Origin: Hamadaea flava
Lineage (GTDB): Bacteria; Actinomycetota; Actinomycetes; Mycobacteriales; Micromonosporaceae
Length of the DNA stretch: 64,000 bases
NCBI RefSeq assembly: GCF_024172085.1
Contig: NZ_JAMZDZ010000001.1
Coordinates: 5,580,001 to 5,644,000 of the forward strand
Direction of reading: 5' to 3'
Notes under the pieces: generated by a model
The model's input: the letters and a program-made list of their open reading frames with translations, nothing else
The model's database searches: none
Told to the model about the DNA's origin: nothing
Part shown: piece after piece, positions 1 to 64,000 of the stretch
Position numbering within the stretch: the first letter of the stretch is position 1
Layout of the letters: every line of letters starts with the position of its first letter
Translations under genes and position numbers: made by a program

Positions 1-40
1 GTGAGTTCGGGGATGCGGTGCCCCTCAGCCAGGAGAATCA

Positions 41-1942
41 ATGCGTACTCTGCTCACCCGTCAGCGAGCCGCCACCGCCGCGGTCCTCATCGCCTCGGTC
101 GCCGTCCTCGCCGCCTGCGGCGAGAAGAAGGACCCCGGGGCCGACCCCAGCGCTTCCGCCACCTCGGCCATCTCGGCCGGTGCTGTGCTCATCTCGGACG
201 GCACCGCCGTCGTGCGGATCGGCGACCGCAAGGTCACCTTCCCGACGACGGTCAAGGACGCCGCCTGGTCGCCCGACGGCAGCCGGATCGCGTTCGTCGA
301 CGGGGACGGCAACATCTCGACCAGCCGGCCCGACGGCAGCAACCGCGTCGCGATCACCAAGGCGAAGGCGGGAGCCACCCGGTCGGAGCCGACCTGGTTC
401 GGCTACCGGATCCTGTTCACCGAGACCGATGCCAAGGGCGTCTCCCGGCTGATGCAGGTCGGCTCCAACGGTTCCGTCGTCACGACTCGGAAGGAGACGG
501 TCACCGAGGCGTACCTCGGCCCGGACCTGCCCGAGACCGGGGCGGCCGAGGCCAACGCCGTGATCGGCGCCGAATTCGTGTCCGAGCTCGGCGAGGTGGC
601 GTACACGGCGACGACCTCGAAGGGCAGCGACGTCTGGGTCATCGACGTCAACCAGCGGGAGCCGTACGGCACCAAGATCGCCGCCGGTAAGGACCCGGCG
701 CTGTCGCCCGACGGCAAGCAGGTCGCGTACGTGGCCAAGGACGGTCAGGTGGCCGTCGCGGCCGTGGAGTTCGGCCAGAAGAAGACCTCGAAGCCCCGCA
801 CGATCACCACCGGCGCGCAGTCGCCCAGCCACCTCGTCTGGTCCGCCGACGGCAAGCGGGTGGCGTACTCGACCTCGACGGGCATCGAGAGCGTGGCCGC
901 GGCCGGCGGCGACAAGCAAGAGGTGTCCGCGACTCCGGGCGTGGCCGCCTACCTGCCGGTGGCCCGCGACAAGGTGACCCGGGTGACCGGCGGGGACCCG
1001 GTGGCGATGTCCATCGCCGCGTCCAAGCTGCGCTACCCGACGATGAAGCAGTACATGCCGACCGAGGACGTGCACCCGGCGAACGGGGCGGTCCTCACGT
1101 CGGCCGCGAAGCCCGAGTTTGCCCTGCTCGCGGCGCAGATGTCCTGGGCGGCGCACGGTCCGACGCTGTTCACCTCCGGCCCGAACCTGGACGCGCCGGT
1201 CCAGGAGGAGCTGACCCGGATCTTCGGCAAGATCGACAAGTCGTACGACAACGGACCGACCGTGTACCTGGTCGGCGGGACGGACGTGGTGTCGGCCGCG
1301 ACCGAGTCGGCCCTCAAGAAGGCGGGCTACCGCACCCAGCGCATCACCGGCGCGGACCCGATCGCCCTCGCCGCGGCCGCCGCCAAGGAAGTGCGTTACA
1401 TCGACAACGTCTACGTCGTGGACAGCAAGGACGCCAAGCTGACGGCCGCCGTCGCCGGTGTGGCCAACACGGGCGGCATCCTCTTCACCGACGGCTCCAC
1501 GCTGCCCGCCGCCACGAAGACGGCGCTCCAGGGCCTCTACGAGGGCTCCGAGGTGTACGCGATCGGCAGCGCCGCGCAGCAGGCGCTCGCGGGCGGCTGG
1601 CCCGGCAAGTCCTCGAAGACCGAGGTCATCCCGGTCGCCGCCGAGGGCGACTCCGCGGTGGCCACACTGGCCGACCTGCTGTCGGGCGGCCCGCGGGTGG
1701 CGGTCGCAGCCGACCCCGCCTCCCCGATCGAGACCGCGCTCGCGATCGCGCTCGCCCACACGTTCGGCGGGCAGGTGCTCCTGACGGGCCCGTCCGGTGT
1801 GGACGACGCGACCAAGCAGTGGCTGGTCAAGACCTCCGGTTCGATCGACACGGTGTACGTCGTCGGAGCCGGGGTGCCGGCCGACGCCGAAGCCGCGATC
1901 GCCACCGCCGTCAGCGGCCCCCTCGGCTACACCCAGTCCTAA
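41..1942 (+). CDS. Lipoprotein with TolB-like propeller repeats and C-terminal cell-wall-binding repeats
   Basis: The 633-residue product begins with a lipoprotein signal: a hydrophobic segment ends in the lipobox LAAC with the acceptor at Cys26, so it should be anchored on the outer face of the membrane. The first half carries TolB/WD40-like propeller strands seen as SPDG or SADG blocks near residues 80, 220 and 267. From about residue 370 there are repeats of the cell-wall-binding 2 type (PF04122-like), for example VYLVGGTDVVS and VYVVGAGVPAD. ATG follows the Shine-Dalgarno AGGAG at 31-35. A role in holding a surface module on the wall is inferred; no catalytic residue set is visible. A palindromic repeat follows the stop after 16 bases. 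Confidence 0.8.
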   Translation: MRTLLTRQRAATAAVLIASVAVLAACGEKKDPGADPSASATSAISAGAVLISDGTAVVRIGDRKVTFPTTVKDAAWSPDGSRIAFVDGDGNISTSRPDGSNRVAITKAKAGATRSEPTWFGYRILFTETDAKGVSRLMQVGSNGSVVTTRKETVTEAYLGPDLPETGAAEANAVIGAEFVSELGEVAYTATTSKGSDVWVIDVNQREPYGTKIAAGKDPALSPDGKQVAYVAKDGQVAVAAVEFGQKKTSKPRTITTGAQSPSHLVWSADGKRVAYSTSTGIESVAAAGGDKQEVSATPGVAAYLPVARDKVTRVTGGDPVAMSIAASKLRYPTMKQYMPTEDVHPANGAVLTSAAKPEFALLAAQMSWAAHGPTLFTSGPNLDAPVQEELTRIFGKIDKSYDNGPTVYLVGGTDVVSAATESALKKAGYRTQRITGADPIALAAAAAKEVRYIDNVYVVDSKDAKLTAAVAGVANTGGILFTDGSTLPAATKTALQGLYEGSEVYAIGSAAQQALAGGWPGKSSKTEVIPVAAEGDSAVATLADLLSGGPRVAVAADPASPIETALAIALAHTFGGQVLLTGPSGVDDATKQWLVKTSGSIDTVYVVGAGVPADAEAAIATAVSGPLGYTQS

Positions 1943-1958
1943 CCCACCCACCCCTATG

Positions 1959-2022
1959 CGTTGATCATGAACTAACGGTCGTTGTCGACGGTGTGTCGGA
2001 GTCCGAAAGTTCATGATCAACG
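1959..2022. repeat. Dispersed palindromic repeat, family A, copy 1
   Basis: The outer arms are perfect 15-base inverted repeats (CGTTGATCATGAACT and its complement) around a 34-base centre containing TCGACGGTGTGTCGG. The same centre and arms recur at 14410-14468 and 18485-18546. The copy begins 16 bases after the stop of the lipoprotein gene. It could fold as a long hairpin in RNA and may act as a 3'-end element. It has no T-run and no transposase. Confidence 0.8.
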
Positions 2023-2109
2023 CCCTAATGGCCTGTTCGCACCCTGGACAGCGCGGCCGGAGCGCGGGACCATCGAAGTTCCAGCCCCGCTGTTCCGGGG
2101 AGGTGCGGG

Positions 2110-2502
2110 ATGTCGTACGAACTTCCACTCGCCGTTGGATGCCTGGCCAAGACGGTGGCGATGCCACCCGCCGGGGACGGCTGGACCCATCGGGTCGTCG
2201 CCGGAGTACAAGCCCTCCGCGAAGAACTGCTCGCCCACGTACGCGACACCGAAGGTCCCGGCGGTGCGTACGCGAAAGTGCTGCGGGACGCGCCACGGTT
2301 GGCACCGGGCGTACAAGCCCTCGTCGAGGACCATCGAGCGATCCTGGCCGCATTGGACGCCTCACCGCCGACCGAGCCGGTGGACGTCGACCGGTTACGG
2401 GACTGGGCCCGCGACATCGTCGAGGACGTCAGTTCCCATCGCCAGCGCGGCGCGAATCTGCTCTACGAGGCATACTGCACGGACCTCGGAGAGCCGGGCT
2501 GA
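2110..2502 (+). CDS. Small hemerythrin-like helical protein
   Basis: This 130-residue acidic helical protein ends in HRQRGANLLYEAYCTDLG. That tail and the central EDHRAILAALD segment resemble small actinobacterial proteins related to hemerythrin domains. Only part of the usual His/Glu iron-ligand set is visible, so metal binding is uncertain. GGGGAGG lies just upstream of the ATG, which supports this start. It is transcribed towards the converging mtnP gene with a hairpin between them. No partner gene is evident. Confidence 0.6.
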   Translation: MSYELPLAVGCLAKTVAMPPAGDGWTHRVVAGVQALREELLAHVRDTEGPGGAYAKVLRDAPRLAPGVQALVEDHRAILAALDASPPTEPVDVDRLRDWARDIVEDVSSHRQRGANLLYEAYCTDLGEPG

Positions 2503-2523
2503 CTCTTCCCGGCTGTCTGCTCT

Positions 2524-2548
2524 CCCGGCCGGGTGTTCGCCGGCCGGG
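2524..2548. terminator. Hairpin between convergent genes
   Basis: A 9-bp perfect stem (CCCGGCCGG with its complement) closes the loop GTGTTCG. It lies between the stops of the hemerythrin-like gene and mtnP and could terminate transcription in both directions. There is no T-tract, as is common in GC-rich actinobacteria. Confidence 0.55.
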
Positions 2549-2562
2549 CCGCGAGCGTCCGG

Positions 2563-3366
2563 TCAGGGCAGCTCGAACGGAAGCGTCAGGCCGTCCAGGG
2601 TGGACGGGCACGGGCACGTGCGCTCCGCCGGCAGCTGCGCGAGCGTGGCGAGCAGCAGATCACGCAGCCGTTCGGTGTTCTCCCGGAAGACTCGGAAGAC
2701 CTCTTCCTGTGTGACGCCGTGGTCGCCCTCGACCCCCGCGTCCAGATCCGTCACGAGCGCGATCGAGGTGTAGCAGAGCCCCAGCTCCCGGGCGAGGGTC
2801 GCCTCGGGCTCGCCAGTCATGTTGATCACACTGCCGCCCGCGGCGGTGCACGAGCGCGACTCGGCCCGGGTCGAGAACCGCGGTCCCTCGATGACGAACA
2901 TCGTGCCGCCGTCGACGATCGCGTGATCCCGTTCCGCCGCCGTACGCAGCACCGCCGACCGCCCCGCCGGACAGTACGGGTCGGCGTAGTTCACATGCAC
3001 CGCCCCGACGTCGAAGAAGGTGCGTACGCGAGACGAGGTGCGGTCGATCACCTGGTCCGGCAGGACGAACGTGCCTGGCCCCAACTCCGGCCGCAGCCCG
3101 CCGACCGCACACGGGGCCAGGATCTGGCGTACGCCCAGCGACCGCAGCGCCCACAGGTTCGCGCGGTAGTTGATCCGATGCGGCGGCAGCCGATGATCAC
3201 GCCCGTGCCGTGGCAGGAAAGCGACGTTCCGGCCGCCCACATCGGCGATCGTGATCACGTCGGACGGGTCGCCGTAAGGAGTGTCGACTTTCTGCTCGAC
3301 CGCGTCGGCGAGCAGTGCATATAGTCCTGATCCGCCGATCACTGCGAGGTCTGCGCTCCGGCTCAT
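2563..3366 (-). CDS. mtnP: S-methyl-5'-thioadenosine phosphorylase
   Basis: This 267-residue protein is of the PNP/MTAP family, which cleaves methylthioadenosine with phosphate in methionine salvage and polyamine metabolism. It shows the N-terminal phosphate loop GGSGLY, the RHGRDHRLPPHRINYRANLWAL segment (a hallmark of the family, residues about 50-70), the substrate segment NMTGEPEATLARE, and two Asp in VTDLDAG that in this family select the purine base. Length matches the usual 260-280. The frame stays open upstream, but ATG at 3366 begins directly before the conserved core. The gene is divergent from yqgE by 48 bases. Thioinosine preference cannot be excluded from sequence alone. Confidence 0.9.
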   Translation of the reverse strand: MSRSADLAVIGGSGLYALLADAVEQKVDTPYGDPSDVITIADVGGRNVAFLPRHGRDHRLPPHRINYRANLWALRSLGVRQILAPCAVGGLRPELGPGTFVLPDQVIDRTSSRVRTFFDVGAVHVNYADPYCPAGRSAVLRTAAERDHAIVDGGTMFVIEGPRFSTRAESRSCTAAGGSVINMTGEPEATLARELGLCYTSIALVTDLDAGVEGDHGVTQEEVFRVFRENTERLRDLLLATLAQLPAERTCPCPSTLDGLTLPFELP

Positions 3367-3401
3367 GGAGCATGACCTTATCCGCAACCGGGGCGGACGG
3401 A

Positions 3402-3407
3402 TATGGT
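3402..3407 (+). promoter_or_regulatory. Extended -10 box of a likely leaderless yqgE promoter
   Basis: TATGGT ends 7 bases before the ATG at 3415, the spacing expected when transcription starts at the start codon. There is no Shine-Dalgarno sequence before that ATG. The box itself overlaps an upstream in-frame ATG at 3403, which argues against that earlier start. Confidence 0.55.
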
Positions 3408-3414
3408 GCAAGCC

Positions 3415-3987
3415 ATGACATCGGGCGTGGAGCGCATGGAGCTGACGGGTCATCTGCTGGTCGCTACGCCCGGCCTGCGCGATCCCAACTTCGAGCGCAG
3501 CGTCGTCCTGATCCTCGGTCACGAGCAGTCAGGCGCCCTCGGTGTCGTCCTCAACCGCGCGACCGGTACGTCCGTCCGCGAAGTCCTGCCCGGTTGGGAG
3601 AGCCTCACCCCCGATCCGGCGGTCCTGTTCGAGGGCGGCCCGGTCCAGCCCGACTCGGCGATCTGCGTCGCCCGCGCACGCTCCGGGGTCGCCGGGTTTC
3701 TCGGCTTCAGCCGGGTCGTCGGCCAGATAGGGACGGTCGACCTGTCCCGCGATCCGGCCGGCATGCGCGAGCGCCTCGACACCGTCCGGGTCTTCGCCGG
3801 ATACGCCGGCTGGGAGCCCGGCCAACTGGAGGGGGAGATCGCGACCGGCTCCTGGCACGTCTGCCAGTCGCTGCCCTCCGACGCCTTCTCGGCCCGGCCG
3901 GATGATCTCTGGGGGATGGTGTGGCGGCGCCAGGGCGGCCTGCTCGCGGCGGTCGCCCACTACCCGTCCGACCCGTCGCTGAACTAG
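3415..3987 (+). CDS. YqgE/AlgH family protein
   Basis: This 190-residue protein belongs to the UPF0301 (YqgE/AlgH) family, a conserved small soluble protein with no settled biochemical role. The N-terminal LTGHLLVATPGLRDPNF, the ILGHEQSGALGVVLNR segment and the FEGGPVQPD motif are all typical, and length matches the family. I chose ATG 3415 over the in-frame ATG at 3403 because the -10 box TATGGT overlaps the latter and leaves a leaderless start at 3415. It is divergent from mtnP and precedes tRNA-Ala. Confidence 0.88.
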   Translation: MTSGVERMELTGHLLVATPGLRDPNFERSVVLILGHEQSGALGVVLNRATGTSVREVLPGWESLTPDPAVLFEGGPVQPDSAICVARARSGVAGFLGFSRVVGQIGTVDLSRDPAGMRERLDTVRVFAGYAGWEPGQLEGEIATGSWHVCQSLPSDAFSARPDDLWGMVWRRQGGLLAAVAHYPSDPSLN

Positions 3988-4059
3988 TCATACCCGATTT
4001 CGCCGTTGGTCGGCGGCCGTGTAATATCGTGCGAGTGCTCGGGCGACCGAGCGACCTGC

Positions 4060-4132
4060 GGGGACGTGGCGCAGCTGGTAGCGCACCACACTGGCAGTGT
4101 GGGGGTCAGGGGTTCGAGTCCCCTCGTCTCCA
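4060..4132 (+). tRNA. tRNA-Ala (anticodon GGC)
   Basis: A complete 73-base cloverleaf can be drawn. The acceptor GGGGACG pairs with CGTCTCC, the D stem is GCGC/GCGC, the anticodon stem CCACA/TGTGG holds the loop CTGGCAG with anticodon GGC, and the T arm is AGGGG TTCGAGT CCCCT. The discriminator is A. CCA is not encoded. It reads the common GCC alanine codon of this GC-rich genome. A strong hairpin follows. Confidence 0.96.
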
Positions 4133-4159
4133 CCCGCACATCGGTAATGTCCGATGAGA

Positions 4160-4191
4160 GAAAGCCCAGCTCATTCGTGAGCTGGGCTTTC
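4160..4191 (+). terminator. Strong stem-loop terminator downstream of tRNA-Ala
   Basis: A perfect 14-bp stem, GAAAGCCCAGCTCA with its complement, is closed by a TTCG tetraloop. It lies 27 bases beyond the tRNA 3' end and is the obvious tRNA terminator. Confidence 0.9.
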
Positions 4192-4259
4192 GTTGTGTCG
4201 GGGCGGACCGTCGGTATGCGCCCATCTTGAGAACCGCTGGCGTGATCGGCTCGCCATGA

Positions 4260-4299
4260 CTAACTGTAACAGCACTTATATAAGTGCTGTTACAGTTAG
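4260..4299. promoter_or_regulatory. 40-bp perfect palindrome, probable autoregulatory operator
   Basis: The two 20-base halves are exact reverse complements with no spacer. The left half is CTAACTGTAACAGCACTTAT. The palindrome is AT-rich in a GC-rich background and its centre TTATATAA can serve as a -10 box. It ends 3 bases before the ATG of the winged-helix gene, so it very likely is the operator that this regulator or its parent occupies. Transcription from the central box would begin about 5-15 bases before that ATG. Confidence 0.8.
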
Positions 4300-4302
4300 C
4301 CC

Positions 4303-4479
4303 ATGAGTGAAGAAGGGGATCTTCTCGAAGGCAGCATCTGGCGGCGGCCGATCGTGCTCGACGGCGGTGGGCCGCTGACGATCCAGGAGCTGGCCGACCG
4401 GGTGAAGGTCGCACACTCGGCGATGAGCCAGACCGTCACGGCGATGCGTCTCCATGACCACCTGCGGCTGGAACGATGA
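4303..4479 (+). CDS. 58-residue winged-helix protein, probably a truncated MarR-type regulator
   Basis: The open frame encodes an acidic N-terminus followed by a helix-turn-helix: PLTIQELADRVKVAHSAMSQ, residues about 24-43, as in MarR and ArsR-like repressors. It stops at residue 58, right after the recognition helix, whereas family members run to about 140 residues and carry a wing and dimerisation helices. The stop overlaps the next start as ATGA, so translation is coupled to the MFS gene. Either it is a C-terminally deleted remnant or a minimal regulator. The intact 40-bp operator 3 bases upstream suggests it was functional recently. Confidence 0.6.
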   Translation: MSEEGDLLEGSIWRRPIVLDGGGPLTIQELADRVKVAHSAMSQTVTAMRLHDHLRLER

Positions 4480-5741
4480 AAGCGCTGGTCGATATCGGAC
4501 CGCTCCGCGAACAGCGGGCCTTCCGCCGACTGTGGCTTGGCGCCACCGCGTCCGGCTTCGGCAGCAACCTCACGACGTTCGCCGTCGCCTTCAGCGTCTG
4601 GGACTCCACGCACAACTCGTTCTATGTCGGTTTGATCGGCCTCTTCGCGGCGATCCCGCTGATCACGCTCGCACTCGTCGGCAGCGCCTTCATTGATCAT
4701 CTTGACCGAGTGCGGCTCGCCCGGAGTACCACTCTCGGGCAGATCGCGACCAGCGTGCTCTTCGCCGCAGCGGCCGCCTTCGGGCAGGTCTGGGCGATGT
4801 TCGCGCTCACCGCCGTCGCTGCCGGGCTCTCCGCTGTCGGGTCACCGGCGCGCCGCGCCATCGTCACGCAGATGCTGCCCGCCGATCGGCTCGCGGCCGG
4901 CCTCGCCCTCAACCACCTGTCCTTCCAGCTGTCGATGCTGCTCGGTCCGGCCCTGGCCGGTGTGATCACGGCCGCGTGGGGGAGCGAGGTCTGCTTTCTC
5001 CTCGACGCGGCCACGTTTGTGGCGGCGCTGCTGGGGCTGCGTGGCCTGCCGCCGGCGGCGACGGCCCCCGATGGCCGGCCGGGGATGTCGGCCGTCTGGG
5101 AGGGGCTGCGATTCACGATCCGCACCCCGCTCGTACGGGGTGCGTTGCTGGCCGATCTGAGCGCGACTGTCCTGGCGATGCCCGTCGCCCTTTTCCCCGC
5201 CATCAACGAGGAGAAGTTCGGGGGTTCGCCGCGTGTGCTCGGACTCTTCCTGACCTCGGTCGCCGTGGGCGGCCTGATCGCGTCCATGCTCTCCGGCCTC
5301 GCAACGCGCGGTGCGCGTCCGGGAGCGATATTGCTTGTGTGTGGAGCGGTCTGGGGTGGCGCGCTCGCGCTGGTGGGAGTGGCCGATCACCTGGTGGTGG
5401 TACTCGCGTTGCTTGCGTTGGCCGGCGGCGCGGACACCTGGGCTGTGGTCTCGCGGGGAACCGTAGTCCAGGCATCCACTCCGGACGCTTATCGTGGTCG
5501 TGTCGCCTCGCTGGAGCACATCGTCGGCGTGGCCGGCCCCGAGTTGGGCGGCGTACGCGCGGGCGCGGTCGCGGCGCTCACCTCGGGTGGTGCGTCGCTA
5601 CTGCTCGGCGGCCTTGCCTGCCTGGTCGGCATCGGCCTCATCGCACGGCTCAACCCGCAGTTGCGCACAGGTGTGCTTCCGCCGCCGCAGTCGGCCAACG
5701 CCGAGCGCCTTTCCTCCGCCGGTACGGCCGCAGCCCCATGA
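4476..5741 (+). CDS. MFS transporter (EntS-like exporter family)
   Basis: This 421-residue membrane protein has about ten to twelve hydrophobic helices and the family pattern of drug or siderophore exporters: LGATASGFGSNLTTFAVAF in helix 1, the loop DHLDRVRLARSTTL after helix 2, and SPARRAIVTQMLPADRLAAG after helix 4. The start ATG overlaps the stop of the winged-helix gene (ATGA). The pair resembles a repressor-exporter unit under one palindromic operator. Substrate cannot be inferred. Confidence 0.85.
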   Translation: MKALVDIGPLREQRAFRRLWLGATASGFGSNLTTFAVAFSVWDSTHNSFYVGLIGLFAAIPLITLALVGSAFIDHLDRVRLARSTTLGQIATSVLFAAAAAFGQVWAMFALTAVAAGLSAVGSPARRAIVTQMLPADRLAAGLALNHLSFQLSMLLGPALAGVITAAWGSEVCFLLDAATFVAALLGLRGLPPAATAPDGRPGMSAVWEGLRFTIRTPLVRGALLADLSATVLAMPVALFPAINEEKFGGSPRVLGLFLTSVAVGGLIASMLSGLATRGARPGAILLVCGAVWGGALALVGVADHLVVVLALLALAGGADTWAVVSRGTVVQASTPDAYRGRVASLEHIVGVAGPELGGVRAGAVAALTSGGASLLLGGLACLVGIGLIARLNPQLRTGVLPPPQSANAERLSSAGTAAAP

Positions 5742-5751
5742 TTTCCAGCTC

Positions 5752-5757
5752 TATGAT
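5752..5757 (+). promoter_or_regulatory. -10 box for a leaderless VOC gene
   Basis: TATGAT lies 6 bases before the GTG start at 5764, with no Shine-Dalgarno sequence, so the transcript probably begins at or next to the start codon. Confidence 0.55.
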
Positions 5758-5763
5758 CAGCAC

Positions 5764-6501
5764 GTGCCGCTGCGACTTGTTCAGGTGAACTTCAAGGCTT
5801 GGGATGATTCGGCGCTTGGCCGGTTCTGGGCGGAAGCGTTCGGCTGGGGCCTTTCCAGCGAGGGACCGAGTGTGACCAACGTCGAACCCACAGGCTTCGT
5901 CTACCCGGACCCCGCCGGCATCGGCATCGATGTCGTCAGCGTTCCGGACCCCGAGAGCGTGAAGTACCGCGCGCACCTCGACCTCGCCACCACCTCGGCG
6001 GCCCAGCAGGCGGAGTTGGTCGCGCGGTTGACGGATCTCGGTGCGACGCCCGCCGATGTCGGCCAGGGTGATGTGCCATGGACGGTCCTGGCCGATCCGG
6101 AGGGCAACGTCTTCTGTGTGCTCGAGCCTCGGGAGATCTACCGGGACACCGGGCCGATCGCCGCGGTGGTCGTCCACTGCGCGAACCCACCGGCCTTGGC
6201 TCGGTTCTGGGGCGAGGCGATGGACTGGACCGTGCACGAGGTGACCGACGATTTCGCGCGGCTGCGTTCGGCCAAGGGTGTCGGCCCGTACCTGGAGTTC
6301 ATCCGCGCACAGGGGCCGGAGGCCGTATGGAACCGCATGCACCTCGACCTGGCGCCGTACCCGGATGATGATCAAGCGGCCGAGGTGGCCCGGCTGCAGA
6401 CCCTCGGCGCGACCTTCGCCGACGTCGGCCAGGGCGACGTCGTGTGGAACGTCCTCGCCGACCCGGAGGGCAACCAGTTCTGCGTCCTTACGGCGCGCTG
6501 A
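5764..6501 (+). CDS. Two-domain VOC (glyoxalase-like) protein
   Basis: The 245-residue protein has two tandem glyoxalase-like (PF18029-type) domains. Each contains a WAEAF/WGEAMDW element and the ending DVGQGD-(V/P)W-NVLADPEGN-FCVL, seen near residues 98-120 and 220-243. Such proteins bind metals or small hydrophobic ligands; the function here is unknown. The frame is open further upstream through the 3' end of the MFS gene, but homology begins at PLRLVQVNFKAWDD, so GTG at 5764 is chosen, supported by the -10 box 6 bases before it. Confidence 0.82.
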   Translation: MPLRLVQVNFKAWDDSALGRFWAEAFGWGLSSEGPSVTNVEPTGFVYPDPAGIGIDVVSVPDPESVKYRAHLDLATTSAAQQAELVARLTDLGATPADVGQGDVPWTVLADPEGNVFCVLEPREIYRDTGPIAAVVVHCANPPALARFWGEAMDWTVHEVTDDFARLRSAKGVGPYLEFIRAQGPEAVWNRMHLDLAPYPDDDQAAEVARLQTLGATFADVGQGDVVWNVLADPEGNQFCVLTAR

Positions 6502-6532
6502 CAGCGGGTGCTCCACGCCGCGGCCAGGCCGG

Positions 6533-6814
6533 TCAGGGGCTGACCTCGCGGCCGTTCTCGTCGAGCAGGTGATCCTGCCAGTACCGGTCCCACTCGTCGT
6601 CGACGTGCTTGGGCACCTTGCCCTCGGGGAACCGGACGTAGCCGGCCGGCGGCGATTGGCCGTCCTTCACGCAGGTCCGCCCGGTGGTGCTGTGCACTGC
6701 CGCGACCGCGTACTCGTCGGAGGGGCAGATCGCCTCTCGGAACGCACAGCCGCTCACCAGGAAGATTCCCGCCATGCTCGCCGCCGTCAGCGCGGCCGTG
6801 GATCGCTTACCCAA
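6533..6814 (-). CDS. SCO0607-family small lipoprotein
   Basis: The 93-residue product starts with a lipoprotein signal ending LVSGC (Cys23) and then shows the signature of the Streptomyces SCO0607 family: EAICPSDEYAVAAVHSTTG, then PPAGYVRFPEGKVPKHVDDEWDRYW. These secreted lipoproteins have no known role. It is convergent with the VOC gene and divergent from the AraC-type regulator by 117 bases. Confidence 0.88.
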   Translation of the reverse strand: MGKRSTAALTAASMAGIFLVSGCAFREAICPSDEYAVAAVHSTTGRTCVKDGQSPPAGYVRFPEGKVPKHVDDEWDRYWQDHLLDENGREVSP

Positions 6815-6931
6815 GATCTGGCGCCTCCCTCTCCGGTCCGGTCAGTCTCGTCGCCCCGACCACAGCACGCAAACGTCCGCGTACGCGGCGGCCGGCGCGT
6901 CGGATCGAGGTCGGCGTGCGATGCTGGACGG

Positions 6932-7345
6932 GTGAACCGGGAGGACCTCGTCCGGCTCCGGCGGGCGCGCGACCGGATGGACCGTGACTTCGCCGAGGCG
7001 CTCGACGTGCCCGCGCTCGCCCGGCAGGCGCTGATGTCGCCGGGTCATTTCGCGCGGAGCTTCCGGGCGGCGTTCGGGGAGACGCCCTACAGCTATCTGA
7101 TGACCCGTCGGATCGAGCGGGCCAAGGCTTTGCTGCGGCGCGGGGATCTGAGCGTCACCGACGTCTGCTTCGCGGTCGGCTGTACCTCGCTCGGGTCGTT
7201 CAGCTCCCGGTTCACCGAGCTGGTCGGTGAGACGCCGAGCGCCTACCGGGCGCGGAAACACGAGGCGGTGGCGGCTATTCCGGCCTGCTTCACCAAGATG
7301 CGTACGCGGCCGAGCCGCACCGCCCGGACGGGGTCGTCAGCGTAA
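6932..7345 (+). CDS. AraC-family regulator lacking a ligand domain
   Basis: At 137 residues this is essentially only the double helix-turn-helix of the AraC family. The first HTH is LARQALMSPGHFARSFRAAF. The second carries the VTDVCFAVGCTSLGSFSSRF signature. The family usually has another 150 residues for ligand binding. GTG at 6932 is preceded by GATGCT six bases upstream, suggesting a leaderless transcript. A VOC protein gene follows 10 bases later, and this AraC-VOC pairing recurs in actinobacteria, so the VOC protein is the likely target or partner. Confidence 0.85.
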   Translation: MNREDLVRLRRARDRMDRDFAEALDVPALARQALMSPGHFARSFRAAFGETPYSYLMTRRIERAKALLRRGDLSVTDVCFAVGCTSLGSFSSRFTELVGETPSAYRARKHEAVAAIPACFTKMRTRPSRTARTGSSA

Positions 7346-7355
7346 CGTGACGGCC

Positions 7356-7784
7356 ATGGACATCAAGGTTTCGCACTGCTTCATTCTGGTGGACGACCAT
7401 GAGAAGGCCCTGGGCTTCTATCGTGACGTGCTCGGCTTCGAGGTCCGCAACGACGTCAGCTTCGAGGGCATGCGCTGGGTGACGGTCGTCCCGCCGAGTC
7501 AGCCGGAGCTGCAGATCACGATCGAGACCGTCGACTCCAATCCGGAGGCCTCGCCGGAGGACAAGGACAAGCAGGCGGACCTGCTCGCCAAGGGCATGCT
7601 GCGCGGGCTGGTCTTCACGACCGACGACGTCGACGCCGCCTTCGAGCACATCCGGGCGTCCGGTGCCGAGGTGCTGGAGGAGCCGACCGACCAGCCTTAC
7701 GGCGTACGCGACTGTGCGTTCCGCGACCCGGCCGGGAACATGATCCGGCTGAACCAGCCTAAAAGGGCCGATCGGCTCAAGTAG
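7356..7784 (+). CDS. VOC family (glyoxalase/bleomycin-resistance-like) protein
   Basis: This 142-residue single-domain VOC protein has paired beta-alpha-beta-beta-beta modules: KVSHCFILVDDHEKALGFYR at the start and the ending DPAGNMIRLNQP. It lies 10 bases behind the AraC-type regulator and is probably cotranscribed. It could be a dioxygenase, isomerase or binding protein; no specific substrate residues are diagnostic. A hairpin ends the unit. Confidence 0.85.
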   Translation: MDIKVSHCFILVDDHEKALGFYRDVLGFEVRNDVSFEGMRWVTVVPPSQPELQITIETVDSNPEASPEDKDKQADLLAKGMLRGLVFTTDDVDAAFEHIRASGAEVLEEPTDQPYGVRDCAFRDPAGNMIRLNQPKRADRLK

Positions 7785-7802
7785 GCCCGACCGGCCCGCG
7801 AA

Positions 7803-7832
7803 GAAGGCGTAGGCCCGTCGGCCCACGCCTTC
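7803..7832. terminator. Hairpin between convergent VOC and cupin genes
   Basis: GAAGGCGT pairs with ACGCCTTC, extended by GGCC/GGCC across one mismatch. It sits between two converging stops at 7784 and 7847 and probably serves both. Confidence 0.65.
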
Positions 7833-7846
7833 CGTTCGTTCGACGA

Positions 7847-8209
7847 TCAGCTCGGCTTGGCGTACGTCGCGATCTCGCCGAAGTCCAGGGCGATGCACGC
7901 CTCGTTGCCGATCACCTCGGCGTCATGGCCGGGCAGGACGAAAGCCACCTCACCCGGTGTCAGCTCCTGCTCGGAACCGTCCTTCATATGGACGACCATC
8001 CGGCCCTGCAACAGGTAGATGAGGTGCTGTACCTCGCATAACTCGGTACCAGCGAGCGGCTTGACGTTCTTCGACCACTTCCAGCCGGGTTCGAACGTCC
8101 CCCGTGCGACCGGCTTGCCCCCGAGCATCACGATGTCGGCCATCCCGTTGCCCTGGAAGGGCCGGGTCTCGTCGGGCTTCTCGAACGACTTCACTTCGAT
8201 GGTGTTCAT
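7847..8209 (-). CDS. Cupin-domain protein
   Basis: The 120-residue protein is a single beta-barrel cupin: the first motif is around ELCEVQHLIYLLQGRMVV and the second around LTPGEVAFVLPGHDAEVIG. It resembles small cupins of actinobacteria that share the opening FEKPDETRPF. The metal-binding His set is incomplete, so it may bind a ligand without catalysis. ATG 8209 is preceded by GGGGTGA at suitable distance; an upstream in-frame GTG at 8218 is less well placed. Convergent with the VOC gene. Confidence 0.82.
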   Translation of the reverse strand: MNTIEVKSFEKPDETRPFQGNGMADIVMLGGKPVARGTFEPGWKWSKNVKPLAGTELCEVQHLIYLLQGRMVVHMKDGSEQELTPGEVAFVLPGHDAEVIGNEACIALDFGEIATYAKPS

Positions 8210-8305
8210 GCAGGTCACCCCCGTTCGATTTCTTCCAGCGTACGGCGGATTCCGGGGCGAAATCCGGCGATTGCCGGAGGCAACCGTTTTCCCGATTCGA
8301 CCCCG

Positions 8306-10138
8306 TCACGGGGTGACGGTGGGTCCCGCGGAGGGGCTGCGGCTCGGGCTCTTCGAGACCTTCGGCGACGGCGACGAGCTGGGGCTGACCGACTGCGACG
8401 GCGAGGTCGTGACCGTCGGTCCCTCCCACAGGGTGAAATCGGTGAACATCACCGAGTACGCCGATTTGGCCGTCCCGAGCTGGTAGATCCCCATCGCCAC
8501 CGAACCGGAGTCCAATTGTGACAGTGGCCGGGCGCCTTGCGGGCGGCCGTTGAGGGTCAGCGAGACGCGATCGGCGTCGACGACCATCTCGACGTTGATC
8601 GGCACGTTCACGGCCAGCGACGTCCCGGCCGGCTGCGGCCAGTCGTTGACCTTCACCGAGGTCCACTTCCCGCCCGGCTTGGCGGGCGGCCGGTAGTCGT
8701 ACAGGGTCACCGAATCCGGGCACAACCTGATCGCGTACCCGCCGGTCTTGGGAGAGAAGCGGAACCACAACGCGGCGCAGGTCTTCGGCGTGCCCAGGGT
8801 GAGGCGGACGCCGACCGCGACGTCACGGGCGTCGCGGGGCGGATTGATGTGGCATTGCGCGACGCCGGTGTTCGTGGCGGCGGTGTAGCCCTCAGAGCTG
8901 AACTTGCACGCGGTGCTTTCCTGCCAGTACTGCGGGGCCGTGAGCGCGCTCGGCGGAATGATCTCGTACCAGCCGAGGGGTGCCTTGAGCTGGGGAAGCG
9001 GGTCGGCGGTGGGGGAGACGGTGGGCAACGGAGAATCCGCCACCGACACGACGGCCGACGGGGAGGGCGTGGGCGTGCTCGGGGTGTTGGCGTTCGCGTC
9101 GGTCTTCTTGAGCAGATAGCTGGAGAAGAACACGCCGCCGGCGGCGAGCAGCGCGACCGAGGCGAGCCCGGCGACGAGCACGAGCGACCGGCGTCGCCGC
9201 GTCGAGACGACCATCGGACCGGTGTCCTCGCCGTCGCCGAGGAGGCCGAGCGAGGTGGGCTCCATGGCCTGGGCGGCGGCGGCCGGACGGAGGACGTCCT
9301 TGGAGACGTGCGAGGTCGCGCCGAGCGAGACCAGTCGATCCAGCAGCTCACGAGCGGTCGGCCGGGCGGCCGGATCCTTCTGGAGGGTCTGCGCCACGAC
9401 GTCGCGCAACGCCGCGCCCACGCCGTCGAGGTTCGGCTCCTCGGACAAGATCCGCACGGCGGTGGCGGCCGGGGTGTCACCGCCGAACGGGGTGTGCCCG
9501 GTCGCGGCGTAGACCATGACCGCGCCCCAGGCGAAGACGTCGGCGGCGGGGGAGATCGGCCGGTCCGTCGGCCCCAGCCGCTCCGGCGCGATGTACGGGA
9601 TGGTGCCCATGACCTGGTCGGTCTGGGTGAGCTGGGTCCCGTCGGTGCTGGTCCGCGCCAGGCCGAAGTCGATCACCTTGACGCCGCCGCGAGGCAGCAG
9701 CACGTTGGCCGGTTTGAGGTCGCGGTGGATGACGCCGGAGTTGTGGATGGCGGTCAGCGCGGTCGCCATGCCGATGCCCAGCGAGTGCAGGGCGGCCCCG
9801 GACACCGGGCCGGACTCGCGGACGATCTCGGACAACGTCGGACCGTCGACGTACTCGACGACCAGGTAGGGCGGCTCGTGCTCGGGGTCGGCGTCGAGCA
9901 CCTCGGCAGTGCAGAACGGCGGGACGTTCTTCGCCCGCTCCACTTCCCCACTGAACCGCGCCCGGAACTCGGGCTGATCGAGCAGGTGATCCTGGATGAC
10001 CTTGAGCGCGACCTTCTGCCCGGTCGTCGACTCAGCCAGGAAGACCGTGCCCATCCCACCCTGGCCCAGACGCCCCAGCAGCTTGTATCCGGCGATTTCC
10101 ACCACATCGCCCGGACGTAGCGCCTGAACGCCTGACAT
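8306..10138 (-). CDS. Receptor-like Ser/Thr protein kinase with extracellular LamG-like domain
   Basis: The 610-residue kinase has an N-terminal Hanks domain: glycine loop LGQGGMGTVF, catalytic lysine in VALKVI, HRDLKPANVLL, DFGLA and APERLG. A basic stretch RRRR precedes a single membrane helix near residues 330-355. Outside the membrane a Thr/Pro-rich stalk leads to a roughly 180-residue domain resembling the concanavalin/LamG-like fold of DUF1080 proteins, with a pattern WFRFSPKTGGYAIRLC and VDADRVSLTLNGR, and then a Ser/Pro tail. No PASTA repeats are present, so the sensed ligand may be a glycan. ATG 10138 follows GGGGAGGAAAG. Confidence 0.9.
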   Translation of the reverse strand: MSGVQALRPGDVVEIAGYKLLGRLGQGGMGTVFLAESTTGQKVALKVIQDHLLDQPEFRARFSGEVERAKNVPPFCTAEVLDADPEHEPPYLVVEYVDGPTLSEIVRESGPVSGAALHSLGIGMATALTAIHNSGVIHRDLKPANVLLPRGGVKVIDFGLARTSTDGTQLTQTDQVMGTIPYIAPERLGPTDRPISPAADVFAWGAVMVYAATGHTPFGGDTPAATAVRILSEEPNLDGVGAALRDVVAQTLQKDPAARPTARELLDRLVSLGATSHVSKDVLRPAAAAQAMEPTSLGLLGDGEDTGPMVVSTRRRRSLVLVAGLASVALLAAGGVFFSSYLLKKTDANANTPSTPTPSPSAVVSVADSPLPTVSPTADPLPQLKAPLGWYEIIPPSALTAPQYWQESTACKFSSEGYTAATNTGVAQCHINPPRDARDVAVGVRLTLGTPKTCAALWFRFSPKTGGYAIRLCPDSVTLYDYRPPAKPGGKWTSVKVNDWPQPAGTSLAVNVPINVEMVVDADRVSLTLNGRPQGARPLSQLDSGSVAMGIYQLGTAKSAYSVMFTDFTLWEGPTVTTSPSQSVSPSSSPSPKVSKSPSRSPSAGPTVTP

Positions 10139-10214
10139 GTTCTTTCCTCCCCGCGAGACTGCGACAGCATGCCACTTGCGGCGGTCGGCGTAAATCACCC
10201 TTCAGGCACAGCCG

Positions 10215-10227
10215 ACACATATTGTGT
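10215..10227. promoter_or_regulatory. 13-bp palindrome upstream of the P450 gene
   Basis: ACACA-TAT-TGTGT lies 20 bases before the P450 start and 76 bases from the divergent kinase start. A related half site, GTGACACAC, follows. It may be a repressor operator or overlap a promoter; the binding protein is unknown. Confidence 0.4.
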
Positions 10228-10247
10228 GCCGTGACACACTCGGGACT

Positions 10248-11423
10248 ATGACATCGACGGCCGCCAACCCTCACGAAACCCTCGCCCACCTGCGGCAATC
10301 CAGTCCAGCCCACCAGATTCCCATCGGACCCACCGCAGTCGGCTGGCTGATCACGCGGTACGCCGACGTGAAGCGCGCGCTGAACGACCCACGACTGTCC
10401 AAGCAGGCATTGTCCCAGCGCACCAACGGCGGCTCCCCGTTCCCAGTCGACGTACGCAAGGCGATGAGCGAGCACATGCTCAACTTCGACCCGCCCGAGC
10501 ACACCCGGCTGCGCCGCCTGGTCTCAGCGTCCTTCACCGCCCGCCGCGTGGAAGCGCTGCGACCGCGGATCGAACAGCTCACCGACGACCTGCTCGCCGG
10601 GCTCGACGGCCGCGACACCGTGGACCTCATCGACGACTTCGCTTTCCCGTTGCCGTTCACCGTCATCTGCGAGCTGATCGGCGTACCGGAGATCGACCGG
10701 GAGGCGTTCCGCGGCTGGTCGAACACCATGGTGGCCGGACCGGCGGCGCCGCCGGAACAGATGTATCAGGCGGTCGCGGCCACGGCGGACTACGTGGCGG
10801 ACCTCATCGGCCGCAAGCGCGCCGAACCCGACGACGCGCTGCTCAGCAGCCTGATCCAGGCCAGCGACGCGGGTGCGGGACTGACCGCCGACGAGCTGAG
10901 CTCGGTGGTGTTCCTGCTCCTGCTGGCCGGGCACGAGACCACCGTCAACCTGATCGGCAACGCGGTCTACGTGCTGCTCCAGCGCCCGTCAATGGCCGCG
11001 GACCTGCGAGCGGACCCCACGCTGGTGCCGGACGCGATCGAAGAGATCCTGCGATACGAAAGCCCGGTGAAGTCCTCGACACTCCGGCTGACCACCGAAC
11101 CCGTCACCTACGGCGACATCACGATCCCCGCCGACGAGATCGTCATCATCTCGCTGCTGTCGGCGAACCGCGACGGTGACGCGTTCATCGCCGCCGACGA
11201 ATTCGACCCCACCCGGACCGACGCCGGCGGCCACGTCGCCTTCGGCCACGGCATCCACTACTGCCTCGGCGCCCCGCTCGCCCGGCTCGAAAGCCAGATC
11301 GCGGTGTCCGCGCTGCTCCGACGCTATCCCGAATTGCGTTCGGCGGTTCCGCTCGACGAGCTCGACTGGCGGCCGGGGATCCTCATGCACGGGGTCACTC
11401 GGTTGCCGGTAACGCTCCGCTGA
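10248..11423 (+). CDS. Cytochrome P450
   Basis: The 391-residue soluble bacterial P450 has all core motifs: the oxygen-binding I-helix AGHETT near residue 227, the K-helix EEILRYES (ExxR), and the heme loop FGHGIHYCLGAPLAR with the iron-ligating Cys at about 340. Such CYP105/107-like enzymes hydroxylate small molecules using external ferredoxin and reductase, neither of which is encoded here. The first residues MTSTAANPHETLAHLR give a normal N-terminus; an earlier in-frame ATG at 10224 overlaps the palindrome and is less likely. Substrate is unknown. Confidence 0.92.
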   Translation: MTSTAANPHETLAHLRQSSPAHQIPIGPTAVGWLITRYADVKRALNDPRLSKQALSQRTNGGSPFPVDVRKAMSEHMLNFDPPEHTRLRRLVSASFTARRVEALRPRIEQLTDDLLAGLDGRDTVDLIDDFAFPLPFTVICELIGVPEIDREAFRGWSNTMVAGPAAPPEQMYQAVAATADYVADLIGRKRAEPDDALLSSLIQASDAGAGLTADELSSVVFLLLLAGHETTVNLIGNAVYVLLQRPSMAADLRADPTLVPDAIEEILRYESPVKSSTLRLTTEPVTYGDITIPADEIVIISLLSANRDGDAFIAADEFDPTRTDAGGHVAFGHGIHYCLGAPLARLESQIAVSALLRRYPELRSAVPLDELDWRPGILMHGVTRLPVTLR

Positions 11424-11430
11424 CCCCGCC

Positions 11431-11482
11431 GCCCCTCCCACCCTGCCACCGCCGCGCGGCGGGCGGCGGGTGGGCGAGGGGC
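11431..11482. terminator. Long GC-rich hairpin after the P450 gene
   Basis: GCCCCTCCCACCC pairs with GGGTGGGCGAGGGGC with small bulges, and an inner CCGCCG/CGGCGG extends the stem. It starts 7 bases after the P450 stop and separates it from the next gene. Confidence 0.6.
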
Positions 11483-11522
11483 AGGGGGCAACGGATCGGG
11501 GGGTCTGGGGCGTTCCCCTGGC

Positions 11523-12254
11523 ATGGAGCTGCGTCTGTCTGCGGCGGATCTCGGCCGCGTCACCGTCGCGCAAGGGGCCGATCCCGAGCTGGAGTACCAG
11601 CTCAGCCTGAGGATGTTGCGCCGCCCGTCGTTGCCGTGCTTCGTCGACTGGCATGGCGAGATGGCGCAGCGGTTCCGGTATCGGGAGTTGACCGACCGCG
11701 CGGGGTATGAGCGCACCGCGATCGAGCCGTATTGGGATCGCATCGAGAAGTTCGTCGCGGCGGAGCGGGTTCGGCTCGGCCGCACGGTGCTCGACGGCGG
11801 CTTGGACGGCCTGCTCAGCACGCTGCATCCGGAGGTTCGCTGGGCACCGCCGTCGTTGCGGGTCACCGGGCCCGACGAAGTGGTGGCCGGCGAGGGCGGG
11901 TTGCTGGTGCAGCCGTCGGTCTTCGTCGGGCACCATCCGATGCTCGTGCGCCGCAAAGGACAGGCCGTCCTGGTCCAACCGGTGAGCTGTGAGCTGGAGG
12001 ATCAGGCGGATGAGCAGCTCGGCGCGCTCATGGGGCGTACCCGGGCGAAGTTGGTCAAAATCCTGATGCTCGCGGGTGGTGCGACGACCACGCAGCTCGC
12101 GCGCCGCGCGGATCTGTCGCTGGCCGCGGTCAGCCAGCACGTCGCCGTGCTGCGGGCGGTCGGGCTCGTGGTCACCCAGAACGCCGGCCGCGAGCGGTGC
12201 CATCTACTCACGCCGGCGGGCGCGCGACTCGTCGAGCGTCCCGCCTGTTCCTGA
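11523..12254 (+). CDS. ArsR-type winged-helix regulator with DUF5937-like N-terminal half
   Basis: The 243-residue protein has a C-terminal winged helix: TRAKLVKILMLAGGATTTQL, then SLAAVSQHVAVLRAVGLVV as recognition helix and start of the wing. Its N-terminal half (LRLSAADLGRVTVAQGADP and AIEPYWDRIEKFVAAERVR) is the ligand or dimer domain seen in a class of actinobacterial ArsR-like proteins of about 320 residues. This copy is about 80 residues shorter, missing a central segment. No cysteine metal site is visible. It stands alone between the P450 and GH36 genes, with no clear target. Confidence 0.78.
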   Translation: MELRLSAADLGRVTVAQGADPELEYQLSLRMLRRPSLPCFVDWHGEMAQRFRYRELTDRAGYERTAIEPYWDRIEKFVAAERVRLGRTVLDGGLDGLLSTLHPEVRWAPPSLRVTGPDEVVAGEGGLLVQPSVFVGHHPMLVRRKGQAVLVQPVSCELEDQADEQLGALMGRTRAKLVKILMLAGGATTTQLARRADLSLAAVSQHVAVLRAVGLVVTQNAGRERCHLLTPAGARLVERPACS

Positions 12255-12280
12255 CTTGTACGCCGAGAGCAGGGCCCGGA

Positions 12281-12286
12281 TATCCT
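12281..12286 (+). promoter_or_regulatory. -10 box for a leaderless GH36 gene
   Basis: TATCCT ends 7 bases before ATG 12294 and no Shine-Dalgarno sequence is present. Confidence 0.5.
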
Positions 12287-12293
12287 CGCCGTC

Positions 12294-14417
12294 ATGACCT
12301 TGGTGTGCCTGCGGGCGAACGACTCGGCGCTGGTGCTGGACGTGTCCGGCCCGAAGCTGCCGCGCGTGCTGCATTGGGGGGCCGACCCGGGATCGCTGGA
12401 GGGTTTCGCGCTCGCGACGCAGCCGTTCGCGTTGCAGGTCGACGAGCCGATGCCGATCACGTTGCTGCCCGCGCAGGCCGACGGCTGGCTGGGGCGGCCG
12501 GGGCTGGCCGGGCACCGCGACGGCACGTGGCCGTTCCAGCGGTTGACGCTGACCGGTGACCCTCAGGTCGAGGTCGACCCGGCCGGTGGCGGCCGGATCG
12601 TGGTCGAGTCCGCCGACGCGGCAGCCGGGATCCAAGTCGTCAGCGAGCTGTTGCTGAGCCCGCAAGGCGTTGTGCGAGTCCGGCATACGGTGACGAATTC
12701 GGGCGACGGCGTCTGGACACTCGACCGGCTCGAAGCACTGCTTCCGGTGCCGGGGCAGGCCCGGGAGCTGCTCGACTTCAGCGGCCGCTGGCCACGGGAG
12801 AAGCAGCCGCAGCGGTCGGAGTTCCAGCACGGCTCCCACGTACGTGAGAACCGCCGGGGGCATACCGGGCACGACGCGACGGGCCTGCTCATCGCGGGCA
12901 CACCGGGCTTCGGCTTCCGGAGCGGCGAAGTCTGGGGCGTCCACATCGGATGGAGCGGCGACCACGTCCACGCCGCCGAACGGTTCGCCGAAGGCGTGAG
13001 CCTGCTCGGCGGCGGTGAACTGCTCCTGCCCGGGGAGGCACGTCTCGCGCCGGGAGAGGTGTACGCGAGTCCTTGGGCGTACTTCGTCTATTCGGCGGCC
13101 GGACTCGACGGGTTGAGCAGTGCTCTCCATCGGGAACTGCGCGCCCGGCCGAGCCATCCGCACAGTGCTCGTCCGGTCGTGTTGAACACCTGGGAGGCCG
13201 TCTACTTCGACCACCGGCTCGACCGGCTGACGGCGTTGGCCGACGTCGCGGCCCGGATCGGGGTGGAACGTTTCGTCCTGGACGACGGCTGGTTCCTCGG
13301 CCGCCGGGACGACAAAGCCGGCCTGGGCGACTGGTATGTCGACCCCGAGGTCTGGCCGAACGGTCTGCACCCTCTCGTCGACCACGTACGCGGGCTGGGG
13401 CTGCAAGTCGGGCTGTGGTTCGAGCCGGAGATGGTGAACCCGCGGTCCCGGCTGGCCGAGGAGCACCCCGACTGGGTCCTCGCCACCCCGGGTCGCTGGC
13501 CGGTGCTCGCCCGGAACCAGGTCGTCCTCGACGTCGCCCACCCCGACGCGTACGCGTACCTGCTCGACCGCATCTCGTCGCTGGTGACCGAGTACGGCAT
13601 CGACTACATCAAGTGGGATCACAACCGGGACCTCGTCGAGGCCGTGCACGCCGGGCGAGCGGGCGTACGCGCTCAGACGCTGGCCGTCTACAGCCTGCTC
13701 GCCGAGGTACGCCGACGCCACCCGAAGCTGGAGATCGAGTCCTGCTCGGGCGGGGGCGCGCGGATCGACTTCGGGATCCTGGAGCACACCGACCGGGTCT
13801 GGACCTCCGACACCAACGACGCCCTGGAGCGCCAGGCGATCCAGCGCTGGACCGGTCTTCTGCTGCCGCCGGAGCTGATGGGGGCGCACATCGGCCCGCC
13901 GCACGCGCACACCACCGGCCGGTACGCCGACCTGCCGTTCCGGGCGGCCACCGCCCTCTTCGGCCACGCCGGCCTGGAGTGGGACCTGACCTCGCTCAGC
14001 GAGGCCGAGCTGGCGCAGCTGACCGCGTGGATCACGCTCTACAAGCGACTGCGGCCGCTGCTGCACACCGGCGACGTCGTCCGGGCCGACCATCCCGATC
14101 CGGCCGCCTGGCTGCACGGCGTCGTCGCGGCCGACGGCGCGCACGCGGTCTATTGCTACGCCCAGCTCACCGCGCCGCTCGACCTCGCGCCTCCGGCGCT
14201 GCGGCTGCCGGGCCTCGACCCCGCGCGGACGTACGAGGTCCGGGTACTACCCGAAGTCAGCGTGGAACTGGGCGGATCCGCCCGTAACCCGGCCTGGCGC
14301 GACGGCGTCACCGCCTCCGGAGCGATGCTCTCGACGGTCGGCCTGCGGGCTCCCCGCCTGAACCCCGCCGAGTCCCTAGTCCTAGAACTCCACCCCGTTG
14401 TTTCCCGCCGATCATGA
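12294..14417 (+). CDS. Alpha-galactosidase, GH36
   Basis: This 707-residue cytoplasmic enzyme (no signal peptide) is a retaining GH36 alpha-galactosidase that releases terminal alpha-galactose from oligosaccharides such as raffinose or galactosylated hemicellulose fragments. The N-terminal beta-supersandwich leads to the (beta/alpha)8 barrel. Asp442 in YIKWDHNRD is the nucleophile and Asp506 in VWTSDTNDA the acid/base. VLDDGWF and GLWFEPEMVNP are also present. Length fits the family. The stop codon TGA lies inside the left arm of a family A palindromic repeat, so the repeat sets the C-terminal residues. Confidence 0.93.
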   Translation: MTLVCLRANDSALVLDVSGPKLPRVLHWGADPGSLEGFALATQPFALQVDEPMPITLLPAQADGWLGRPGLAGHRDGTWPFQRLTLTGDPQVEVDPAGGGRIVVESADAAAGIQVVSELLLSPQGVVRVRHTVTNSGDGVWTLDRLEALLPVPGQARELLDFSGRWPREKQPQRSEFQHGSHVRENRRGHTGHDATGLLIAGTPGFGFRSGEVWGVHIGWSGDHVHAAERFAEGVSLLGGGELLLPGEARLAPGEVYASPWAYFVYSAAGLDGLSSALHRELRARPSHPHSARPVVLNTWEAVYFDHRLDRLTALADVAARIGVERFVLDDGWFLGRRDDKAGLGDWYVDPEVWPNGLHPLVDHVRGLGLQVGLWFEPEMVNPRSRLAEEHPDWVLATPGRWPVLARNQVVLDVAHPDAYAYLLDRISSLVTEYGIDYIKWDHNRDLVEAVHAGRAGVRAQTLAVYSLLAEVRRRHPKLEIESCSGGGARIDFGILEHTDRVWTSDTNDALERQAIQRWTGLLLPPELMGAHIGPPHAHTTGRYADLPFRAATALFGHAGLEWDLTSLSEAELAQLTAWITLYKRLRPLLHTGDVVRADHPDPAAWLHGVVAADGAHAVYCYAQLTAPLDLAPPALRLPGLDPARTYEVRVLPEVSVELGGSARNPAWRDGVTASGAMLSTVGLRAPRLNPAESLVLELHPVVSRRS

Positions 14418-14468
14418 ACTAACGGTCGTGATCAACCGGTGTGTCGCGTCCGCAGCACCATGATCGAC
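14410..14468. repeat. Dispersed palindromic repeat, family A, copy 2
   Basis: It begins GATCATGAACTAACGGTCGT, identical to copy 1, and ends with the arm CCATGATCGAC shared with copy 3; the centre again has CGGTGTGTCG. The arms are less well matched than in the other copies. The repeat overlaps the last codons and supplies the TGA stop of the GH36 gene. Confidence 0.72.
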
Positions 14469-14556
14469 TCCCGGGCGTACTGATCGTCCTGCGGCGGGAG
14501 TGCGCGGGCGAGGGTGGCCCAGGGGGTGAGGGCGGTCGGGGTGGGAGAGTGGACGT

Positions 14557-15054
14557 ATGCGGTACGACCTGGTCGAAGGTGACATCACCGAGCAGCATGT
14601 CGACGTGATCGTGAACGCCGCGAACTCCTCCCTCCTCGGTGGGGGAGGAGTGGATGGGGCGATCCATCGCAAGGGCGGGCCGGAGATCCTCGCCGAATGC
14701 CGGGCCCTGCGCGCCTCGAAGTACGGCCGCGGGCTGCCGACCGGGCAGGCGGTCGCGACCATCGCCGGGAGGTTGCCCGCCCGCTGGGTCGTCCACACGG
14801 TCGGGCCGGTCTACAGCTCTACGGAGGATAGGTCTGCCCTGTTGACCGCCTGCTACACGAACTCCCTGACGGTGGCGGACGGACTGGGCGCTCAAAGCAT
14901 CGCGTTCCCGCTGATCTCGTCGGGCATCTACGGCTGGCCGCTGGAGGACGCCTTCCGCCGGGCGACCGCCGCCATCGAGGCCTTCGAGTCGCGGTCGCTC
15001 ACCGCGGCGAGCCTGGTTCTCTTCGGCCCGGCCGCCCGCCTCCGCACCACCTAA
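14557..15054 (+). CDS. Macro-domain protein (O-acetyl-ADP-ribose deacetylase type)
   Basis: This 165-residue stand-alone macro domain of the MacroD/YmdB type should hydrolyse O-acetyl-ADP-ribose or mono-ADP-ribosyl-carboxylates. It shows the adenosine-site GDIT (residues 8-11), the catalytic segment [19 protein letters not shown] (about 19-37) with the Asn and Asp of this class, and the phosphate loop SSGIYGWP. The neighbouring carbohydrate genes do not suggest a specific partner; no ADP-ribosyltransferase gene is nearby. Confidence 0.9.
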
Positions 15055-15066
15055 GCCGACGCGCCC

Positions 15067-15190
15067 CCGCCTGAGCGCAGACCCGCCGAGCGCAGACCCG
15101 CCGAGCGCAGACCCGCCTGAGCGCAGACCCGCCTGAGCGCAGACCCGCCTGAGCGCAGACCCGCCGAGCGCAGACCCGCCGAGCGCAGAA
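15067..15190. repeat. Tandem repeat of eight 15/16-base units
   Basis: Eight head-to-tail units alternate between CCGCCTGAGCGCAGAC (16 bases) and CCGCCGAGCGCAGAC (15 bases) in the order 16-15-15-16-16-16-15-15, and only the last unit differs at its final base. The units lie between the macro gene stop and the GH92 promoter. Because unit length varies by one base, the array cannot keep a reading frame. It is probably a slippage-prone minisatellite. Confidence 0.9.
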
Positions 15191-15254
15191 CTACCTGAGT
15201 CGTTGAAGAGAACCGCCTGAGCTGCAAACAAGGTGTCCGGCACGGTTCGGGCTA

Positions 15255-15285
15255 TTGACATATGTCTTCGTAGGGACTTTTCTAT
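15255..15285 (+). promoter_or_regulatory. Likely GH92 promoter
   Basis: TTGACA at 15255-15260 is a consensus -35 box; a weak -10 such as TTTTCT or TTCTAT follows after 17-19 bases. The -35 overlaps a small palindrome, GACATATGTC (15257-15266), whose halves resemble the operator at 15296-15309. Confidence 0.5.
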
Positions 15286-15295
15286 CTCCATTCCA

Positions 15296-15309
15296 TGACA
15301 ACGTTGTCT
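15296..15309. promoter_or_regulatory. LacI-type operator upstream of the GH92 gene
   Basis: TGACAACGTTGTCT differs at only the last base from the perfect palindrome TGACAACGTTGTCA found at 19531-19544 beside a LacI-family gene. It lies just past the predicted -10 and before the Shine-Dalgarno AAAGGAG, an ideal place to block the promoter or elongation. Confidence 0.75.
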
Positions 15310-15323
15310 GAAAGGAGTGGATC

Positions 15324-18300
15324 ATGTCCCGCGGACCTCTCCCACGGCTCGGGCGTGCGTTCACAGCTTTCCTCGTCATCGCGGCCGGTGTCGCGTACGC
15401 GCCGACGTCGGCGCACGCGGCCGTCCTCAACCTCACGCAGTACGTCAACCCGTTCATCGGGACCGACGACAGCAACTCGCCCAACCCCGTCCCCGGCGGC
15501 GCCGGTGGCAGCACGGTCCCCGGCCCGGTGGCCCCGTTCGGGATGGTGCAGTTCAGCCCGGACACGCCTACCGCGTCCCCCTCCGGCTACCGGTTCTCCG
15601 ACACCCAGATCCAGGAGTACGCCCTGACCCATTTCAACGGGGCGGGCTGCTCGAACAACGAGGACATCGGGATTCTCCCGATCACCGGCGCGATCGGCTC
15701 GTCGCCGGGGACCAACTGGACGGCGTACCAGGCGACTCAGGTCAAGGGTAGTGAGGTCGCGCAGGCCGGCTACTACAAGTCGGTGCTGTCCACCTACGGG
15801 AACACGCAGGTCGAGCTGTCCGCGACGAAGCGTACGGCGCTCATGCGGCTCACCTATCCGGCCACGACGTCGGCGCGCGTACTGCTGAACACGAGCAAGA
15901 GCGCGACCGGCAGCCGCAGCGGGTCGATCTCGATCAGCGGCGCGACCGTGAGCGGTTCGGTCACCGGCGGCGGCTTCTGCGGCTCGTCGAAGACCTACCA
16001 GATCTACTACTACGGTCAGTTCGACCGTACGCCCACGGCGGTGGGCACGTGGCTGGGCGGGACGGTGAGCGCGGGCTCCACCAGCACGAGCGGCACCAAC
16101 TCGGGCGGCTACGTCACCTTCGACACGAGTACGAACGCCGCCGTGAACTTCAAGATCGGCATCTCCTTCGTCAGCGTCGCCAACGCGCAGGCCAACTTGA
16201 CCGCGGAGCAGAGCGGCTTCGCCTTCGACACCGTACGCGCCAACGCCGACACCGAGTGGAACACGATCCTGAACCGGGTGCAGGCGACCGGTGGCAGCGC
16301 GACCGATCTGCAGAAGTTCTACACCGCCCTCTACCACGTGCTGATCAACCCGAACATCGCCAGCGACGTCAACGGGCAGTACCGCGGGTTCGACCAGGCG
16401 GTGCACACCTCCAGCCGCACGATCTACCAGAACTACTCGGGCTGGGACATCTACCGGTCGTGGGCCGCGTTGGTGGCGCTGATAGCGCCGGACGAGGCGG
16501 CCGACATCGCGAACTCGATGGTGATCGACGGCCAGCAGGGCGGGCTCATTCCGAAGTGGTCGCACAACAGCAACGAGCACTTCGTCATGACCGGCGACCC
16601 GGGGCCGGTGATCGTCTCCAGCCTGAACGCGTTCGGCGTGACGAACTTCGACACCGCGGCCGCGCTGACTCTGATGAACAGCAGCTCGAACGGTGGAACC
16701 ATCCAGGGCGGCGCCATTCGCGGACGCCAGTCCGAGTACGCCAGCCAGCACTTCATCGACGAGGACTCCTCCGACTCCCTGGAGTACTCCGCGTCGGATT
16801 TCGCCGTGGCGCAGTTCGCCCAGCGGCAGGGCAACACCAGCCTCTACAACACCTACATCGCACGGGCGCAGTGGTGGGCCAACGTGTTCTCCACCGAGTC
16901 CGGCTACGTCCAGCGGCGCGATCCCGACGGCACCTGGACCTGGCCGCTCGACCCAGCCAGCAGCAGCAACTACACCGAGGGCAACGCCTCGCAGTACACC
17001 TGGATGGTCACCTACAACTTCGGCAGCCTGATCAACCTCATGGGCGGGCCGCAGACCGCGCGGCAGCGGCTCGACCACCACTTCACCCAGCTCAACGGCG
17101 GGCTGACCCAGCCGTACTTCTACATCGGCAACGAGCCTGAGCATGGTGTGCCGTGGGCGTACAACTGGGCGCAGTGGCCGGCCGGCGCCTCGTCGGTTGT
17201 CCGCCGTGTGATGAACGAGTCGTACACCACCGGCGCGGGTGGGCTGCCCGGCAACGAGGACCTCGGGGCCACCTCGGCCTGGTACGTGTGGGGCGCGCTC
17301 GGCATGTACCCGGCGACGCCGGGTGCGGACACGCTGGCGTTGCACGGGCCGCTGTTCCCGTCGATCCTCATCGACCGGCCGGTCGGCGACATCCAGATCA
17401 ACGCCACGGGAGCGGGTCAGGGCTCGCCGTACGTGCAGAGCTTCAGTCGCAACGGCACCGCCCAGACCCGGAACTACCTGCGTTACCCGGACCTCGCGAG
17501 CGGCGCCACGCTCGCGTACACGATGGGAAGCAGTGCGAGTAGCTGGGGCACCGGTGCGGGTGACGTGCCGCCGAGCTTCAACGACGGCTGGGCCCCGCCC
17601 GCCGCGGCGCCGAGCCTGGGCACGAACCTGGCCCAGGGCAAGGTCGCGAGCGGTTCGACGAGCTGCAACTCCACCGAGACCGCGGACAAGGCGTTCGACG
17701 GGCAGCTCTCGGCGGCGAGCAAGTGGTGCTCCAGCGTGAGTGGTACGAAGACGCTCCAGGTCGACCTGGGGTCCGCGCAGAACGTCGGCGCGTTCGTGGT
17801 CAAGCACGCGGGTCTCGGCGGCGAGAACACCGGCTGGAACACCGGCGCGTTCACCATCTCGACCAGCACCGACAACAGCACTTGGACCCAGCGGGTCGCG
17901 GTCTCGGGTAACCGCTCCAGCCGCACCTACCACCCGATCGGCACCGTTTCCGCGCGATACGTGCGGCTCGACATCACCACACCCACGAACAACGGCAATG
18001 CGGCTGCGCGCATCGCTGAATTCGAGGTGTACGCCGGAAGTGGCGGACCGGTCAACCTAGCCCTCGGCAAGGCCGCGACCGCCGATTCGTCGTGTGCCAC
18101 GACAGAGGGGCCGGAGAAGGCCGTCAACGGCTCGTGGACCGGCGGGAACAGTGACAAGTGGTGCTCGCTGGGCAGCAGCAAGTGGTGGCAGGTGGACCTG
18201 GGTTCGGCCCAGACCGTCTTGTCGTTGACGCTGCGGCACGCGGGCGCGGGCGGGGAGTCGGCGACGTGGAACACGCGTGACTTCACGATCCAGACGTCGA

Positions 18301-18467
18301 CCGACGGGACGACCTGGACCACGCGGGCGACGGTCACCGGCAACACCGCCAACGTCAGCACTCATCCGATCACGCCGGTGTCGGCGAGGTACGTCCGGAT
18401 CACCGTCCAGACCCCGGCCCAAGACACCAACACCGCAGCCCGCATCTACGAAATCGAGGTCTACTAA
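15324..18467 (+). CDS. Secreted alpha-mannosidase, GH92, with two F5/8 type C modules
   Basis: The 1047-residue protein starts with a Sec signal cleaved after SAHA (about residue 32). The GH92 catalytic region, about 37-755, has the family opening YVNPFIGTDD, FDQAVHTSSRTIYQNYSGWDIYRSW and the late motif GGLPGNEDLGATSAWYVW. GH92 enzymes are calcium-dependent inverting exo-alpha-mannosidases. Two tandem F5/8 type C (CBM32-like) modules follow at about 770-905 and 913-1047, both ending ARYVRxxxxTP and related to each other. ATG is preceded by AAAGGAG. An operator shared with the ROK kinase/LacI pair links the three genes. It likely trims mannan or N-glycans outside the cell. Confidence 0.92.
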   Translation: MSRGPLPRLGRAFTAFLVIAAGVAYAPTSAHAAVLNLTQYVNPFIGTDDSNSPNPVPGGAGGSTVPGPVAPFGMVQFSPDTPTASPSGYRFSDTQIQEYALTHFNGAGCSNNEDIGILPITGAIGSSPGTNWTAYQATQVKGSEVAQAGYYKSVLSTYGNTQVELSATKRTALMRLTYPATTSARVLLNTSKSATGSRSGSISISGATVSGSVTGGGFCGSSKTYQIYYYGQFDRTPTAVGTWLGGTVSAGSTSTSGTNSGGYVTFDTSTNAAVNFKIGISFVSVANAQANLTAEQSGFAFDTVRANADTEWNTILNRVQATGGSATDLQKFYTALYHVLINPNIASDVNGQYRGFDQAVHTSSRTIYQNYSGWDIYRSWAALVALIAPDEAADIANSMVIDGQQGGLIPKWSHNSNEHFVMTGDPGPVIVSSLNAFGVTNFDTAAALTLMNSSSNGGTIQGGAIRGRQSEYASQHFIDEDSSDSLEYSASDFAVAQFAQRQGNTSLYNTYIARAQWWANVFSTESGYVQRRDPDGTWTWPLDPASSSNYTEGNASQYTWMVTYNFGSLINLMGGPQTARQRLDHHFTQLNGGLTQPYFYIGNEPEHGVPWAYNWAQWPAGASSVVRRVMNESYTTGAGGLPGNEDLGATSAWYVWGALGMYPATPGADTLALHGPLFPSILIDRPVGDIQINATGAGQGSPYVQSFSRNGTAQTRNYLRYPDLASGATLAYTMGSSASSWGTGAGDVPPSFNDGWAPPAAAPSLGTNLAQGKVASGSTSCNSTETADKAFDGQLSAASKWCSSVSGTKTLQVDLGSAQNVGAFVVKHAGLGGENTGWNTGAFTISTSTDNSTWTQRVAVSGNRSSRTYHPIGTVSARYVRLDITTPTNNGNAAARIAEFEVYAGSGGPVNLALGKAATADSSCATTEGPEKAVNGSWTGGNSDKWCSLGSSKWWQVDLGSAQTVLSLTLRHAGAGGESATWNTRDFTIQTSTDGTTWTTRATVTGNTANVSTHPITPVSARYVRITVQTPAQDTNTAARIYEIEVY

Positions 18468-18484
18468 CCCCCACCCCACCTCCC

Positions 18485-18546
18485 GTTGATCATGGAGTCA
18501 ACCGTGGTCTCGACGGTGTGTCGGGACGGGACACTCCATGATCGAC
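18485..18546. repeat. Dispersed palindromic repeat, family A, copy 3
   Basis: Arms GTTGATCATGGAGT and ACTCCATGATCGAC flank a centre with TCGACGGTGTGTCGGG. Relative to copy 1 the stem changes from AACT/AGTT to GAGT/ACTC, a paired change that keeps the hairpin. It begins 18 bases after the GH92 stop and ends 16 bases before the converging ROK kinase stop. Confidence 0.8.
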
Positions 18547-18561
18547 GGCGAGGGAGCGGGG

Positions 18562-19503
18562 CTAAGCGAGGCGGAGGGTGGAGGGGTAGCGCTCCGGATC
18601 GAAGGCGAGCGCGGCCGCGCCCACGAGGCCGGCCGCGTTCCCCAATTCCGCCGGGGCGACCGCGAGATCCCGCAGGAAACCGAGTTTGGCGTGTTCGGCG
18701 ATGGCCTGGCGCAGCGGCGGGAGCAGCACGTCGGCGGCCCGGGACACGCCGCCGCCGACGACGGCCAGCGACAGGTCGGCGATGGCGGCAGCGGAGACGA
18801 TCCCCGCCGCGACGGCGCGTCCGGCGCGCTCGAACGCCTGCGTCGCGACCTTGTCGCCGTCCCGGGCGGCGGCCGCGAGGTCCACAGCGGACTCCCCGGC
18901 CCAGCCCTGGCGGCGCGCCCAGGCGACCATGCTCGGCCCGCTGGCGATGCCCTCCACGCAGCCGCGGCCGCCACAGGGGCACGGGTCGCCGTCGAGGTCG
19001 ACCACGGTGTGGCCGATGTGCCCGGCGTTGCCCGTACGCCCGCTGATCAGCCGGCCGTGCTGGATCAGCCCGCCGCCGACGCCGGTCGACACGACCAGGA
19101 CGATCACGTCGTCCACCGATCGGGCGGCACCGCGCCAGTGCTCCCCGACGGCGGCGCACATCCCGTCGCCGGCCATGCGTACGGGGATGCCGGGGGCCAG
19201 TTCGGCGATGCGCGGGGCGAGCGGGAAGTCCCGCCAGCCGAGGATGTTGACCGGGCTCACGGTGGCCTCGACGAGGTCGAGCGGGCCGGCGGTGCCGATG
19301 CCGATGCCGACGACCGGCCGCCCCGACGCCTCGGCCAGCGTCTCGCGGATGAGCCCGGCGAGCGGCGCGAACACCGTTTCGGCGTCTCCCGGCAGGGTCG
19401 GTACGCTCCGCGCACCGAGCACCGTCCCGTCCGCGCTCACGAGCGAGGCCGCCATTTTGGTGCCGCCGATGTCGACGGCGAGGGCAAGAGCAGCACGGTC
19501 CAT
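18562..19503 (-). CDS. ROK-family sugar kinase (glucokinase or related)
   Basis: The 313-residue ROK kinase shows the ATP phosphate loop DIGGTK (residues 11-16), the sugar-binding NAGHIGH segment, and the zinc motif CPCGGRGCVEG. It has no N-terminal DNA-binding domain, so it is an enzyme rather than a regulator. The substrate could be glucose, mannose, fructose or N-acetylmannosamine. Shared control with the GH92 mannosidase favours mannose or a derivative (inference). It is divergent from the LacI gene across a 78-base gap that contains one operator. Confidence 0.87.
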   Translation of the reverse strand: MDRAALALAVDIGGTKMAASLVSADGTVLGARSVPTLPGDAETVFAPLAGLIRETLAEASGRPVVGIGIGTAGPLDLVEATVSPVNILGWRDFPLAPRIAELAPGIPVRMAGDGMCAAVGEHWRGAARSVDDVIVLVVSTGVGGGLIQHGRLISGRTGNAGHIGHTVVDLDGDPCPCGGRGCVEGIASGPSMVAWARRQGWAGESAVDLAAAARDGDKVATQAFERAGRAVAAGIVSAAAIADLSLAVVGGGVSRAADVLLPPLRQAIAEHAKLGFLRDLAVAPAELGNAAGLVGAAALAFDPERYPSTLRLA

Positions 19504-19530
19504 GGCGGGCAGGATAGCCCGAGCGACGTA

Positions 19531-19544
19531 TGACAACGTTGTCA
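19531..19544. promoter_or_regulatory. LacI-type operator between ROK kinase and LacI genes
   Basis: TGACAACGTTGTCA is a perfect 14-bp palindrome with the central CG typical of LacI-family operators. It lies 27 bases from the kinase start and 37 bases from the regulator start, so it can control both. A matching site precedes the GH92 gene. Confidence 0.82.
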
Positions 19545-19581
19545 GCCCCGCGCACCGTTGTCGTGACGTAACCTCCTCACC

Positions 19582-20586
19582 GTGGCGGGGAGTCAGCGGG
19601 AGAAGCAGCGCGACGGGCGGCCCACGATGGTGGACGTGGCCAAACGCGCCGGGGTCAGCCTGAAGACCGTCTCCCGGGTGGTGAACGGGTCCCCGCAGGT
19701 GCAGCCGGAGCTGGCCGCGCGGGTCCAGGAGGCGATCGCCGAGCTGGGCTTCCGGCGTAACCACTTGGCGAGCGCGTTGCGTTCCGGGCAGCAGACCGCG
19801 ACCGTCGGCCTGCTCATCGAGGAGATCGCCAATCCGTTCTACGCCACCATCGCGGGCGTCGTCGCCGAGACCGCCCGTGCGCACGACACCCTTCTGTTCA
19901 CGGCCAGCTCCGAGGAAGACCCCGTACGCGAAGAGCTGCTGCTCCGCGATCTCTGCGCGCGCCGGGTCGACGGGCTGATCGTCGTGCCGGCCGGATACGA
20001 CCACGGCTTCCTGCGGTCGGAGGCCGAACGGGGTCTCCCGGTGGTGTTCCTCGACCGGCCCGGGGGCGGTCTGGTCGCCGACACCGTCCTGCTGGACAAC
20101 CGGGGCGGCACCCGGGCCGGGGTGGAGCGGCTCCTCGCCGGCGGCCACCGGCGAATCGCCGTGCTGCTGGACTCGGTCGGCGTCTACACCATGCGGGAAC
20201 GCCTGGCCGGGGCGCAGGAGGCGCTGGCCGCTGCCGGTCTGCCCTACGATCCGGCGCTGGTTCGCGAAGGCGTCAAGGACCCGGACAGTGCGGCGGCGGT
20301 CGTGGCCGAACTGTCTGATGTGGATGCGTACGTGTGCCTCAACAACCGGATCACGGTCGGCGCGCTGCAAGAACTCGTACGCCGCGGCAGCGACGCCGAA
20401 CTGCTCGGCTTCGACGACTTCGAACTGTCCTACCTGATGCCGCGCCGCTTCACCGTGATCGCGTACGACACTCGGGAGCTGGCCCGGCGGGCGGCGGAAC
20501 TGCTGTTCGCCCGGATCGCCGGGGACAAGACGTGGCCGCGTACGGAGGTGCTGCCGACGCACCTCATCGAGCGCGGCCTCCGCTGA
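19582..20586 (+). CDS. LacI-family transcriptional regulator
   Basis: The 334-residue repressor has the N-terminal LacI helix-turn-helix, MVDVAKRAGVSLKTVSRVVN (about residues 16-35), with hinge helix LASALRSG, then a periplasmic-binding-protein-like effector domain. LLDNRGGTRAGVERLLAGGHRRIA is typical of the family. GTG is taken as the start; the HTH begins 15 residues in. The nearby perfect palindrome 19531-19544 and its copy before GH92 define a probable local regulon of regulator, sugar kinase and mannosidase. The effector is likely a sugar released by the mannosidase. Confidence 0.9.
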   Translation: MAGSQREKQRDGRPTMVDVAKRAGVSLKTVSRVVNGSPQVQPELAARVQEAIAELGFRRNHLASALRSGQQTATVGLLIEEIANPFYATIAGVVAETARAHDTLLFTASSEEDPVREELLLRDLCARRVDGLIVVPAGYDHGFLRSEAERGLPVVFLDRPGGGLVADTVLLDNRGGTRAGVERLLAGGHRRIAVLLDSVGVYTMRERLAGAQEALAAAGLPYDPALVREGVKDPDSAAAVVAELSDVDAYVCLNNRITVGALQELVRRGSDAELLGFDDFELSYLMPRRFTVIAYDTRELARRAAELLFARIAGDKTWPRTEVLPTHLIERGLR

Positions 20587-20592
20587 GGCCGC

Positions 20593-20658
20593 GCGGCGGA
20601 TCATGGTTCCCGGTCGGATCTTGACCCAAGATTCGACCGCAGAACCCTGATCCAGCGC
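20593..20658. repeat. Dispersed palindromic repeat, family B, copy 1
   Basis: A 66-base imperfect palindrome with GGATCATGGTTC and CGGTCGGATC in the left half and GATTCGACCG, AGAACCCTGATCCAGCGC in the right half. It fills the gap between the converging stops of the LacI (20586) and HAD (20667) genes almost exactly. Relatives lie at 29981-30045 and 60129-60193. Confidence 0.8.
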
Positions 20659-20666
20659 GAAGGGCT

Positions 20667-21467
20667 CTACGCCGGTGGGGCGTCCGCCAGGAGGGATTCG
20701 AGGATGACGGCCACGCCGTCGTCGTCGTTGGCCGGGGCGCGCAGTGACGTCGCGGCGAGCACCGCCGGATGGGCGTTGGCGACCGCGTACGCGGTCCCGG
20801 CCCAGGCCAGCATCGGCAGGTCGTTCGGCGCGTCGCCGAACGCGACCACCTCGTCGGCGGTGACGCCCCAGGTCTCGCAGAGGACCGCTAGCGTGGCGGC
20901 CTTCGAGACGCCTGCCGCTCCGATCTCCAGCGGCGCACGCTCGGCCGACCAGGTGCATTCGATCAGCTCGCCGATCGCCGGGCGCAGCCGCTCCCACGCG
21001 CGGTCGGGGTCCGAGTCGGGTAGCCACACCATCAGCTTCACGAACGGCTCGGTCAGCAGGTCGGCGACGCTTTCGACGGTTTCGCGCCGATAGTCGAGCG
21101 CCGGCTTGTACTGGTAGCCCGGCTCGAACAACACGCGCTCCCCGGTTTCCACGGCGAAGCCGGAGCCCGGGACGATCGTCGTGATCTCCTCGATCACCTT
21201 CCGCGCGATGTCCAGCGGGAGCGGGTGCAGGATCTCCGGCTCCTCACCCACCCGGTAGAGGTTCGAGCCGTTGCCGCAGATCGCCAGGTCGATCAGCGGC
21301 TCGCCGCCGAACAGCTCGTCGATCACGCGGGCCGGGCGGGCGGTCGCGGCCACCACGCGCGTTCCGGCCGCTCGGACTGCTCTCAGCGCCGCTTTGGTAC
21401 GCGGAGAGAGCGTGACGTCGCTCCGCAGGAGCGTTCCGTCGAGATCGGTGGCGACGACCTTCGGCAT
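20667..21467 (-). CDS. Cof-type HAD-superfamily phosphatase
   Basis: The 266-residue protein is a class IIB (Cof) HAD phosphatase: motif I DLDGTLLRSD, motif II in VVAATAR, the lysine at VSKAATL and motif IV GDAPNDLPML. These enzymes dephosphorylate sugar phosphates or cofactors. The ATG at 21467 opens directly before motif I; an in-frame GTG five codons upstream is possible. It is divergent from the SDR gene and convergent with LacI. Confidence 0.87.
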   Translation of the reverse strand: MPKVVATDLDGTLLRSDVTLSPRTKAALRAVRAAGTRVVAATARPARVIDELFGGEPLIDLAICGNGSNLYRVGEEPEILHPLPLDIARKVIEEITTIVPGSGFAVETGERVLFEPGYQYKPALDYRRETVESVADLLTEPFVKLMVWLPDSDPDRAWERLRPAIGELIECTWSAERAPLEIGAAGVSKAATLAVLCETWGVTADEVVAFGDAPNDLPMLAWAGTAYAVANAHPAVLAATSLRAPANDDDGVAVILESLLADAPPA

Positions 21468-21515
21468 GATCACGTCTTTCACCCTACTGGGTCTCCATCA
21501 GCATTCTTACATTGC

Positions 21516-21566
21516 GATGAATCGAATTCATCCGCGATGCTCGCTGGGCCTGTCACAGAGTGTGAC
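21516..21566. promoter_or_regulatory. Two palindromes between the HAD and SDR genes
   Basis: GATGAAT-CGA-ATTCATC (21516-21532) and GTCACA-GAG-TGTGAC (21552-21566... centre 21558-21560) are perfect inverted repeats with 7- and 6-base arms in the 129-base divergent gap. Both could bind a regulator; none is encoded next to them. Confidence 0.4.
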
Positions 21567-21596
21567 GCTTCGACGCCGTACAGGGAGGGGGTGGCC

Positions 21597-22406
21597 ATGC
21601 CACATCGCTGGCTGGTCACAGGATGTTCGAGCGGGGTGGGCCGGGCGTTGGCCGAGCGGCTCGTCGACGAGGGCGAGCAGGTGCTCGTCACCGCCAGGCG
21701 AACCGAGACCGTCGCGCGGTTCGAGGGCCGGCCCAACGCCGTCGTCGCGCCCTTGGACGTCCGCGACGAGGAGCAGTGCCGCGCCGCGATCGACCTGGCG
21801 GTCGACCGCTTCGGCGGACTGGACGTCCTGGTCAACAATGCCGGGTACGGCCAGTTCGGCGCGGTCGAGGAAGTCTCGGCCGAGCAGGTGCTGGCCCAGT
21901 TCGAGACCAACCTGTTCGGGCCGTGGCGGCTGCTGCGCCTGGCCCTGCCCCAGTGGCGGGCCCAGGGCGGCGGGCACGCCCTGTTCGTCTCCTCGACCGC
22001 CGGGTTCACGCCCTATCCGGGGCTGTCGGCGTACACGGCGAGCAAGTTCGCCTTGGAGGGCCTGGCCGAGTCGCTCGCCCAGGAAGCCACTCACCTGGGC
22101 GTACGCGTGACGATCCTGCAGCTGGGCGCGTTCGCCACCGGATACGGCCGGGCCATGATCCAGCCTTCGCTGCCGGTCGCGGCCTACGTTCCCGTCTACG
22201 GCGAGATGCGTACCGCCTTCGAACACTTCGAGCAGCTGCCGGGCCTGAACGATCCGACTCTGTTCGCCGAGACGGTGGTACGCGTCGTCCGCGAGCCGAA
22301 TCCGCCGTTGCGCGTACCAGTGGGTCCTGATGCCCAGGCGCACCTGACCGCGGCGCTGGAGCAGCGAGCGAAGCAGCTGGCCGCGGCCGGTGAGGATTTC
22401 TTCTAG
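21597..22406 (+). CDS. Short-chain dehydrogenase/reductase
   Basis: This 269-residue classical SDR shows the nucleotide-binding VTGCSSGVGRALAE at the N-terminus, NNAG near residue 80, and the catalytic Ser plus YTASK near residue 143. The C-terminal part contains GYGRAMIQPSLPVAAY. Such enzymes are NAD(P)-dependent oxidoreductases of unknown small alcohols or ketones. AGGGAGG 8 bases before the ATG supports the start. No operon partner. Confidence 0.9.
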   Translation: MPHRWLVTGCSSGVGRALAERLVDEGEQVLVTARRTETVARFEGRPNAVVAPLDVRDEEQCRAAIDLAVDRFGGLDVLVNNAGYGQFGAVEEVSAEQVLAQFETNLFGPWRLLRLALPQWRAQGGGHALFVSSTAGFTPYPGLSAYTASKFALEGLAESLAQEATHLGVRVTILQLGAFATGYGRAMIQPSLPVAAYVPVYGEMRTAFEHFEQLPGLNDPTLFAETVVRVVREPNPPLRVPVGPDAQAHLTAALEQRAKQLAAAGEDFF

Positions 22407-22425
22407 CCCACCGCGGAAATGGGGT

Positions 22426-22461
22426 GGCCCCGCGTCGCTTCGAGCGCAGCGACACGGGGCC
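22426..22461. terminator. Hairpin between convergent SDR and GH48 genes
   Basis: GGCCCCGCGTCGCT pairs with AGCGACACGGGGCC with one mismatch, around a TCGAGCGC loop. It lies between stops at 22406 and 22473 and can serve both genes. Confidence 0.75.
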
Positions 22462-22472
22462 GGGGGATAAGG

Positions 22473-25403
22473 TCAGCCGTTCGGGAACAGCGCGGCGTAG
22501 TCGGCGTATGCCATGGCGATGTCGCTCTGTGCCCAGAATCGGTGGTAGGTGAAGGTCGGCGCGGACCCGCCGTTCAGGTAGGACTGCACCGACGACCAGT
22601 TCGGGTCGTTCTTGTACCAGGAGCGGATGTCCAGGAACGACTTGCCCGACGCGATCGGGTCACCGTTGGCCATCGTCCCGGTCCAGCCGGACGGGATGTA
22701 GAGGCCCTGGTGGGTGGACGCGTTGTAGACGTCGTCGAACCGGTTGTAGTCCGACCGGGTCTCCGGTACGCCCACGCCCTTGCTGTCGCTGTTGGCGTAC
22801 AGCGCGTCGATCAGCGCCTTGGCGGTGGTCTTCGCCGAGGCGTTGCCCGACTTGGCTGCGTAGTACATCAGCAGACGGGCGTAAGCGGCGGCCACACCCG
22901 CGTCCGAGCCACGCGAGGTGATCGTGACGTGGAGGTTGGTGTTCGCCGCCGGCGACGTCGGGTTCCACGTGTTGGGCGCGCCCGTCCACGACATGTCGGA
23001 CGGGATCAGGAAGCTCGATCCGCTGACCGTCGTGTTCGCGATCGCCCACGTCGTCCACTTGTCCAGGATGGACTTCGCGGTCGCGTTGTTCGTCACGTAG
23101 TAGTACTCCGCCAGCCGCTCGAGCGACCAGGCCTGCATGCCGAACCACTGGTTCGACGGCGGGTCGTGGTAGACGGGCTGCTGGTCGTAGAACATGCCGT
23201 AGAACGTCGGGGTGCCGCTCGGCGGGGTGCCGTAGTTGCCGCCCCAGCTGTTCGTGGCGCCACCGGCGATCGCGCCCTCCGACGACTGGAGCCACTGGTA
23301 GAACTCCAGCTGCCGGGTGAGGCTGGTGGTCCAGTCCGCGTTCGCGGTCGGCGAGGTGGGCTTGAGGCCCGTGACGTTCGCCAGCGCGTACGCGGCCAGG
23401 GGGTTCTGGTAGCCGAAGTGGTTGAAGCTGGAGCCGATGCGCCACGACCACTGGTCGCTCATGCCGCCGCCCCAGGCGTAGTACCAGGAGAGCAGGTAGT
23501 GCTCGGAGTCCCGGCCGGTGCCCGCGGCACAGGTCGAGGCGCCGACGCAGTTCCCGATCTTCTTGAAGTACTTGTCGAACAGGGCGTACCGGAGGTAGTC
23601 GCCCATCTTGGCGGCCTTGGCCACCGTCGTGGCGACGTCCGCCTGCTTGCCCTGGGCGGTCGACCACTGCAGAGCCCAGTACGCCGCCTCGACGGCGCGG
23701 GCGTCCGCGTCCGGCGCGTTGGTGTACTTCCACTGCTTGGCCGGGGTGCCGCCGTTCTCCTTGATGAACAGGTCGAGGTAGCCATAGGTGCCACCCGCCG
23801 TGAAGTTCTCGCAGCTGGGCTGCGGAACCGTCTCCCAGACCGACTCCTGCGGTCCACGCTGGAAGGTGTTGATGTACGCCACCCGCGTGGTCTTGTCGCC
23901 GCAGCGCCCGTAGCCGTACTTGTTGTCGACGTCCAGCAGCCAGTGCATGCCGTAGATGTCAGACGTGCCGTAGGTGCTGGTCAGCTCGGACTTGAGCGGG
24001 TCGGTGCCGACCGGGACGCTGGGCTCCAGCGTCGATGGGTACTGGTCCGGGTAGTCGTGCTCCGCGGCGTACTGCGGGGTGCCGGAAGCGCCGGAGGTGG
24101 GCTGGTCGGCGTGGGACGGGATGATGTACTTCTCCATCGTCGCCCAGGCCTGGTTGAACGGGGTCCAGTTCTGCGACACCCGGCCGTACTGCGCCTCGAG
24201 CCAGAGCCAGAAGCTGAACGCCTCGGACGTGGTCTCGTGGCCGTAGTCCGGCGCCTCGACGATCAGCGTCTCGATCGAGTGGTAAGGCACACCCTCGGGC
24301 GAGAAGTAGCCGTTCGCGGAGTTCTTGATCTTGTTGTACTGCTCCAGGAACCGCTGGACGTAGACCGGCTGGTCGTTGTCCGACTCGGTCACGGCGACGG
24401 TCGCCGCGGTGTACCCGGTGGCGGTGGCGGAGATCGTCGCGGTGCCGTTGGCGTTGTCCGCGTCCTCGGCCGCCGCGATGGTGATGTTCTGGTTCGTCGA
24501 CCAGTTCGACGTGGTGAACGTCAGGGTCGCGGGGGTGACCGTGACGTCGGTGTCGCCGGCGCTCCGGGCCACGGCGACCGTGACGCTGGACGTCGGCGCT
24601 GCCGACAGCTTCAGGCCGACCGTCGTCGAGGAGCCCTCGGTCACGGTGGCTGAGGCCGCGCTCGCCACGATCGAGGGGCCGGTGGCGGCGTCCACGATCA
24701 CCGTGATCTGGGCCGTGGCCGTTCCGCCCTGGTTGTCGTACGCCTTCGCTTGGAAGGTGTAGGTGCCGACGGGTAGCGCCGTCACCGACCACGAGTACGG
24801 CGCGGTGGCGTCCGAGCCGAGCAGGCTGCCGTCCCGGTAGAACTCGACGTTGGCGACCGTGCCGGGCGAGGTGTCGCTCGCCGAGGCCGCGATCGTGAAC
24901 GCCGCCGGGGCGGTGAAGTGCGTGTTGTTGGCCGGGCTGGTGATGCTCACCGTCGGCGGGGTGTTCGCCCCGGTGCAGGCCACGCCGTTGATCTTGAAGT
25001 CGGTCGGCTTGCCGTTCGTGCCGTACCAGTTGGCGTTGAACCCGATCGAGGTGGTGCCGTTGGTGGCGATGGCGCCGTTCCACGACAGGTTCGTCGCGGT
25101 GACCACCGAACCGGACTGCGACCAGTTGGCCGACCAGCCCTGGATGTTGTTCTGTCCGTTCGGGAAGGTGAACTGCAACGACCAGGAACTCCAGGCGTCG
25201 CCGAGGTTGCGCAGGGTCACGCTGGCGGTGAACCCGCCCTGGTTGTTGCCACCGTTCCAGTCGCTGGTCGAGTAGTCGACCTGACAGGAGACGGCGGCGT
25301 GGGCGGGTGCCGCGCCGGCGACGATGCCGGCGGCGGCCAGGACGGCCGACACGGCGAGCGCCAGGATGCGCCTGAGCCGGGTGCGGCGGGGGGTGAGCTT
25401 CAT
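22473..25403 (-). CDS. Secreted reducing-end cellobiohydrolase, GH48, with CBM2
   Basis: The 976-residue secreted cellulase starts with a basic signal peptide cleaved after AHA (about residue 37). Next are a CBM2 (about 38-145: VDYSTSDWNGG, WSANWSQSG, IGFNANWYG), an Ig-like domain beginning PPTVSITSPAN, and a Calx-beta-like domain starting about residue 240. The GH48 catalytic domain runs from YVQRFLEQYNKIK (about residue 345) to the end. The acid/base Glu is probably in HETTSEAFSFWLW. GH48 enzymes attack crystalline cellulose processively and are key parts of free cellulase systems. GAGGAG precedes the ATG. A CebR-type box lies 335 bases upstream. Confidence 0.94.
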   Translation of the reverse strand: MKLTPRRTRLRRILALAVSAVLAAAGIVAGAAPAHAAVSCQVDYSTSDWNGGNNQGGFTASVTLRNLGDAWSSWSLQFTFPNGQNNIQGWSANWSQSGSVVTATNLSWNGAIATNGTTSIGFNANWYGTNGKPTDFKINGVACTGANTPPTVSITSPANNTHFTAPAAFTIAASASDTSPGTVANVEFYRDGSLLGSDATAPYSWSVTALPVGTYTFQAKAYDNQGGTATAQITVIVDAATGPSIVASAASATVTEGSSTTVGLKLSAAPTSSVTVAVARSAGDTDVTVTPATLTFTTSNWSTNQNITIAAAEDADNANGTATISATATGYTAATVAVTESDNDQPVYVQRFLEQYNKIKNSANGYFSPEGVPYHSIETLIVEAPDYGHETTSEAFSFWLWLEAQYGRVSQNWTPFNQAWATMEKYIIPSHADQPTSGASGTPQYAAEHDYPDQYPSTLEPSVPVGTDPLKSELTSTYGTSDIYGMHWLLDVDNKYGYGRCGDKTTRVAYINTFQRGPQESVWETVPQPSCENFTAGGTYGYLDLFIKENGGTPAKQWKYTNAPDADARAVEAAYWALQWSTAQGKQADVATTVAKAAKMGDYLRYALFDKYFKKIGNCVGASTCAAGTGRDSEHYLLSWYYAWGGGMSDQWSWRIGSSFNHFGYQNPLAAYALANVTGLKPTSPTANADWTTSLTRQLEFYQWLQSSEGAIAGGATNSWGGNYGTPPSGTPTFYGMFYDQQPVYHDPPSNQWFGMQAWSLERLAEYYYVTNNATAKSILDKWTTWAIANTTVSGSSFLIPSDMSWTGAPNTWNPTSPAANTNLHVTITSRGSDAGVAAAYARLLMYYAAKSGNASAKTTAKALIDALYANSDSKGVGVPETRSDYNRFDDVYNASTHQGLYIPSGWTGTMANGDPIASGKSFLDIRSWYKNDPNWSSVQSYLNGGSAPTFTYHRFWAQSDIAMAYADYAALFPNG

Positions 25404-25737
25404 GCGTACTCCTCGCGGGGGATGTGGCGTGCAGACCGCCGGGATGATGCAGGGGCCGGCGCTGGGCGGCGCCGGCCCCTTGGGCGGAATGCGTCTTATC
25501 CGGTGGAGCGGGTGGAGCCGGGTTCGGTGAAACGGGCGGATCCGTGGTGGCCGGACAGGCAAAAATCGGCCGCGATGTGAGATGCCCGGTCAGGGCTTCG
25601 CAGAATGTGGTTCTCGGGCATTACGATGTCTCCTGTCCGTGGAGCCGTGCGGCATGCGTCGTGCGGGGGACACCGGGGCGGATGTGGGCGCATCCGCCCC
25701 GCCGCATGTTCGCAGGCAGGCACGGTGTATTCACTTC
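25404..25737. other. Long 5' region of the GH48 gene
   Basis: This stretch holds no convincing gene. Read in the GH48 direction it contains a GC hairpin (CCGGCGC near 25455-25480) and one small open frame, 25496-25621, whose ATG follows GGAGA and would encode 41 residues. If transcription starts near the CebR box, the leader is more than 300 bases long. No riboswitch class was recognised. Confidence 0.4.
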
Positions 25738-25751
25738 TGGGAGCGCTCCCA
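25738..25751. promoter_or_regulatory. CebR-type operator upstream of GH48
   Basis: TGGGAGCGCTCCCA is a perfect 14-bp palindrome identical to the known CebR box, the cello-oligosaccharide-responsive LacI-family operator of actinobacterial cellulase genes. It lies 132 bases beyond the LacI gene stop and in front of GH48. The cognate CebR may be encoded outside the window. Confidence 0.88.
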
Positions 25752-25882
25752 TATCGGCATAGGGAACTCCGTTGTGTTAGAGATTTAACCCTCTGGTCGG
25801 CCAGTTGTGAAGACCCTGTTACCCCAGGTCCACAATGGACTTAAAAGTTGGCACACTCCACTGACGAAGCTGACGCAGTAGA

Positions 25883-26914
25883 TCAGTGAGTAATCGCGCC
25901 GGTCGACGAGCGTACGGTCAGGTTCGGCGCCAGCAGTGTCACGTTAGGAACGACCACACCGTCCAACTTGGCCATCAGAAGCTCGACCGCCCGCCGGCCC
26001 ACCTCGGAGGCCGGGATCGGAACCGACGTCAATGCCGGGGTGGCCCGCTCGGCGATCTCGTCGGGGCAGATGGCGACGACCGAGACGTCGTCGGGAACGC
26101 GCCGGTCGAGTTCCCGCAGCGCGGTCAGGACATGATCGACGGCCGCCTCGTTGTGCACGATCAGGCCGGTCGCGTGGGGCACCGAGCGCAGCGCTTCCAG
26201 GGCGGCGGCGTACGTCGGCTCGCAGGGACGGGCGACGGCAGTGACCCCTGCGGTCTTGGCCGCCTCCATCACGCCGTCGCGCGTACGCCGGGCGAAGCCG
26301 GTGTCGCGGTCGTAGACCACCTGCGGTGCGCCGAGCAGGGCGATCTCCCGATGGCCGAGGGCGGCCAGGTGCTGCACGCACGCCGCCCCGGCCGCGGAGA
26401 AGTCGAGGTCGACACAGGTCAGCCCCTCGGCCGAGGCCGGCAACCCGATGAGCACGCTGGGGCGGTCGAGTTCGAGCAGGGTCGGCACCCGGGGATCGTG
26501 CGTCTCGACGTCCATCAGGATCAGCCCGTCGACGAGGGCGCTGCCCGCGATCCGGCGTACGCCCGCCGCGCCTTCGTCGGCGGTCAGCAGCAGCACGTCG
26601 TGCTCGACGGAGCGAGCGCCGGTCAGCACCGACATCGCGAACTGCATCAGGATCGGCAGGTGCATGCCCGGCCGCAGCGGCAGGGCCAGGGCGATGACGT
26701 TGGCCTTGTTGCTGGCCAGTGACCGGGCTCCGGCATGGGGATGGAAGCCCAGCGTACGGATGCTGGCCATGACCCGGGCGCGGGTGGTGGCCGAGATCGT
26801 GCGCTTGCCGCTGAGCACATAGGACACCGTGCTCGCCGCGACTCCGGCGTGCTTGGCGACGTCGGTGATGGTCACGACGTTGCCACGGGTACGCCCGGAG
26901 GAGGTGGTGGTCAT
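25883..26914 (-). CDS. LacI-family transcriptional regulator, coupled to the GH3 gene
   Basis: The 343-residue repressor has the HTH ITDVAKHAGVAASTVSYVLSG (about residues 16-36), the hinge ARSLASNKAN, and an effector domain with HLAALGHREIALLG. Its ATG overlaps the GH3 stop as ATGA, so it is translated from the GH3 transcript. Twin palindromes before the GH3 gene are its likely autoregulatory operators. The effector would be a product or substrate of the GH3 enzyme. Whether it also acts on the GH48 CebR box 132 bases past its stop is unknown, since the GH3 operators have a different sequence. Confidence 0.9.
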   Translation of the reverse strand: MTTTSSGRTRGNVVTITDVAKHAGVAASTVSYVLSGKRTISATTRARVMASIRTLGFHPHAGARSLASNKANVIALALPLRPGMHLPILMQFAMSVLTGARSVEHDVLLLTADEGAAGVRRIAGSALVDGLILMDVETHDPRVPTLLELDRPSVLIGLPASAEGLTCVDLDFSAAGAACVQHLAALGHREIALLGAPQVVYDRDTGFARRTRDGVMEAAKTAGVTAVARPCEPTYAAALEALRSVPHATGLIVHNEAAVDHVLTALRELDRRVPDDVSVVAICPDEIAERATPALTSVPIPASEVGRRAVELLMAKLDGVVVPNVTLLAPNLTVRSSTGAITH

Positions 26915-29781
26915 CGGGCGAACACCAGTTCCTCGACGGTCGTGCCGACCGAGCCGTAGACGAGATAGAGGTCGTGCACGCCGTCCACGCTAGCGCTCGG
27001 CACCCGCTGCCCGGGAACCACCTTCGCCAACTCCGGCCCGGAGAACGGATCGTCGACGCGCACCGACACCGCACCGCCGTGACCGCGGATCTGCGTCGTG
27101 CGTACCCCGGAGAGATCGACGCCCTGGAAGCACAGCCAGGCGCCGTCCTCAACGGACTTGACCCCGTCGGCCGCGAGCGCGATGCCGCTGTACTCGTCGT
27201 TGTCGGCGGCCCGAACCGGCTGGTCCACGGCGCGGCGCGTGCCGATGACCGTGCCCCGGACGGCGAGCGTCGCGGTGAGCCGGATGTCGGAGCTGGAGCG
27301 GCCCACCATGAGCTTGTGCCGGGCGGCCTCGACAACGAGGCGGCCGGTGGTGACGTCCCAGAAGGCCAGGTCGTCGATGCTGACCGGCAGGCTGACCTCG
27401 CGCGACTCTCCAGGGTGGAGGGTGAACTTGGTGAACGCCCGGAGCTGTCGAAGCGGCTGCTTGACCCGGGACCGCTGCTGGTGCGAGTAGAGCTGGACGA
27501 CCTCGGTGCCGGGCCGCGAACCGGTGTTGGTGACGGTGAACGTGGCGGTCACCGTCTCCCCGGCGGCGGCGCCGACTGACTGCACACCGAACGCACTCCC
27601 GGCCGCTCGCGCAAGCGCTCCCGGCAGCGGCTCGGTCGAGCCCTCCCCGGCGGATAGCCGCAGGCCCGTGTATTCGAAGGTGGTGTACGACAGACCGTGG
27701 CCGAACGGGTACAGCGGGGTGCCCCGGTAGTAGAGGTAGGTCGCGTCGTTGGCGACGATGTCGTAGTCGAAGATGTCCGGCAGCTCGCAGGCGCTGCGGT
27801 ACCAGGTCTGCGGCAGCCGGCCGCCCGGGTCGGCCGCGCCGGTCAGCACGTCGGCGACGGCCCGGCCCAGCTCCTGCCCGCCATGCGAGCTCCACAGCAC
27901 CGCCGGGAGGTGCACCTCGGCCCAGCCGACCGCGTACGGGTAGCTGCTGACGAGCAGCAGCGCGGTCGAGGCGTTGGCCGCGTACACCTCGCGCAGCAGG
28001 TTCTCCTGCGCCGGGGGCAGCGCCAGGTCCGCGCGGTCCTCGGTCTCCCGGCCGTTGATCAGCGGGTGGTTGCCCAGCACGACGACCGCGGCGTCGGCGC
28101 TCGCGGCCGCGGCGGCGGCTTGGGCCGCGCCGTCGACCAGCAGCTCGACCTCGAATGGCACCGGCTGCGCGCCGAGGGTCAGGTCGGCCTGCAGACCGCC
28201 CAGTTCCTCGTTGCCCGGCGACGCATGATGACGGATCAGGACTGTGCCGTCGACCTGCTCGTCGAGCCGGAACATCTCCCGCACCGTCCACTCCGACGGG
28301 CCGTCCGAACTCGCGTCCAGCGTGCCCTTCGCGCCGCTACGCGCGATGTCCGCGGTCGGCCCGCCCACCGGGCCGTCGGCCTCCGCGCTGGTGTTGACCC
28401 GCACGAACCGCCCGGTCGCGGTCGAGCGCAAGGTCACGACTCCCTGGCCCCAGTCGAAGATGTCGTACGCACAAGGCACGTCGTCGAGGCGCGCCCCGGA
28501 TTCGTCGACGTGCAGGTAACGGCCGTCCTTCTTGAGCGCGATGCGGTCGACGCCTTCCGCGAAGACGACCGTCGGGAACGCGTCGGCCAGCCCGGTCCGG
28601 ACGGTCACGGCGTAGGGGAGCGTGCCGCTGTACCAGTCGGTGTGGTTGCGGTCGGCCAGCGGCCCGATGACGGCCACCGTCTTGTGCCGGGCCGGGTCGA
28701 GCGGCAGCAGCTTGCACTCCGACTTCAGCAGCACGATCGACTGCCGGGCGGTCTCCAGCGCCAGTTCCTGGTGCTCGGCGGAGTTGATGACGTCGGCGGT
28801 GATCTGGGCATACGGGTTGTCCGCGGGCTCGTCGAACTCGCCGAGGCGGAACCGGACGGTCAGCGCGCGCTTGACCGCCTGGTCGACGTCGGACTCGTCG
28901 AGCAGCCCGCGCCGCATCGCCTCCCGCAGCCGGTCGATCGTGATGTGCGATTCGGCGTTCTGGTCGGTGAAGCTGTCGATGCCGGCCCGGACGGCCGCCC
29001 CGTGGCTCGTCGGATGATCCGGGAAGTACGCCTGCTGCGCCGGGTCGGCGAGGTTGTTCGGCGCGTACGCGTCCGACACGACGAAGACCTCGTCGGAGGT
29101 CCAGGTACGCAGGTCGTCGTTGATGTGCGGGGTGACGTGCGCCGGGATGCCGTTCACGAGGTTGTAGGAGGCCATCACCGCGACGGCCGCCCCCGACGCG
29201 ATCGCGCGCCGGTACGCCGGCAGCTCGTACTCCCGCAGCACGCGCGGGGTCAGGTTGCTGGAACTGAGGCAGCGGTCGGTCTCGTTGTTGTAGCCGAGGA
29301 AGTGCTTCAACGTCGGGGCCGTCTTCAGGAACCGGGGATGGTCGCCGCGCAACCCCCAGGCGTACGCCTCACCCAGCACCGCTGTCAGGAACGCGTCCTC
29401 GCTGTAGCCCTCCTCGTTGCGCCCCCAACGCGGGTCGCGCAGCGGATTGACGACCGGCGCCCACACGTTGAGGCCGCACCGGGTCGGGTCCTTGTGGTGC
29501 AGACCGCGTACCTCGTCCCCGGTCGCGTCGCCCACCTTGGTGACCAGCTCGGGGTCCCAGGTCGCGCCGAGGCCGACCGCCTGGGGGAAGACCGTCGCCT
29601 CACCGAGCCAGGCCAGGCCGTGCAGCGCCTCGGTGCCGGTGGTGAACCGCCCGACGCCCAGCCGCTCGATCGCGGGCTGGTGCTGGTGGAGCAGGGCCAG
29701 CTTCTCTTCCAGCGTGAGCTGCCCGAGCAGGCTTTCGACGCGGCGCCGCAGCGGGACCGTGGGATCGCGGAAGTCGGTCAT
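26911..29781 (-). CDS. GH3 beta-glucosidase/beta-xylosidase with fascin-like insert
   Basis: This 956-residue intracellular GH3 enzyme has no signal peptide. The N-terminal barrel includes FPQAVGLGATWDPEL, NVWAPVVNPLRDPRWGRNEEGYSED and KHFLGYNNE; the nucleophile is the Asp of VVSDAYAP. The second domain (VAVIGPLADRN onward) is interrupted by a roughly 100-residue beta-trefoil-like segment, LKKDGRYLHVDESGARL to GRFVRVNTSAE, as in fascin-containing GH3 proteins. After that come the FN3-like domain and a C-terminal module resembling a carbohydrate-binding domain. It probably cleaves beta-linked glucose or xylose from imported oligosaccharides. Confidence 0.92.
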   Translation of the reverse strand: MTDFRDPTVPLRRRVESLLGQLTLEEKLALLHQHQPAIERLGVGRFTTGTEALHGLAWLGEATVFPQAVGLGATWDPELVTKVGDATGDEVRGLHHKDPTRCGLNVWAPVVNPLRDPRWGRNEEGYSEDAFLTAVLGEAYAWGLRGDHPRFLKTAPTLKHFLGYNNETDRCLSSSNLTPRVLREYELPAYRRAIASGAAVAVMASYNLVNGIPAHVTPHINDDLRTWTSDEVFVVSDAYAPNNLADPAQQAYFPDHPTSHGAAVRAGIDSFTDQNAESHITIDRLREAMRRGLLDESDVDQAVKRALTVRFRLGEFDEPADNPYAQITADVINSAEHQELALETARQSIVLLKSECKLLPLDPARHKTVAVIGPLADRNHTDWYSGTLPYAVTVRTGLADAFPTVVFAEGVDRIALKKDGRYLHVDESGARLDDVPCAYDIFDWGQGVVTLRSTATGRFVRVNTSAEADGPVGGPTADIARSGAKGTLDASSDGPSEWTVREMFRLDEQVDGTVLIRHHASPGNEELGGLQADLTLGAQPVPFEVELLVDGAAQAAAAAASADAAVVVLGNHPLINGRETEDRADLALPPAQENLLREVYAANASTALLLVSSYPYAVGWAEVHLPAVLWSSHGGQELGRAVADVLTGAADPGGRLPQTWYRSACELPDIFDYDIVANDATYLYYRGTPLYPFGHGLSYTTFEYTGLRLSAGEGSTEPLPGALARAAGSAFGVQSVGAAAGETVTATFTVTNTGSRPGTEVVQLYSHQQRSRVKQPLRQLRAFTKFTLHPGESREVSLPVSIDDLAFWDVTTGRLVVEAARHKLMVGRSSSDIRLTATLAVRGTVIGTRRAVDQPVRAADNDEYSGIALAADGVKSVEDGAWLCFQGVDLSGVRTTQIRGHGGAVSVRVDDPFSGPELAKVVPGQRVPSASVDGVHDLYLVYGSVGTTVEELVFAR

Positions 29782-29813
29782 CGGGGGTCACCCTCCGTCG
29801 TGTGGGCGGGTTG

Positions 29814-29827
29814 TCGAAGCGCTTCAA
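29814..29827. promoter_or_regulatory. LacI-type operator, proximal copy, GH3 promoter
   Basis: TCGAAGCGCTTCAA, one mismatch from a perfect palindrome, lies 33 bases before the GH3 ATG. It is paired with 29847-29860; the centres are 33 bases apart, about three helical turns, which suits cooperative binding on one DNA face. Confidence 0.8.
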
Positions 29828-29846
29828 CAGAACGCGTTGTTTACGG

Positions 29847-29860
29847 TCGAAGCGCTTCGA
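29847..29860. promoter_or_regulatory. LacI-type operator, distal copy, GH3 promoter
   Basis: TCGAAGCGCTTCGA is a perfect 14-bp palindrome with the central CG of LacI operators. Between the two sites lies TTTAC on the plus strand, read as GTAAACAAC in the GH3 direction, a possible -10 region. Confidence 0.82.
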
Positions 29861-29980
29861 CGACTACGCCGAGGGGTTGATGTCAGATGTGTTTCGGGGA
29901 CTTGTCCAGAAGGTCTACCGGAACCGCTCCCACGCCGTCAAGAGGCTGGTCGCCGTGCCGCTTCGTGCGCGGCTCCCGCC

Positions 29981-30045
29981 GCACTGGATCAGGGATCTCG
30001 GTCGAATCCTGAAGCATGATTCGACCCGGATCCCTGATCCGGCGC
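29981..30045. repeat. Dispersed palindromic repeat, family B, copy 2
   Basis: The left half has GGATCAGGGATCTCGGTCGA and the right half CGACCCGGATCCCTGATCC. Compared with the other copies GTTC/GAAC is replaced by GATC/GATC, a matched change. It ends 18 bases before the stop of the ROK repressor gene. Confidence 0.8.
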
Positions 30046-30063
30046 GGAAGGACTGCTGGAGGA

Positions 30064-31272
30064 CTAGGGGGTGGGGAGGCGGCCGGAGTCGATGGTGTCG
30101 AGGACTCGGGCCGCGCCGCCGGTCGCCGCCGCGCCGAGCTCGAGCGTGGACGCGACGAGACGCGTACCGCCGGCTTCGGGCGCGATAGACCGGGCGCGCA
30201 GCTCGGCTTCGGCCGCCGGGATCAGCCAGGGCGCCAGCTGCACGAAGTAGCCGCCGAGCACCACGACTTCGGGGTTGAGCAGGTTGGCCACCGTGGCGAC
30301 CCCGTGCCCGAGGTGCTTGCCGGTCTCGGCCAGCGCGTCGAGGACTTTCGGGTCACCGGCCTTGGCCCGGCGGACGACTTCCTCGACCTCGGGTTCGAGC
30401 TCGGTGGGGGAGGAGGTGGCCGCGTCCGGCAGCGTACGCGCGACGAGCGCGCCGACACCGGCGAGCGCTTCGAGGCAGCCGCGCCGGCCGCAGCCGCAGA
30501 CCGGTCCGCTCGGGTCGACGAGCAGGTGGCCGAATTCTCCGGCGAAGCCGCGTTCGCCCCGCATGAGCCGGCCCTCGCTGATGATGCCCGCGCCGATGCC
30601 GATCTCACCGGTGAGGTAGATCAGGTTTCCGGTCTCGGCGAAGCCGCCGTAGCGCTGTTCGGCGAGGACGGCGAGGTTGGCGTCGTTCTCCACCTCGATC
30701 GGGTACGGCGGGTCGCCGAGCGCCTTGCGCAACGCCGAGCGCAGGTCGACGTCGTGCCAGCGCAGGTTGGGGGCGAGCCGGACGATGCCGTCGGCACCCA
30801 CCAACCCCGGTACGCCCACCGTCAGCCCGAGGGTGCGGCGGCCTTCCTTCTCGACCTTGCCGACGGCCCGTTTGGCCAGGGCGGCGATCGAGGCGGCGGC
30901 CTGTCCGGGGTTGGCCGACGAGCCGGCGAACGCCCGCCGCCAGGACAGCAGCTTGCGACCGGCCAAGTCGACGGCGACGACCGTCATGTAGTCCGCGTTG
31001 ACCTCCATGCCGACCGCCGCGTACGGCGAGCCGTCGAGCACGAGCATGGTGGCCGGGCGGCCGATCCGGCGCTCGGTCATCCCGGTTTCGCGGACCAGCC
31101 GGCGCTCGATGAGGTCGGCGACGAGGCTGGAGACGGTGGCTTTGTTGAGGCCGGTCGCTGCGGCGATGTCGGCGCGGGAGCAGGGCGCGTTCATCCGCAG
31201 GTGACGGAGGACGACGGCCAGATTCGTAGCCCGCACGTCGGCGAAGTCGGCCGGTTGCGGCCCGGTCTGCAT
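30064..31272 (-). CDS. ROK-family transcriptional repressor (XylR-like)
   Basis: The 402-residue protein joins an N-terminal winged helix (DIAAATGLNKATVSSLVADLIERRLV, recognition helix near residue 45) to a ROK sugar-binding domain with GEFGHLLVD and the zinc motif CGCGRRGCLEA. This is the architecture of XylR/NagC repressors. The kinase site is degenerate: GMEVNADY stands where active kinases have DxGGTK. It is divergent from the ABC transporter genes. XylR-like TTTAGT-N10-ACTAA sites before the transporter and before GH31 are its probable targets. ATG 31272 is preferred; an in-frame GTG at 31293 is possible. Confidence 0.9.
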   Translation of the reverse strand: MQTGPQPADFADVRATNLAVVLRHLRMNAPCSRADIAAATGLNKATVSSLVADLIERRLVRETGMTERRIGRPATMLVLDGSPYAAVGMEVNADYMTVVAVDLAGRKLLSWRRAFAGSSANPGQAAASIAALAKRAVGKVEKEGRRTLGLTVGVPGLVGADGIVRLAPNLRWHDVDLRSALRKALGDPPYPIEVENDANLAVLAEQRYGGFAETGNLIYLTGEIGIGAGIISEGRLMRGERGFAGEFGHLLVDPSGPVCGCGRRGCLEALAGVGALVARTLPDAATSSPTELEPEVEEVVRRAKAGDPKVLDALAETGKHLGHGVATVANLLNPEVVVLGGYFVQLAPWLIPAAEAELRARSIAPEAGGTRLVASTLELGAAATGGAARVLDTIDSGRLPTP

Positions 31273-31323
31273 GGTGATCACCGTCGGCTCCACAACGTGA
31301 CTTCGTCGCTCCTGACCGCACTC

Positions 31324-31401
31324 CTGGCGGCTCGCCCGAGAGGCTCCCCGGCGACCGCGTTTCTGGCGGCTCGCCGGAGGGGTTCCCCGGCGACTGCACT
31401 C
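31324..31401. repeat. Two-copy 39-base tandem duplication
   Basis: CTGGCGGCTCGCC at 31324 is repeated at 31363, and the two 39-base units match at about 32 positions, both ending in CCCCGGCGAC(C/T)GC. It lies in the 391-base gap between the ROK repressor and the transporter operon. Its role is unknown. Confidence 0.7.
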
Positions 31402-31577
31402 GGACTGAACGCACAGCGTGCCCCATCATGCCGTATCGCGGCACGTCGAGTCATCATCCAGCTCCTTGCGCTAGGGTTCCCCCGCCGCCCGGGACGACCG
31501 GGCCGTCGTGAACCGCCCGGCGGCTTGAAGTAACAGCCTGGAAACGGCGCTTGTGGCAGTGGTCACCCGTCGGCTAA

Positions 31578-31603
31578 TTTGTTTAGTCGGTAGACCAACT
31601 AAC
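31578..31603. promoter_or_regulatory. ROK/XylR-type operator before the ABC transporter operon
   Basis: TTTG followed by TTTAGT-N10-ACTAAC forms an imperfect inverted repeat (GTTAGT and its complement) like XylR sites of other bacteria. It is 60 bases before the binding-protein start. The same element, with the same spacing and the same TTTAGTCG core, lies at 35406-35433. Confidence 0.8.
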
Positions 31604-31663
31604 TGTACCGCACAACCCCCGCCTCCCATACCCTCTACCCCCTCCACATGAAGGGAGTGTGCC

Positions 31664-33358
31664 GTGCAAGACCCCCTCAAGGGCGCGGCCACGAACCGCC
31701 GTCAGTTCCTGTCGCTCGCGGGTCTCGGCGCGTTGTCCGCCGCCGGCGTCGGCGGGCTCGCCGGATGCAGCGACAACAAGGCCAACGGGCCTGGCACCAC
31801 CAGCCAGAGTGAGCTCAGCAAGATCGTCCCGAACTACATCCCGAACACGGCGGTCAAGCCGGACATGCCGGCCGTCGTCGGCGCCAACGGCGCGGTCTCC
31901 GACCCGGTCTTCCTGAAGTACCCGGACTCGCCCGTGAAGACTGTCGCGGCCATTCCCGGCAAGGGCGGCAGCTACACCACGATGACCCCGCTCTGGGGCG
32001 CGATCCCGCCGTCGGACGGCAACTCGTACTACGAGGCCGTCAACAAGGCGCTCGGCGTGACCCTGAAGATCCAACCGTCGGACGGCACGAACTACGGCAA
32101 CGCGCTGCCCGCGCTCTTCGCCGCGGACAAGCTGCCCGACTGGATCCAGATCCCGGGCTGGAACACCTCGACGCTCAACTTCGGCCAGGGCGTCAGCAAG
32201 TTCGTCGACCTCACGCCGTACCTCGCGGGCGACAAGATCAAGGACTACCCGAACCTCGCCAACATCCCCACCGGCGCGTGGCAGGCGGGCGTGTGGAACG
32301 GCAAGCTCTACGGCCTGCCGGTCTATCCGGGCGGTGCGATCATCTCCGGCACGTACTTCTACCGCCGCGACATCTTCGAGAAGCTGAACATCAGCCCCGA
32401 CAGCATCAAGACCCCGGACGACCTGGCCGCCCTCGGCGCGCAGCTGACCAGCGCGTCGGCCGGCCAGTGGGCGTTCGACGACCTGTTCGGCGACGACGCG
32501 AACTACGTGTCGCAGCTGTTCCACTTCCCGCAGAAGTGGGGCATCGACTCCGGCGGCAAGATCTTCCACAAGTACGAGAGCCAGGAGATCCTCGAGGCGC
32601 TCAACTGGTTCCAGAAGATCGTCAAGGCCGGCCACGTCCACCCGGACGCGATCGCGGGCAACAACCAGAACGGCAAGCAGCGGTTCTGGAGCGGCAAGGT
32701 CGTCGTCAACGCCGACGGCACCGGCGCGTGGAACGGTGACGACGCCAAGTCGGGCACCGCCGCGAACCCGAGCTACCGCCGGGCCGCGTTCAAGCTGATG
32801 TCGTCGAAGGGCAACCCGACGGTCGAGATCGGGCCGGGCGCGGGCATGTTCGGCTACCTCAACGCCAAGCTCAAGGACGACCAGATCAAGGAGCTGCTGA
32901 AGGTCGCCGACTACATCGCCGCGCCGTACGGCTCGGCCGAGTGGCTGACGGTCAACTTCGGCACCGAGGGCGACACCTACTCGATGAAGGACGGCAACCC
33001 GTCCCTCACCGAGAAGGGGGCCAAGGAGGTCGCCACGACCTTCCAGTTCCTGGTGACCCCGTCGAACCAGACGACCGTGCAGCAGGGCTTCCCCGACGTC
33101 GCCAAGGACTACGGCGCGTGGCAGGCCGAGATGGTCAAGTACGCCGTCAAGCCGGCGTTCTACGCCATGAACGTCACCGAGCCGTCGCAGTACTCCTCGA
33201 TCGGCAAGGCCGTCACCGACATGATCCAGGACGTCAAGTTCGGCCGTAAGTCGGTCGCCGACTACCAGGAAGTCGTCAAGTCGTGGAAGTCGCAGGGCGG
33301 CGACGCGCTGCGGTCGTTCTACGACGACATCCGGAACAAGTACGGCACCGGTCAGTGA
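31664..33358 (+). CDS. Oligosaccharide ABC transporter, substrate-binding lipoprotein
   Basis: The 564-residue binding protein starts with a twin-arginine motif, NRRQFLSLAG, followed by a lipobox GLAGC, so it is probably exported folded by the Tat route and lipidated. The body (YYEAVNKALGVTLKIQPSDG, GIWNGKLYGLP-like block at residue 205-212) fits the large LplA-type family 1 binding proteins that take up oligosaccharides rather than simple sugars. GTG is preceded by AAGGGAG. A strong hairpin separates it from the permease genes and a ROK operator lies upstream. Confidence 0.92.
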   Translation: MQDPLKGAATNRRQFLSLAGLGALSAAGVGGLAGCSDNKANGPGTTSQSELSKIVPNYIPNTAVKPDMPAVVGANGAVSDPVFLKYPDSPVKTVAAIPGKGGSYTTMTPLWGAIPPSDGNSYYEAVNKALGVTLKIQPSDGTNYGNALPALFAADKLPDWIQIPGWNTSTLNFGQGVSKFVDLTPYLAGDKIKDYPNLANIPTGAWQAGVWNGKLYGLPVYPGGAIISGTYFYRRDIFEKLNISPDSIKTPDDLAALGAQLTSASAGQWAFDDLFGDDANYVSQLFHFPQKWGIDSGGKIFHKYESQEILEALNWFQKIVKAGHVHPDAIAGNNQNGKQRFWSGKVVVNADGTGAWNGDDAKSGTAANPSYRRAAFKLMSSKGNPTVEIGPGAGMFGYLNAKLKDDQIKELLKVADYIAAPYGSAEWLTVNFGTEGDTYSMKDGNPSLTEKGAKEVATTFQFLVTPSNQTTVQQGFPDVAKDYGAWQAEMVKYAVKPAFYAMNVTEPSQYSSIGKAVTDMIQDVKFGRKSVADYQEVVKSWKSQGGDALRSFYDDIRNKYGTGQ

Positions 33359-33364
33359 TCGGCC

Positions 33365-33398
33365 GCCCGGGTTCCGCCGACAGCGGCGGGGCCCGGGC
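33365..33398 (+). other. Intra-operon hairpin after the binding-protein gene
   Basis: GCCCGGG and CCGCCG form a stem with CGGCGG and CCCGGGC, with two G-T pairs between them, around the loop ACAG. It starts 6 bases after the stop. In transport operons such hairpins protect the upstream message, giving more binding protein than permease. Confidence 0.7.
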
Positions 33399-33445
33399 CT
33401 TCGGCTGAACAACGCTGAACAACCCAGGATCGAAGGAGTACGACG

Positions 33446-34435
33446 GTGGCAGCGATCGACGACGGTGTGGCGGCGCCGCCCGCCCTGCCCTCGCAGCCGA
33501 GCGCCAAGGCGGCGCGCGGCAGTAAGGGGATGAACTGGTGGGGGAGGCTCAAACGCGACCGAACCCTGGTCATCATGACGTTGCCGGCCGTCATCCTGCT
33601 CGCCGTCTTCAGCTACGGCCCGATGTTCGGCCTGTTCACGGCGTTCCAGGCGTACGACATCTACAACGGATTCACCGGTAGCCCGTTCATCGGTCTCGAC
33701 CAGTTCCAGCGCCTGTTCGGCGATCCGCTCTTCTGGCACTCCATGGAGAACACCCTGGTGCTGAGCGCGGTCCAGCTGGTGCTCTACTTCCCCATCCCGA
33801 TCCTGCTGGCGCTGCTGCTCAACTCCATCATGAGCACCAAGATCCGCTCGTTCGTGCAGGCCATCGTCTACCTGCCGCACTTCTTCGGCTGGGTGCTGGT
33901 CGTCACGATCTTCCAGGAGATGCTGGGCGGCGCGGGAATGCTCAACACGTTCCTGCGCCAGCACGACATGGCGACCTGGGACATCATGACCAACCCGGAT
34001 ACCTTCAAGTACCTGGTCACCGCGCAGGCCGTCTGGAAGGAGGCGGGCTGGGGCATCGTCATCTTCCTCGCCGCCCTGGCCGCCATCGACACGAGCCTCT
34101 ACGAGGCGGCGGCGGCCGACGGCGCGAACCGGTGGCGGCGGCTGTGGCACATCACCCTGCCCGGTATGCGCAGCGTCATCATCCTGCTGCTGGTGCTCCG
34201 GCTCGGCAACGCGCTCTCGATCGGTTTCGAGCAGTTCATCCTGCAACGTCAAGCGGTCGGCCGCGACGCGGCCGAAGTGCTCGACACCTTCTCGTACTAC
34301 TACGGCGTGGTTGGCAACAACTTCAGCTACGGCACGGCGGCCGGGCTCTTCAAGGGCATCATCTCGGTCGTCCTCCTCATCGCGGCCAACAAGGTCGCGC
34401 ACATGTTCGGCGAGGATGGGTTCTACCGGCGATGA
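33446..34435 (+). CDS. ABC transporter permease, LplB type
   Basis: This 329-residue inner-membrane permease has six predicted helices; the first is TLVIMTLPAVILLAVFSYGP near residue 40. The cytoplasmic EAA loop, YEAAAADGANRWRRLWHITL, contacts the missing ATPase. GTG is preceded by AAGGAG. The stop overlaps the next permease start as ATGA. It should form a heterodimer with that protein, drawing energy from a shared ATPase such as MsiK encoded elsewhere. Confidence 0.92.
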   Translation: MAAIDDGVAAPPALPSQPSAKAARGSKGMNWWGRLKRDRTLVIMTLPAVILLAVFSYGPMFGLFTAFQAYDIYNGFTGSPFIGLDQFQRLFGDPLFWHSMENTLVLSAVQLVLYFPIPILLALLLNSIMSTKIRSFVQAIVYLPHFFGWVLVVTIFQEMLGGAGMLNTFLRQHDMATWDIMTNPDTFKYLVTAQAVWKEAGWGIVIFLAALAAIDTSLYEAAAADGANRWRRLWHITLPGMRSVIILLLVLRLGNALSIGFEQFILQRQAVGRDAAEVLDTFSYYYGVVGNNFSYGTAAGLFKGIISVVLLIAANKVAHMFGEDGFYRR

Positions 34436-35367
34436 CTACCTCGACACTGCCCCGCAAACGGCGTACCTCCAACCGGCCGTCCTGGGAGGAGAAGCCGTCC
34501 CCGGTCGGCCAAGGCGCGAAGTCGCTGGTCGTCCTGATCGTGCTGGCCGTCATCGCGGTGCCGATCTACTCGGTCGTGCTGACCAGCTTCTCCACCCAGG
34601 CGTCCATCAACAAGGCCGGCGGCCTCGTGATGGTGCCGGGTGAGCTGACGCTGGAGGCGTACAAGCAGATCTTCAGCAACCAGCTGATCGTGCACTCCCT
34701 GTTCGTCAGCCTCGCGATCACCCTCCTCGGCACCGCGCTGTCCATGGTGGTCAGCGTGCTCGCGGCGTACGGGTTGTCGCGGGCGCGCTCGTTCGCGCAC
34801 CGGCCGATCCTCATGTTCATGATCGTCACGATGTTCTTCGGCGGCGGCCTGATCCCGACCTTTCTCGTCGTCTCGGCCCTCGGCGGCTACGACGCGTACT
34901 GGTCGCAGATCCTGCCTGGCGCGGTGGCGGTCTTCAACATCCTCGTGCTGCGGTCGTTCTTCAGCAGCACGTCGCCGGAGCTGATCGACGCGGCGAAGAT
35001 CGACGGCGCGGGGGACTGGCGCATCCTGTGGTCCATCGTGCTGCCCACCTCCAAGGCCGTGCTCGCGGTGATCACGCTGTTCTACGCGGTCGGCTACTGG
35101 AACAACTTCTTCGCCGCCCAGCTCTACCTGCCCGACAACGGGATGTGGCCGCTGCCGCAGGTGGTGAACACCTACGTCCTGCAGGGCAACTCGATGCCGG
35201 GCTCCGGGATCACCAACACCGGGCAGTACTTCGGGCACCAGCAGGTGGCCCCGCTGACGATCCAGATGGCGGTGGTGACGCTGACGCTGCTGCCGATCCT
35301 CGTGGTCTACCCGTTCGTCCAGAAGCACTTCACAAAGGGCGTCATGGTCGGGGCCGTCAAGGGCTGA
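34432..35367 (+). CDS. ABC transporter permease, LplC type
   Basis: The 311-residue second permease overlaps the first by ATGA, so production of the two is coupled. Six helices are expected, the first at about residues 30-50 (LVVLIVLAVIAVPIYSVVLT). The EAA-like loop is ELIDAAKIDGAGDWRILWSI and the C-terminus ends YPFVQKHFTKGVMVGAVKG, typical of this sugar permease class. No ATP-binding subunit follows; a ROK operator and the GH31 gene do. Confidence 0.92.
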   Translation: MTTSTLPRKRRTSNRPSWEEKPSPVGQGAKSLVVLIVLAVIAVPIYSVVLTSFSTQASINKAGGLVMVPGELTLEAYKQIFSNQLIVHSLFVSLAITLLGTALSMVVSVLAAYGLSRARSFAHRPILMFMIVTMFFGGGLIPTFLVVSALGGYDAYWSQILPGAVAVFNILVLRSFFSSTSPELIDAAKIDGAGDWRILWSIVLPTSKAVLAVITLFYAVGYWNNFFAAQLYLPDNGMWPLPQVVNTYVLQGNSMPGSGITNTGQYFGHQQVAPLTIQMAVVTLTLLPILVVYPFVQKHFTKGVMVGAVKG

Positions 35368-35405
35368 CAAGCGCGGGGTCAGAACGACGCCGTACTCCGT
35401 TGACA

Positions 35406-35433
35406 TTTTGTTTAGTCGAAAGAGAAACTAATT
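35406..35433. promoter_or_regulatory. ROK/XylR-type operator before GH31-xylAB
   Basis: TTTTG then TTTAGT-N10-ACTAAT, spaced exactly as at 31578-31603. It ends 2 bases before the GH31 ATG, which has no Shine-Dalgarno sequence. This implies a separately controlled promoter for the enzyme genes and a very short or absent leader. Confidence 0.8.
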
Positions 35434-35435
35434 CC

Positions 35436-37748
35436 ATGCCTTTCCGTCCGCCCTTGGTGGCACACGAATACTTCAGCGCCGACCCGCCGGAGCTGCCGCG
35501 CCGCCGGCACGGGGAGGGCGGGCCGCAAGAGATCACCCACGCCGAGCTGATGGCGACCGACCCCAACGGCATCAGCGTCAAAGCCCACGCGACCTCGGGC
35601 GACCTGCTCACCGCACAGGTCACCGCGGCCGGCGAGGGCATCATCCGGGTACGCCTGTCCACCGACCCGGCAGCGCGTACGCGCAGCGCCCGAGTGCTGC
35701 CGCTGACCCGGCCGGAGCTGGGCTACCAGGCCGACGTCCAGGTGGCCGACGGGGTGATCCGGATCGTGGCCGGCTCGATCACCGCCGAGGTGACGCTGGA
35801 GCCGTGGGGCCTCCGCTTCGTCGAGACCGGCACCGGGCGGCTGCTCACCCGGACCGCGCCCGGCGTCGTCGACATCTCCGGGCGGATGCGTACCGCGCCG
35901 TTCGGTTTGTCGGCTGTAGACGGCAGCGTGGTGGCGTATCACGAGACCTTCGTGCTGCCGGCCGACGAGGTGCTCGCCGGCACCGGCGAGCGGTTCCTGC
36001 CGCTCAACCTGCGCGGGCAGCGGCCGGTGATCTGGAACTTCGACGCGTTCGGCAGCGAAGGCGACCGCGCGTACAAGAACGTGCCGTTCTACCAGTCCAG
36101 CCGAGGTTACGGCGTGGTCGTCGACTCGGGCATGCCGATCGAGTTCGACTTCGGCGCCAGTACGCAGAGCGTCGTGCAGATCGTGGTCCCCGACGACCTG
36201 ATCGACTACTACGTGCTCGCCGGTCCGACGCCGACCGAGGTGCTCACCCGGTACGACCGGCTGACCTGCCGCCCGGTGACGCCGCCGAAGTGGGCGTTCG
36301 GCTCCTGGATCTCCTCGGGGTTCTTCGTGGACACCCAGGAGCACGTCCTGCAGCGCGCGCGGACGATCCGGGAGCACGGCATCCCCTGCGACGTCCTGCA
36401 CCTGGACACCTACTGGCAGCCCGACGGGAAGTGGTCGGAGCTGCGCTGGGACCCGGTGACCTTCCCAGACCCGGACGCGATGCTCGCCGAGCTGACCGCC
36501 CAGGGCTTCAAGGTCTGCCTCTGGATGAACTCCTATCTGAGCGTCAACTCCGACCGGTTCACCGAGGCTGCCGAGAAGGGCTACCTGCTCAAGCGGGCCG
36601 ACGGGACGGCGTACGTGGCGGACTCGTGGCACGGTTCGTTCCCCGAGTGCGGCATCGTCGACTTCACCAACCCCGACGCCACCAGCTGGTTCCAGGATCT
36701 GCTGCGGCCGCTGGCCCGGCAGGGCGTACAGGTCTTCAAGACGGACTTCGCCGAAGGCGTACCGGCCGACGCGATCGCCTTCAACGGGATGACCGGCACC
36801 GAGCTGCACAACGTGTACTCGCTGCTGTTCAACGACGCCGTCAGCGCGGTGACCCGGGAGGTGCATGGGCACTCGATGATCTGGGGTCGCTCGTCGTACC
36901 TCGGCGGGCAGCGGCACGCGGCCCAATGGGGCGGCGACACGATGTGCTCCTACCCGGCGCTGGCCAGCTCCATGAACGGCGGGCTCGCACACGGCCTGTC
37001 CGGGGTGCCGTTCTGGTCGCACGACACGGGCGGTTTCTCCGGTACGCCCACCGACGACCTGTTCCTGCGCTGGGCCCAGTTCGGCGCGCTGTCGCCGCTG
37101 CTGCGCTTCCACGGCACCACGACGCGGGAGCCGTGGCGGTTCCCCGCGGTCGAGGCGCAGGTCATCGAGGCGCTCAAGCTGCGGTACCGGCTGCTGCCGT
37201 ACCTCTACTCGCAGGCGCTGCTCTCCGGCGAGACCGGTGAGCCGATCATGCGCGCCCTGATGGTGGACTCGCCGGAGGACCCGCTGGCCTGGCGGGCCGA
37301 GCACGAGTACCGGCTGGGCTCGGATCTCCTGGTCGCCCCGGTCATCAGCGAGGAGCAGGAGCGGTACGTCTACGTCCCGGCCGGCCAGTGGGCCGACTGG
37401 TGGACCGGCGAGGTTCAGGAAGGCCCGGCCACGGTGCACGTGAGCCCGGCCCCGGACCAGCTCCCGCTGTACGCCCGCGTCGGCGCGCTGCTCCCGACGA
37501 CCGCCGCTGAGCAGTCGATTCCCGACGGCCCGTGGAAGTCGATCACGTTGGTGAGCGTGGGAGGGTTGAGCGGAACCACCGAGATCCGCGACGATGACGG
37601 GGTCACTTTGGTCACCGCGGTACGTGAGGACGCCACGTTCACGGTCACCACGAGCGGACCCGCCCGGCTCGACCGGGTCGAGTTCGCCCAGGTGGCCGGC
37701 TGCGCCGTGCCCGGCGTAGTCGTCCTCAACGGCAAAGTGCAGGAGTAA
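35436..37748 (+). CDS. Alpha-xylosidase, GH31 (YicI-like)
   Basis: The 770-residue intracellular GH31 enzyme has the YicI arrangement: an N-terminal beta-domain with [20 protein letters not shown], then the barrel with nucleophile Asp437 in VFKTDFAEG and acid/base Asp501 in [10 protein letters not shown]. The motif KTDFxE distinguishes alpha-xylosidases from alpha-glucosidases, which have WxDMNE. Together with XylA and XylB downstream this supports release of xylose from the non-reducing end of xyloglucan oligosaccharides or isoprimeverose. The stop is 3 bases before the xylA ATG. Confidence 0.93.
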
Positions 37749-37751
37749 CGC

Positions 37752-38915
37752 ATGTCCCAGATCCAGTTCACCTTCGGCCTCTGGACCGTCGGCTGGCCGG
37801 CCCGCGACCCGTTCGGCGACGCCACCCGGCCGGACCTCGACCCGATCGAGAGCGTGCACAAGCTCGCCGAACTCGGCGCGGCCGGAGTCAGCTTCCACGA
37901 CGACGACGTGATCCCATTCGGCAGCTCCGCGGCCGAGCGCGAGCGGCACATCGAGCGGCTGCGCAAGGCGCTCGCGGAGACCGGGATGTTCGTCTCGCAC
38001 GCGACCACGAACCTGTTCACCCACCCGGTGTTCAAGGAGGGCGGCCTGACCGCCAACGACCGGTCGGTACGCCGCTTCGCGCTGCGCAAGGTGATCCGCA
38101 ACGTCGACCTCGCGGCGTCGCTCGGCGCGCGTACCTATGTCCTGTGGGGTGGCCGGGAAGGAGCGGAGTCGGACGCGGCCAAGGACATCCGCGCCGCCCT
38201 CGACCGCTACAAGGAGGGCATGGACCTGCTCACGTCGTACGTGATCGAGCAGGGCTACGACATCCGGTTCGCCATCGAGCCCAAGCCGAACGAGCCTCGG
38301 GGCGACATCCTGCTGCCGACGCTCGGGCATGCGCTGGCCTTTATCAACGACCTCGAGCACCCCGAGCGGGTCGGTGTGAACCCCGAGACCGGACACGAGC
38401 AGATGGCCGGGCTCAACTTCACCCACGGCATCGCCCAGGCGCTGTGGCACGGCAAGCTGTTCCACATCGACCTCAACGGCCAGCGGGGGATCAAGTACGA
38501 CCAGGACCTGATCTTCGGCCACGGCGATCTGCTCAACGCCTTCTCGCTGGTGGACCTGTTGGAGTTCGGGGGCCCCGACGGCTCCCCGGCCTGGGACGGC
38601 CCGCGGCACTTCGACTACAAGCCCGCGCGTACCGAGGACGTCGAGGGCGTGTGGGCGAGCGCGGCGGCCAACATGAAGACCTACACCCTGCTGCGGGATC
38701 GGGCGGCCGCGTTCCGTGCCGACCCCCAGGTTCAGGAGGCGCTGGCCAACGCCCGGGTCAACGAGCTCAACACGCCGACCCTGGGCGCGGGGGAGACGGT
38801 CGCCGACCTCATGGCCAGCGACGCGGACTTCGACCCGGACGCGGCCGGCGCCCGGGGTGCGAACTTCGTGCAGCTGACCCAGCTCATGGTCGAACACGTC
38901 CTGGGTGCCCGATGA
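37752..38915 (+). CDS. xylA: Xylose isomerase
   Basis: The 387-residue actinobacterial class I xylose isomerase converts D-xylose to D-xylulose. Visible family marks are [22 protein letters not shown] at the start, the catalytic His in VSFHDDD, and metal ligands in [25 protein letters not shown] and [17 protein letters not shown]. Length equals that of Streptomyces and Actinoplanes enzymes. AGGAG sits within the end of the GH31 gene. Its stop overlaps the xylB start (ATGA). Confidence 0.97.
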
Positions 38916-40276
38916 CCTTGGTCGCCGGCGTCGACTCGTCGACGCAATCGGTCAAGGTCGTCGTTCGCGACGCCGACACCGGTGTGCTCGTCCGGGAGGG
39001 CCGCGCGGCTCACCCGGACGGCACGGAGGTCCACCCGTCGGCCTGGTTCGACGCGCTCACCAGCGCGATCGGCCAGGCCGGCGGCCTCGACGACGTCGAC
39101 GCGGTCAGCATCGCCGGGCAGCAGCACGGCATGGTCTGCCTCGACGAGTCCGGCGAGGTGGTCCGCCCGGCGCTGCTCTGGAACGACACCCGATCGGCTG
39201 CGGCCGCGACGGACCTGGTCGCCGAGCTGGGGGCCAAGACGTGGGCGGAGGCGACCGGCTCGGTGCCGGTCGCCTCCTTCACCATCACCAAGCTGCGGTG
39301 GCTCGCCACGCACGAGCCGGAGAACGCGGCCCGGGTGGCCGCCGTGTGCCTGCCGCACGACTGGCTGACCTGGAAACTGTCCGGCTCCACGGACCTGGCG
39401 GAGCTGGTCACCGACCGGTCCGACGCCTCGGGTACCGGGTACTGGTCACCCCGGCTCAACGCGTACCAGCTGGAATTGCTGGAACATGGCTTCGGACGGA
39501 GCGTGACCGTCCCGCGGGTGCTGGAGCCCGCGGAGCGTGTCGGCCGGTTCGGCGCGGGCGCGGGCGACAACGCCGGGGCCGCGCTGGGGCTGGACGCGCA
39601 GCCGGGCGACGTGGTGGTGTCGATCGGCACGTCGGGCACGGTCTTCGGAGTGTCCACTGTGGCTGCCGCAGATGAGTCCGGGATCGTGGCGGGTTTCGCC
39701 GACGCGACCGGGCATTACCTGCCGCTGGTCTGCACGCTCAACGCCGCGCGCGTGCTCGACGCGACCGCGGCGCTGCTGGGCGTCTCGCACGAGGCGCTCG
39801 CCGAGCTGGCCCTGTCCACCCGGTCGGACGGGCTCGTGCTGGTGCCCTACCTGGAAGGCGAGCGGACCCCCAACCGTCCGGACGCGACCGGCTCGCTGCA
39901 CGGGCTCACCCTGGGCACATCGACCTCCGCGCATCTCGCGCGCGCCGCGGTGGAGGGCCTGCTCTGCGGGCTCGCCGACGGCCTCGACGCGCTTGTCGCG
40001 CAAGGCCTTTCGGTGCAGCGCGTGCTGTTGATCGGTGGTGCCGCTCGCAATCAGGCGGTACGCGAGATCGCACCGGCCGTCTTCGGTCGGCCGGTAGCGG
40101 TGCCCCCGGCCGGCGAATACGTGGCCGACGGTGCGGCGCGGCAGGCGGCCTGGGCCCTGACCGGGCAGCGGCCCACCTGGTCGTTGTCCGGAGTGGACGT
40201 CTACGAAGCCGACCCCGACCCCGCCGTCCGGGCGCGGTACGCCGCCGCCCGGGACCTCACCCTGGAGCGCATGTAG
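38912..40276 (+). CDS. xylB: Xylulokinase
   Basis: The 454-residue FGGY-family kinase phosphorylates D-xylulose with ATP. The N-terminal loop is [25 protein letters not shown] and LLWNDTRS define the sugar site; [11 protein letters not shown] and [12 protein letters not shown] are the ATP-side motifs. Its ATG overlaps the xylA stop and its TAG stop shares a base with the GTG of the esterase gene, so the operon is tightly packed. Confidence 0.96.
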
Positions 40277-41241
40277 TGGCCTTCTTCGACCTACCTCTCG
40301 AAACCCTGCGGGACTACCGTCCCGACGTCGCCGAGCCCGCCGACTTCGACGAGTTCTGGGCGGCGACCCTGAAGGAGGCGCGCGCCTTCGACCTGGATCC
40401 GGTGTTCGAGCCGGTCGAGACGGGCCTGACCATGGTCACCTCGTACGACGTGACCTTCCGCGGCTGGGGCGGCCACCCCGTCAAGGCGTGGCTGACGGTG
40501 CCCAAGTACGGCGACGGCCCGTTCCCGATCGTCGTGCAGTACCAGGGGTACAACGGCGGCCGGGGCATCCCGCAGCAGCAGATCGGCTGGCCCAACTACG
40601 GGTACGCCCACCTCATGATGGACACGCGCGGGCAGGGCAGCGGCTGGCTGATCGGGCACACCCCGGACCCGGTGGGGTCGGGGCCGCAGCACGCCGGATT
40701 CATGACGCGGGGCATCACGGACCCGGCGGAGTACTACTACCGCCGGGTCTACACCGACGCCGTCCGCGCGGTCGAGACGGCCAGGGTGGCGCCTGGCGTC
40801 GATGGCACTCGCGTGGCGGTCGGCGGGGGCAGCCAGGGCGGCGGCCTCACCATCGCGGCCGCCGGGCTGTGCGGCGACCTGGTCGGCGCGCTGCCCGACG
40901 TTCCGTTCCTATGCCAGTTCGAGCGGGCGATCGGGCTCACCGACGCCGACCCGTACGCCGAGATCGCGCGCTATCTGACGGTGCATCGTCAGCAGGAGGA
41001 GCAGGTCTACCGGACACTGTCCTACTTCGACGGAGTGAACCTCGCCCGACGGGCCACCGCGCCGGCGTTGTTCTCCACCGCGCTGATGGACCAGGTCTGC
41101 CCGCCGTCGACCGTCTTCGCGGCGTACAACGCGTGGAACTCGGCCGACAAGGACATCCGGGTCTATCGCTTCAACGGGCACGAGGGCGGCAGTTACGACC
41201 AGTCCGTCGAGCACGCTACCTGGCTGCGCTCCCGTGTCTGA
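40276..41241 (+). CDS. Acetylxylan esterase/cephalosporin-C deacetylase family (CE7)
   Basis: The 321-residue alpha/beta hydrolase of the CE7 family removes acetyl groups from acetylated xylo-oligosaccharides. The triad can be placed at Ser186 (GGGSQGGG), Asp272 (LMDQVCPP) and His302 (NGHEGG), close to known CE7 positions. The signature RGQGSG is present near residue 118. No signal peptide: it acts in the cytoplasm on imported oligomers. GTG overlaps the xylB stop by one base; its own end overlaps the GH42 gene by 8 bases. Confidence 0.93.
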   Translation: MAFFDLPLETLRDYRPDVAEPADFDEFWAATLKEARAFDLDPVFEPVETGLTMVTSYDVTFRGWGGHPVKAWLTVPKYGDGPFPIVVQYQGYNGGRGIPQQQIGWPNYGYAHLMMDTRGQGSGWLIGHTPDPVGSGPQHAGFMTRGITDPAEYYYRRVYTDAVRAVETARVAPGVDGTRVAVGGGSQGGGLTIAAAGLCGDLVGALPDVPFLCQFERAIGLTDADPYAEIARYLTVHRQQEEQVYRTLSYFDGVNLARRATAPALFSTALMDQVCPPSTVFAAYNAWNSADKDIRVYRFNGHEGGSYDQSVEHATWLRSRV

Positions 41242-42844
41242 TCGGTTGTTCTTCGGGGGTGACTACAACCCGGAGCAGTGGCCGTCGTCGGTCTGGGCCT
41301 CGGACGTCGAGTTGATGCGGCAGGCGTCGGTCAACCTCGTGACGGTCGGGGTGTTCTCGTGGTCGCGCCTGCAACCCACGCCGGACACGTTCGACTTCGG
41401 CTGGCTGGACACGGTTCTGGACGGGCTGCACGAGGCGGGGATCGGGGTGTGCCTGGCCACCCCGACCGCCTCACCCCCGCCCTGGTTCACCCGCCGTTAC
41501 CCGGACTCGATGCCGGTCACGCGGGACGGCGTACGCCTCACGCACGGGTCGCGGGACACCTATTGCGTCAACGCCCCGGCGTACCGGGCGGCCAGTGTGC
41601 GCATCGCGTCGGAGCTGGCCACCCGCTACGGTACGCACCCGGCGCTGCAACTCTGGCACGTGCACAACGAGTACGGCACCTGGTGCTTCTGTTCGCACTG
41701 CGCCGTGGAGTTCCGGGCCTGGCTAGAGACCCGGTACTCCACTGTGGAGGCGCTCAATGACGCGTGGAGCACCGACTTCTGGTCGCAGCGGTACGCCGGC
41801 TGGGACGAGATCGAGCCGCCGCGGGCCACCCAGTATCTGCGCAACCCGGCGCAGGAACTCGACTATCGCCGGTTCATGTCCGACTCGCTGCTGCGGGGAT
41901 ACCTGGAGCAGAAGACTGTGCTGTCCGGGCGCGTACCGGTGACGACGAACTTCGTCCTCGGCGACTGGGTGCCGGTCGACCACGCCCGCTGGTCCGCGCA
42001 CGTGGACCTGGTGGCGATCGACGACTACCCGCCGGACCTCGCCGGTCGCGCCTTCTCCGCCGACCGGGCCCGAGGCTGGGCGCGCGCGGCCGGGCATCCG
42101 GACGGCCGGTGGCTCCTGATGGAACACGCCCCCGGCTATACGCACACCTCATCCGGCTCTTCTTCCGGCCTGCGCCGATTGGCCGACTCGCTGTCGACGG
42201 TCGCCTCGGTATACCTGGACCGGGGCGCGACCGGGATCATGTACTTCCAGTGGCGAGCCTCCCAGGGTGGGGCAGAGCAATGGCATCCGGCCCTGGTCGG
42301 GTACTCGTCCGCCGTCTTCTCCGAAGCGGTCGAACTGGGCGCGTCGCTGGCCACCCGTACGCCTTCCGTCGCCTCCGCGGACGTCGCCGTGGTGTACGAC
42401 GAGGAGAGCATGTGGGCGTGGCAGAGCCCGCATCTGCCCACTCGGGTGGACTACACCTCGCTCGTGCAGTCCTGGCACGCTGCGCTCTCCTCCCCTGCTG
42501 GGTCCGGCTCTTCGGGCGGTCAGCTGGTTGATGTCATCCCGGTGGGGGCGTCGTTGGAGGGGTATCGGCTGGTCGTGGTGCCCGCGCTGTACCTGATGTC
42601 CGCGGCGGCCCACGAGTGGTTGCGGACCTTCACCGGGCACCTGGTGATCACGGCCGGGACCGGGCTCGTGGACGAACACGCTCGGACGACCCCCGACTCG
42701 CTGGCCGACCTGATCGGCGCGACCATCGCCGAACGGAACTTCTCGCCCTGGCACGACACCGTCGTGCCTACCGAGGCCGGGCCACGCCCCAACGTCACCT
42801 ACCTCCCCTCCCTCGACGTCGTCCCCCTCGACGACATCTGGTGA
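41234..42844 (+). CDS. Beta-galactosidase, GH42, C-terminally shortened
   Basis: The barrel is intact: FFGGDYNPEQW at the start, acid/base Glu146 in HVHNEYG and nucleophile Glu297 in LLMEHAPG, with the Cys cluster CFCSHC. From about residue 375 the trimerisation domain begins (VAVVYDEESMWAWQ). The protein ends at 536, whereas GH42 enzymes usually have about 650-690 residues, so part of the trimerisation domain and the final beta-domain are absent. The TGA stop lies inside a family C palindromic repeat. Activity is plausible but oligomerisation may differ. It would remove galactose from xyloglucan side chains. Confidence 0.9.
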   Translation: MSDRLFFGGDYNPEQWPSSVWASDVELMRQASVNLVTVGVFSWSRLQPTPDTFDFGWLDTVLDGLHEAGIGVCLATPTASPPPWFTRRYPDSMPVTRDGVRLTHGSRDTYCVNAPAYRAASVRIASELATRYGTHPALQLWHVHNEYGTWCFCSHCAVEFRAWLETRYSTVEALNDAWSTDFWSQRYAGWDEIEPPRATQYLRNPAQELDYRRFMSDSLLRGYLEQKTVLSGRVPVTTNFVLGDWVPVDHARWSAHVDLVAIDDYPPDLAGRAFSADRARGWARAAGHPDGRWLLMEHAPGYTHTSSGSSSGLRRLADSLSTVASVYLDRGATGIMYFQWRASQGGAEQWHPALVGYSSAVFSEAVELGASLATRTPSVASADVAVVYDEESMWAWQSPHLPTRVDYTSLVQSWHAALSSPAGSGSSGGQLVDVIPVGASLEGYRLVVVPALYLMSAAAHEWLRTFTGHLVITAGTGLVDEHARTTPDSLADLIGATIAERNFSPWHDTVVPTEAGPRPNVTYLPSLDVVPLDDIW

Positions 42845-42891
42845 TCTTGAACAGAAACTGCTGCCATAGCGACGGTTTCTGTTCAAGACCA
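42842..42891. repeat. Dispersed palindromic repeat, family C, copy 1
   Basis: Left arm TGATCTTGAACAGAAAC and right arm GTTTCTGTTCAAGACCA match at 16 of 17 positions around a 16-base loop with CATAGCGAC. The left arm gives the TGA stop of GH42; the right arm gives the TGA stop of the converging DUF559 gene at 42885-42883. It probably terminates both transcripts. Confidence 0.85.
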
Positions 42892-43824
42892 ACCAGCGGC
42901 CCGCAAGGCGGCGACCACTTGGCGTACGACCTCGTCGGGATTTATCAGGATGAGGAACGCCGGGATGCGCAGGACTCGATCGCCGGCGATCCAGACGTCG
43001 TTCTGGCGTTGCATGTCGGCGGCCCACGCTCGGGCGTCCAGGTGCTGAGCCCCGTCGATCTCCACGTGCACCCGGAACTCCGTGAAGTACGCGTCCAGGT
43101 AGCGTGTACGGCCGCTCGCGTCCCGCCGCTTCACCTGGAGCTGCGGTTCGGGCAGGCGGTGCCGGCGGCATAGTTTGACGAACCCGATCTCGGCCGGGCT
43201 GGTCGCACCCAGCTCGGCCAGCTCCAGCGTCCCGGTGATCAGGGCGTGTCGGCGGCAGTGCGGGAACCGGTCGGCGACTGCGCGTACCTCACTGGGCAGG
43301 ACGAGGCGTTGCTGGCATCCGGCGGCCAGGATCGAGACCGCGTCCTCGTCACTGAGCGACCACACCGCCGCGTCCAGCAGCGACCGGGCCATGCTGGTCC
43401 GGTGGGGCCGGCCGACCTGGCGGTCGCTGATCGGCAATGCAGTCGTGCGGTGAACTTTGACGGCGGGCACTTCCAACGGCATCCGGCGTAGCAGGGCGGG
43501 CGCAGCCCGGGACGCCGGCCGAAGAACGTCGATGACCTCTCGCTTCGGCCAGCGGCCGGAGAGCCCGCCGGCCTGTGCGGCGGCGAGCCCGGCCAAGACG
43601 GCCGAAGGCCCGGCGGCGAGGACGGCGATCCACCATTGCGCCTCCCGGGTCAGCAGGCCGTCGCCAGTCGCCAGTACGCCCCGGCAGATCCGCCGCCAGC
43701 GTTTGCTGGCGATGAGATGGCGCACGCGGCCAGGGGAGAGAAGCCGCTGGGCCTGGCGGGTGGAGATCACTCCGCTCTGCTCGAAGAGCAGCCACTCCAG
43801 CTGGGTGTCCTCGTCGCGTGGCAT
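42883..43824 (-). CDS. AbiEi-like N-terminal domain plus DUF559 nuclease-fold protein
   Basis: The 313-residue protein starts with a helical segment of the AbiEi antitoxin-domain type (WLLFEQSGVISTRQAQRLLS, then RHLIASKRWRRICRGVLA). It ends in a DUF559 domain with the restriction-endonuclease-like core YLDAYFTEFRVHVEIDG and AADMQRQNDVWIAGDRVLRI, where Asp, Glu-x-Asp and Arg are candidate active-site residues. Such proteins are common and uncharacterised in actinobacteria. No AbiEii toxin gene follows. The frame is open further upstream, but ATG 43824 begins the recognisable region. It is bracketed by family C repeats. Confidence 0.78.
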   Translation of the reverse strand: MPRDEDTQLEWLLFEQSGVISTRQAQRLLSPGRVRHLIASKRWRRICRGVLATGDGLLTREAQWWIAVLAAGPSAVLAGLAAAQAGGLSGRWPKREVIDVLRPASRAAPALLRRMPLEVPAVKVHRTTALPISDRQVGRPHRTSMARSLLDAAVWSLSDEDAVSILAAGCQQRLVLPSEVRAVADRFPHCRRHALITGTLELAELGATSPAEIGFVKLCRRHRLPEPQLQVKRRDASGRTRYLDAYFTEFRVHVEIDGAQHLDARAWAADMQRQNDVWIAGDRVLRIPAFLILINPDEVVRQVVAALRAAGWS

Positions 43825-43887
43825 CCGCACCGCGACACTGTGCGCGTTGGGCACGGTCGGCGGTAGGGGCTGTGGACAACGCCTGTC

Positions 43888-43935
43888 GATCTTGAATAGA
43901 AAACGTCGGTATAGCGACGCCAACCATTCAAGATC
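43888..43935. repeat. Dispersed palindromic repeat, family C, copy 2
   Basis: Left arm GATCTTGAATAGAAAA and right end CCATTCAAGATC with an inner stem CGTCG/CGACG around GTATAG. Compared with copy 1, C to T in the left arm is balanced by G to A in the right. It lies 18 bases past the stop of the DMT-like membrane gene and 64 bases before the DUF559 start. Confidence 0.82.
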
Positions 43936-43953
43936 AGCTATCGGCAAGAAGGA

Positions 43954-44967
43954 TTAGCGGCCGGAGGTTTCGGAGAGCGCCGGGTATTCCCGCGTCGGGA
44001 GGTCCATGAGCGGCGTGTGCCCGTTCACGACGGGCCGAACCGGCCGAGTGTTGGCGGCGGGCCGCCGGTGCGAGACGACGTCCGACGGCGCGGCGGGAGC
44101 GGCGTCTTCGGCTGCGAGGTCGGGAGCGGAGTCCGTGCGCGCTTGGGGTTCGGCGTACCGCGTGAGGGCGATCACGGAGCCGAGGGTCACGAGGAAGCCC
44201 AGGGCGGCCAGCCAGGTCAGGCCGGGCCGGATGCGGTCGCCGAGCAGGAGCAGGCCGACCACCGCGGCGGGGACCGCCCCGGCGGCGTCCATGGCGGCGA
44301 CGGCGGCGTTGGTGGAGCCGCGCTGCATCGCCAGGCCGAGGAGCAGCTGAGCGCTCAGGGAGTGGGCGATCACGAGGTAGAGCAGCGGGCTGCTGACGAA
44401 TTCGAAGATCGAGTGCGAGGAGGCCAGCGGCCGGGCGGCGACGGCGGCGCAGGCGAAGCCGAGGCCGGAGAGGGCGCCGAGGACGACGCTGCCGGGTGCG
44501 CCCTTGATGCGTACGGCGAAGAAGCCGAGGCCCGCGATGATCAGGAGGGCCAGGACGAGACTGATCTTGCCGATCAGGTCGAGTGGCCGGGAGGGCGCCG
44601 GTTCGGCCGCCATGACCAGGCCGCCGATGCCGAGCACGAGCGCCGCCAGCAGCAGGATCTCGCTCTTGGGGAGCTGCCATTTCAGCACGACCACGCCGAG
44701 GACGGCGGTCACGCCGAGGCCGGCGGCGACGCTCGCCTGCACGAGGAACAGGGGCAGATCGCGCCGCGCGACCAGGGCCAGAAAGAAGCCTAGGACTTGG
44801 CAGCCGATGCCGTAGAGGTAGATCCGGTGCCCGAGAAGCCGGACGAGCAGGCCCGGGTCGAGCGTGTGATGCATGGTCGTCCGGGAGGCGGCGATCGATT
44901 GGAGCAGGTTGGCCACGCCGTACGCGACGATCATCGCCGCGAGGAACCACCACCCTGAGGACATCAC
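43954..44967 (-). CDS. DMT/EamA-like multi-pass membrane protein
   Basis: The 337-residue protein has about nine to ten hydrophobic helices, starting with WWFLAAMIVAYGVANLLQSI, and an internal LGIGGLVMAA/LGFLVTLGSVIAL repeat that resembles drug/metabolite transporter (EamA) proteins. The final 60 residues are hydrophilic and probably cytoplasmic. The first two codons are both ATG (44967, 44964), and no strong Shine-Dalgarno distinguishes them. Substrate is unknown. It converges on the DUF559 region through a family C repeat. Confidence 0.75.
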   Translation of the reverse strand: MMSSGWWFLAAMIVAYGVANLLQSIAASRTTMHHTLDPGLLVRLLGHRIYLYGIGCQVLGFFLALVARRDLPLFLVQASVAAGLGVTAVLGVVVLKWQLPKSEILLLAALVLGIGGLVMAAEPAPSRPLDLIGKISLVLALLIIAGLGFFAVRIKGAPGSVVLGALSGLGFACAAVAARPLASSHSIFEFVSSPLLYLVIAHSLSAQLLLGLAMQRGSTNAAVAAMDAAGAVPAAVVGLLLLGDRIRPGLTWLAALGFLVTLGSVIALTRYAEPQARTDSAPDLAAEDAAPAAPSDVVSHRRPAANTRPVRPVVNGHTPLMDLPTREYPALSETSGR

Positions 44968-45063
44968 TAAGCGATGGTAAACCCCTAGGGGTCGACTCCG
45001 CCCTACTGCGCCTCGGGGATGATTCGAATCGCGGAGACCCTGCTCACGAGGGTGACAGCGCGA

Positions 45064-45867
45064 TCACAGCGCGCGCAGGCCGCCGGGCGTCAGCTTGCCG
45101 AGGACGTCGGTGTGGAGCTTGCCGTTGGTTGCGATCGCACTGCCGCCGCCTGGGCCGGAACGGCCGGTGAGATCGGTGAACGTCCCGCCCGCCTCGGTCA
45201 CGATGGGGATGAGCGCGGCGATGTCCCACAGCGAAAGCTCAGGTTCGACCATGATGTCCAGCGCACCCTCGGCCAGGAGCATGTAGCCGTAGAAGTCGCC
45301 GTACGCCCGGGAACGCCAGCACTTGCGCATGATGTCCAGCATCGAGGCGAGCCGTCCGGTCTGCTCCCATGATTCGAGCGAGGAGTAGCAGAAGCTGGCG
45401 TCGGCGAGCCGGCTGACCCCGGAGACCTTGATCGAGGTGGCCGCGGCCTGGTGGCGCCCGGCGAACGCGCCGAGCCCGCGGGCGGCCCACCAGCGCCGGC
45501 CCAGGGCGGGCGCGCTGACCAGGCCGACGACCGGCTCGTCGCCTTCCATCAGGGAGATCAGCGTGGCCCAGATCGGCACCCCCCGGATGTAGTTCTTGGT
45601 GCCGTCGATCGGGTCGATGACCCACTGCCGAGCGCCGGTCGCCCCGGTCGAGCCGTACTCCTCGCCGAGGACGCCGTCCCGGGGCCGCGTCCGCGCGAGG
45701 GTGGATCGCAGGGCTTTCTCCACCGCCGTGTCGGCGTCGCTGACCGGAGTCAGGTCCGGCTTGCTCGTCACGTGCAGGTCGAGCGCCCGGAATCGGGACA
45801 TAGCCAGCGAATCAGCCGTATCGGCCAACACGTGGGCGAGAGCGAGATCGTCGGCGTACCGGGCCAT
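45064..45867 (-). CDS. hisN: Histidinol-phosphatase, inositol monophosphatase family
   Basis: The 267-residue enzyme matches the actinobacterial HisN that makes histidinol from histidinol phosphate. Metal-site motifs are GEEYG (about residue 69), WVIDPIDGTKNYIRGVPIW (about 87-105) and SLWDIAALIPIV (about 213). The stretch WRSRAYGDFYGYMLLAEG is characteristic of HisN rather than of inositol phosphatases. No other his genes are adjacent. It is divergent from the histidine kinase across 52 bases. Confidence 0.88.
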   Translation of the reverse strand: MARYADDLALAHVLADTADSLAMSRFRALDLHVTSKPDLTPVSDADTAVEKALRSTLARTRPRDGVLGEEYGSTGATGARQWVIDPIDGTKNYIRGVPIWATLISLMEGDEPVVGLVSAPALGRRWWAARGLGAFAGRHQAAATSIKVSGVSRLADASFCYSSLESWEQTGRLASMLDIMRKCWRSRAYGDFYGYMLLAEGALDIMVEPELSLWDIAALIPIVTEAGGTFTDLTGRSGPGGGSAIATNGKLHTDVLGKLTPGGLRAL

Positions 45868-45905
45868 GCGCAGAACCTATCCGATCACCGCCGTCCACGG
45901 TGCTT

Positions 45906-45911
45906 TAGTCT
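45906..45911 (+). promoter_or_regulatory. -10 box for a leaderless histidine kinase gene
   Basis: TAGTCT ends 8 bases before ATG 45920; no Shine-Dalgarno sequence is present in the 10 bases before it. Confidence 0.5.
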
Positions 45912-45919
45912 CGCGTCCT

Positions 45920-46936
45920 ATGCGACGCCAGTGGCTCACCGACGTCGGGCTCACCCTCGGCGTGCTGCTCGCGCAGTCCGCTCCGTTCCTGTTCGCGACC
46001 CATCCAGCCGGTGAGAAGTGGATCTACTGGCCGGTTCTGATCACCTCGCTACCGGCCCTGACCAGGCGCTGGCAGCCCGGCGGGAGCCTCGCGGTCGCGG
46101 CCGTGGGCATCGCGGCCTACGCGGCCGTCGACGCGGGACCGGCCCAGCCCATCTGGTACGGCCCGCTGGTCATCTTCTACACGGTCGCCTATCAAGCGGG
46201 GCGAGTCGAGCGTGTCCTGTGCGTCGTCGGAACGGCGGTGGGTGCGCTCAGCGTCATCGGCTCGGTCAACACGGCCGTTCGCGAGCTCGCCTTGTGGTCG
46301 GCCGCCTACGCGATCGGCACCCTTGGGCGTACCCGTAAAGAAATGGCCGCGCAGGCCGAGCGGACCCGGATAGCCCGGGATCTCCACGACATCCTGGGCC
46401 ACTCGCTCAGCGTGATGATCGTCCAGGCGGAGGGCGGCGCGGCCGTGGCGCGGACCGATCCGGGCCGCGCGGAGGCCGCGTTCGACGCGATCTCCGCGAG
46501 CGGGCGCGAGGCCATGGGCCAACTCCGTGCCGCGGTGGGCGCGCTCCGCGAGCCGCTCCCGCAGCTGGCCGATCTGGATCAACTGATACGCACAACGCAG
46601 CGCACGGGTCTGTCGGTCCGATTGACCGAGCGCGGTCGGCCCCGCGCGCTGTCCTCGGACGTGCAGGTGGCCGCCTACCGGCTCGTGCAGGAAGGGCTGA
46701 CGAACGTCGTGAAGCACGCGGAGGCGACGTCGGCGGAAGTCGTCCTGGACTGGACCAGCGGGCTGCGCGTGAGCGTCACCGACGACGGCCGGGGCGCGCC
46801 CTCGCAAGGTGCGCGACCGGCCGGGCACGGGCTGATCGGGTTGCGTGAACGGGTCGGCGCCGTCGGCGGGCAGGTCTTCGTGGGGCCAGACGAACAGGGG
46901 AAGGGATTCTCAGTGGCGGCGGTGTTCTCATGCTGA
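45920..46936 (+). CDS. NarL/DesK-type sensor histidine kinase
   Basis: The 338-residue kinase has a short N-terminal region of about four membrane helices (residues 8-135) and no large extracellular loop, then HisKA_3 with phosphoacceptor His156 in RIARDLHDILGHSLS. The HATPase domain follows: N box QEGLTNVVKHA, DDGRGAP and GHGLIGLRERV. It overlaps its response regulator by 7 bases. It likely senses membrane state or a small hydrophobic compound (inference); the following hydrolase is a candidate target. Confidence 0.92.
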   Translation: MRRQWLTDVGLTLGVLLAQSAPFLFATHPAGEKWIYWPVLITSLPALTRRWQPGGSLAVAAVGIAAYAAVDAGPAQPIWYGPLVIFYTVAYQAGRVERVLCVVGTAVGALSVIGSVNTAVRELALWSAAYAIGTLGRTRKEMAAQAERTRIARDLHDILGHSLSVMIVQAEGGAAVARTDPGRAEAAFDAISASGREAMGQLRAAVGALREPLPQLADLDQLIRTTQRTGLSVRLTERGRPRALSSDVQVAAYRLVQEGLTNVVKHAEATSAEVVLDWTSGLRVSVTDDGRGAPSQGARPAGHGLIGLRERVGAVGGQVFVGPDEQGKGFSVAAVFSC

Positions 46937-47595
46937 GCCGGCCGACGATCCGCGTCGTGATCGCGGACGACCAGGAGCTGGTACGCGCGGGGTTCGCGAT
47001 GATCCTGTCGGCCCAGCCGGACATCGAGGTGGTGGCCGAGGCGCCGGACGGTGCGGCGGCGGTGCAGGCGGTCGCCGAGCACGCGCCGGACGTGGCCCTG
47101 CTCGACATCCGGATGCCGTTGCTGGACGGCATCGAGGCCGCCCGGCGGATCTGCGCCGCGTCGGCCACTCGGGTGATCATGCTGACGACGTTCAACTCCG
47201 ATGAGTACGTCTACGACGCGCTGCGGGCCGGGGCGAGCGGGTTCCTGCTCAAGGACGTACGCCGAGACGACCTGGTGCATGCGGTGCGGGTCGTGGTGGC
47301 CGGGCAGTCCCTGCTCGCGCCGGCCGTCACGCGTACGCTCATCGACGATGTCCTCCGCCGAGGGGTGTCCCGGCCGGTTCCGGGGTTGGTGGATCGGCTC
47401 ACCGAGCGGGAACGCGAGACGCTCGTCCAGCTCGGCCGGGGACTGTCCAATGCGGAGATCGCCGCGGCCATGTTCGTCAGCGAGCACACGGTGAAGACCC
47501 ACGTCAGCAATGTGCTGAGCAAACTGGGGCTGCGGGACCGGGTGCAGGCCGTGATCGCGGCGTACGAGTCGGGTCTCATCACTGCGGGGGAGTAG
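46930..47595 (+). CDS. NarL-family response regulator
   Basis: The 221-residue regulator has a receiver domain (IADDQELVRAGF, phosphoacceptor Asp59 in ALLDIRMP, Lys in LLKDVRRDD) and a LuxR-type DNA-binding domain, LTERERETLVQLGRGLSNAE to VKTHVSNVLSKLGL. The ATG lies inside the end of the kinase gene, so the two are coupled. A membrane-anchored hydrolase gene begins 56 bases after the stop. Confidence 0.95.
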   Translation: MLSRPTIRVVIADDQELVRAGFAMILSAQPDIEVVAEAPDGAAAVQAVAEHAPDVALLDIRMPLLDGIEAARRICAASATRVIMLTTFNSDEYVYDALRAGASGFLLKDVRRDDLVHAVRVVVAGQSLLAPAVTRTLIDDVLRRGVSRPVPGLVDRLTERERETLVQLGRGLSNAEIAAAMFVSEHTVKTHVSNVLSKLGLRDRVQAVIAAYESGLITAGE

Positions 47596-47651
47596 CGCTC
47601 TCCCTCTCGTCGGCGATGTCCGGACCCGGCGTTCCCGGGAGGCTTCTCCGC

Positions 47652-49103
47652 ATGCGAAAGCCTCTGATCGCCTTGGCCGCCGTGGTCGCGGCGCTGCTGC
47701 CCGGCGTCGGCGCGTACGCCGGCCCGTCGGGTGACATCCCGCCGTATTCGGCCCCGGCTGGCCTGACCGCCACCGAAGTCGCCTTCACCAACGGCGACAC
47801 CATCCTGCACGGTTCCGTCGTACGCCTCGCCGCGGACAAGGCCGGTGCGGACCCCACGGTGAAGCGTCCGGGGATCGTGCTCGTGCACGGCTCGGGCAAC
47901 GCCGTCCGGCCGCAACTGGCCCAGGAGGCGGAGGTGTTCGCCCGCGCCGGGATCGTGACCCTGATCTACGACAAGCGGTCCGACTACAACCGCAGCCATC
48001 GGGACTACGGCGACCTCGCGGACGACGCCCTCGCCGGGGTCGCGCTGCTGCGCGGGCTGCCCGACGTCGATCCCGGCAAGGTCGGGCTCTGGGGACTCAG
48101 CGAGGGCGGCTGGGTGGCCCCGTTGGCGGCGTCCCGATCCAGCGACGTCGCCTTCCTCATCACCATCGGCGGCTCCGGGCTCAGCCCCGCGCGTACGCAG
48201 GCGTGGAATCTGAACAACCGGCTGGCCGGCAACGGCGTCGCGGAGGGCACCGCGCGGGACTTGGTCGCCACGGGCATGGGCCTGGCCGTCGCCCTGGACC
48301 AGTTCCCCGAGGCCAAGCACGATCCGGTCGAGGTGTTGCACGAGATCCGGCAGCCGGTCCTGGCGATCTGGGGCGAACGGGACCTGCTCGTCCCGCCGGC
48401 CGAGAGCGCCGAGATCTTCCGGCGCGAGCTGATCGCCAGCCCCAGCGTCAGCGTCCGCATCCTGCCCGGCAGCAGCCACGCGGCCCGGGTGACGACCGAC
48501 GGCTTCGACCGCGTCGGCGGGCCGACCGTCGGCGGCTTCGTGATGGGCGAACTGAGCCCCGGGTACGCGACCCTGATGACCTCGTGGATCGCGGCCGGTT
48601 TCCCGGCTGCCACTTCCTCGGGCGCGACTTCCTCGGGCACGGCTTTCCCGGCCACCTCGGATGCGCTGCCGACGCAGCGGACCAGGTCGTCGGCGATCGA
48701 ACCGGTGGGCGTCCTGGGCTTCGGGCTGTTCGCGTTGCTGCTCGTGGTGCTGCTCAGCTGGCCGGTGACGGCGGTGGTCCGGCGGTTGCGCGGTCGCCGG
48801 GGCCGTCCGGCGGCGGCGTTGCCCGCCCGGTTGCTGGTGCTGGCCGGGCTGGCGGCGACCCTGCTGGGGACGGCGTACGCGATCTATGTGGTCGCCTCGG
48901 GCGGCACCTCGGTACACGCCGCCTTCCTCGGCCAGCCGCTGGTGTGGCTGCTGGCCCGGGTCTGCCTCGCGATCGCGCTGACCTGCGGCGTGCTCGTCGC
49001 GCTGGCGTTCCGGTCGGCGCCGTCGGTCCGGCTGGGCGCAGTGCTCGCCGGCGGCGTCCTGCTCATCCCGTACGCCCTCGGCCTCGGCCTCCTCCTCCCC
49101 TGA
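47652..49103 (+). CDS. Exported alpha/beta hydrolase with C-terminal membrane helices
   Basis: The 483-residue protein begins with a signal peptide (RKPLIALAAVVAALLPGVGAYA). The hydrolase domain has IVLVHGSGNAV (oxyanion strand), nucleophile Ser in WGLSEGGWVAP, acid Asp in WGERDLLVPP and His in GSSHAAR. About residue 360 onward come four predicted membrane helices, beginning VLGFGLFALLLVVLLSW, so the enzyme domain would face outside, tethered by a membrane domain. GGGAGG precedes ATG 47652. Substrate is unknown, possibly an acyl ester or peptide. Confidence 0.85.
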   Translation: MRKPLIALAAVVAALLPGVGAYAGPSGDIPPYSAPAGLTATEVAFTNGDTILHGSVVRLAADKAGADPTVKRPGIVLVHGSGNAVRPQLAQEAEVFARAGIVTLIYDKRSDYNRSHRDYGDLADDALAGVALLRGLPDVDPGKVGLWGLSEGGWVAPLAASRSSDVAFLITIGGSGLSPARTQAWNLNNRLAGNGVAEGTARDLVATGMGLAVALDQFPEAKHDPVEVLHEIRQPVLAIWGERDLLVPPAESAEIFRRELIASPSVSVRILPGSSHAARVTTDGFDRVGGPTVGGFVMGELSPGYATLMTSWIAAGFPAATSSGATSSGTAFPATSDALPTQRTRSSAIEPVGVLGFGLFALLLVVLLSWPVTAVVRRLRGRRGRPAAALPARLLVLAGLAATLLGTAYAIYVVASGGTSVHAAFLGQPLVWLLARVCLAIALTCGVLVALAFRSAPSVRLGAVLAGGVLLIPYALGLGLLLP

Positions 49104-49167
49104 CCCCCCGCCCGGGGCCGGTGGCGAGCGCGCGGGAAACCTGCGCGACTCCGTCACCGGGCCCGGG

Positions 49168-49173
49168 TAGGTT
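49168..49173 (+). promoter_or_regulatory. -10 box for a leaderless DUF2087 gene
   Basis: TAGGTT ends 7 bases before ATG 49181. The same box and spacing recur before the SRAP gene at 51836-51841. Confidence 0.6.
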
Positions 49174-49180
49174 CGGAAGG

Positions 49181-49474
49181 ATGACGGAGCAGGTTGACGG
49201 GGAGAAGCGGCGGGAGGCCGTGTTGCGTACCTTCTTCGGTCCGGACGGCCGCCTGGTCAGCATGCCGGCCCGGATGGGCAAACGCCGGTTCGTCCTCGAA
49301 CAGATCGCGTACGCGTTCGAGCCGGGGGTGCGGTACACCGAGGTCGAGGTCAACGCCATCCTGCGGGCGTTCTGGGACGACTACGTGTCGGTGCGGCGGT
49401 ATCTGATCGACGCCGGGCTGCTCGGCCGCGAGCAGGGGCTGTACTGGCGTACCGGGGGTCATGTCGACATCTAG
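49181..49474 (+). CDS. DUF2087 domain protein
   Basis: The 97-residue protein fits DUF2087 (PF09860): FFGPDGRLVSMPARMGKRRF, then EVEVNAILRAFWDDYVSVRRYLIDAGLLGRE and an ending YWRTGG. In other bacteria this winged-helix-like module is often the C-terminal part of regulators; here it stands alone. Its stop is 6 bases from the converging rsgA stop. Confidence 0.85.
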   Translation: MTEQVDGEKRREAVLRTFFGPDGRLVSMPARMGKRRFVLEQIAYAFEPGVRYTEVEVNAILRAFWDDYVSVRRYLIDAGLLGREQGLYWRTGGHVDI

Positions 49475-49480
49475 CGCCGG

Positions 49481-50509
49481 CTAGCCGTCCAGATCGCTGC
49501 TGGTACGCGAGGCCAGCAGCCGCCGGAACGAGGCCAGCCGCCGTTCGTCGGCGTGGCCCGCCGCGACCCAGGCGTCCAGCGCGCACTCGGCCCCGGGCAG
49601 ATGGTCGCAGTTGGGCGGGCAGTCGACGGTCCCCTCGACGAGGTCGGGGAAGCCGTGCAGCACGCTGTCGGCGCTGACCAGGGCCAGCCCGAAACTGCGT
49701 ACGCCGGGGGTGTCGATGATCCAGCCCGGATCCTTGCGGGACTTGCCGATGGGGGGCAGCCGTAGGGCGACCGCGCTGGTCGAGGTGTGCCGCCCCTTGC
49801 CGATGGCGCTGACCTCGCCGACCGCCCGCCCGGTCCCGGGGATGAGCCGGTTGACCAGGGTCGACTTGCCCACCCCGGAGTGTCCGACGAGGACCGACAC
49901 GTGCCCGGCCAGCTCCTTGCGGATCGGGGCCAGGTCGGCGCCCGGCCCGGTGAGCAGGTGCGGCAGGTCGAGGGCGGCGTAGTAGTCGAGGATCTCGTTC
50001 GGCGTCGCCAGGTCGGACTTGGTGAGCAGCAGGATCGGCTCGATGTCGGCGTCGTACGCCGCGACGAGGCACCGGTCGATGAACCCGGTCCGGGGCGGCG
50101 GGTCGGACAGCGAGCTGACGATGACGAGCTGGTCGGCGTTGGCCACGACGACCCGTTCGATCCGGCCCTCGGTCGTGGTGTCGTCGTCGTCCGCCGTACG
50201 CCGCAGCACGCTTTCGCGGTCGGCGATCCGCACGATCCGGGCGAGCGCCCCGGCGCCGCCGCTGACGTCGCCGACGAGGGCCACCCGGTCGCCGACGACG
50301 ACCGACTTGCGGCCCAGTTCGCGGGCGCGCATCGCGGTGAGTGTCGTCCCGTCGGGCCCGTCCACGGTGTACCGGCCCCGGTCGACCGCGACGACGAAGC
50401 CCTCGATCGCGTCGTCGTGCTTGGGCCGCGTACGCGTCCGGGGCCGGGACCCACGGGTCGCCCGGACGCGGACGTCGTCCTCGTCGTACTCGCGCCGTTT
50501 CGCCGTCAA
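49481..50509 (-). CDS. rsgA: Ribosome small-subunit-dependent GTPase A
   Basis: This 342-residue circularly permuted GTPase aids late 30S maturation. An N-terminal OB-like domain (VVVGDRVALVGDV) precedes the permuted G motifs: G4 TKSD, then G1 GHSGVGKST, then G3 DTPG. The C-terminal zinc site is CPPNCDH with a later Cys in GAECALD. Homology begins at KRREYDEDDVRV. A TTG at 50509 overlaps the aroA stop as TTGA and is the best start; ATG 50536, inside aroA, is the alternative. The two genes form an operon. Confidence 0.92.
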   Translation of the reverse strand: MTAKRREYDEDDVRVRATRGSRPRTRTRPKHDDAIEGFVVAVDRGRYTVDGPDGTTLTAMRARELGRKSVVVGDRVALVGDVSGGAGALARIVRIADRESVLRRTADDDDTTTEGRIERVVVANADQLVIVSSLSDPPPRTGFIDRCLVAAYDADIEPILLLTKSDLATPNEILDYYAALDLPHLLTGPGADLAPIRKELAGHVSVLVGHSGVGKSTLVNRLIPGTGRAVGEVSAIGKGRHTSTSAVALRLPPIGKSRKDPGWIIDTPGVRSFGLALVSADSVLHGFPDLVEGTVDCPPNCDHLPGAECALDAWVAAGHADERRLASFRRLLASRTSSDLDG

Positions 50510-51792
50510 GAGCCTGCACCCGCCATCGCACTCCATAGTGCCGGGAAACCGGGGAGCGTCTTGGCTGTACACGCCACATCGCTCAGGACTACGCCGGGGA
50601 CCTTCAAGCCGAGGAGCGCGGCAGCATGCGCCATCCGATGATCGTCGTAGGTCTCGAAGACGGTGCCGGTCAGCGGGCGGGGTTCGATGACGAGCCCGTC
50701 CTCGTGCTCGACGACCCCGGCGCCGAGCGCGGCCAGCTCCCGGGCGAGCGCGGCCACCTGATCGTTCTCCTGCGTACGCAGGTGGGCGAGCCCGTGCAGG
50801 GTGGACGGCGCGTCGGCCAGGGCGGCCAGCGCCGCGACGACCGGGCTCAGCTCGGCCTGGTCGCGCAGGTCGACGTCGATCCCGCGGATCTGCGGCCCGC
50901 CGCGGACGGTCATGCCCTTCTCGGTGAGCCGGAACGAGCCGCCCATCCGGGTCAGCACCGAGCGCAGCCGGTCGCCGGCCTGCAGGGTGCTGCGCGGCCA
51001 GCCGGGCACCGTGACGCGCCCGCCGACGACCAGGGCGGCCGCGAGGAACGGGGCGATCGTGGCGAGGTCGGGTTCGATCAGCCAGCTGCGTCCGGCGAGC
51101 CGGGCCGGTTCCACCCGCCAGCTGTCGGGGGTCGTGTCGTCGACCGCCGCGCCGGCCGCCCGCAGCATCTCGACCGTCAGCCGCAGGTGCGGGGCACGGG
51201 GCAGGGCCGGTCCGGTGTGGGTCAGGGTCAGCCCGCGGTCGAAATCGGGCGCCGCCAGGAGCAGGCCCGACAGCAGCTGGCTGGACGGGGAGGCGTCGAC
51301 GGCCACCTCGCCACCGCGTACGCGGCCCTTGCCGTAGACCGTCAGGGGCAGTCCGTCGGCGGCGCTGGCGTCCAGGCGTACGCCGAGCCCGCGCAGCCCG
51401 GTGACCAGCGGACCCAGTGGTCGCTGCCGGCCTCGGGCGGTGCCGTCGAAAGTGACCGTGCCGCTGGCCAGCCCGGCGAGCGGCGGCAGGAAGCGCATGA
51501 CCGAACCGGCCGCGCCGACCTCGACTTGGGCGGATCCGGTCAGCGGGCGGGGGCGGACCACCCAGCGGTCGTCGTCGACGGTCGAGATGCTGACGCCCAT
51601 CGCGCGGAGTCCGCTCGCCATCAGTTCGGTGTCGCGGGCGCGCAGCGGATTGTCCAGTGTGGATGTCCCGGTGGAGATCGCCGCCAGGACGAGCGCGCGG
51701 GCCGTCATGGACTTCGATCCCGGTAGCCGGACGACGGAGTTCAGCGGATCGATGGCGGTCGGTGCGGTCCAGGGCACTGCGCGCTTCGTCAC
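50506..51792 (-). CDS. aroA: 3-phosphoshikimate 1-carboxyvinyltransferase (EPSP synthase)
   Basis: The 428-residue enzyme joins phosphoenolpyruvate and shikimate 3-phosphate in aromatic amino acid synthesis. Family marks are LPGSKSMTARAL (residues 24-35), GTARGRQRP near residue 117, DASPSSQLLSGLLLAAP and ENDQVAALARELAALG. The usual TNR of the first motif reads TAR, and the PGDxSxA-type segment reads EPDLATIAPF; both deviations may be lineage-specific. GTG start; the gene overlaps rsgA downstream by four bases. Confidence 0.95.
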   Translation of the reverse strand: MTKRAVPWTAPTAIDPLNSVVRLPGSKSMTARALVLAAISTGTSTLDNPLRARDTELMASGLRAMGVSISTVDDDRWVVRPRPLTGSAQVEVGAAGSVMRFLPPLAGLASGTVTFDGTARGRQRPLGPLVTGLRGLGVRLDASAADGLPLTVYGKGRVRGGEVAVDASPSSQLLSGLLLAAPDFDRGLTLTHTGPALPRAPHLRLTVEMLRAAGAAVDDTTPDSWRVEPARLAGRSWLIEPDLATIAPFLAAALVVGGRVTVPGWPRSTLQAGDRLRSVLTRMGGSFRLTEKGMTVRGGPQIRGIDVDLRDQAELSPVVAALAALADAPSTLHGLAHLRTQENDQVAALARELAALGAGVVEHEDGLVIEPRPLTGTVFETYDDHRMAHAAALLGLKVPGVVLSDVACTAKTLPGFPALWSAMAGAGS

Positions 51793-51835
51793 CCGCCCAT
51801 TCTTACCGTTCCGGCGGCTTGTCGGACCATGCGGG

Positions 51836-51841
51836 TAGGTT
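51836..51841 (+). promoter_or_regulatory. -10 box for a leaderless SRAP gene
   Basis: TAGGTT ends 7 bases before ATG 51849. A leaderless start fits, since Cys2 must be exposed after Met removal. Confidence 0.6.
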
Positions 51842-51848
51842 CAATTTC

Positions 51849-52577
51849 ATGTGCGGGCGTTATGCGACAACGCGCTCCTCGGCCGATCTCAGCCGCCTCT
51901 TCGAGGCGTTCGACGAGACCGAGGGTGCCGTCACGGCGGACTACAACGTGGCTCCGACCGACCGGGTGCCGATCGTGCGCGTCTCGGCCAGTCGTGAGGC
52001 GCGTGTGCTGACGGTCGCCCGGTGGGGGCTGATTCCGCCGTGGGCCACGGATCCCCGCATCGGCTCCCGCATGCCGAGCAAGCCGGTCAAGCCGCAGCGC
52101 GCCTTGATCAACGCGCGCGCGGAGACCGTCGCCACGTCTCGGGCATTCGCGTCGGCTTTCGAGCGTCGCCGGTGCCTGGTCCCGGCCGACGGCTGGTACG
52201 AGTGGACCAGGTCGCCCACCGGCAAGCAGGCGTACTACATGACCCCTCGGGTCAGGGAGCATGAGCGCAGCATGAACGGAAGTGACCTCACGCTCGGCGG
52301 GATCTGGGGCGTGAAGGGCGACCTGCTGACCTTCAGTGTCATCACGCTGCCCGCACGGGGCGAGTTGGCGAAGGTGCACGACCGCATGCCGCTGCTGCTG
52401 CCCCCGGAGCGGTGGGCCGACTGGCTTTCTGCTACGCCGAGTGAGGACCTGCTCACCGCGGCCGGAGACGACTATTTGTCCACAATCGAAATCCGGGCGG
52501 TGGGATCCGCAGTTGGGAACGTCCGCAACGACGGCCCCGGGTTGATCGACCCCATCGAAGCAGGTCTACTTTTCTGA
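51849..52577 (+). CDS. SOS response-associated peptidase (SRAP/HMCES/YedK)
   Basis: The 242-residue SRAP protein crosslinks to abasic sites in single-stranded DNA through Cys2 (MCGRYA). Other conserved elements are YNVAPTDRVPIVR, RWGLIPPWA, INARAETV, CLVPADGWYEW (with catalytic Glu) and HDRMPLLL. The start is fixed by Cys2. It is divergent from aroA by 56 bases and has no adjacent repair genes. Confidence 0.95.
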   Translation: MCGRYATTRSSADLSRLFEAFDETEGAVTADYNVAPTDRVPIVRVSASREARVLTVARWGLIPPWATDPRIGSRMPSKPVKPQRALINARAETVATSRAFASAFERRRCLVPADGWYEWTRSPTGKQAYYMTPRVREHERSMNGSDLTLGGIWGVKGDLLTFSVITLPARGELAKVHDRMPLLLPPERWADWLSATPSEDLLTAAGDDYLSTIEIRAVGSAVGNVRNDGPGLIDPIEAGLLF

Positions 52578-52737
52578 TCGGCGCGCATCGCCATCCGGTG
52601 ACACCCGGTAATCGATGCAGGGACACACACCACGCCTGATTAGGACGGATTGACGATGGAATGTCGGCAGGAAATTTTGCCGATGTCCAGACGAACTCTT
52701 GTCTCCGTACGCGTTTGTGCGATAGAACACAGCGCCG

Positions 52738-53463
52738 GTGCAGGTTCTCACACCCGTACCGGAATGGTTTGCACCGTGCAGCTTAAAGCGCGGTGAGGCA
52801 CCGGACCCACGGGGGAGGTGGGTGGATTTGACCCGGGCGCGTGTTCCACGCCCACATGAAGTCGCGGCTGCGCGCCGTGACCCGAGACTGTTGCGGGCTG
52901 CCACCGAGCAGCAGGCCGACACCGCCTGGCGGACCAGGGGAGTCTGTCAATCCGTCGACCCGGAGACGTTCTTTCCGGCGCCGACCGATCCACCCGACGC
53001 GGCCATGGCGCTGTGCGGCACCTGTTCAGTACAGGGCGCCTGCCTCGCCTGGGCCTTGGAAGCCGGCGACTGCCACGGCGTCTGGGGCGGCACCACCGCC
53101 CGGGAGCGCCGGGCCATGGTGGTCGCCTGGCGAACCTTGGAGCAGCCCGAGGAGCGGCCTTACGCGGAGCAGGCGGACGCGACCCGTCCGGTCGTCGGGG
53201 GAACCGTCCCCGCGCCCGGCTGGGCCTCGGCAGTCGCCCGCGCCGCCGAGGCGGCCCGGATCGAGGCGGCGCAGGCTTCGGGCGTACGCCCGGCGAAGCG
53301 GTCCGGCCCGGCTCGTCGCCGGGGCGCGCCCGTCGTCACCGAGTTGGCGCTGGAGATCCACGAGCGCAAGCCGGAGATCCGGGAGCTTCGTGAGCCTCAG
53401 GTGCTGATCCCGCTGCAGCGTCTGGCCGACTCCGCACCCGCCCTGGAGGCGCTGCTCGCGTGA
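52738..53463 (+). CDS. WhiB-family Fe-S regulator with long C-terminal extension
   Basis: The 241-residue protein contains a WhiB domain with four cluster ligands C70, C93, C96 and C102 and the GVWGG turn at 114-118. After about residue 130 it continues for 110 residues rich in Ala, Arg and Glu, with [15 protein letters not shown] as a possible basic DNA-contact segment; most WhiB proteins end soon after the turn. The start is uncertain: GTG 52738 follows a TAGAAC box, but GTG 52822 or TTG 52828 follow GGGGGAGG. It ends overlapping the open frame that leads into sigR. Confidence 0.82.
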
Positions 53464-53492
53464 CCTGCATCACCGCTGTGGTGGCGTGGCAT

Positions 53493-53518
53493 GGAATGCG
53501 CGACGGTCGCGGAGCGTT
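53493..53518 (+). promoter_or_regulatory. SigR-dependent promoter of sigR
   Basis: GGAAT (53493-53497), exactly 18 bases, then GTT (53516-53518): a perfect match to the SigR consensus GGAAT-N18-GTT. It lies about 70 bases upstream of the extended sigR start and indicates positive autoregulation under thiol oxidation. Confidence 0.85.
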
Positions 53519-53567
53519 GTCCCGGCCGGAGGACCTGAATGGGTTTCCTCCGCGAAGGGGTGATTCA

Positions 53568-54368
53568 GTGCGCACTGCGACGAAGACGAGGCCTGACGAC
53601 CAGCTCAAGATCCGGATCGGGTCGACTGAGTGGTCGGCGGAGACGGCTGCGGACGAGATGACCCGCCTGCCTGCTTCGGTTGTTGCGACGGCCATGCCCG
53701 CCACCCGCGTATCCTCAGCGGGACGGGCCGTGACGTCACGGCCCCGGAAGGGCGAGGCCAGGGTGACCACGGAGTCGACGGAAGACCGGCGTGCACGGTT
53801 CGAGCGGGACGCCATGCCGTTCCTCGACCAGCTGTACCCGGCCGCCCTGCGGATGACCCGCAACCCCGCCGACGCGGAGGATCTCGTCCAGGAGACCTAC
53901 CTCAAGGCGTACGCGGCATTCCACCAGTTCGAAGAGGGCACCAACCTCAAGGCGTGGCTCTACCGCATCTTGACGAACACCTTCATCAACTCGTACCGCC
54001 GCAAGCAGCGGCAGCCCGTGCAGGCTCCCACCGAGGAGATCACGGACTGGCAGTTGGCCGAGGCAGAGTCGCACACCTCGTCGGGGCTGAAGTCGGCCGA
54101 GACCGAGGCACTCGACCGGCTGCCCGACAGCGACGTCAAGTCGGCCCTCCAGGCCCTGCCCGAGGACTTCCGCCTGGCGGTCTATCTCGCTGACGTCGAG
54201 GGCTTCTCCTACAAGGAGATCGCCGACATCATGGGCACACCGCTCGGCACGGTCATGTCGCGGCTGCACCGCGGCCGCCGGGCCCTGCGCGGGATGCTGG
54301 AAAGCTACGCGGCCGAGCGCGGCATCATCAACGCGCCGGCCGATCACGACGAGGTGACGGCATCATGA
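53568..54368 (+). CDS. sigR: ECF sigma factor SigR with N-terminal extension
   Basis: The sigma factor core starts at [28 protein letters not shown]-like residues about 69 onward: region 2 includes [20 protein letters not shown] and region 4 ends [23 protein letters not shown] 53568 follows AAGGGG and gives 266 residues; an internal GTG at 53763 gives 201 residues, the usual SigR size. This mirrors the stable and unstable isoforms (SigR and SigR') known in Streptomyces. The stop overlaps rsrA (ATGA). It directs the thiol-oxidative stress response. Confidence 0.92.
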
Positions 54369-54622
54369 GCGACGAGTGCAAGGACGTGCTCGACGAGGTA
54401 TATCTCTACCTCGACCTCGAGTGCCCCGACGAGCGTCGTGACCTGATCAAGCAGCATCTTGACGAGTGCTCGCCGTGTCTGCGGGAGTACGGGATCGAGA
54501 CCGAGGTGAAGGCGCTGGTGGCCCGCTGCTGCGGGGCGGAGAACGCGCCCGACGACCTCAAGCGCCGGCTTCGGGCGAAGCTCGCCGAGCTGGTGGTCGT
54601 GGACGACCGCATCACCTCCTGA
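54365..54622 (+). CDS. rsrA: Zinc-binding anti-sigma factor RsrA
   Basis: The 85-residue ZAS-type anti-sigma factor has the His31-x3-Cys35-x2-Cys38 motif (HLDECSPC) plus upstream Cys5 and Cys20, and the following [16 protein letters not shown] typical of RsrA. It holds SigR inactive and releases it when its thiols are oxidised. It overlaps sigR by four bases. Confidence 0.95.
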
Positions 54623-54689
54623 CCCTCCGGCATGGTTGGATGACCATCAGAGGTCCGCAGTGCGGCGGACCACTGCTGGGAGGGGCGCG

Positions 54690-54905
54690 ATGGCCGACGA
54701 GATCCGTGCGGAGATGGTGGCGAACGTCTGGAAGGTCGTGGCCGCCGAGGGCGACCAGGTCGCCGACGGCGACACGCTCGTCATCCTCGAATCCATGAAG
54801 ATGGAGATCCCCGTGATGGCGGAGTCCGACGGCAAACTGACCCGGCTCGCCGTGAACGAGGGCGACGTGGTGCAGGAGGGCGACCTGATCGCCGTCATCG
54901 GCTAA
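54690..54905 (+). CDS. Small biotin/lipoyl carrier protein
   Basis: The 71-residue single-domain protein is a biotinyl/lipoyl attachment domain with the biotin-type ESMKMEIP, acceptor Lys37, and the ending EGDLIAVIG. It commonly lies next to rsrA in actinobacteria, without any carboxylase subunit. Its enzyme partner is unknown. GGAGGGGCG precedes the ATG. The stop is 3 bases from the converging TetR gene stop. Confidence 0.9.
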   Translation: MADEIRAEMVANVWKVVAAEGDQVADGDTLVILESMKMEIPVMAESDGKLTRLAVNEGDVVQEGDLIAVIG

Positions 54906-54908
54906 GGG

Positions 54909-55472
54909 TCAGCCCTCGATCAGCTCGTAGGCCATCTCCAGGGCGGTCTTCATCCGCTCCTCGTCGCTGATCTTGTCGGGGTCCAGGACGAACCAGCAGG
55001 CGTGCAGCGTGAACAGCGCCATCGAGGCGCGCAGCCGCCGCCCTGGGGTGGCGTCGGCGTCCACCAGAAAGTCGATCATGCCCTGCATCCGCCCGCGGAA
55101 GTCCTTCGTCGGGCGGCGGTCCTTCATCGTGGCCTGGTTGCGCTCGAAGAACCGCATGATCTTGTGGTGCTGGACCTCCATCATGCTGTCCGCGTAGCGG
55201 CGCAGGAACTCCTTGCGCGCCGCCAGGGTGCGGGGCTGCTCGGTGGTCCACTCGATGAGCTTCTCGATCCGGGCGGTCTGGTCGCCCATGAAGCTCTCGA
55301 CGATCTCTTCCTTGCTCTTGAAGTGGTAGTACAGTGCGGCCTTCGTCACACCGAGCCGCTCGGCGATCTCCCGCAGGGACGTCTTGTCGTAGCCCTGCTC
55401 AGTGAAGAGCTCCAGCGCAACGGCCTGAATACGCGACCGCGTGTCCCGGCCTTCGACCTGCTGTTCGCTCAT
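54909..55472 (-). CDS. TetR-family repressor of the adjacent MFS pump
   Basis: The 187-residue TetR protein has the N-terminal HTH: SLREIAERLGVTKAALYYHF (about residues 33-52), and a helical ligand domain containing RNQATMKDRRPTKDFRGRMQ. It is divergent from a DHA2-type exporter with a 24-bp operator between. GGGAGC precedes ATG 55472; an upstream in-frame ATG at 55508 would overlap the operator side. The inducer is probably a toxic compound exported by the pump. Confidence 0.92.
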   Translation of the reverse strand: MSEQQVEGRDTRSRIQAVALELFTEQGYDKTSLREIAERLGVTKAALYYHFKSKEEIVESFMGDQTARIEKLIEWTTEQPRTLAARKEFLRRYADSMMEVQHHKIMRFFERNQATMKDRRPTKDFRGRMQGMIDFLVDADATPGRRLRASMALFTLHACWFVLDPDKISDEERMKTALEMAYELIEG

Positions 55473-55528
55473 GTTCTGCTCCCGCGGAGATCCGATATTC
55501 CATTGCACTTGACGCGCGGCTGGTAATC

Positions 55529-55552
55529 AACTTACCGTACGGCTAGTAAGTT
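55529..55552. promoter_or_regulatory. TetR operator in the repressor/exporter divergent region
   Basis: AACTTAC-N10-GTAAGTT, perfect 7-base arms, with an inner CCGTACGG. A related, partial copy (CTAGCCGG...CAAGTAAG) follows at 55556-55573. It can control both the TetR and the exporter promoter. Confidence 0.78.
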
Positions 55553-55612
55553 CGCTAGCCGGTCGGCAAGTAAGCTGATCCGACGCCAAGTCTGATCGAG
55601 GGAGCACCGCTC

Positions 55613-57232
55613 GTGTCCACCATCCCCGAACCGTCCATCGCGAAGCCGAATCTGCGGCTCGTGTTGCCGGGAATCATGCTGGCGATGATGCTGGCCATGC
55701 TCGACAACATGGTCGTCGGGACCGCCATGCCGAAGATCGTCGGCGAACTCGGCGGTCTGTCGAAGCTCTCCTGGGTCGTCACCGCGTACGTGCTGGGCAC
55801 CTCGGTGTCCACCCCGATCTGGGGCAAGCTCGGCGACCTGTACGGGCGCAAGAAGGTCTTCCTGACCTCGGTCGTGTTGTTCATGATCGGCTCGATGCTC
55901 TCCGGCGCGGCCGGCGAGTTCGGCTGGCTCAACGACGCGGTCAACCCGATGACCCAGCTCATCGCGTTCCGGGCCTTCCAGGGCCTCGGCGCCGGTGGTC
56001 TGATGGTCGGCGCGTTCGCCCTCATCGGCGACCTCGTGCCGCCCCGCGAACGGGGCAAGTACCAGGGCCTCATGGGCGGCATCATGGCCATCGCGATGAT
56101 CGCCGGCCCGCTGGTCGGCGGTCTGATCACCGACCACGCCTCGTGGCGCTGGATCTTCTACATGAACCTGCCGATCGGCGCGATCGGCTTCGTCATGCTG
56201 CTGCTCTTCCTGCACCTGCCGGTGCGCAAGACCGAGCACAAGATCGACTGGCTGGGCGCGGCCCTGCTCGGGATCAGCATCACCGCGATCGTGCTCATCA
56301 CCACCTGGGGCGGCGGCGAGTACGAGTGGGCCTCGCCGCAGATCTTCGGCCTGGGCGCGCTGGCGCTCGTGAGCTTCGGCGTCTTCCTGCTCGTCGAGCG
56401 GCGTCACCCGGAGCCCGTCCTGCCGCTGCACATCTTCAAGAACCGCAACTTCAGCGTGGTCAGCGGCATGGGTTTCCTGGTCGGCTTCGCCCTCTTCGGC
56501 GTCGTCTCCTTCCTGCCGCTCTACCAGCAGACCGTCCAGAACGCCTCGGCGACCAACAGCGGCCTGCTGCTGCTGCCGATGATGATGGGCGTACTGGTCA
56601 CCTCGTTCGCCATCGGCCGGATCATCACCAACACCGGCAAGTACCGCATCTTCCCGATCATCGGCGGCGCGATCATGGCCGTGGCGATGCTGCTGCTGAC
56701 CCGGCTCGCCGACGACACCAGCCGGCTCGAGTCGTCGGTCTACATGGTGCTGCTCGGCCTCGGCATGGGCTTCCTCATGCAGACCACGCTGCTCATCGCG
56801 CAGAACAGCGTGGAGATGAAGGACCTCGGCGTGGCCAGCTCCACCGCCACCTTCGTCCGGTCCATCGGCGGCTCGTTCGGGGTGTCGATCTTCGGTGCCG
56901 TGTTCAACTCACGCCTCCGGGACAGCATGACCGAGACCGCCGGCCCGAAGGCCGCGGCGATGGTCGACCAGTTCGGCGGCAACCTGGGCAGCGAGGGCAT
57001 GGCCCAGCTCGCCAAGCTCCTGCCGGCCGATCAGGTCGAGCCGATGGTCAAGGCCATCAAGCACGCCATCGCGTACGCGACGTCGGGGCTGTTCTGGTGG
57101 GCGCTGGCGTTCGCCGTGCTGGTCCCGGTGCTGGCCTGGTTCATCAAGGAGGTCCCGCTGCGGGGCGCCGGTCCGCAGAAGGCCGGCGAGGACTCGCCGG
57201 AGGCGGCGTTCGCCCTCGCCAGCGTGGAGTGA
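55613..57232 (+). CDS. DHA2-family (EmrB/QacA) drug exporter, MFS
   Basis: The 539-residue exporter has 14 predicted helices. The DHA2 signs are LDNMVVGTAMPKIVGEL in helix 1, GKLGDLYGRKKVF (motif A), RAFQGLGAGGLMVGAF in helix 4, and GPLVGGLITDHASWRWIFYMNLPIG (motif C and following). GTG start, downstream of a TetR operator. Such pumps expel lipophilic drugs by proton antiport. It ends at a perfect 13-bp hairpin. Confidence 0.93.
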   Translation: MSTIPEPSIAKPNLRLVLPGIMLAMMLAMLDNMVVGTAMPKIVGELGGLSKLSWVVTAYVLGTSVSTPIWGKLGDLYGRKKVFLTSVVLFMIGSMLSGAAGEFGWLNDAVNPMTQLIAFRAFQGLGAGGLMVGAFALIGDLVPPRERGKYQGLMGGIMAIAMIAGPLVGGLITDHASWRWIFYMNLPIGAIGFVMLLLFLHLPVRKTEHKIDWLGAALLGISITAIVLITTWGGGEYEWASPQIFGLGALALVSFGVFLLVERRHPEPVLPLHIFKNRNFSVVSGMGFLVGFALFGVVSFLPLYQQTVQNASATNSGLLLLPMMMGVLVTSFAIGRIITNTGKYRIFPIIGGAIMAVAMLLLTRLADDTSRLESSVYMVLLGLGMGFLMQTTLLIAQNSVEMKDLGVASSTATFVRSIGGSFGVSIFGAVFNSRLRDSMTETAGPKAAAMVDQFGGNLGSEGMAQLAKLLPADQVEPMVKAIKHAIAYATSGLFWWALAFAVLVPVLAWFIKEVPLRGAGPQKAGEDSPEAAFALASVE

Positions 57233-57269
57233 CCGTCCGGTACGGATCCCGCAAGACCCGATAAGACTC

Positions 57270-57303
57270 GATGCCCCCGGAGATTTCCTCCTCCGGGGGC
57301 ATC
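57270..57303 (+). terminator. Terminator hairpin after the DHA2 exporter gene
   Basis: GATGCCCCCGGAG pairs perfectly with CTCCGGGGGCATC around an 8-base loop, 37 bases after the stop. Confidence 0.88.
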
Positions 57304-57454
57304 GCACTGTCCGCAGGCTTGGGGGGAGGTGAGATCCGGCGTGCCCCTGCGTGATCCTGCTCGTCCGAGTTGAGTCAGGCGCGATTTCGTGCAAGACTGC
57401 GCACAGATCGAGCATCAATCAAGCATATTTGAGCACGCATAGTCAGGAGTGAGC

Positions 57455-58507
57455 ATGAGCGAGCGCGGCGCAGGGATGGCGACGGACATCGCGGAGCAGC
57501 CCGGGGTCTACGGCGCGCTGCTGGAGCCGGCGAGCGTACGCGAGATCGAGCGGGTCGCCCGGGCCATCGCCGAGCGCCGCCCGAAGCACGTCGTGTTCAC
57601 CGCCCGGGGCACCTCCGACCACGCCGCCCTGTACGCCGCGTACCTCACCGAGATCCGGCTCGGCATCCCGGCCGGGCTCGCCTCGCCCAGCGCGATGACC
57701 GTGTACGGGGCCCGCCCGGACTTCTCCGAGGCGCTCGTCGTCGGGGTCTCCCAGTCCGGCGGTTCGCCCGACCTGACCGAGGTGCTCAAGATCGCCCGAG
57801 AGCAGGGCGCGCTGACGCTGGCCGTGACGAACAACCCGAAGTCGATCCTGAACGAGACCGCCGAGCTGACCGTCGACGTGGCCGCCGGGCACGAACGGGC
57901 CGTCGCGGCGACCAAGACCTACACCGCCGAGCTGCTCGCCCTGCTGCTGCTCGTCGAGGCGATCCGAGGTGAGGGCCAGGTGCCCGCCGAGGAACTCGCG
58001 CAGCTCGCCAAGCTGCCCGAGCTGGCCGAGCAGACGCTGCGCGACGAGACCCCGGCTCAGCTCGCCGGGCGCTACCGGTTCGCCGGGCGAGTCGTGACCA
58101 CCGGTCGTGGGTACGCGTACCCGACCGCCCGGGAGGCGGCGCTCAAGCTCATGGAGACCTCGTACCTCGCCGCGCTGGCCTTCTCCGGAGCCGACCTGCT
58201 GCACGGGCCGCTCGCGATGGCCGACCCCGACGTCCCGGTGCTCGCCGTGGTGGGCTCCGGTCCCGGCGGGGTGGCGATGTCGGACGTGCTCACCCGGCTC
58301 GGCGAGCGGCGGGCCGACGTGGTCACGATCGGCTCCGGCGAGGTGGCCGACGCGTCGGCCCGGCTGGCCGTGCCCGAGGTCGACGAGCGCTACTCGGCGC
58401 TGCTGGACATCCTGCCGCTCCAGCGGCTCGCGCTGCACATCGCGCTGAGCCGGGGCGAGAACCCGGACGCGCCCCGCGGACTCAAGAAGGTCACCGAGAC
58501 CCTGTAG
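57455..58507 (+). CDS. SIS-domain sugar-phosphate enzyme (NagB-II/GlmS-isomerase-like)
   Basis: The 350-residue protein has two SIS domains and no glutaminase domain. The first includes FTARGTSDHAALYAAYL and GVSQSGGSPDLTEVLK; the second GRGYAYPTAREAALKLMETSYL, ending GLKKVTETL. It matches the class II glucosamine-6-phosphate deaminases and related isomerases, which convert amino-sugar phosphates. AGGAG precedes ATG 57455; a GTG two codons before is weaker. Role in N-acetylglucosamine use is likely (inference); no nag genes are adjacent. Confidence 0.85.
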   Translation: MSERGAGMATDIAEQPGVYGALLEPASVREIERVARAIAERRPKHVVFTARGTSDHAALYAAYLTEIRLGIPAGLASPSAMTVYGARPDFSEALVVGVSQSGGSPDLTEVLKIAREQGALTLAVTNNPKSILNETAELTVDVAAGHERAVAATKTYTAELLALLLLVEAIRGEGQVPAEELAQLAKLPELAEQTLRDETPAQLAGRYRFAGRVVTTGRGYAYPTAREAALKLMETSYLAALAFSGADLLHGPLAMADPDVPVLAVVGSGPGGVAMSDVLTRLGERRADVVTIGSGEVADASARLAVPEVDERYSALLDILPLQRLALHIALSRGENPDAPRGLKKVTETL

Positions 58508-58569
58508 CCGCCGAGGGGCGGCCGGGTGGACGAAGACGGCGGCGATCTCCTCGGGCCAGCGCAACTAGC

Positions 58570-58575
58570 TACTGT
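58570..58575 (+). promoter_or_regulatory. -10 box for a leaderless pdtaS gene
   Basis: TACTGT ends 6 bases before GTG 58582, and only G residues, not a spaced Shine-Dalgarno, lie between. Confidence 0.5.
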
Positions 58576-58581
58576 GGGGGC

Positions 58582-60108
58582 GTGTCCACACTTCGCGATC
58601 TGGTCGAGGAGCACACCTCGCTCGGCCCGGCCGACATCGACCACCTGACCCGGCTCGCCGGAGACTGGCAGTTGATCTCCGACCTCTCCTTCGCCGACCT
58701 GCTGCTCTGGGTGCCGGTCAGCACGGGAGAGGCGGTCGCGAGCGCGCCTTCGTTCCTCTGCGTCGCCCAGGTACGCCCGACGACCGCTCCCACGGCGTAC
58801 CAAGATGATCAAGTGGGCCGGATCGTCGGCGGGCCGGAGGTGGCCCACTTGGCCATCGCCCGCCAGCAGGGCCGGATCTGGCGGGAGGGCGACCCGGTCT
58901 GGTACGGCGACACGCCCGCGCGCCATGAGGCGGTGCCGGTCCGCCGGCGGCGCGCGGACGGCGAGGCGAGCGAGGTGATCGCGGTCGTGGGCCGCGACAC
59001 GAACCTGTCCACCGCGCGAACTCCGAGCCAGCTGGAGCTGAACTACCTCACCAGCGCCGACGACCTGGCTCAGATGGTCGCCGACGGCACCTTCCCGCCG
59101 CCTCGGCATCCGGGCGAGACGACCAGCGCGCCGCGTGTCGGCGACGGGTTGATCCGGCTGGACGGCTCGGGCAAGGTCACCTACGCCTCCCCGAACGCGC
59201 AGTCGGCGTTCCGTCGGTTGGGACACGCCTCCCACCTCGTGGGCGAGGACCTGGCTGCCCTGTTCAGCCGGCTCGCCGACGACCCGCTGGAGGGTTCGGA
59301 GGCGTCGGCGCGGGTGCTGGCCGCGCTGCACGGCGACTCCCCGGCCCGCAAGGAGATCGAGGTACGCGGCGCGACCGTGCTGACGCGCGCGCTGCCGCTG
59401 ATCCCCGCCGGGGTGCCGATCGGTGCGCTGATCCTGGCCCGAGACGTCACCGAGGTACGCCGCCGCGACCGGGCGCTGATCACCAAGGACGCGACGATCC
59501 GGGAGATCCACCATCGGGTCAAGAACAACCTGCAGACGGTGGCCGCACTACTTCGGCTGCAGGCGCGACGGGTCGACGCGCCCGAAGCGCGCGCCGCGTT
59601 GGAGGAGTCCGTACGCCGAGTCGCCTCGATCGCGTTGGTGCACGAGACGCTGGCGATGTCGGCCGACGAGGCGGTCGAGTTCGACGGGATCGTGGACCGG
59701 GTGGCGACGGCTGCGGCCGAGGTCGCGGGCGGCTTCTCCGGCAGTGGCATCTCGGTGCGCATGCGCCGGGAGGGCAGCTTCGGCGTACTGCCGGCCGAGA
59801 TCGCCACGCCGCTCGTCATGGTCCTCAACGAGCTGCTGCTCAACGCGGTCGAGCACGCGTTCTCCGACGACACCCCGGACGCCGAGGTGGTGATCTCCGC
59901 GCACCGGTTCCGCAAGCAGTTGCAGGTGGCGGTGGCCGACAACGGGCGCGGTCTGCCCGAGGACTTCAATCCGGCGACCGCGAAGCGGCTCGGTCTGCAG
60001 ATCATCCGTACGCTCACCACCGGGGAACTCCGGGGCAGCATCGAGATGCGCAACCGCCCGGAGGGCGGCGCGGAGGCGTTGCTCGAGGTGCCCCTGACCA
60101 AACGCTGA
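58582..60108 (+). CDS. pdtaS: PdtaS-type sensor histidine kinase (HisKA_2)
   Basis: The 508-residue soluble kinase follows the actinobacterial PdtaS layout: a GAF-like N-terminal domain, a PAS domain from about residue 190 (LIRLDGSGKVTYASPNAQSAF), then HisKA_2 with EIHHRVKNNLQTVAALLRL (His310/His311) and an HATPase domain with NELLLNAVEHAF and DNGRGLP. It partners with the ANTAR response regulator PdtaR, not present here, to control antitermination. Length fits mycobacterial PdtaS. A family B repeat follows the stop after 20 bases. Confidence 0.92.
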   Translation: MSTLRDLVEEHTSLGPADIDHLTRLAGDWQLISDLSFADLLLWVPVSTGEAVASAPSFLCVAQVRPTTAPTAYQDDQVGRIVGGPEVAHLAIARQQGRIWREGDPVWYGDTPARHEAVPVRRRRADGEASEVIAVVGRDTNLSTARTPSQLELNYLTSADDLAQMVADGTFPPPRHPGETTSAPRVGDGLIRLDGSGKVTYASPNAQSAFRRLGHASHLVGEDLAALFSRLADDPLEGSEASARVLAALHGDSPARKEIEVRGATVLTRALPLIPAGVPIGALILARDVTEVRRRDRALITKDATIREIHHRVKNNLQTVAALLRLQARRVDAPEARAALEESVRRVASIALVHETLAMSADEAVEFDGIVDRVATAAAEVAGGFSGSGISVRMRREGSFGVLPAEIATPLVMVLNELLLNAVEHAFSDDTPDAEVVISAHRFRKQLQVAVADNGRGLPEDFNPATAKRLGLQIIRTLTTGELRGSIEMRNRPEGGAEALLEVPLTKR

Positions 60109-60128
60109 CCCGCACCATTTCACGATCA

Positions 60129-60193
60129 GCGCTGGATCAGGGTTCCCGGTCGAATCATCGTGCATGATTCGGCCCAGAACCGTGATCCAGCGC
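60129..60193. repeat. Dispersed palindromic repeat, family B, copy 3
   Basis: The best preserved copy: GCGCTGGATCAGGGTTC and CGGTCGAATCAT on the left, ATGATTCGGCC and AGAACCGTGATCCAGCGC on the right. The outer arms GCGCTGGATCA and TGATCCAGCGC are exact complements. It lies 20 bases after the pdtaS stop. Confidence 0.85.
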
Positions 60194-60216
60194 CAAACCA
60201 CCCCCGGAGGAAGCGC

Positions 60217-62427
60217 ATGACGGCGAGGCTGACCAGGTGGCTGCCGCCTGTCGTGGCCTTCCTCGCGGTGGTCGCGCTGGTGCTCGCCGCGGGCACGCCG
60301 GTCGTCGAGCTGGCCCGCTATTGCGCGTACGCGGTCTGGGCGGTGCTCCTGCCGGGAACGCTCGTCTACCGCGCGCTGCGGGCGACGCCGCGAACACTGG
60401 TGGAAGACGTCGCGATGGGCGCCGCCGTCGGGCTGACCCTCGAACTGGCGGCCTGGGCCGCCTTCTCCGCCCTCGATCTGCGCTTCCTGCTGCCGGGCTG
60501 GCCGCTCGTCGTCGTGGCGGTCTTCCTGACGAGGCGGCTGCGGCGACACTGGCGGCCCGCGTACCCGGATCGGCCGTCGGCCGCCTGGTCCTGGTCGCTC
60601 GCCGCGATCGTGGTCTTCTGGACGCTCTACCTCTACGTGGTCTTCCTCGCGCGGAACCCGGTGGTGCCGACGTCCGAGCAGACCATGCAATACCTCGATC
60701 TGTCGTATCAGCTCTCGCTCGCGGGCGAGGCGAAGAACCATCTCCCGCTGCACGTCCCTCAGGTCGCGGGCGAGCCGCTCAACTACCACTGGTTCGCCTA
60801 CGCGCACATGGCGATGGCGTCCCTCGTCGGCGGGGCGGATCTCGCCGCGGTGTCGTTGCGCTTCGCGATTCCGGCGCTCTGCGCGCTCACCATCGTGCTC
60901 ACCGCCGTCGTGGGCGCGCGGGTCAGCCGCAAGCCGTGGGTCGGCGTGGTCGCGGCCGCGCTCTTCTTCACCGTGGGGGAGTTCAACTTCACCGACCCGG
61001 TCACGATGCCGTTCGGCACCCAGGCCACCTTCGTGATCTGGCACGGCATGTCCATGATCTACAGCTGGGCGCTGCTGGTCGCGCTGATCGGCGTACTCGT
61101 CCCGATCATCACGGGCGAGTGGCGATCGTGGCGCGGCTATCTGCTCGCGGCCCTGCTCATCGCCGCGTCGAGCGGAGCCAAGGCCAGCTCGCTGCCGGTG
61201 GTCCTGGCCGCGCTGCTCCTGGTCGCGGTGGCCCAACTGGTACGCACGAAGCGGATCCCGTGGCCGGTCGTCCTGCTCGGGCTGCTGGCCGCGGCGGGCC
61301 AGTTCTTCGCGACCGCCGTGCTCTACCGGTTCCAGACCTATGCCACCGACGTGAACGTCTTCGGCAGCCTGGCGGTCTTCGCCGGGCCACCGGCGGGGGA
61401 GCAGCGCGGCTGGTGGGAGCAGGCGACGATCGCCGTCGGCGTGTTCGTCGCGTTCCTGCTGAACATGCAACTCCGGCAGGCCGGGATCATCCCGTTGCTC
61501 TGGCGGCAGCGGCTGCGACTCGAGCCGGCGCAGTGGCTGCTGCTGGGCGGCGCGCTCGGCGGGGTGGCGGCGTACCTGCTGGTCCGGCAGCTCAGCGACG
61601 GCCAGCAGTACTTCGCTCGCGCCGGATTCGCGTTCGGTGTGCTCCTGTCCGCCTGGGGCTTCGTCGACGTCTTCGAACGCGCTCGCCTGTCGGCGCGCGC
61701 CCGGTGGTACCTCGGCGCGTTCGCGGCTTTCCTGGCGGTGGCGACCGTCCTGGCGCAGCTCGCCGACGCCGGACGGCAGACCGGGTCGAGCCCGTTCGCC
61801 CCGGTGACGCCGATCCTGAAGTGGTCGTTCTTCCTGCTGCTGTGCGGGGTGGCCGGTGCGCTCGGCTGGTACGCCGCCCGCGGCAGCCGTCCCGAAATGC
61901 GAGGCAGGGGCGGTCTGGTGGTCCTCACGGCGATCCTGGTGGTCGGGGCGCCCGGGTTGGTCATGGACATGGTCAAGTCGGCTCGGTCGCCGAACGGCGG
62001 CGCGTACTACAACACGGCGATGCCCCGGTCCCGGGTGCTCGCCGCCCGCTGGGTACGCGACCACAGCAGTCCCGGCGACGTGCTCGCCACCAACGTGCAC
62101 TGCCTGCCGGTGAAGTACGTCGGGCAGTGCGATCCGCGCACGTTCTGGCTGTCGGCGTACGCCGAGCGGCGGGTGCTGGTCGAAGGCTGGACGTTCGCGC
62201 CCCGGATCGCCGGGGACGCGCTGAAGCCGTTCTGGGATCAGGAGTTGCTGGCGCGCAACGACCGGGCCTTCACCGAGCCGACGCACGACGACCTCGCCGC
62301 CCTGAAGGCGGACGGGGTGCGGTGGCTCGTCGCCGACTCCCGGTCAGGTCAGGTCTCGCCGGAGTTGGCGGAGTACGCCGATCTACGGCACACCGAGGGC
62401 CAGATCTCGGTCTACGAACTGCGCTGA
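60217..62427 (+). CDS. Large multi-pass membrane protein, possible GT-C glycosyltransferase
   Basis: The 736-residue protein has roughly fourteen membrane helices and a final 130-residue soluble domain (SRVLAARWVRDHSSPGDVLA to ISVYELR). The arrangement resembles GT-C glycosyltransferases that use lipid-linked sugar donors in envelope synthesis. A loop with SEQTMQYLDLSYQLSLAGEA after about the fifth helix may hold the active site. GGAGGAAGC precedes the ATG. It converges on another large membrane protein with a 26-base gap. Confidence 0.7.
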   Translation: MTARLTRWLPPVVAFLAVVALVLAAGTPVVELARYCAYAVWAVLLPGTLVYRALRATPRTLVEDVAMGAAVGLTLELAAWAAFSALDLRFLLPGWPLVVVAVFLTRRLRRHWRPAYPDRPSAAWSWSLAAIVVFWTLYLYVVFLARNPVVPTSEQTMQYLDLSYQLSLAGEAKNHLPLHVPQVAGEPLNYHWFAYAHMAMASLVGGADLAAVSLRFAIPALCALTIVLTAVVGARVSRKPWVGVVAAALFFTVGEFNFTDPVTMPFGTQATFVIWHGMSMIYSWALLVALIGVLVPIITGEWRSWRGYLLAALLIAASSGAKASSLPVVLAALLLVAVAQLVRTKRIPWPVVLLGLLAAAGQFFATAVLYRFQTYATDVNVFGSLAVFAGPPAGEQRGWWEQATIAVGVFVAFLLNMQLRQAGIIPLLWRQRLRLEPAQWLLLGGALGGVAAYLLVRQLSDGQQYFARAGFAFGVLLSAWGFVDVFERARLSARARWYLGAFAAFLAVATVLAQLADAGRQTGSSPFAPVTPILKWSFFLLLCGVAGALGWYAARGSRPEMRGRGGLVVLTAILVVGAPGLVMDMVKSARSPNGGAYYNTAMPRSRVLAARWVRDHSSPGDVLATNVHCLPVKYVGQCDPRTFWLSAYAERRVLVEGWTFAPRIAGDALKPFWDQELLARNDRAFTEPTHDDLAALKADGVRWLVADSRSGQVSPELAEYADLRHTEGQISVYELR

Positions 62428-62453
62428 GGTCAACCCGCGCTGAGCCGGAGTGC

Positions 62454-64000
62454 TCAGCGCACTCGCCAGTACCAGACGCCGCCACCGGTCTGCGCCGGCT
62501 GCTGGACGATCGTCGTGATCGTGTCGCGCATGGCGTCGGCCGTCTGGCCGCCCTGCTGGAGCACGACGCACTGCGCCCGCCAGTACACGAGGTCCGCCCG
62601 GGCGACGGCGAGCTGCCGCGGTGTCAGCTCAGCCGGGTGGCCGGTCTCCCGGGCGGTCATCACGGCGACGTCCATCGTCCGCAGTGAACGGCCCAATCGG
62701 CCGCCGCCGTCGCGATCCCGGCTGAAGTAGTACCCGTTGGGTGAGGCGTAGCCCAGCTTGGCGGCCAGCTGCCAGCGCATCTGGAGGTGGAGTACGCCCT
62801 CCCGCGTCGTGTCCCCATAGGCGATCAGCGTGCTGCGGCCGTCGGCGCAGGACTGCCACTCGCCTGAGCTGATGAACTCCGGGGCGGGTTTGGCGACGAC
62901 CGTGCCGAGGCCGCGCGGCAGAGTCGGAATCAGCGCCACGAGCACCATCGCCGGCCACGCCCAGCGCAGCGTGCCGAGCCGGGCGGCGTGGTCCCAGCTC
63001 ACCGCGATCAGCAGGCCGATCACCGGGATGGCGATGAGCGCCAGGCGTACGACGACGACGTCGCGGAACACCGGCAGATCAGCGACGAGCGTCCACGACC
63101 CTGGTACGCCGATCGCCCGGCCGTGCCACTTGGGCACCACGCCCAACGAGGCGACGCAGGCGAGGACCGCCGTGAAGACGGCGCTGCGGACCCAGACGAT
63201 CCGCCAGAGCCACACCGTCGCCACCACGGCGACGATGATCAGCGGTACGCCGAAGAACGCGGCCTGCTCGCTCGGGTTGGACGAGACCTCGACAGTGCCC
63301 GCTGGACTGCCCGCGATCGAGGCGTCGGCGTACGCCGTGAACGATCCGAGGTCGGCGACATAGCGGCCGCTGGGCAACCCGTGGTACGCGTCCGGCCCCA
63401 GGAACTGCACCCACAGCGGGTAGCCCGCGACCAGCAGGGTGCAGCCCGCGGCGACGCCGAGGCTGAGCATCGCCGGTTTCCACCGCGCGAGAATGATCTG
63501 CGGCCGCTGGATCCCGTAGAAGATGATGAATCCGCCGAGGCCGAGCGCGGTGAGCAGCAGGGTCTCCTCGCCCAGGAGGATCTGCGCGGCGGCCAGCAGG
63601 CCGAGTTCGGCCCCGCGCAGCGGATGCGACCACGACGGGCCCGGCAGGCCGAGGTTCAAGGTCAGCGCCACGAGCAGCGGCACGAAGAATTGGGCGGCGA
63701 TATGTGGATGCCCGTTCGCCTGCGACACCATGCCTGGCGCGAAACCGCAGAACAGTGCGCCGGCGAAGGCGGCGGGAACGGCCGCCCTGAGACGGCGGCG
63801 GAACAAGGCGTACCAAGCGATCGCGGTGCCGGCCAGCGACGCGGTCGCGAGGATCGTGAAGCTCGCACCCGGGCTGAACAGCCAGGTGACCGGGGCCAGC
63901 AGGACGCCGGCCAGCACCACCGACGTGTTGCCCGCCAGGTTCGCCACGGTCGGCGTGCCCAGGATGGGCGCCAGGAACGGATCACCGGCGTGCGAAATGG
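62454..64000 (-). CDS. Multi-pass membrane protein, possible GT-C glycosyltransferase, partial
   Basis: The frame runs off the window end, so the N-terminus is missing. The visible residues begin ISHAGDPFLAPILGTPTVAN and continue through about ten helices to a C-terminal soluble part (SSGEWQSCADGRSTLIAYGD onward). An internal GTG at 63947 exists but the coding pattern continues upstream, so it is probably not the start. The HAGDPFLAP block early in the chain recalls the donor-site loop of GT-C proteins. Pairing with its convergent neighbour suggests a shared envelope-glycan role (inference). Confidence 0.7.
   Translation of the reverse strand, partial: ISHAGDPFLAPILGTPTVANLAGNTSVVLAGVLLAPVTWLFSPGASFTILATASLAGTAIAWYALFRRRLRAAVPAAFAGALFCGFAPGMVSQANGHPHIAAQFFVPLLVALTLNLGLPGPSWSHPLRGAELGLLAAAQILLGEETLLLTALGLGGFIIFYGIQRPQIILARWKPAMLSLGVAAGCTLLVAGYPLWVQFLGPDAYHGLPSGRYVADLGSFTAYADASIAGSPAGTVEVSSNPSEQAAFFGVPLIIVAVVATVWLWRIVWVRSAVFTAVLACVASLGVVPKWHGRAIGVPGSWTLVADLPVFRDVVVVRLALIAIPVIGLLIAVSWDHAARLGTLRWAWPAMVLVALIPTLPRGLGTVVAKPAPEFISSGEWQSCADGRSTLIAYGDTTREGVLHLQMRWQLAAKLGYASPNGYYFSRDRDGGGRLGRSLRTMDVAVMTARETGHPAELTPRQLAVARADLVYWRAQCVVLQQGGQTADAMRDTITTIVQQPAQTGGGVWYWRVR

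Follow-up and report, generated by a model that had tools for sequence, protein, structure and literature searches.

REP-like repeats are best known alongside RAYT transposases, and a GTAG foot is one of the REP traits. REP elements are 21–65 bases long and are bound by Pol I, gyrase and IHF, according to the available part of PMC1525189. Palindromes at gene ends also figure in the accessible portion of PMC5217627: the dispersed palindromic pair GAATCCAT-N23-ATGGATTC of Bradyrhizobium lies at gene 3' ends and is suspected of involvement in termination, and the uptake-signal dyads of Haemophilus serve as terminators. The repeats considered here, denoted F1, were noticed as three copies in the window, i.e. 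the whole stretch of 64,000 nucleotides of Hamadaea flava DNA that was analysed. Literature searches, with partial coverage, found no report on this family.

Three copies of F1 in the window

All three copies lie on the plus strand. Copy 1 (1958..2023), of the A type, has perfect 16-bp arms, GCGTTGATCATGAACT and AGTTCATGATCAACGC, around the centre CGGTGTGTCG (1989–1998), and is separated by 15 nt from the stop codon of the preceding gene (41–1942). Copy 3 (18483..18548), of the C type, has 16-bp arms with one mismatch and the same centre at 18514–18523; it is located between convergent genes (15324–18467 on the plus strand and 18562–19503 on the minus strand), 15 nt from the upstream stop codon. 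In copy 2 (about 14405..14470), which is B-like, the left arm and the centre (14437–14446) are conserved, and the element supplies the TGA stop codon (14415–14417) of the ORF 12294–14417, inside the GATCATGA of its arm. These distances are close to those given in the preliminary description (16 bases, overlapping and 17 bases). Copy 2 has the left arm and the centre in common with copies 1 and 3 but is only partly palindromic because pairing of its outer arms spans only ~8 bp and its fold is poorer (predicted at −23.2 kcal/mol, z −2.3, weaker than −34.2 kcal/mol, z −6.0, for copy 1 and −41.2 kcal/mol, z −6.3, for copy 3). Copies 1 and 3 are predicted to fold stably on either strand.

Seven terminator-like sites were found in positions 1–20000, none of them at an F1 copy, and the T-run is absent from the copies, as had been noted before. 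The Rfam scan of the window yielded a tRNA as the sole match, with no curated RNA family for F1, and a scan of seven F1 loci gave two matches below the gathering score, both away from the F1 copy.

Copy number and distribution

The Hamadaea flava genome (G000, 8.86 Mb) contains about 150–180 F1 copies, each of some 66 nt, rather than three, because the word, arm, pattern and model counts all beat chance; a three-copy coincidence is thereby rejected, and the suspected dispersed family is real. The centre CGGTGTGTCG occurs 74 times compared with 13 for the reversed word, the arm TTGATCATGRAST occurs 95 times compared with 0 in the control, the pattern of left arm plus centre has 177 matches (control 0), and a genome-wide covariance-model search, proposed at the outset, gives at least 148 matches at E ≤ 1 among the best 150 candidates. 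The commonest intergenic 8-mer of this genome is TGATCAAC, with 33 occurrences observed vs 0.9 expected.

Across 101 family genomes, 24 have matches to the F1 pattern (controls 0). In addition to the 177 in Hamadaea flava, there are 197 in G003, 118 in G002, 76 in the Allorhizocola genome G022, 32–65 in each of five Catellatospora (g17) genomes and a single one in G001, a Hamadaea relative. The family is clade-limited and is assigned to the Hamadaea–Catellatospora–Allorhizocola group. The R1 matches in G006, G011, G013 and G035 were rejected as F1 and represent other palindromes because the F1 pattern has 0 matches there. A phage or plasmid origin was rejected as well, given zero matches among the viral contigs, plasmids and phages searched. 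An order-wide class defined by TGATCAN{34,60}TGATCA was discarded: this motif occurs in 150 of 150 genomes, in a survey for which the reversed control is unfit, and the printed places resemble coding sequence. The Hamadaea flava genome has 210 such motifs per strand, the highest value of the 150 genomes.

Architecture and covariation

The fixed part of F1 is the left arm with the centre CGGyGTGTCG, not the whole palindrome. The centre is asymmetric, and the loop of ~34 nt carries an inner hairpin. Subtypes A and C are palindromic and B is partly so, with a right arm that does not match the left (27 copies, 8 predicted pairs, 0 covarying); some copies (L004, L008 and L012) are mixed, their left arm being of type A and their right arm of type C.

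The arm types AACT/AGTT of copy 1 and GAGT/ACTC of copy 3 are as first described, but the conclusion drawn from them, that paired arm changes indicate selection on the fold, is weakened. The two types are two subfamilies and make weak evidence for such selection because the right arm of B-type copies does not match and most Catellatospora copies keep a C–C mismatch (34 of the 48 scorable copies). For 22 hand-chosen copies, the covariation score, which, as the tool warns, kinship alone can raise, is reached by 0 of 500 shuffles, and the number of doubly changed pairs is matched by 38 of 500. Among 37 own-genome copies picked by the outer anchors only, inner-arm complementarity is no different from that of shuffled sets (0.712 vs 0.706). 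At site L068, G002 and G003 have orthologous copies in which a G–C pair is replaced by A–T, with both sides changed, a double change that speaks for pairing. Quasipalindrome correction during replication could yield paired changes without selection.

A short coding peptide was considered and dropped: some Catellatospora copies have, by eye, one open frame in the left half, but other copies have stops, and the T/C variation sits at the second codon position.

Genomic context and turnover

None of the 155 copies examined is entirely within a predicted gene and 108 overlap a gene 3' end or lie at most 50 nt from one, in agreement with the location at gene ends originally proposed. A long palindrome of any family is present in 44 of the 204 intergenic regions that are convergent or tandem vs 1 of 69 divergent ones (Fisher p 2e-5). 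F1 itself is found in divergent regions in 7 of 85 cases in Hamadaea flava, 6 of 60 in Catellatospora and 1 of 10 in Allorhizocola, and one such copy, L008, is retained in G002 and G003. In tandem contexts, the left arm points toward the upstream 3' end in Catellatospora (30:9, p 0.001); the same bias is not significant in Hamadaea flava (25:16, p 0.21) or Allorhizocola (5:2, p 0.45). Inverted doublets, a minority of the copies, are seen in all three genera: at 6809820+/6809943− and 4062904+/4063026− in Hamadaea flava, in G003, in g17 genomes and, as 6 pairs among 76 matches, in G022.

At orthologous sites, the relatives have F1, its remnants, other palindromes or nothing, with 5 of 24 sites empty in G002 and 5 of 24 in G003. 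The place of copy 2 is occupied by F1 in both G002 and G003; at that of copy 3, G002 has the F2 palindrome and G003 an inverted doublet of F1. B-type copies are kept at 7 of 9 sites in G002 and 7 of 10 in G003, and C-type copies at 6 of 15 and 6 of 14, respectively; a younger age of the C type was not accepted, this difference being a trend only (p 0.10 for G002 and p 0.24 for G003). The absences at L036 and L017 in G002 are deletions. Inspection by eye of the rebuilt junctions, most of whose flanks are too diverged, revealed no recognisable target-site duplication or clean point of insertion.

Search for a mobilising enzyme

The Y1/RAYT transposase family (PF01797), the one covered by the genome-wide transposase scan, has 0 members in Hamadaea flava and in the F1-rich relatives G002, G003, G019 and G022, compared with 5 positives among 14 control genomes. 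A RAYT-driven REP system was rejected on this ground, and the earlier notion of a REP-like, transposase-free element stands. A transposase with matching ends was also sought: inspection by eye of 20 regions whose arms were close or odd, using the first 40–45 residues of each predicted gene, showed none beside F1, and a Pfam scan of eight proteins between inverted F1 pairs (a ninth stretch, L351 3132–4112, being left out) gave other families or none, with 0 transposases. For these regions and proteins, a transposon flanked by F1 arms was rejected. No conserved GTAG-type foot was seen in F1 by eye.

Possible origin and function

We read F1, with a probability of roughly 0.55, as a REP/REPIN-like family of non-coding repeats that is free of RAYT, would spread in trans and would be kept as 3'-end hairpins. 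Some trans-acting activity may have spread F1 as DNA; copies after stop codons would be tolerated or kept, as RNA forming a stable 3'-end hairpin, and, even with no U-tract, this hairpin could slow 3' decay or limit read-through from one side or from both. The copies probably act as such hairpins. The REP/REPIN-like reading draws on copy number, distribution, gene-end context, the folds of copies 1 and 3, the left-arm orientation bias in Catellatospora, the differences between orthologous sites and the inverted doublets. It is opposed by the divergent-region copies, including L008, which is kept in relatives, by the persistence of B types that have no one conserved hairpin, and by the combination of no recognised target duplication or clean junction, some absences that are deletions and no mobilising enzyme found.

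At one gene end, site L087, four species have four hairpins (F1, F2, F4 and a GC-rich hairpin), and exchange at such slots does not significantly exceed the background (5 of 12 sites vs 44 of 204 regions, p 0.095). A tentative and rather unlikely generalization is that gene ends in this group of organisms are standing slots for mutually unrelated GATC-tipped palindromes of ~55–65 bp (F1–F5 and others). From species to species, one palindrome would take the place of another, all serving as bidirectional terminators that are interchangeable, and an activity other than a RAYT would move them. Alternatively, F1 copies could be ordinary, vertically inherited bidirectional terminators, similar through old duplication and selection rather than mobility. 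Their location after stop codons and between convergent genes, their stable predicted folds and L087, where some hairpin seems to be wanted, fit this explanation, yet it is improbable: dispersed copies are far more alike than terminator function requires, the U-tract is absent, B types have no full hairpin, relatives have empty sites and G001 has one pattern match. F1 could also descend from an insertion sequence as a MITE-like remnant, the transposase, DDE or other, having been lost or overlooked. The inverted ends, the patchy distribution and the presence or absence of F1 at orthologous sites would suit this; the 20 regions without a visible transposase, the eight proteins that match other families or none, the unrecognised target duplication and the many copies lacking one end make this, too, improbable. 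A DNA-level site for a nucleoid protein, gyrase or similar, tolerated only in 3' intergenic space, would account for the fixed centre and the top 8-mer and has a parallel in the binding of REP elements by Pol I, gyrase and IHF (available part of PMC1525189), but is very doubtful for a family that is clade-limited, almost absent from G001 and, in Catellatospora, oriented toward the upstream gene.

Under the REP/REPIN-like reading, roughly 100–200 copies per genome without RAYT raise the question of what spreads F1. Its position after stop codons, together with differing palindromes at one gene end among related species, would make 'mobile terminators' a testable notion in actinomycetes.

Comparison with known systems

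F1 resembles intrinsic terminators in its stable predicted hairpin 3' of the stop codon but differs in the lack of a T-run, the large loop with an inner hairpin and a sequence fixed across copies. Like bacterial MITEs, it is short and non-coding, with inverted ends and presence or absence at orthologous sites; unlike them, it has no recognised parent insertion sequence or target duplication, and many copies are one-ended. With the Bradyrhizobium and Haemophilus dyads, as the accessible portion of PMC5217627 presents them, F1 shares a repeated, sequence-fixed dyad directly after genes; it differs in its asymmetric centre, three subtypes and turnover of sites between species. REP/REPIN elements differ from F1 in that the F1 left half is fixed and the right arm optional, and in that F1 genomes (G000, G002, G003, G019 and G022) have no Y1/RAYT gene; like them, F1 is short, repetitive and extragenic, exceeds 100 copies, often lies between convergent genes and also forms inverted doublets.

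Size and subtypes of the F1 family

F1, a dispersed palindrome-like repeat of ~65 bases, is abundant in the 8.86 Mb, single-contig genome of Hamadaea flava, in which the window spans C1:5580001-5644000. BLAST with window copy 1 (1958..2023, +) gives at least 52 matches (40 candidates scored), and the word CGGTGTGTCG occurs 74 times compared with 13 for the reversed word. The covariance-model search for copies beyond the three in the window, suggested in the preliminary description, yields at least 148 matches at E ≤ 1 (22 copies in the model, 150 candidates scored). The pattern GATCATGRAN{10,24}CGGNGTGTCG, which covers the left arm and the centre without demanding a palindrome, has 177 matches and the control none.

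Window copy 1 represents subtype A (GTTGATCATGAACT...AGTTCATGATCAAC), copy 3 (18483..18548, +) represents subtype C (GTTGATCATGGAGTT...AACTCCATGATCAAC), and copy 2 (14405..14470, +) is similar to subtype B (TTTCCGCGyGATCATGAACTAACGGTCGTGATCGACCGGTGTGTCGTGTCCG...CCTGATCRAC), which is devoid of a matching right arm. Some hybrid copies (L004, L008, L012) combine an A-type left arm with a C-type right arm. In a C-type copy at ~2665-2760 of locus L338 (contig C1 near 5,148,165), the centre is split by ~35 additional bases. A stretch of ~0.89 Mb (C1 ~1,394,488-2,284,681) contains no F1 matches; L177, a piece sampled within it, has a low GC content (0.655) and only 46% predicted coding sequence.

Distribution across genomes

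The pattern is present in 24 of the 101 genomes of Micromonosporaceae, representing 11 of the 44 genera (controls 0). The relatives G003, G002 and G001 (G003 and G001 in the same genus as H. flava) have 197, 118 and 1 matches, respectively, five genomes of genus g17, to which Catellatospora sp. KI3 belongs, have 32, 65, 49, 52 and 54, Allorhizocola (G022) has 76, fourteen further genomes have 1 to 19, and the rest none. A scan of named genomes found at least 120 F1 stretches; the 80 listed come from eight Catellatospora species, Allorhizocola, two Hamadaea MAGs and one Micromonospora. Viral contigs, plasmids and phages gave no match to F1.

Association with gene ends

The location of F1 at gene ends, proposed in the preliminary description, is borne out by a larger context scan of 85 H. 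flava, 60 Catellatospora and 10 Allorhizocola copies, which left out 4, 12 and 3 copies, respectively, near a locus end or with a one-sided gene call. With genes called by a codon-usage finder trained on the window, a gene 3' end overlaps the copy or lies within 50 nt in 57/85, 44/60 and 7/10 cases, and none of the copies in the three sets is wholly within a predicted gene. The end of the left gene is overlapped by 12 of the 85 H. flava copies; at window copy 2, the upstream ORF ends inside the arm, its TGA stop codon (14415-14417) being part of GATCATGA.

In a smaller H. flava set of 63 copies, the contexts are tandem (8 + 8), convergent (7) and divergent (3) for 26 C-type copies, convergent (4) and tandem (2) for 6 perfect A copies, and convergent (13), tandem (11 + 2), divergent (4) and lacking a right gene (1) for 31 B copies. 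Orientation in this set was 13:2 for B and perfect A copies, a bias of a strength that the larger H. flava set fails to confirm. Among tandem copies of the larger scan, those with the left arm towards the upstream 3' end outnumber the reverse by 30:9 in Catellatospora (p 0.001), 25:16 in H. flava (p 0.21) and 5:2 in Allorhizocola (p 0.45).

Fate of F1 at orthologous sites

Searching the relatives with the flanks of 36 H. flava F1 sites allowed junctions to be reconstructed at 24 sites in G002 (90.4% flank identity), 24 in G003 (88.3%) and 7 in G001 (83.0%). The script classed these as F1, remnant, other palindrome and none in 12, 2, 5 and 5 cases in G002 and 11, 2, 6 and 5 in G003; in G001, there were 3 other palindromes and 4 empty junctions. 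By eye, L334 in G002 and L028 and L061 in G003 were moved from ‘other' to F1-derived, after which F1 is kept at 6/15 (G002) and 6/14 (G003) C-type sites and at 7/9 and 7/10 B/P sites, a non-significant gap (p 0.10 and 0.24). The place of window copy 2 holds F1 in G002 and G003; that of copy 3 holds family F2 in G002 and an inverted F1 double in G003. At L334, between an indole-3-glycerol phosphate synthase gene and its neighbour, F1 is present in H. flava and G002, but short direct tandem repeats take its place in G003 and G001.

Absence of F1 can be due to loss: G002 keeps TTGATCATG at L036 and a truncated copy at L017. Palindrome exchange also happens: in G002 and G003, F2 sits at some of the F1 sites, and L087 has F1 in H. 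flava, F2 in G003, F4 in G002 and a GC-rich hairpin in G001. Another palindrome occupies 5 of the 12 sites whose junction in G002 or G003 has neither F1 nor a remnant (L030, L060, L063, L075, L087), compared with 44 of 204 regions (p 0.095), so that a preference for such exchange is not proven.

Other long intergenic palindromes

Long stems of any family were surveyed in 20 evenly spaced 20-kb pieces of the H. flava genome and the window (effective length, i.e. pairs minus twice the mismatches, at least 12; first 400 bases of regions of at least 20 bases). They occur in 14/39 convergent, 30/165 tandem and 1/69 divergent regions, and in none of the mononucleotide shuffles. The corresponding fractions are 11/20, 17/82 and 0/29 in G001 and 5/21, 13/64 and 3/33 in G003, where some are thus divergent. 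Besides F1, the H. flava sample contains palindromes of similar size with GATC close to their ends and interiors unrelated to one another: F2 (GCGCTGGATCAGGGTTC..., GGATCAGGGnTCnCGGTCGAATC...), at gene ends at approximately 20593-20638, 29981-30052 and 60129-60190 of the window, F3 (GCTGCAGATCACGGTTACGCAGGC...), F4 (TGATCATTGCG..., also at L186) and F5 (TGATCGTCGG..CCGACGATCA). G001, with its single F1 match, has its own gene-end families, F6 (CTTGGATCAGGGAAATCACCCGAATC...) and F7 (CGACGATCTTGCGCGAATG...). Many long stems are plain GC-rich hairpins outside the named families. The most over-represented intergenic 8-mer in H. flava is TGATCAAC (33 occurrences, 0.9 expected). The window also contains an 18-bp perfect palindrome (CTAACTGTAACAGCACTT/AAGTGCTGTTACAGTTAG, 4260-4299), ~130 bases 3' of the tRNA at 4060-4132, and, at 15051-15199 between two genes, short tandem repeats of ~15 bases (GAGCGCAGACCCGCC and variants).

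Conservation of the fold

The preliminary description took paired arm changes as favouring selection on the fold, a view that is weakened, as the two arm types mark two subfamilies. In A1, an alignment of 22 chosen F1 copies, the covariation score is 0.211 compared with 0.126 after shuffling (0/500 shuffles as high) and the specified structure forms in 85.3% of the cells compared with 79.8, but the 11 doubly changed pairs (8.7 when shuffled) are equalled or exceeded in 38/500 shuffles. RNAalifold predicts just 8 pairs for the 27 B-like copies of alignment A2; these are confined to the left half and show no covariation. When copies were chosen solely by the outer TGATCATG...CATGATCA and six inner positions were scored, arm agreement in H. 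flava equalled the shuffled level (0.712 and 0.706, n = 37); it was 0.603 compared with 0.495 in G002/G003 (highest shuffle 0.635, n = 21), 0.747 compared with 0.789 in loci of the named-genome scan (n = 56) and 0.75 compared with 0.547 in other genera (highest shuffle 0.861, n = 6).

Among 72 copies with left arm and centre in named Catellatospora loci, the left arm reads AACTT in 70, a figure partly selected, as the scan that retrieved these loci required GATCATGRASTT in one or more copies of each. The exact right CATGATC is missing in 24; among the other 48, AACTT faces AAGTT in 34, which leaves a C-C mismatch, and pairing is perfect in 5; the family as a whole thus does not need a perfect palindrome. 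Two facts favour pairing in Hamadaea: the position mismatched in Catellatospora is paired in both A and C, through opposite-arm changes of unpolarised direction, and at L068 both G002 and G003 have A-T where H. flava has a G-C pair, with an adjacent mismatch retained.

Possible role and relation to REP elements

At gene ends, F1 likely acts as a 3' hairpin, judging from predicted folds of -34.2 kcal/mol as read and -35.3 on the other strand for copy 1, and -41.2 and -33.7 for copy 3. REP elements are reported to be mRNA stabilisers rather than specific terminators (PMC1525189), and a U-rich motif marks just ~25% of Streptomyces avermitilis transcript ends (PMC8780764); on these grounds, F1 may act in RNA protection or in U-tract-free termination.

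As the preliminary description had it, F1 carries no transposase. The Y1/RAYT transposase (PF01797), which usually accompanies REP repeats, is present in 6 of the 41 genomes examined and absent from H. flava, G001 and the F1-rich G002, G003, Catellatospora (G019) and Allorhizocola genomes; of the six bearers (G011, G035, G020, G023, G024 and G030), the first five were compared with the F1 pattern and have no match to it. By eye, no transposase was recognised beside F1 arms in 20 regions. Inverted F1 doublets occur in Hamadaea, genus g17 and Allorhizocola, where 76 matches include 6 pairs, five of them spaced 83-89 bases. Of eight proteins encoded between inverted copies, six match other Pfam families and two have no Pfam match; none is a transposase. 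The REP-like character suggested earlier thus stands for behaviour, in which F1 resembles REP/REPIN families, but not for RAYT, which was not found in the F1-rich genomes listed above.
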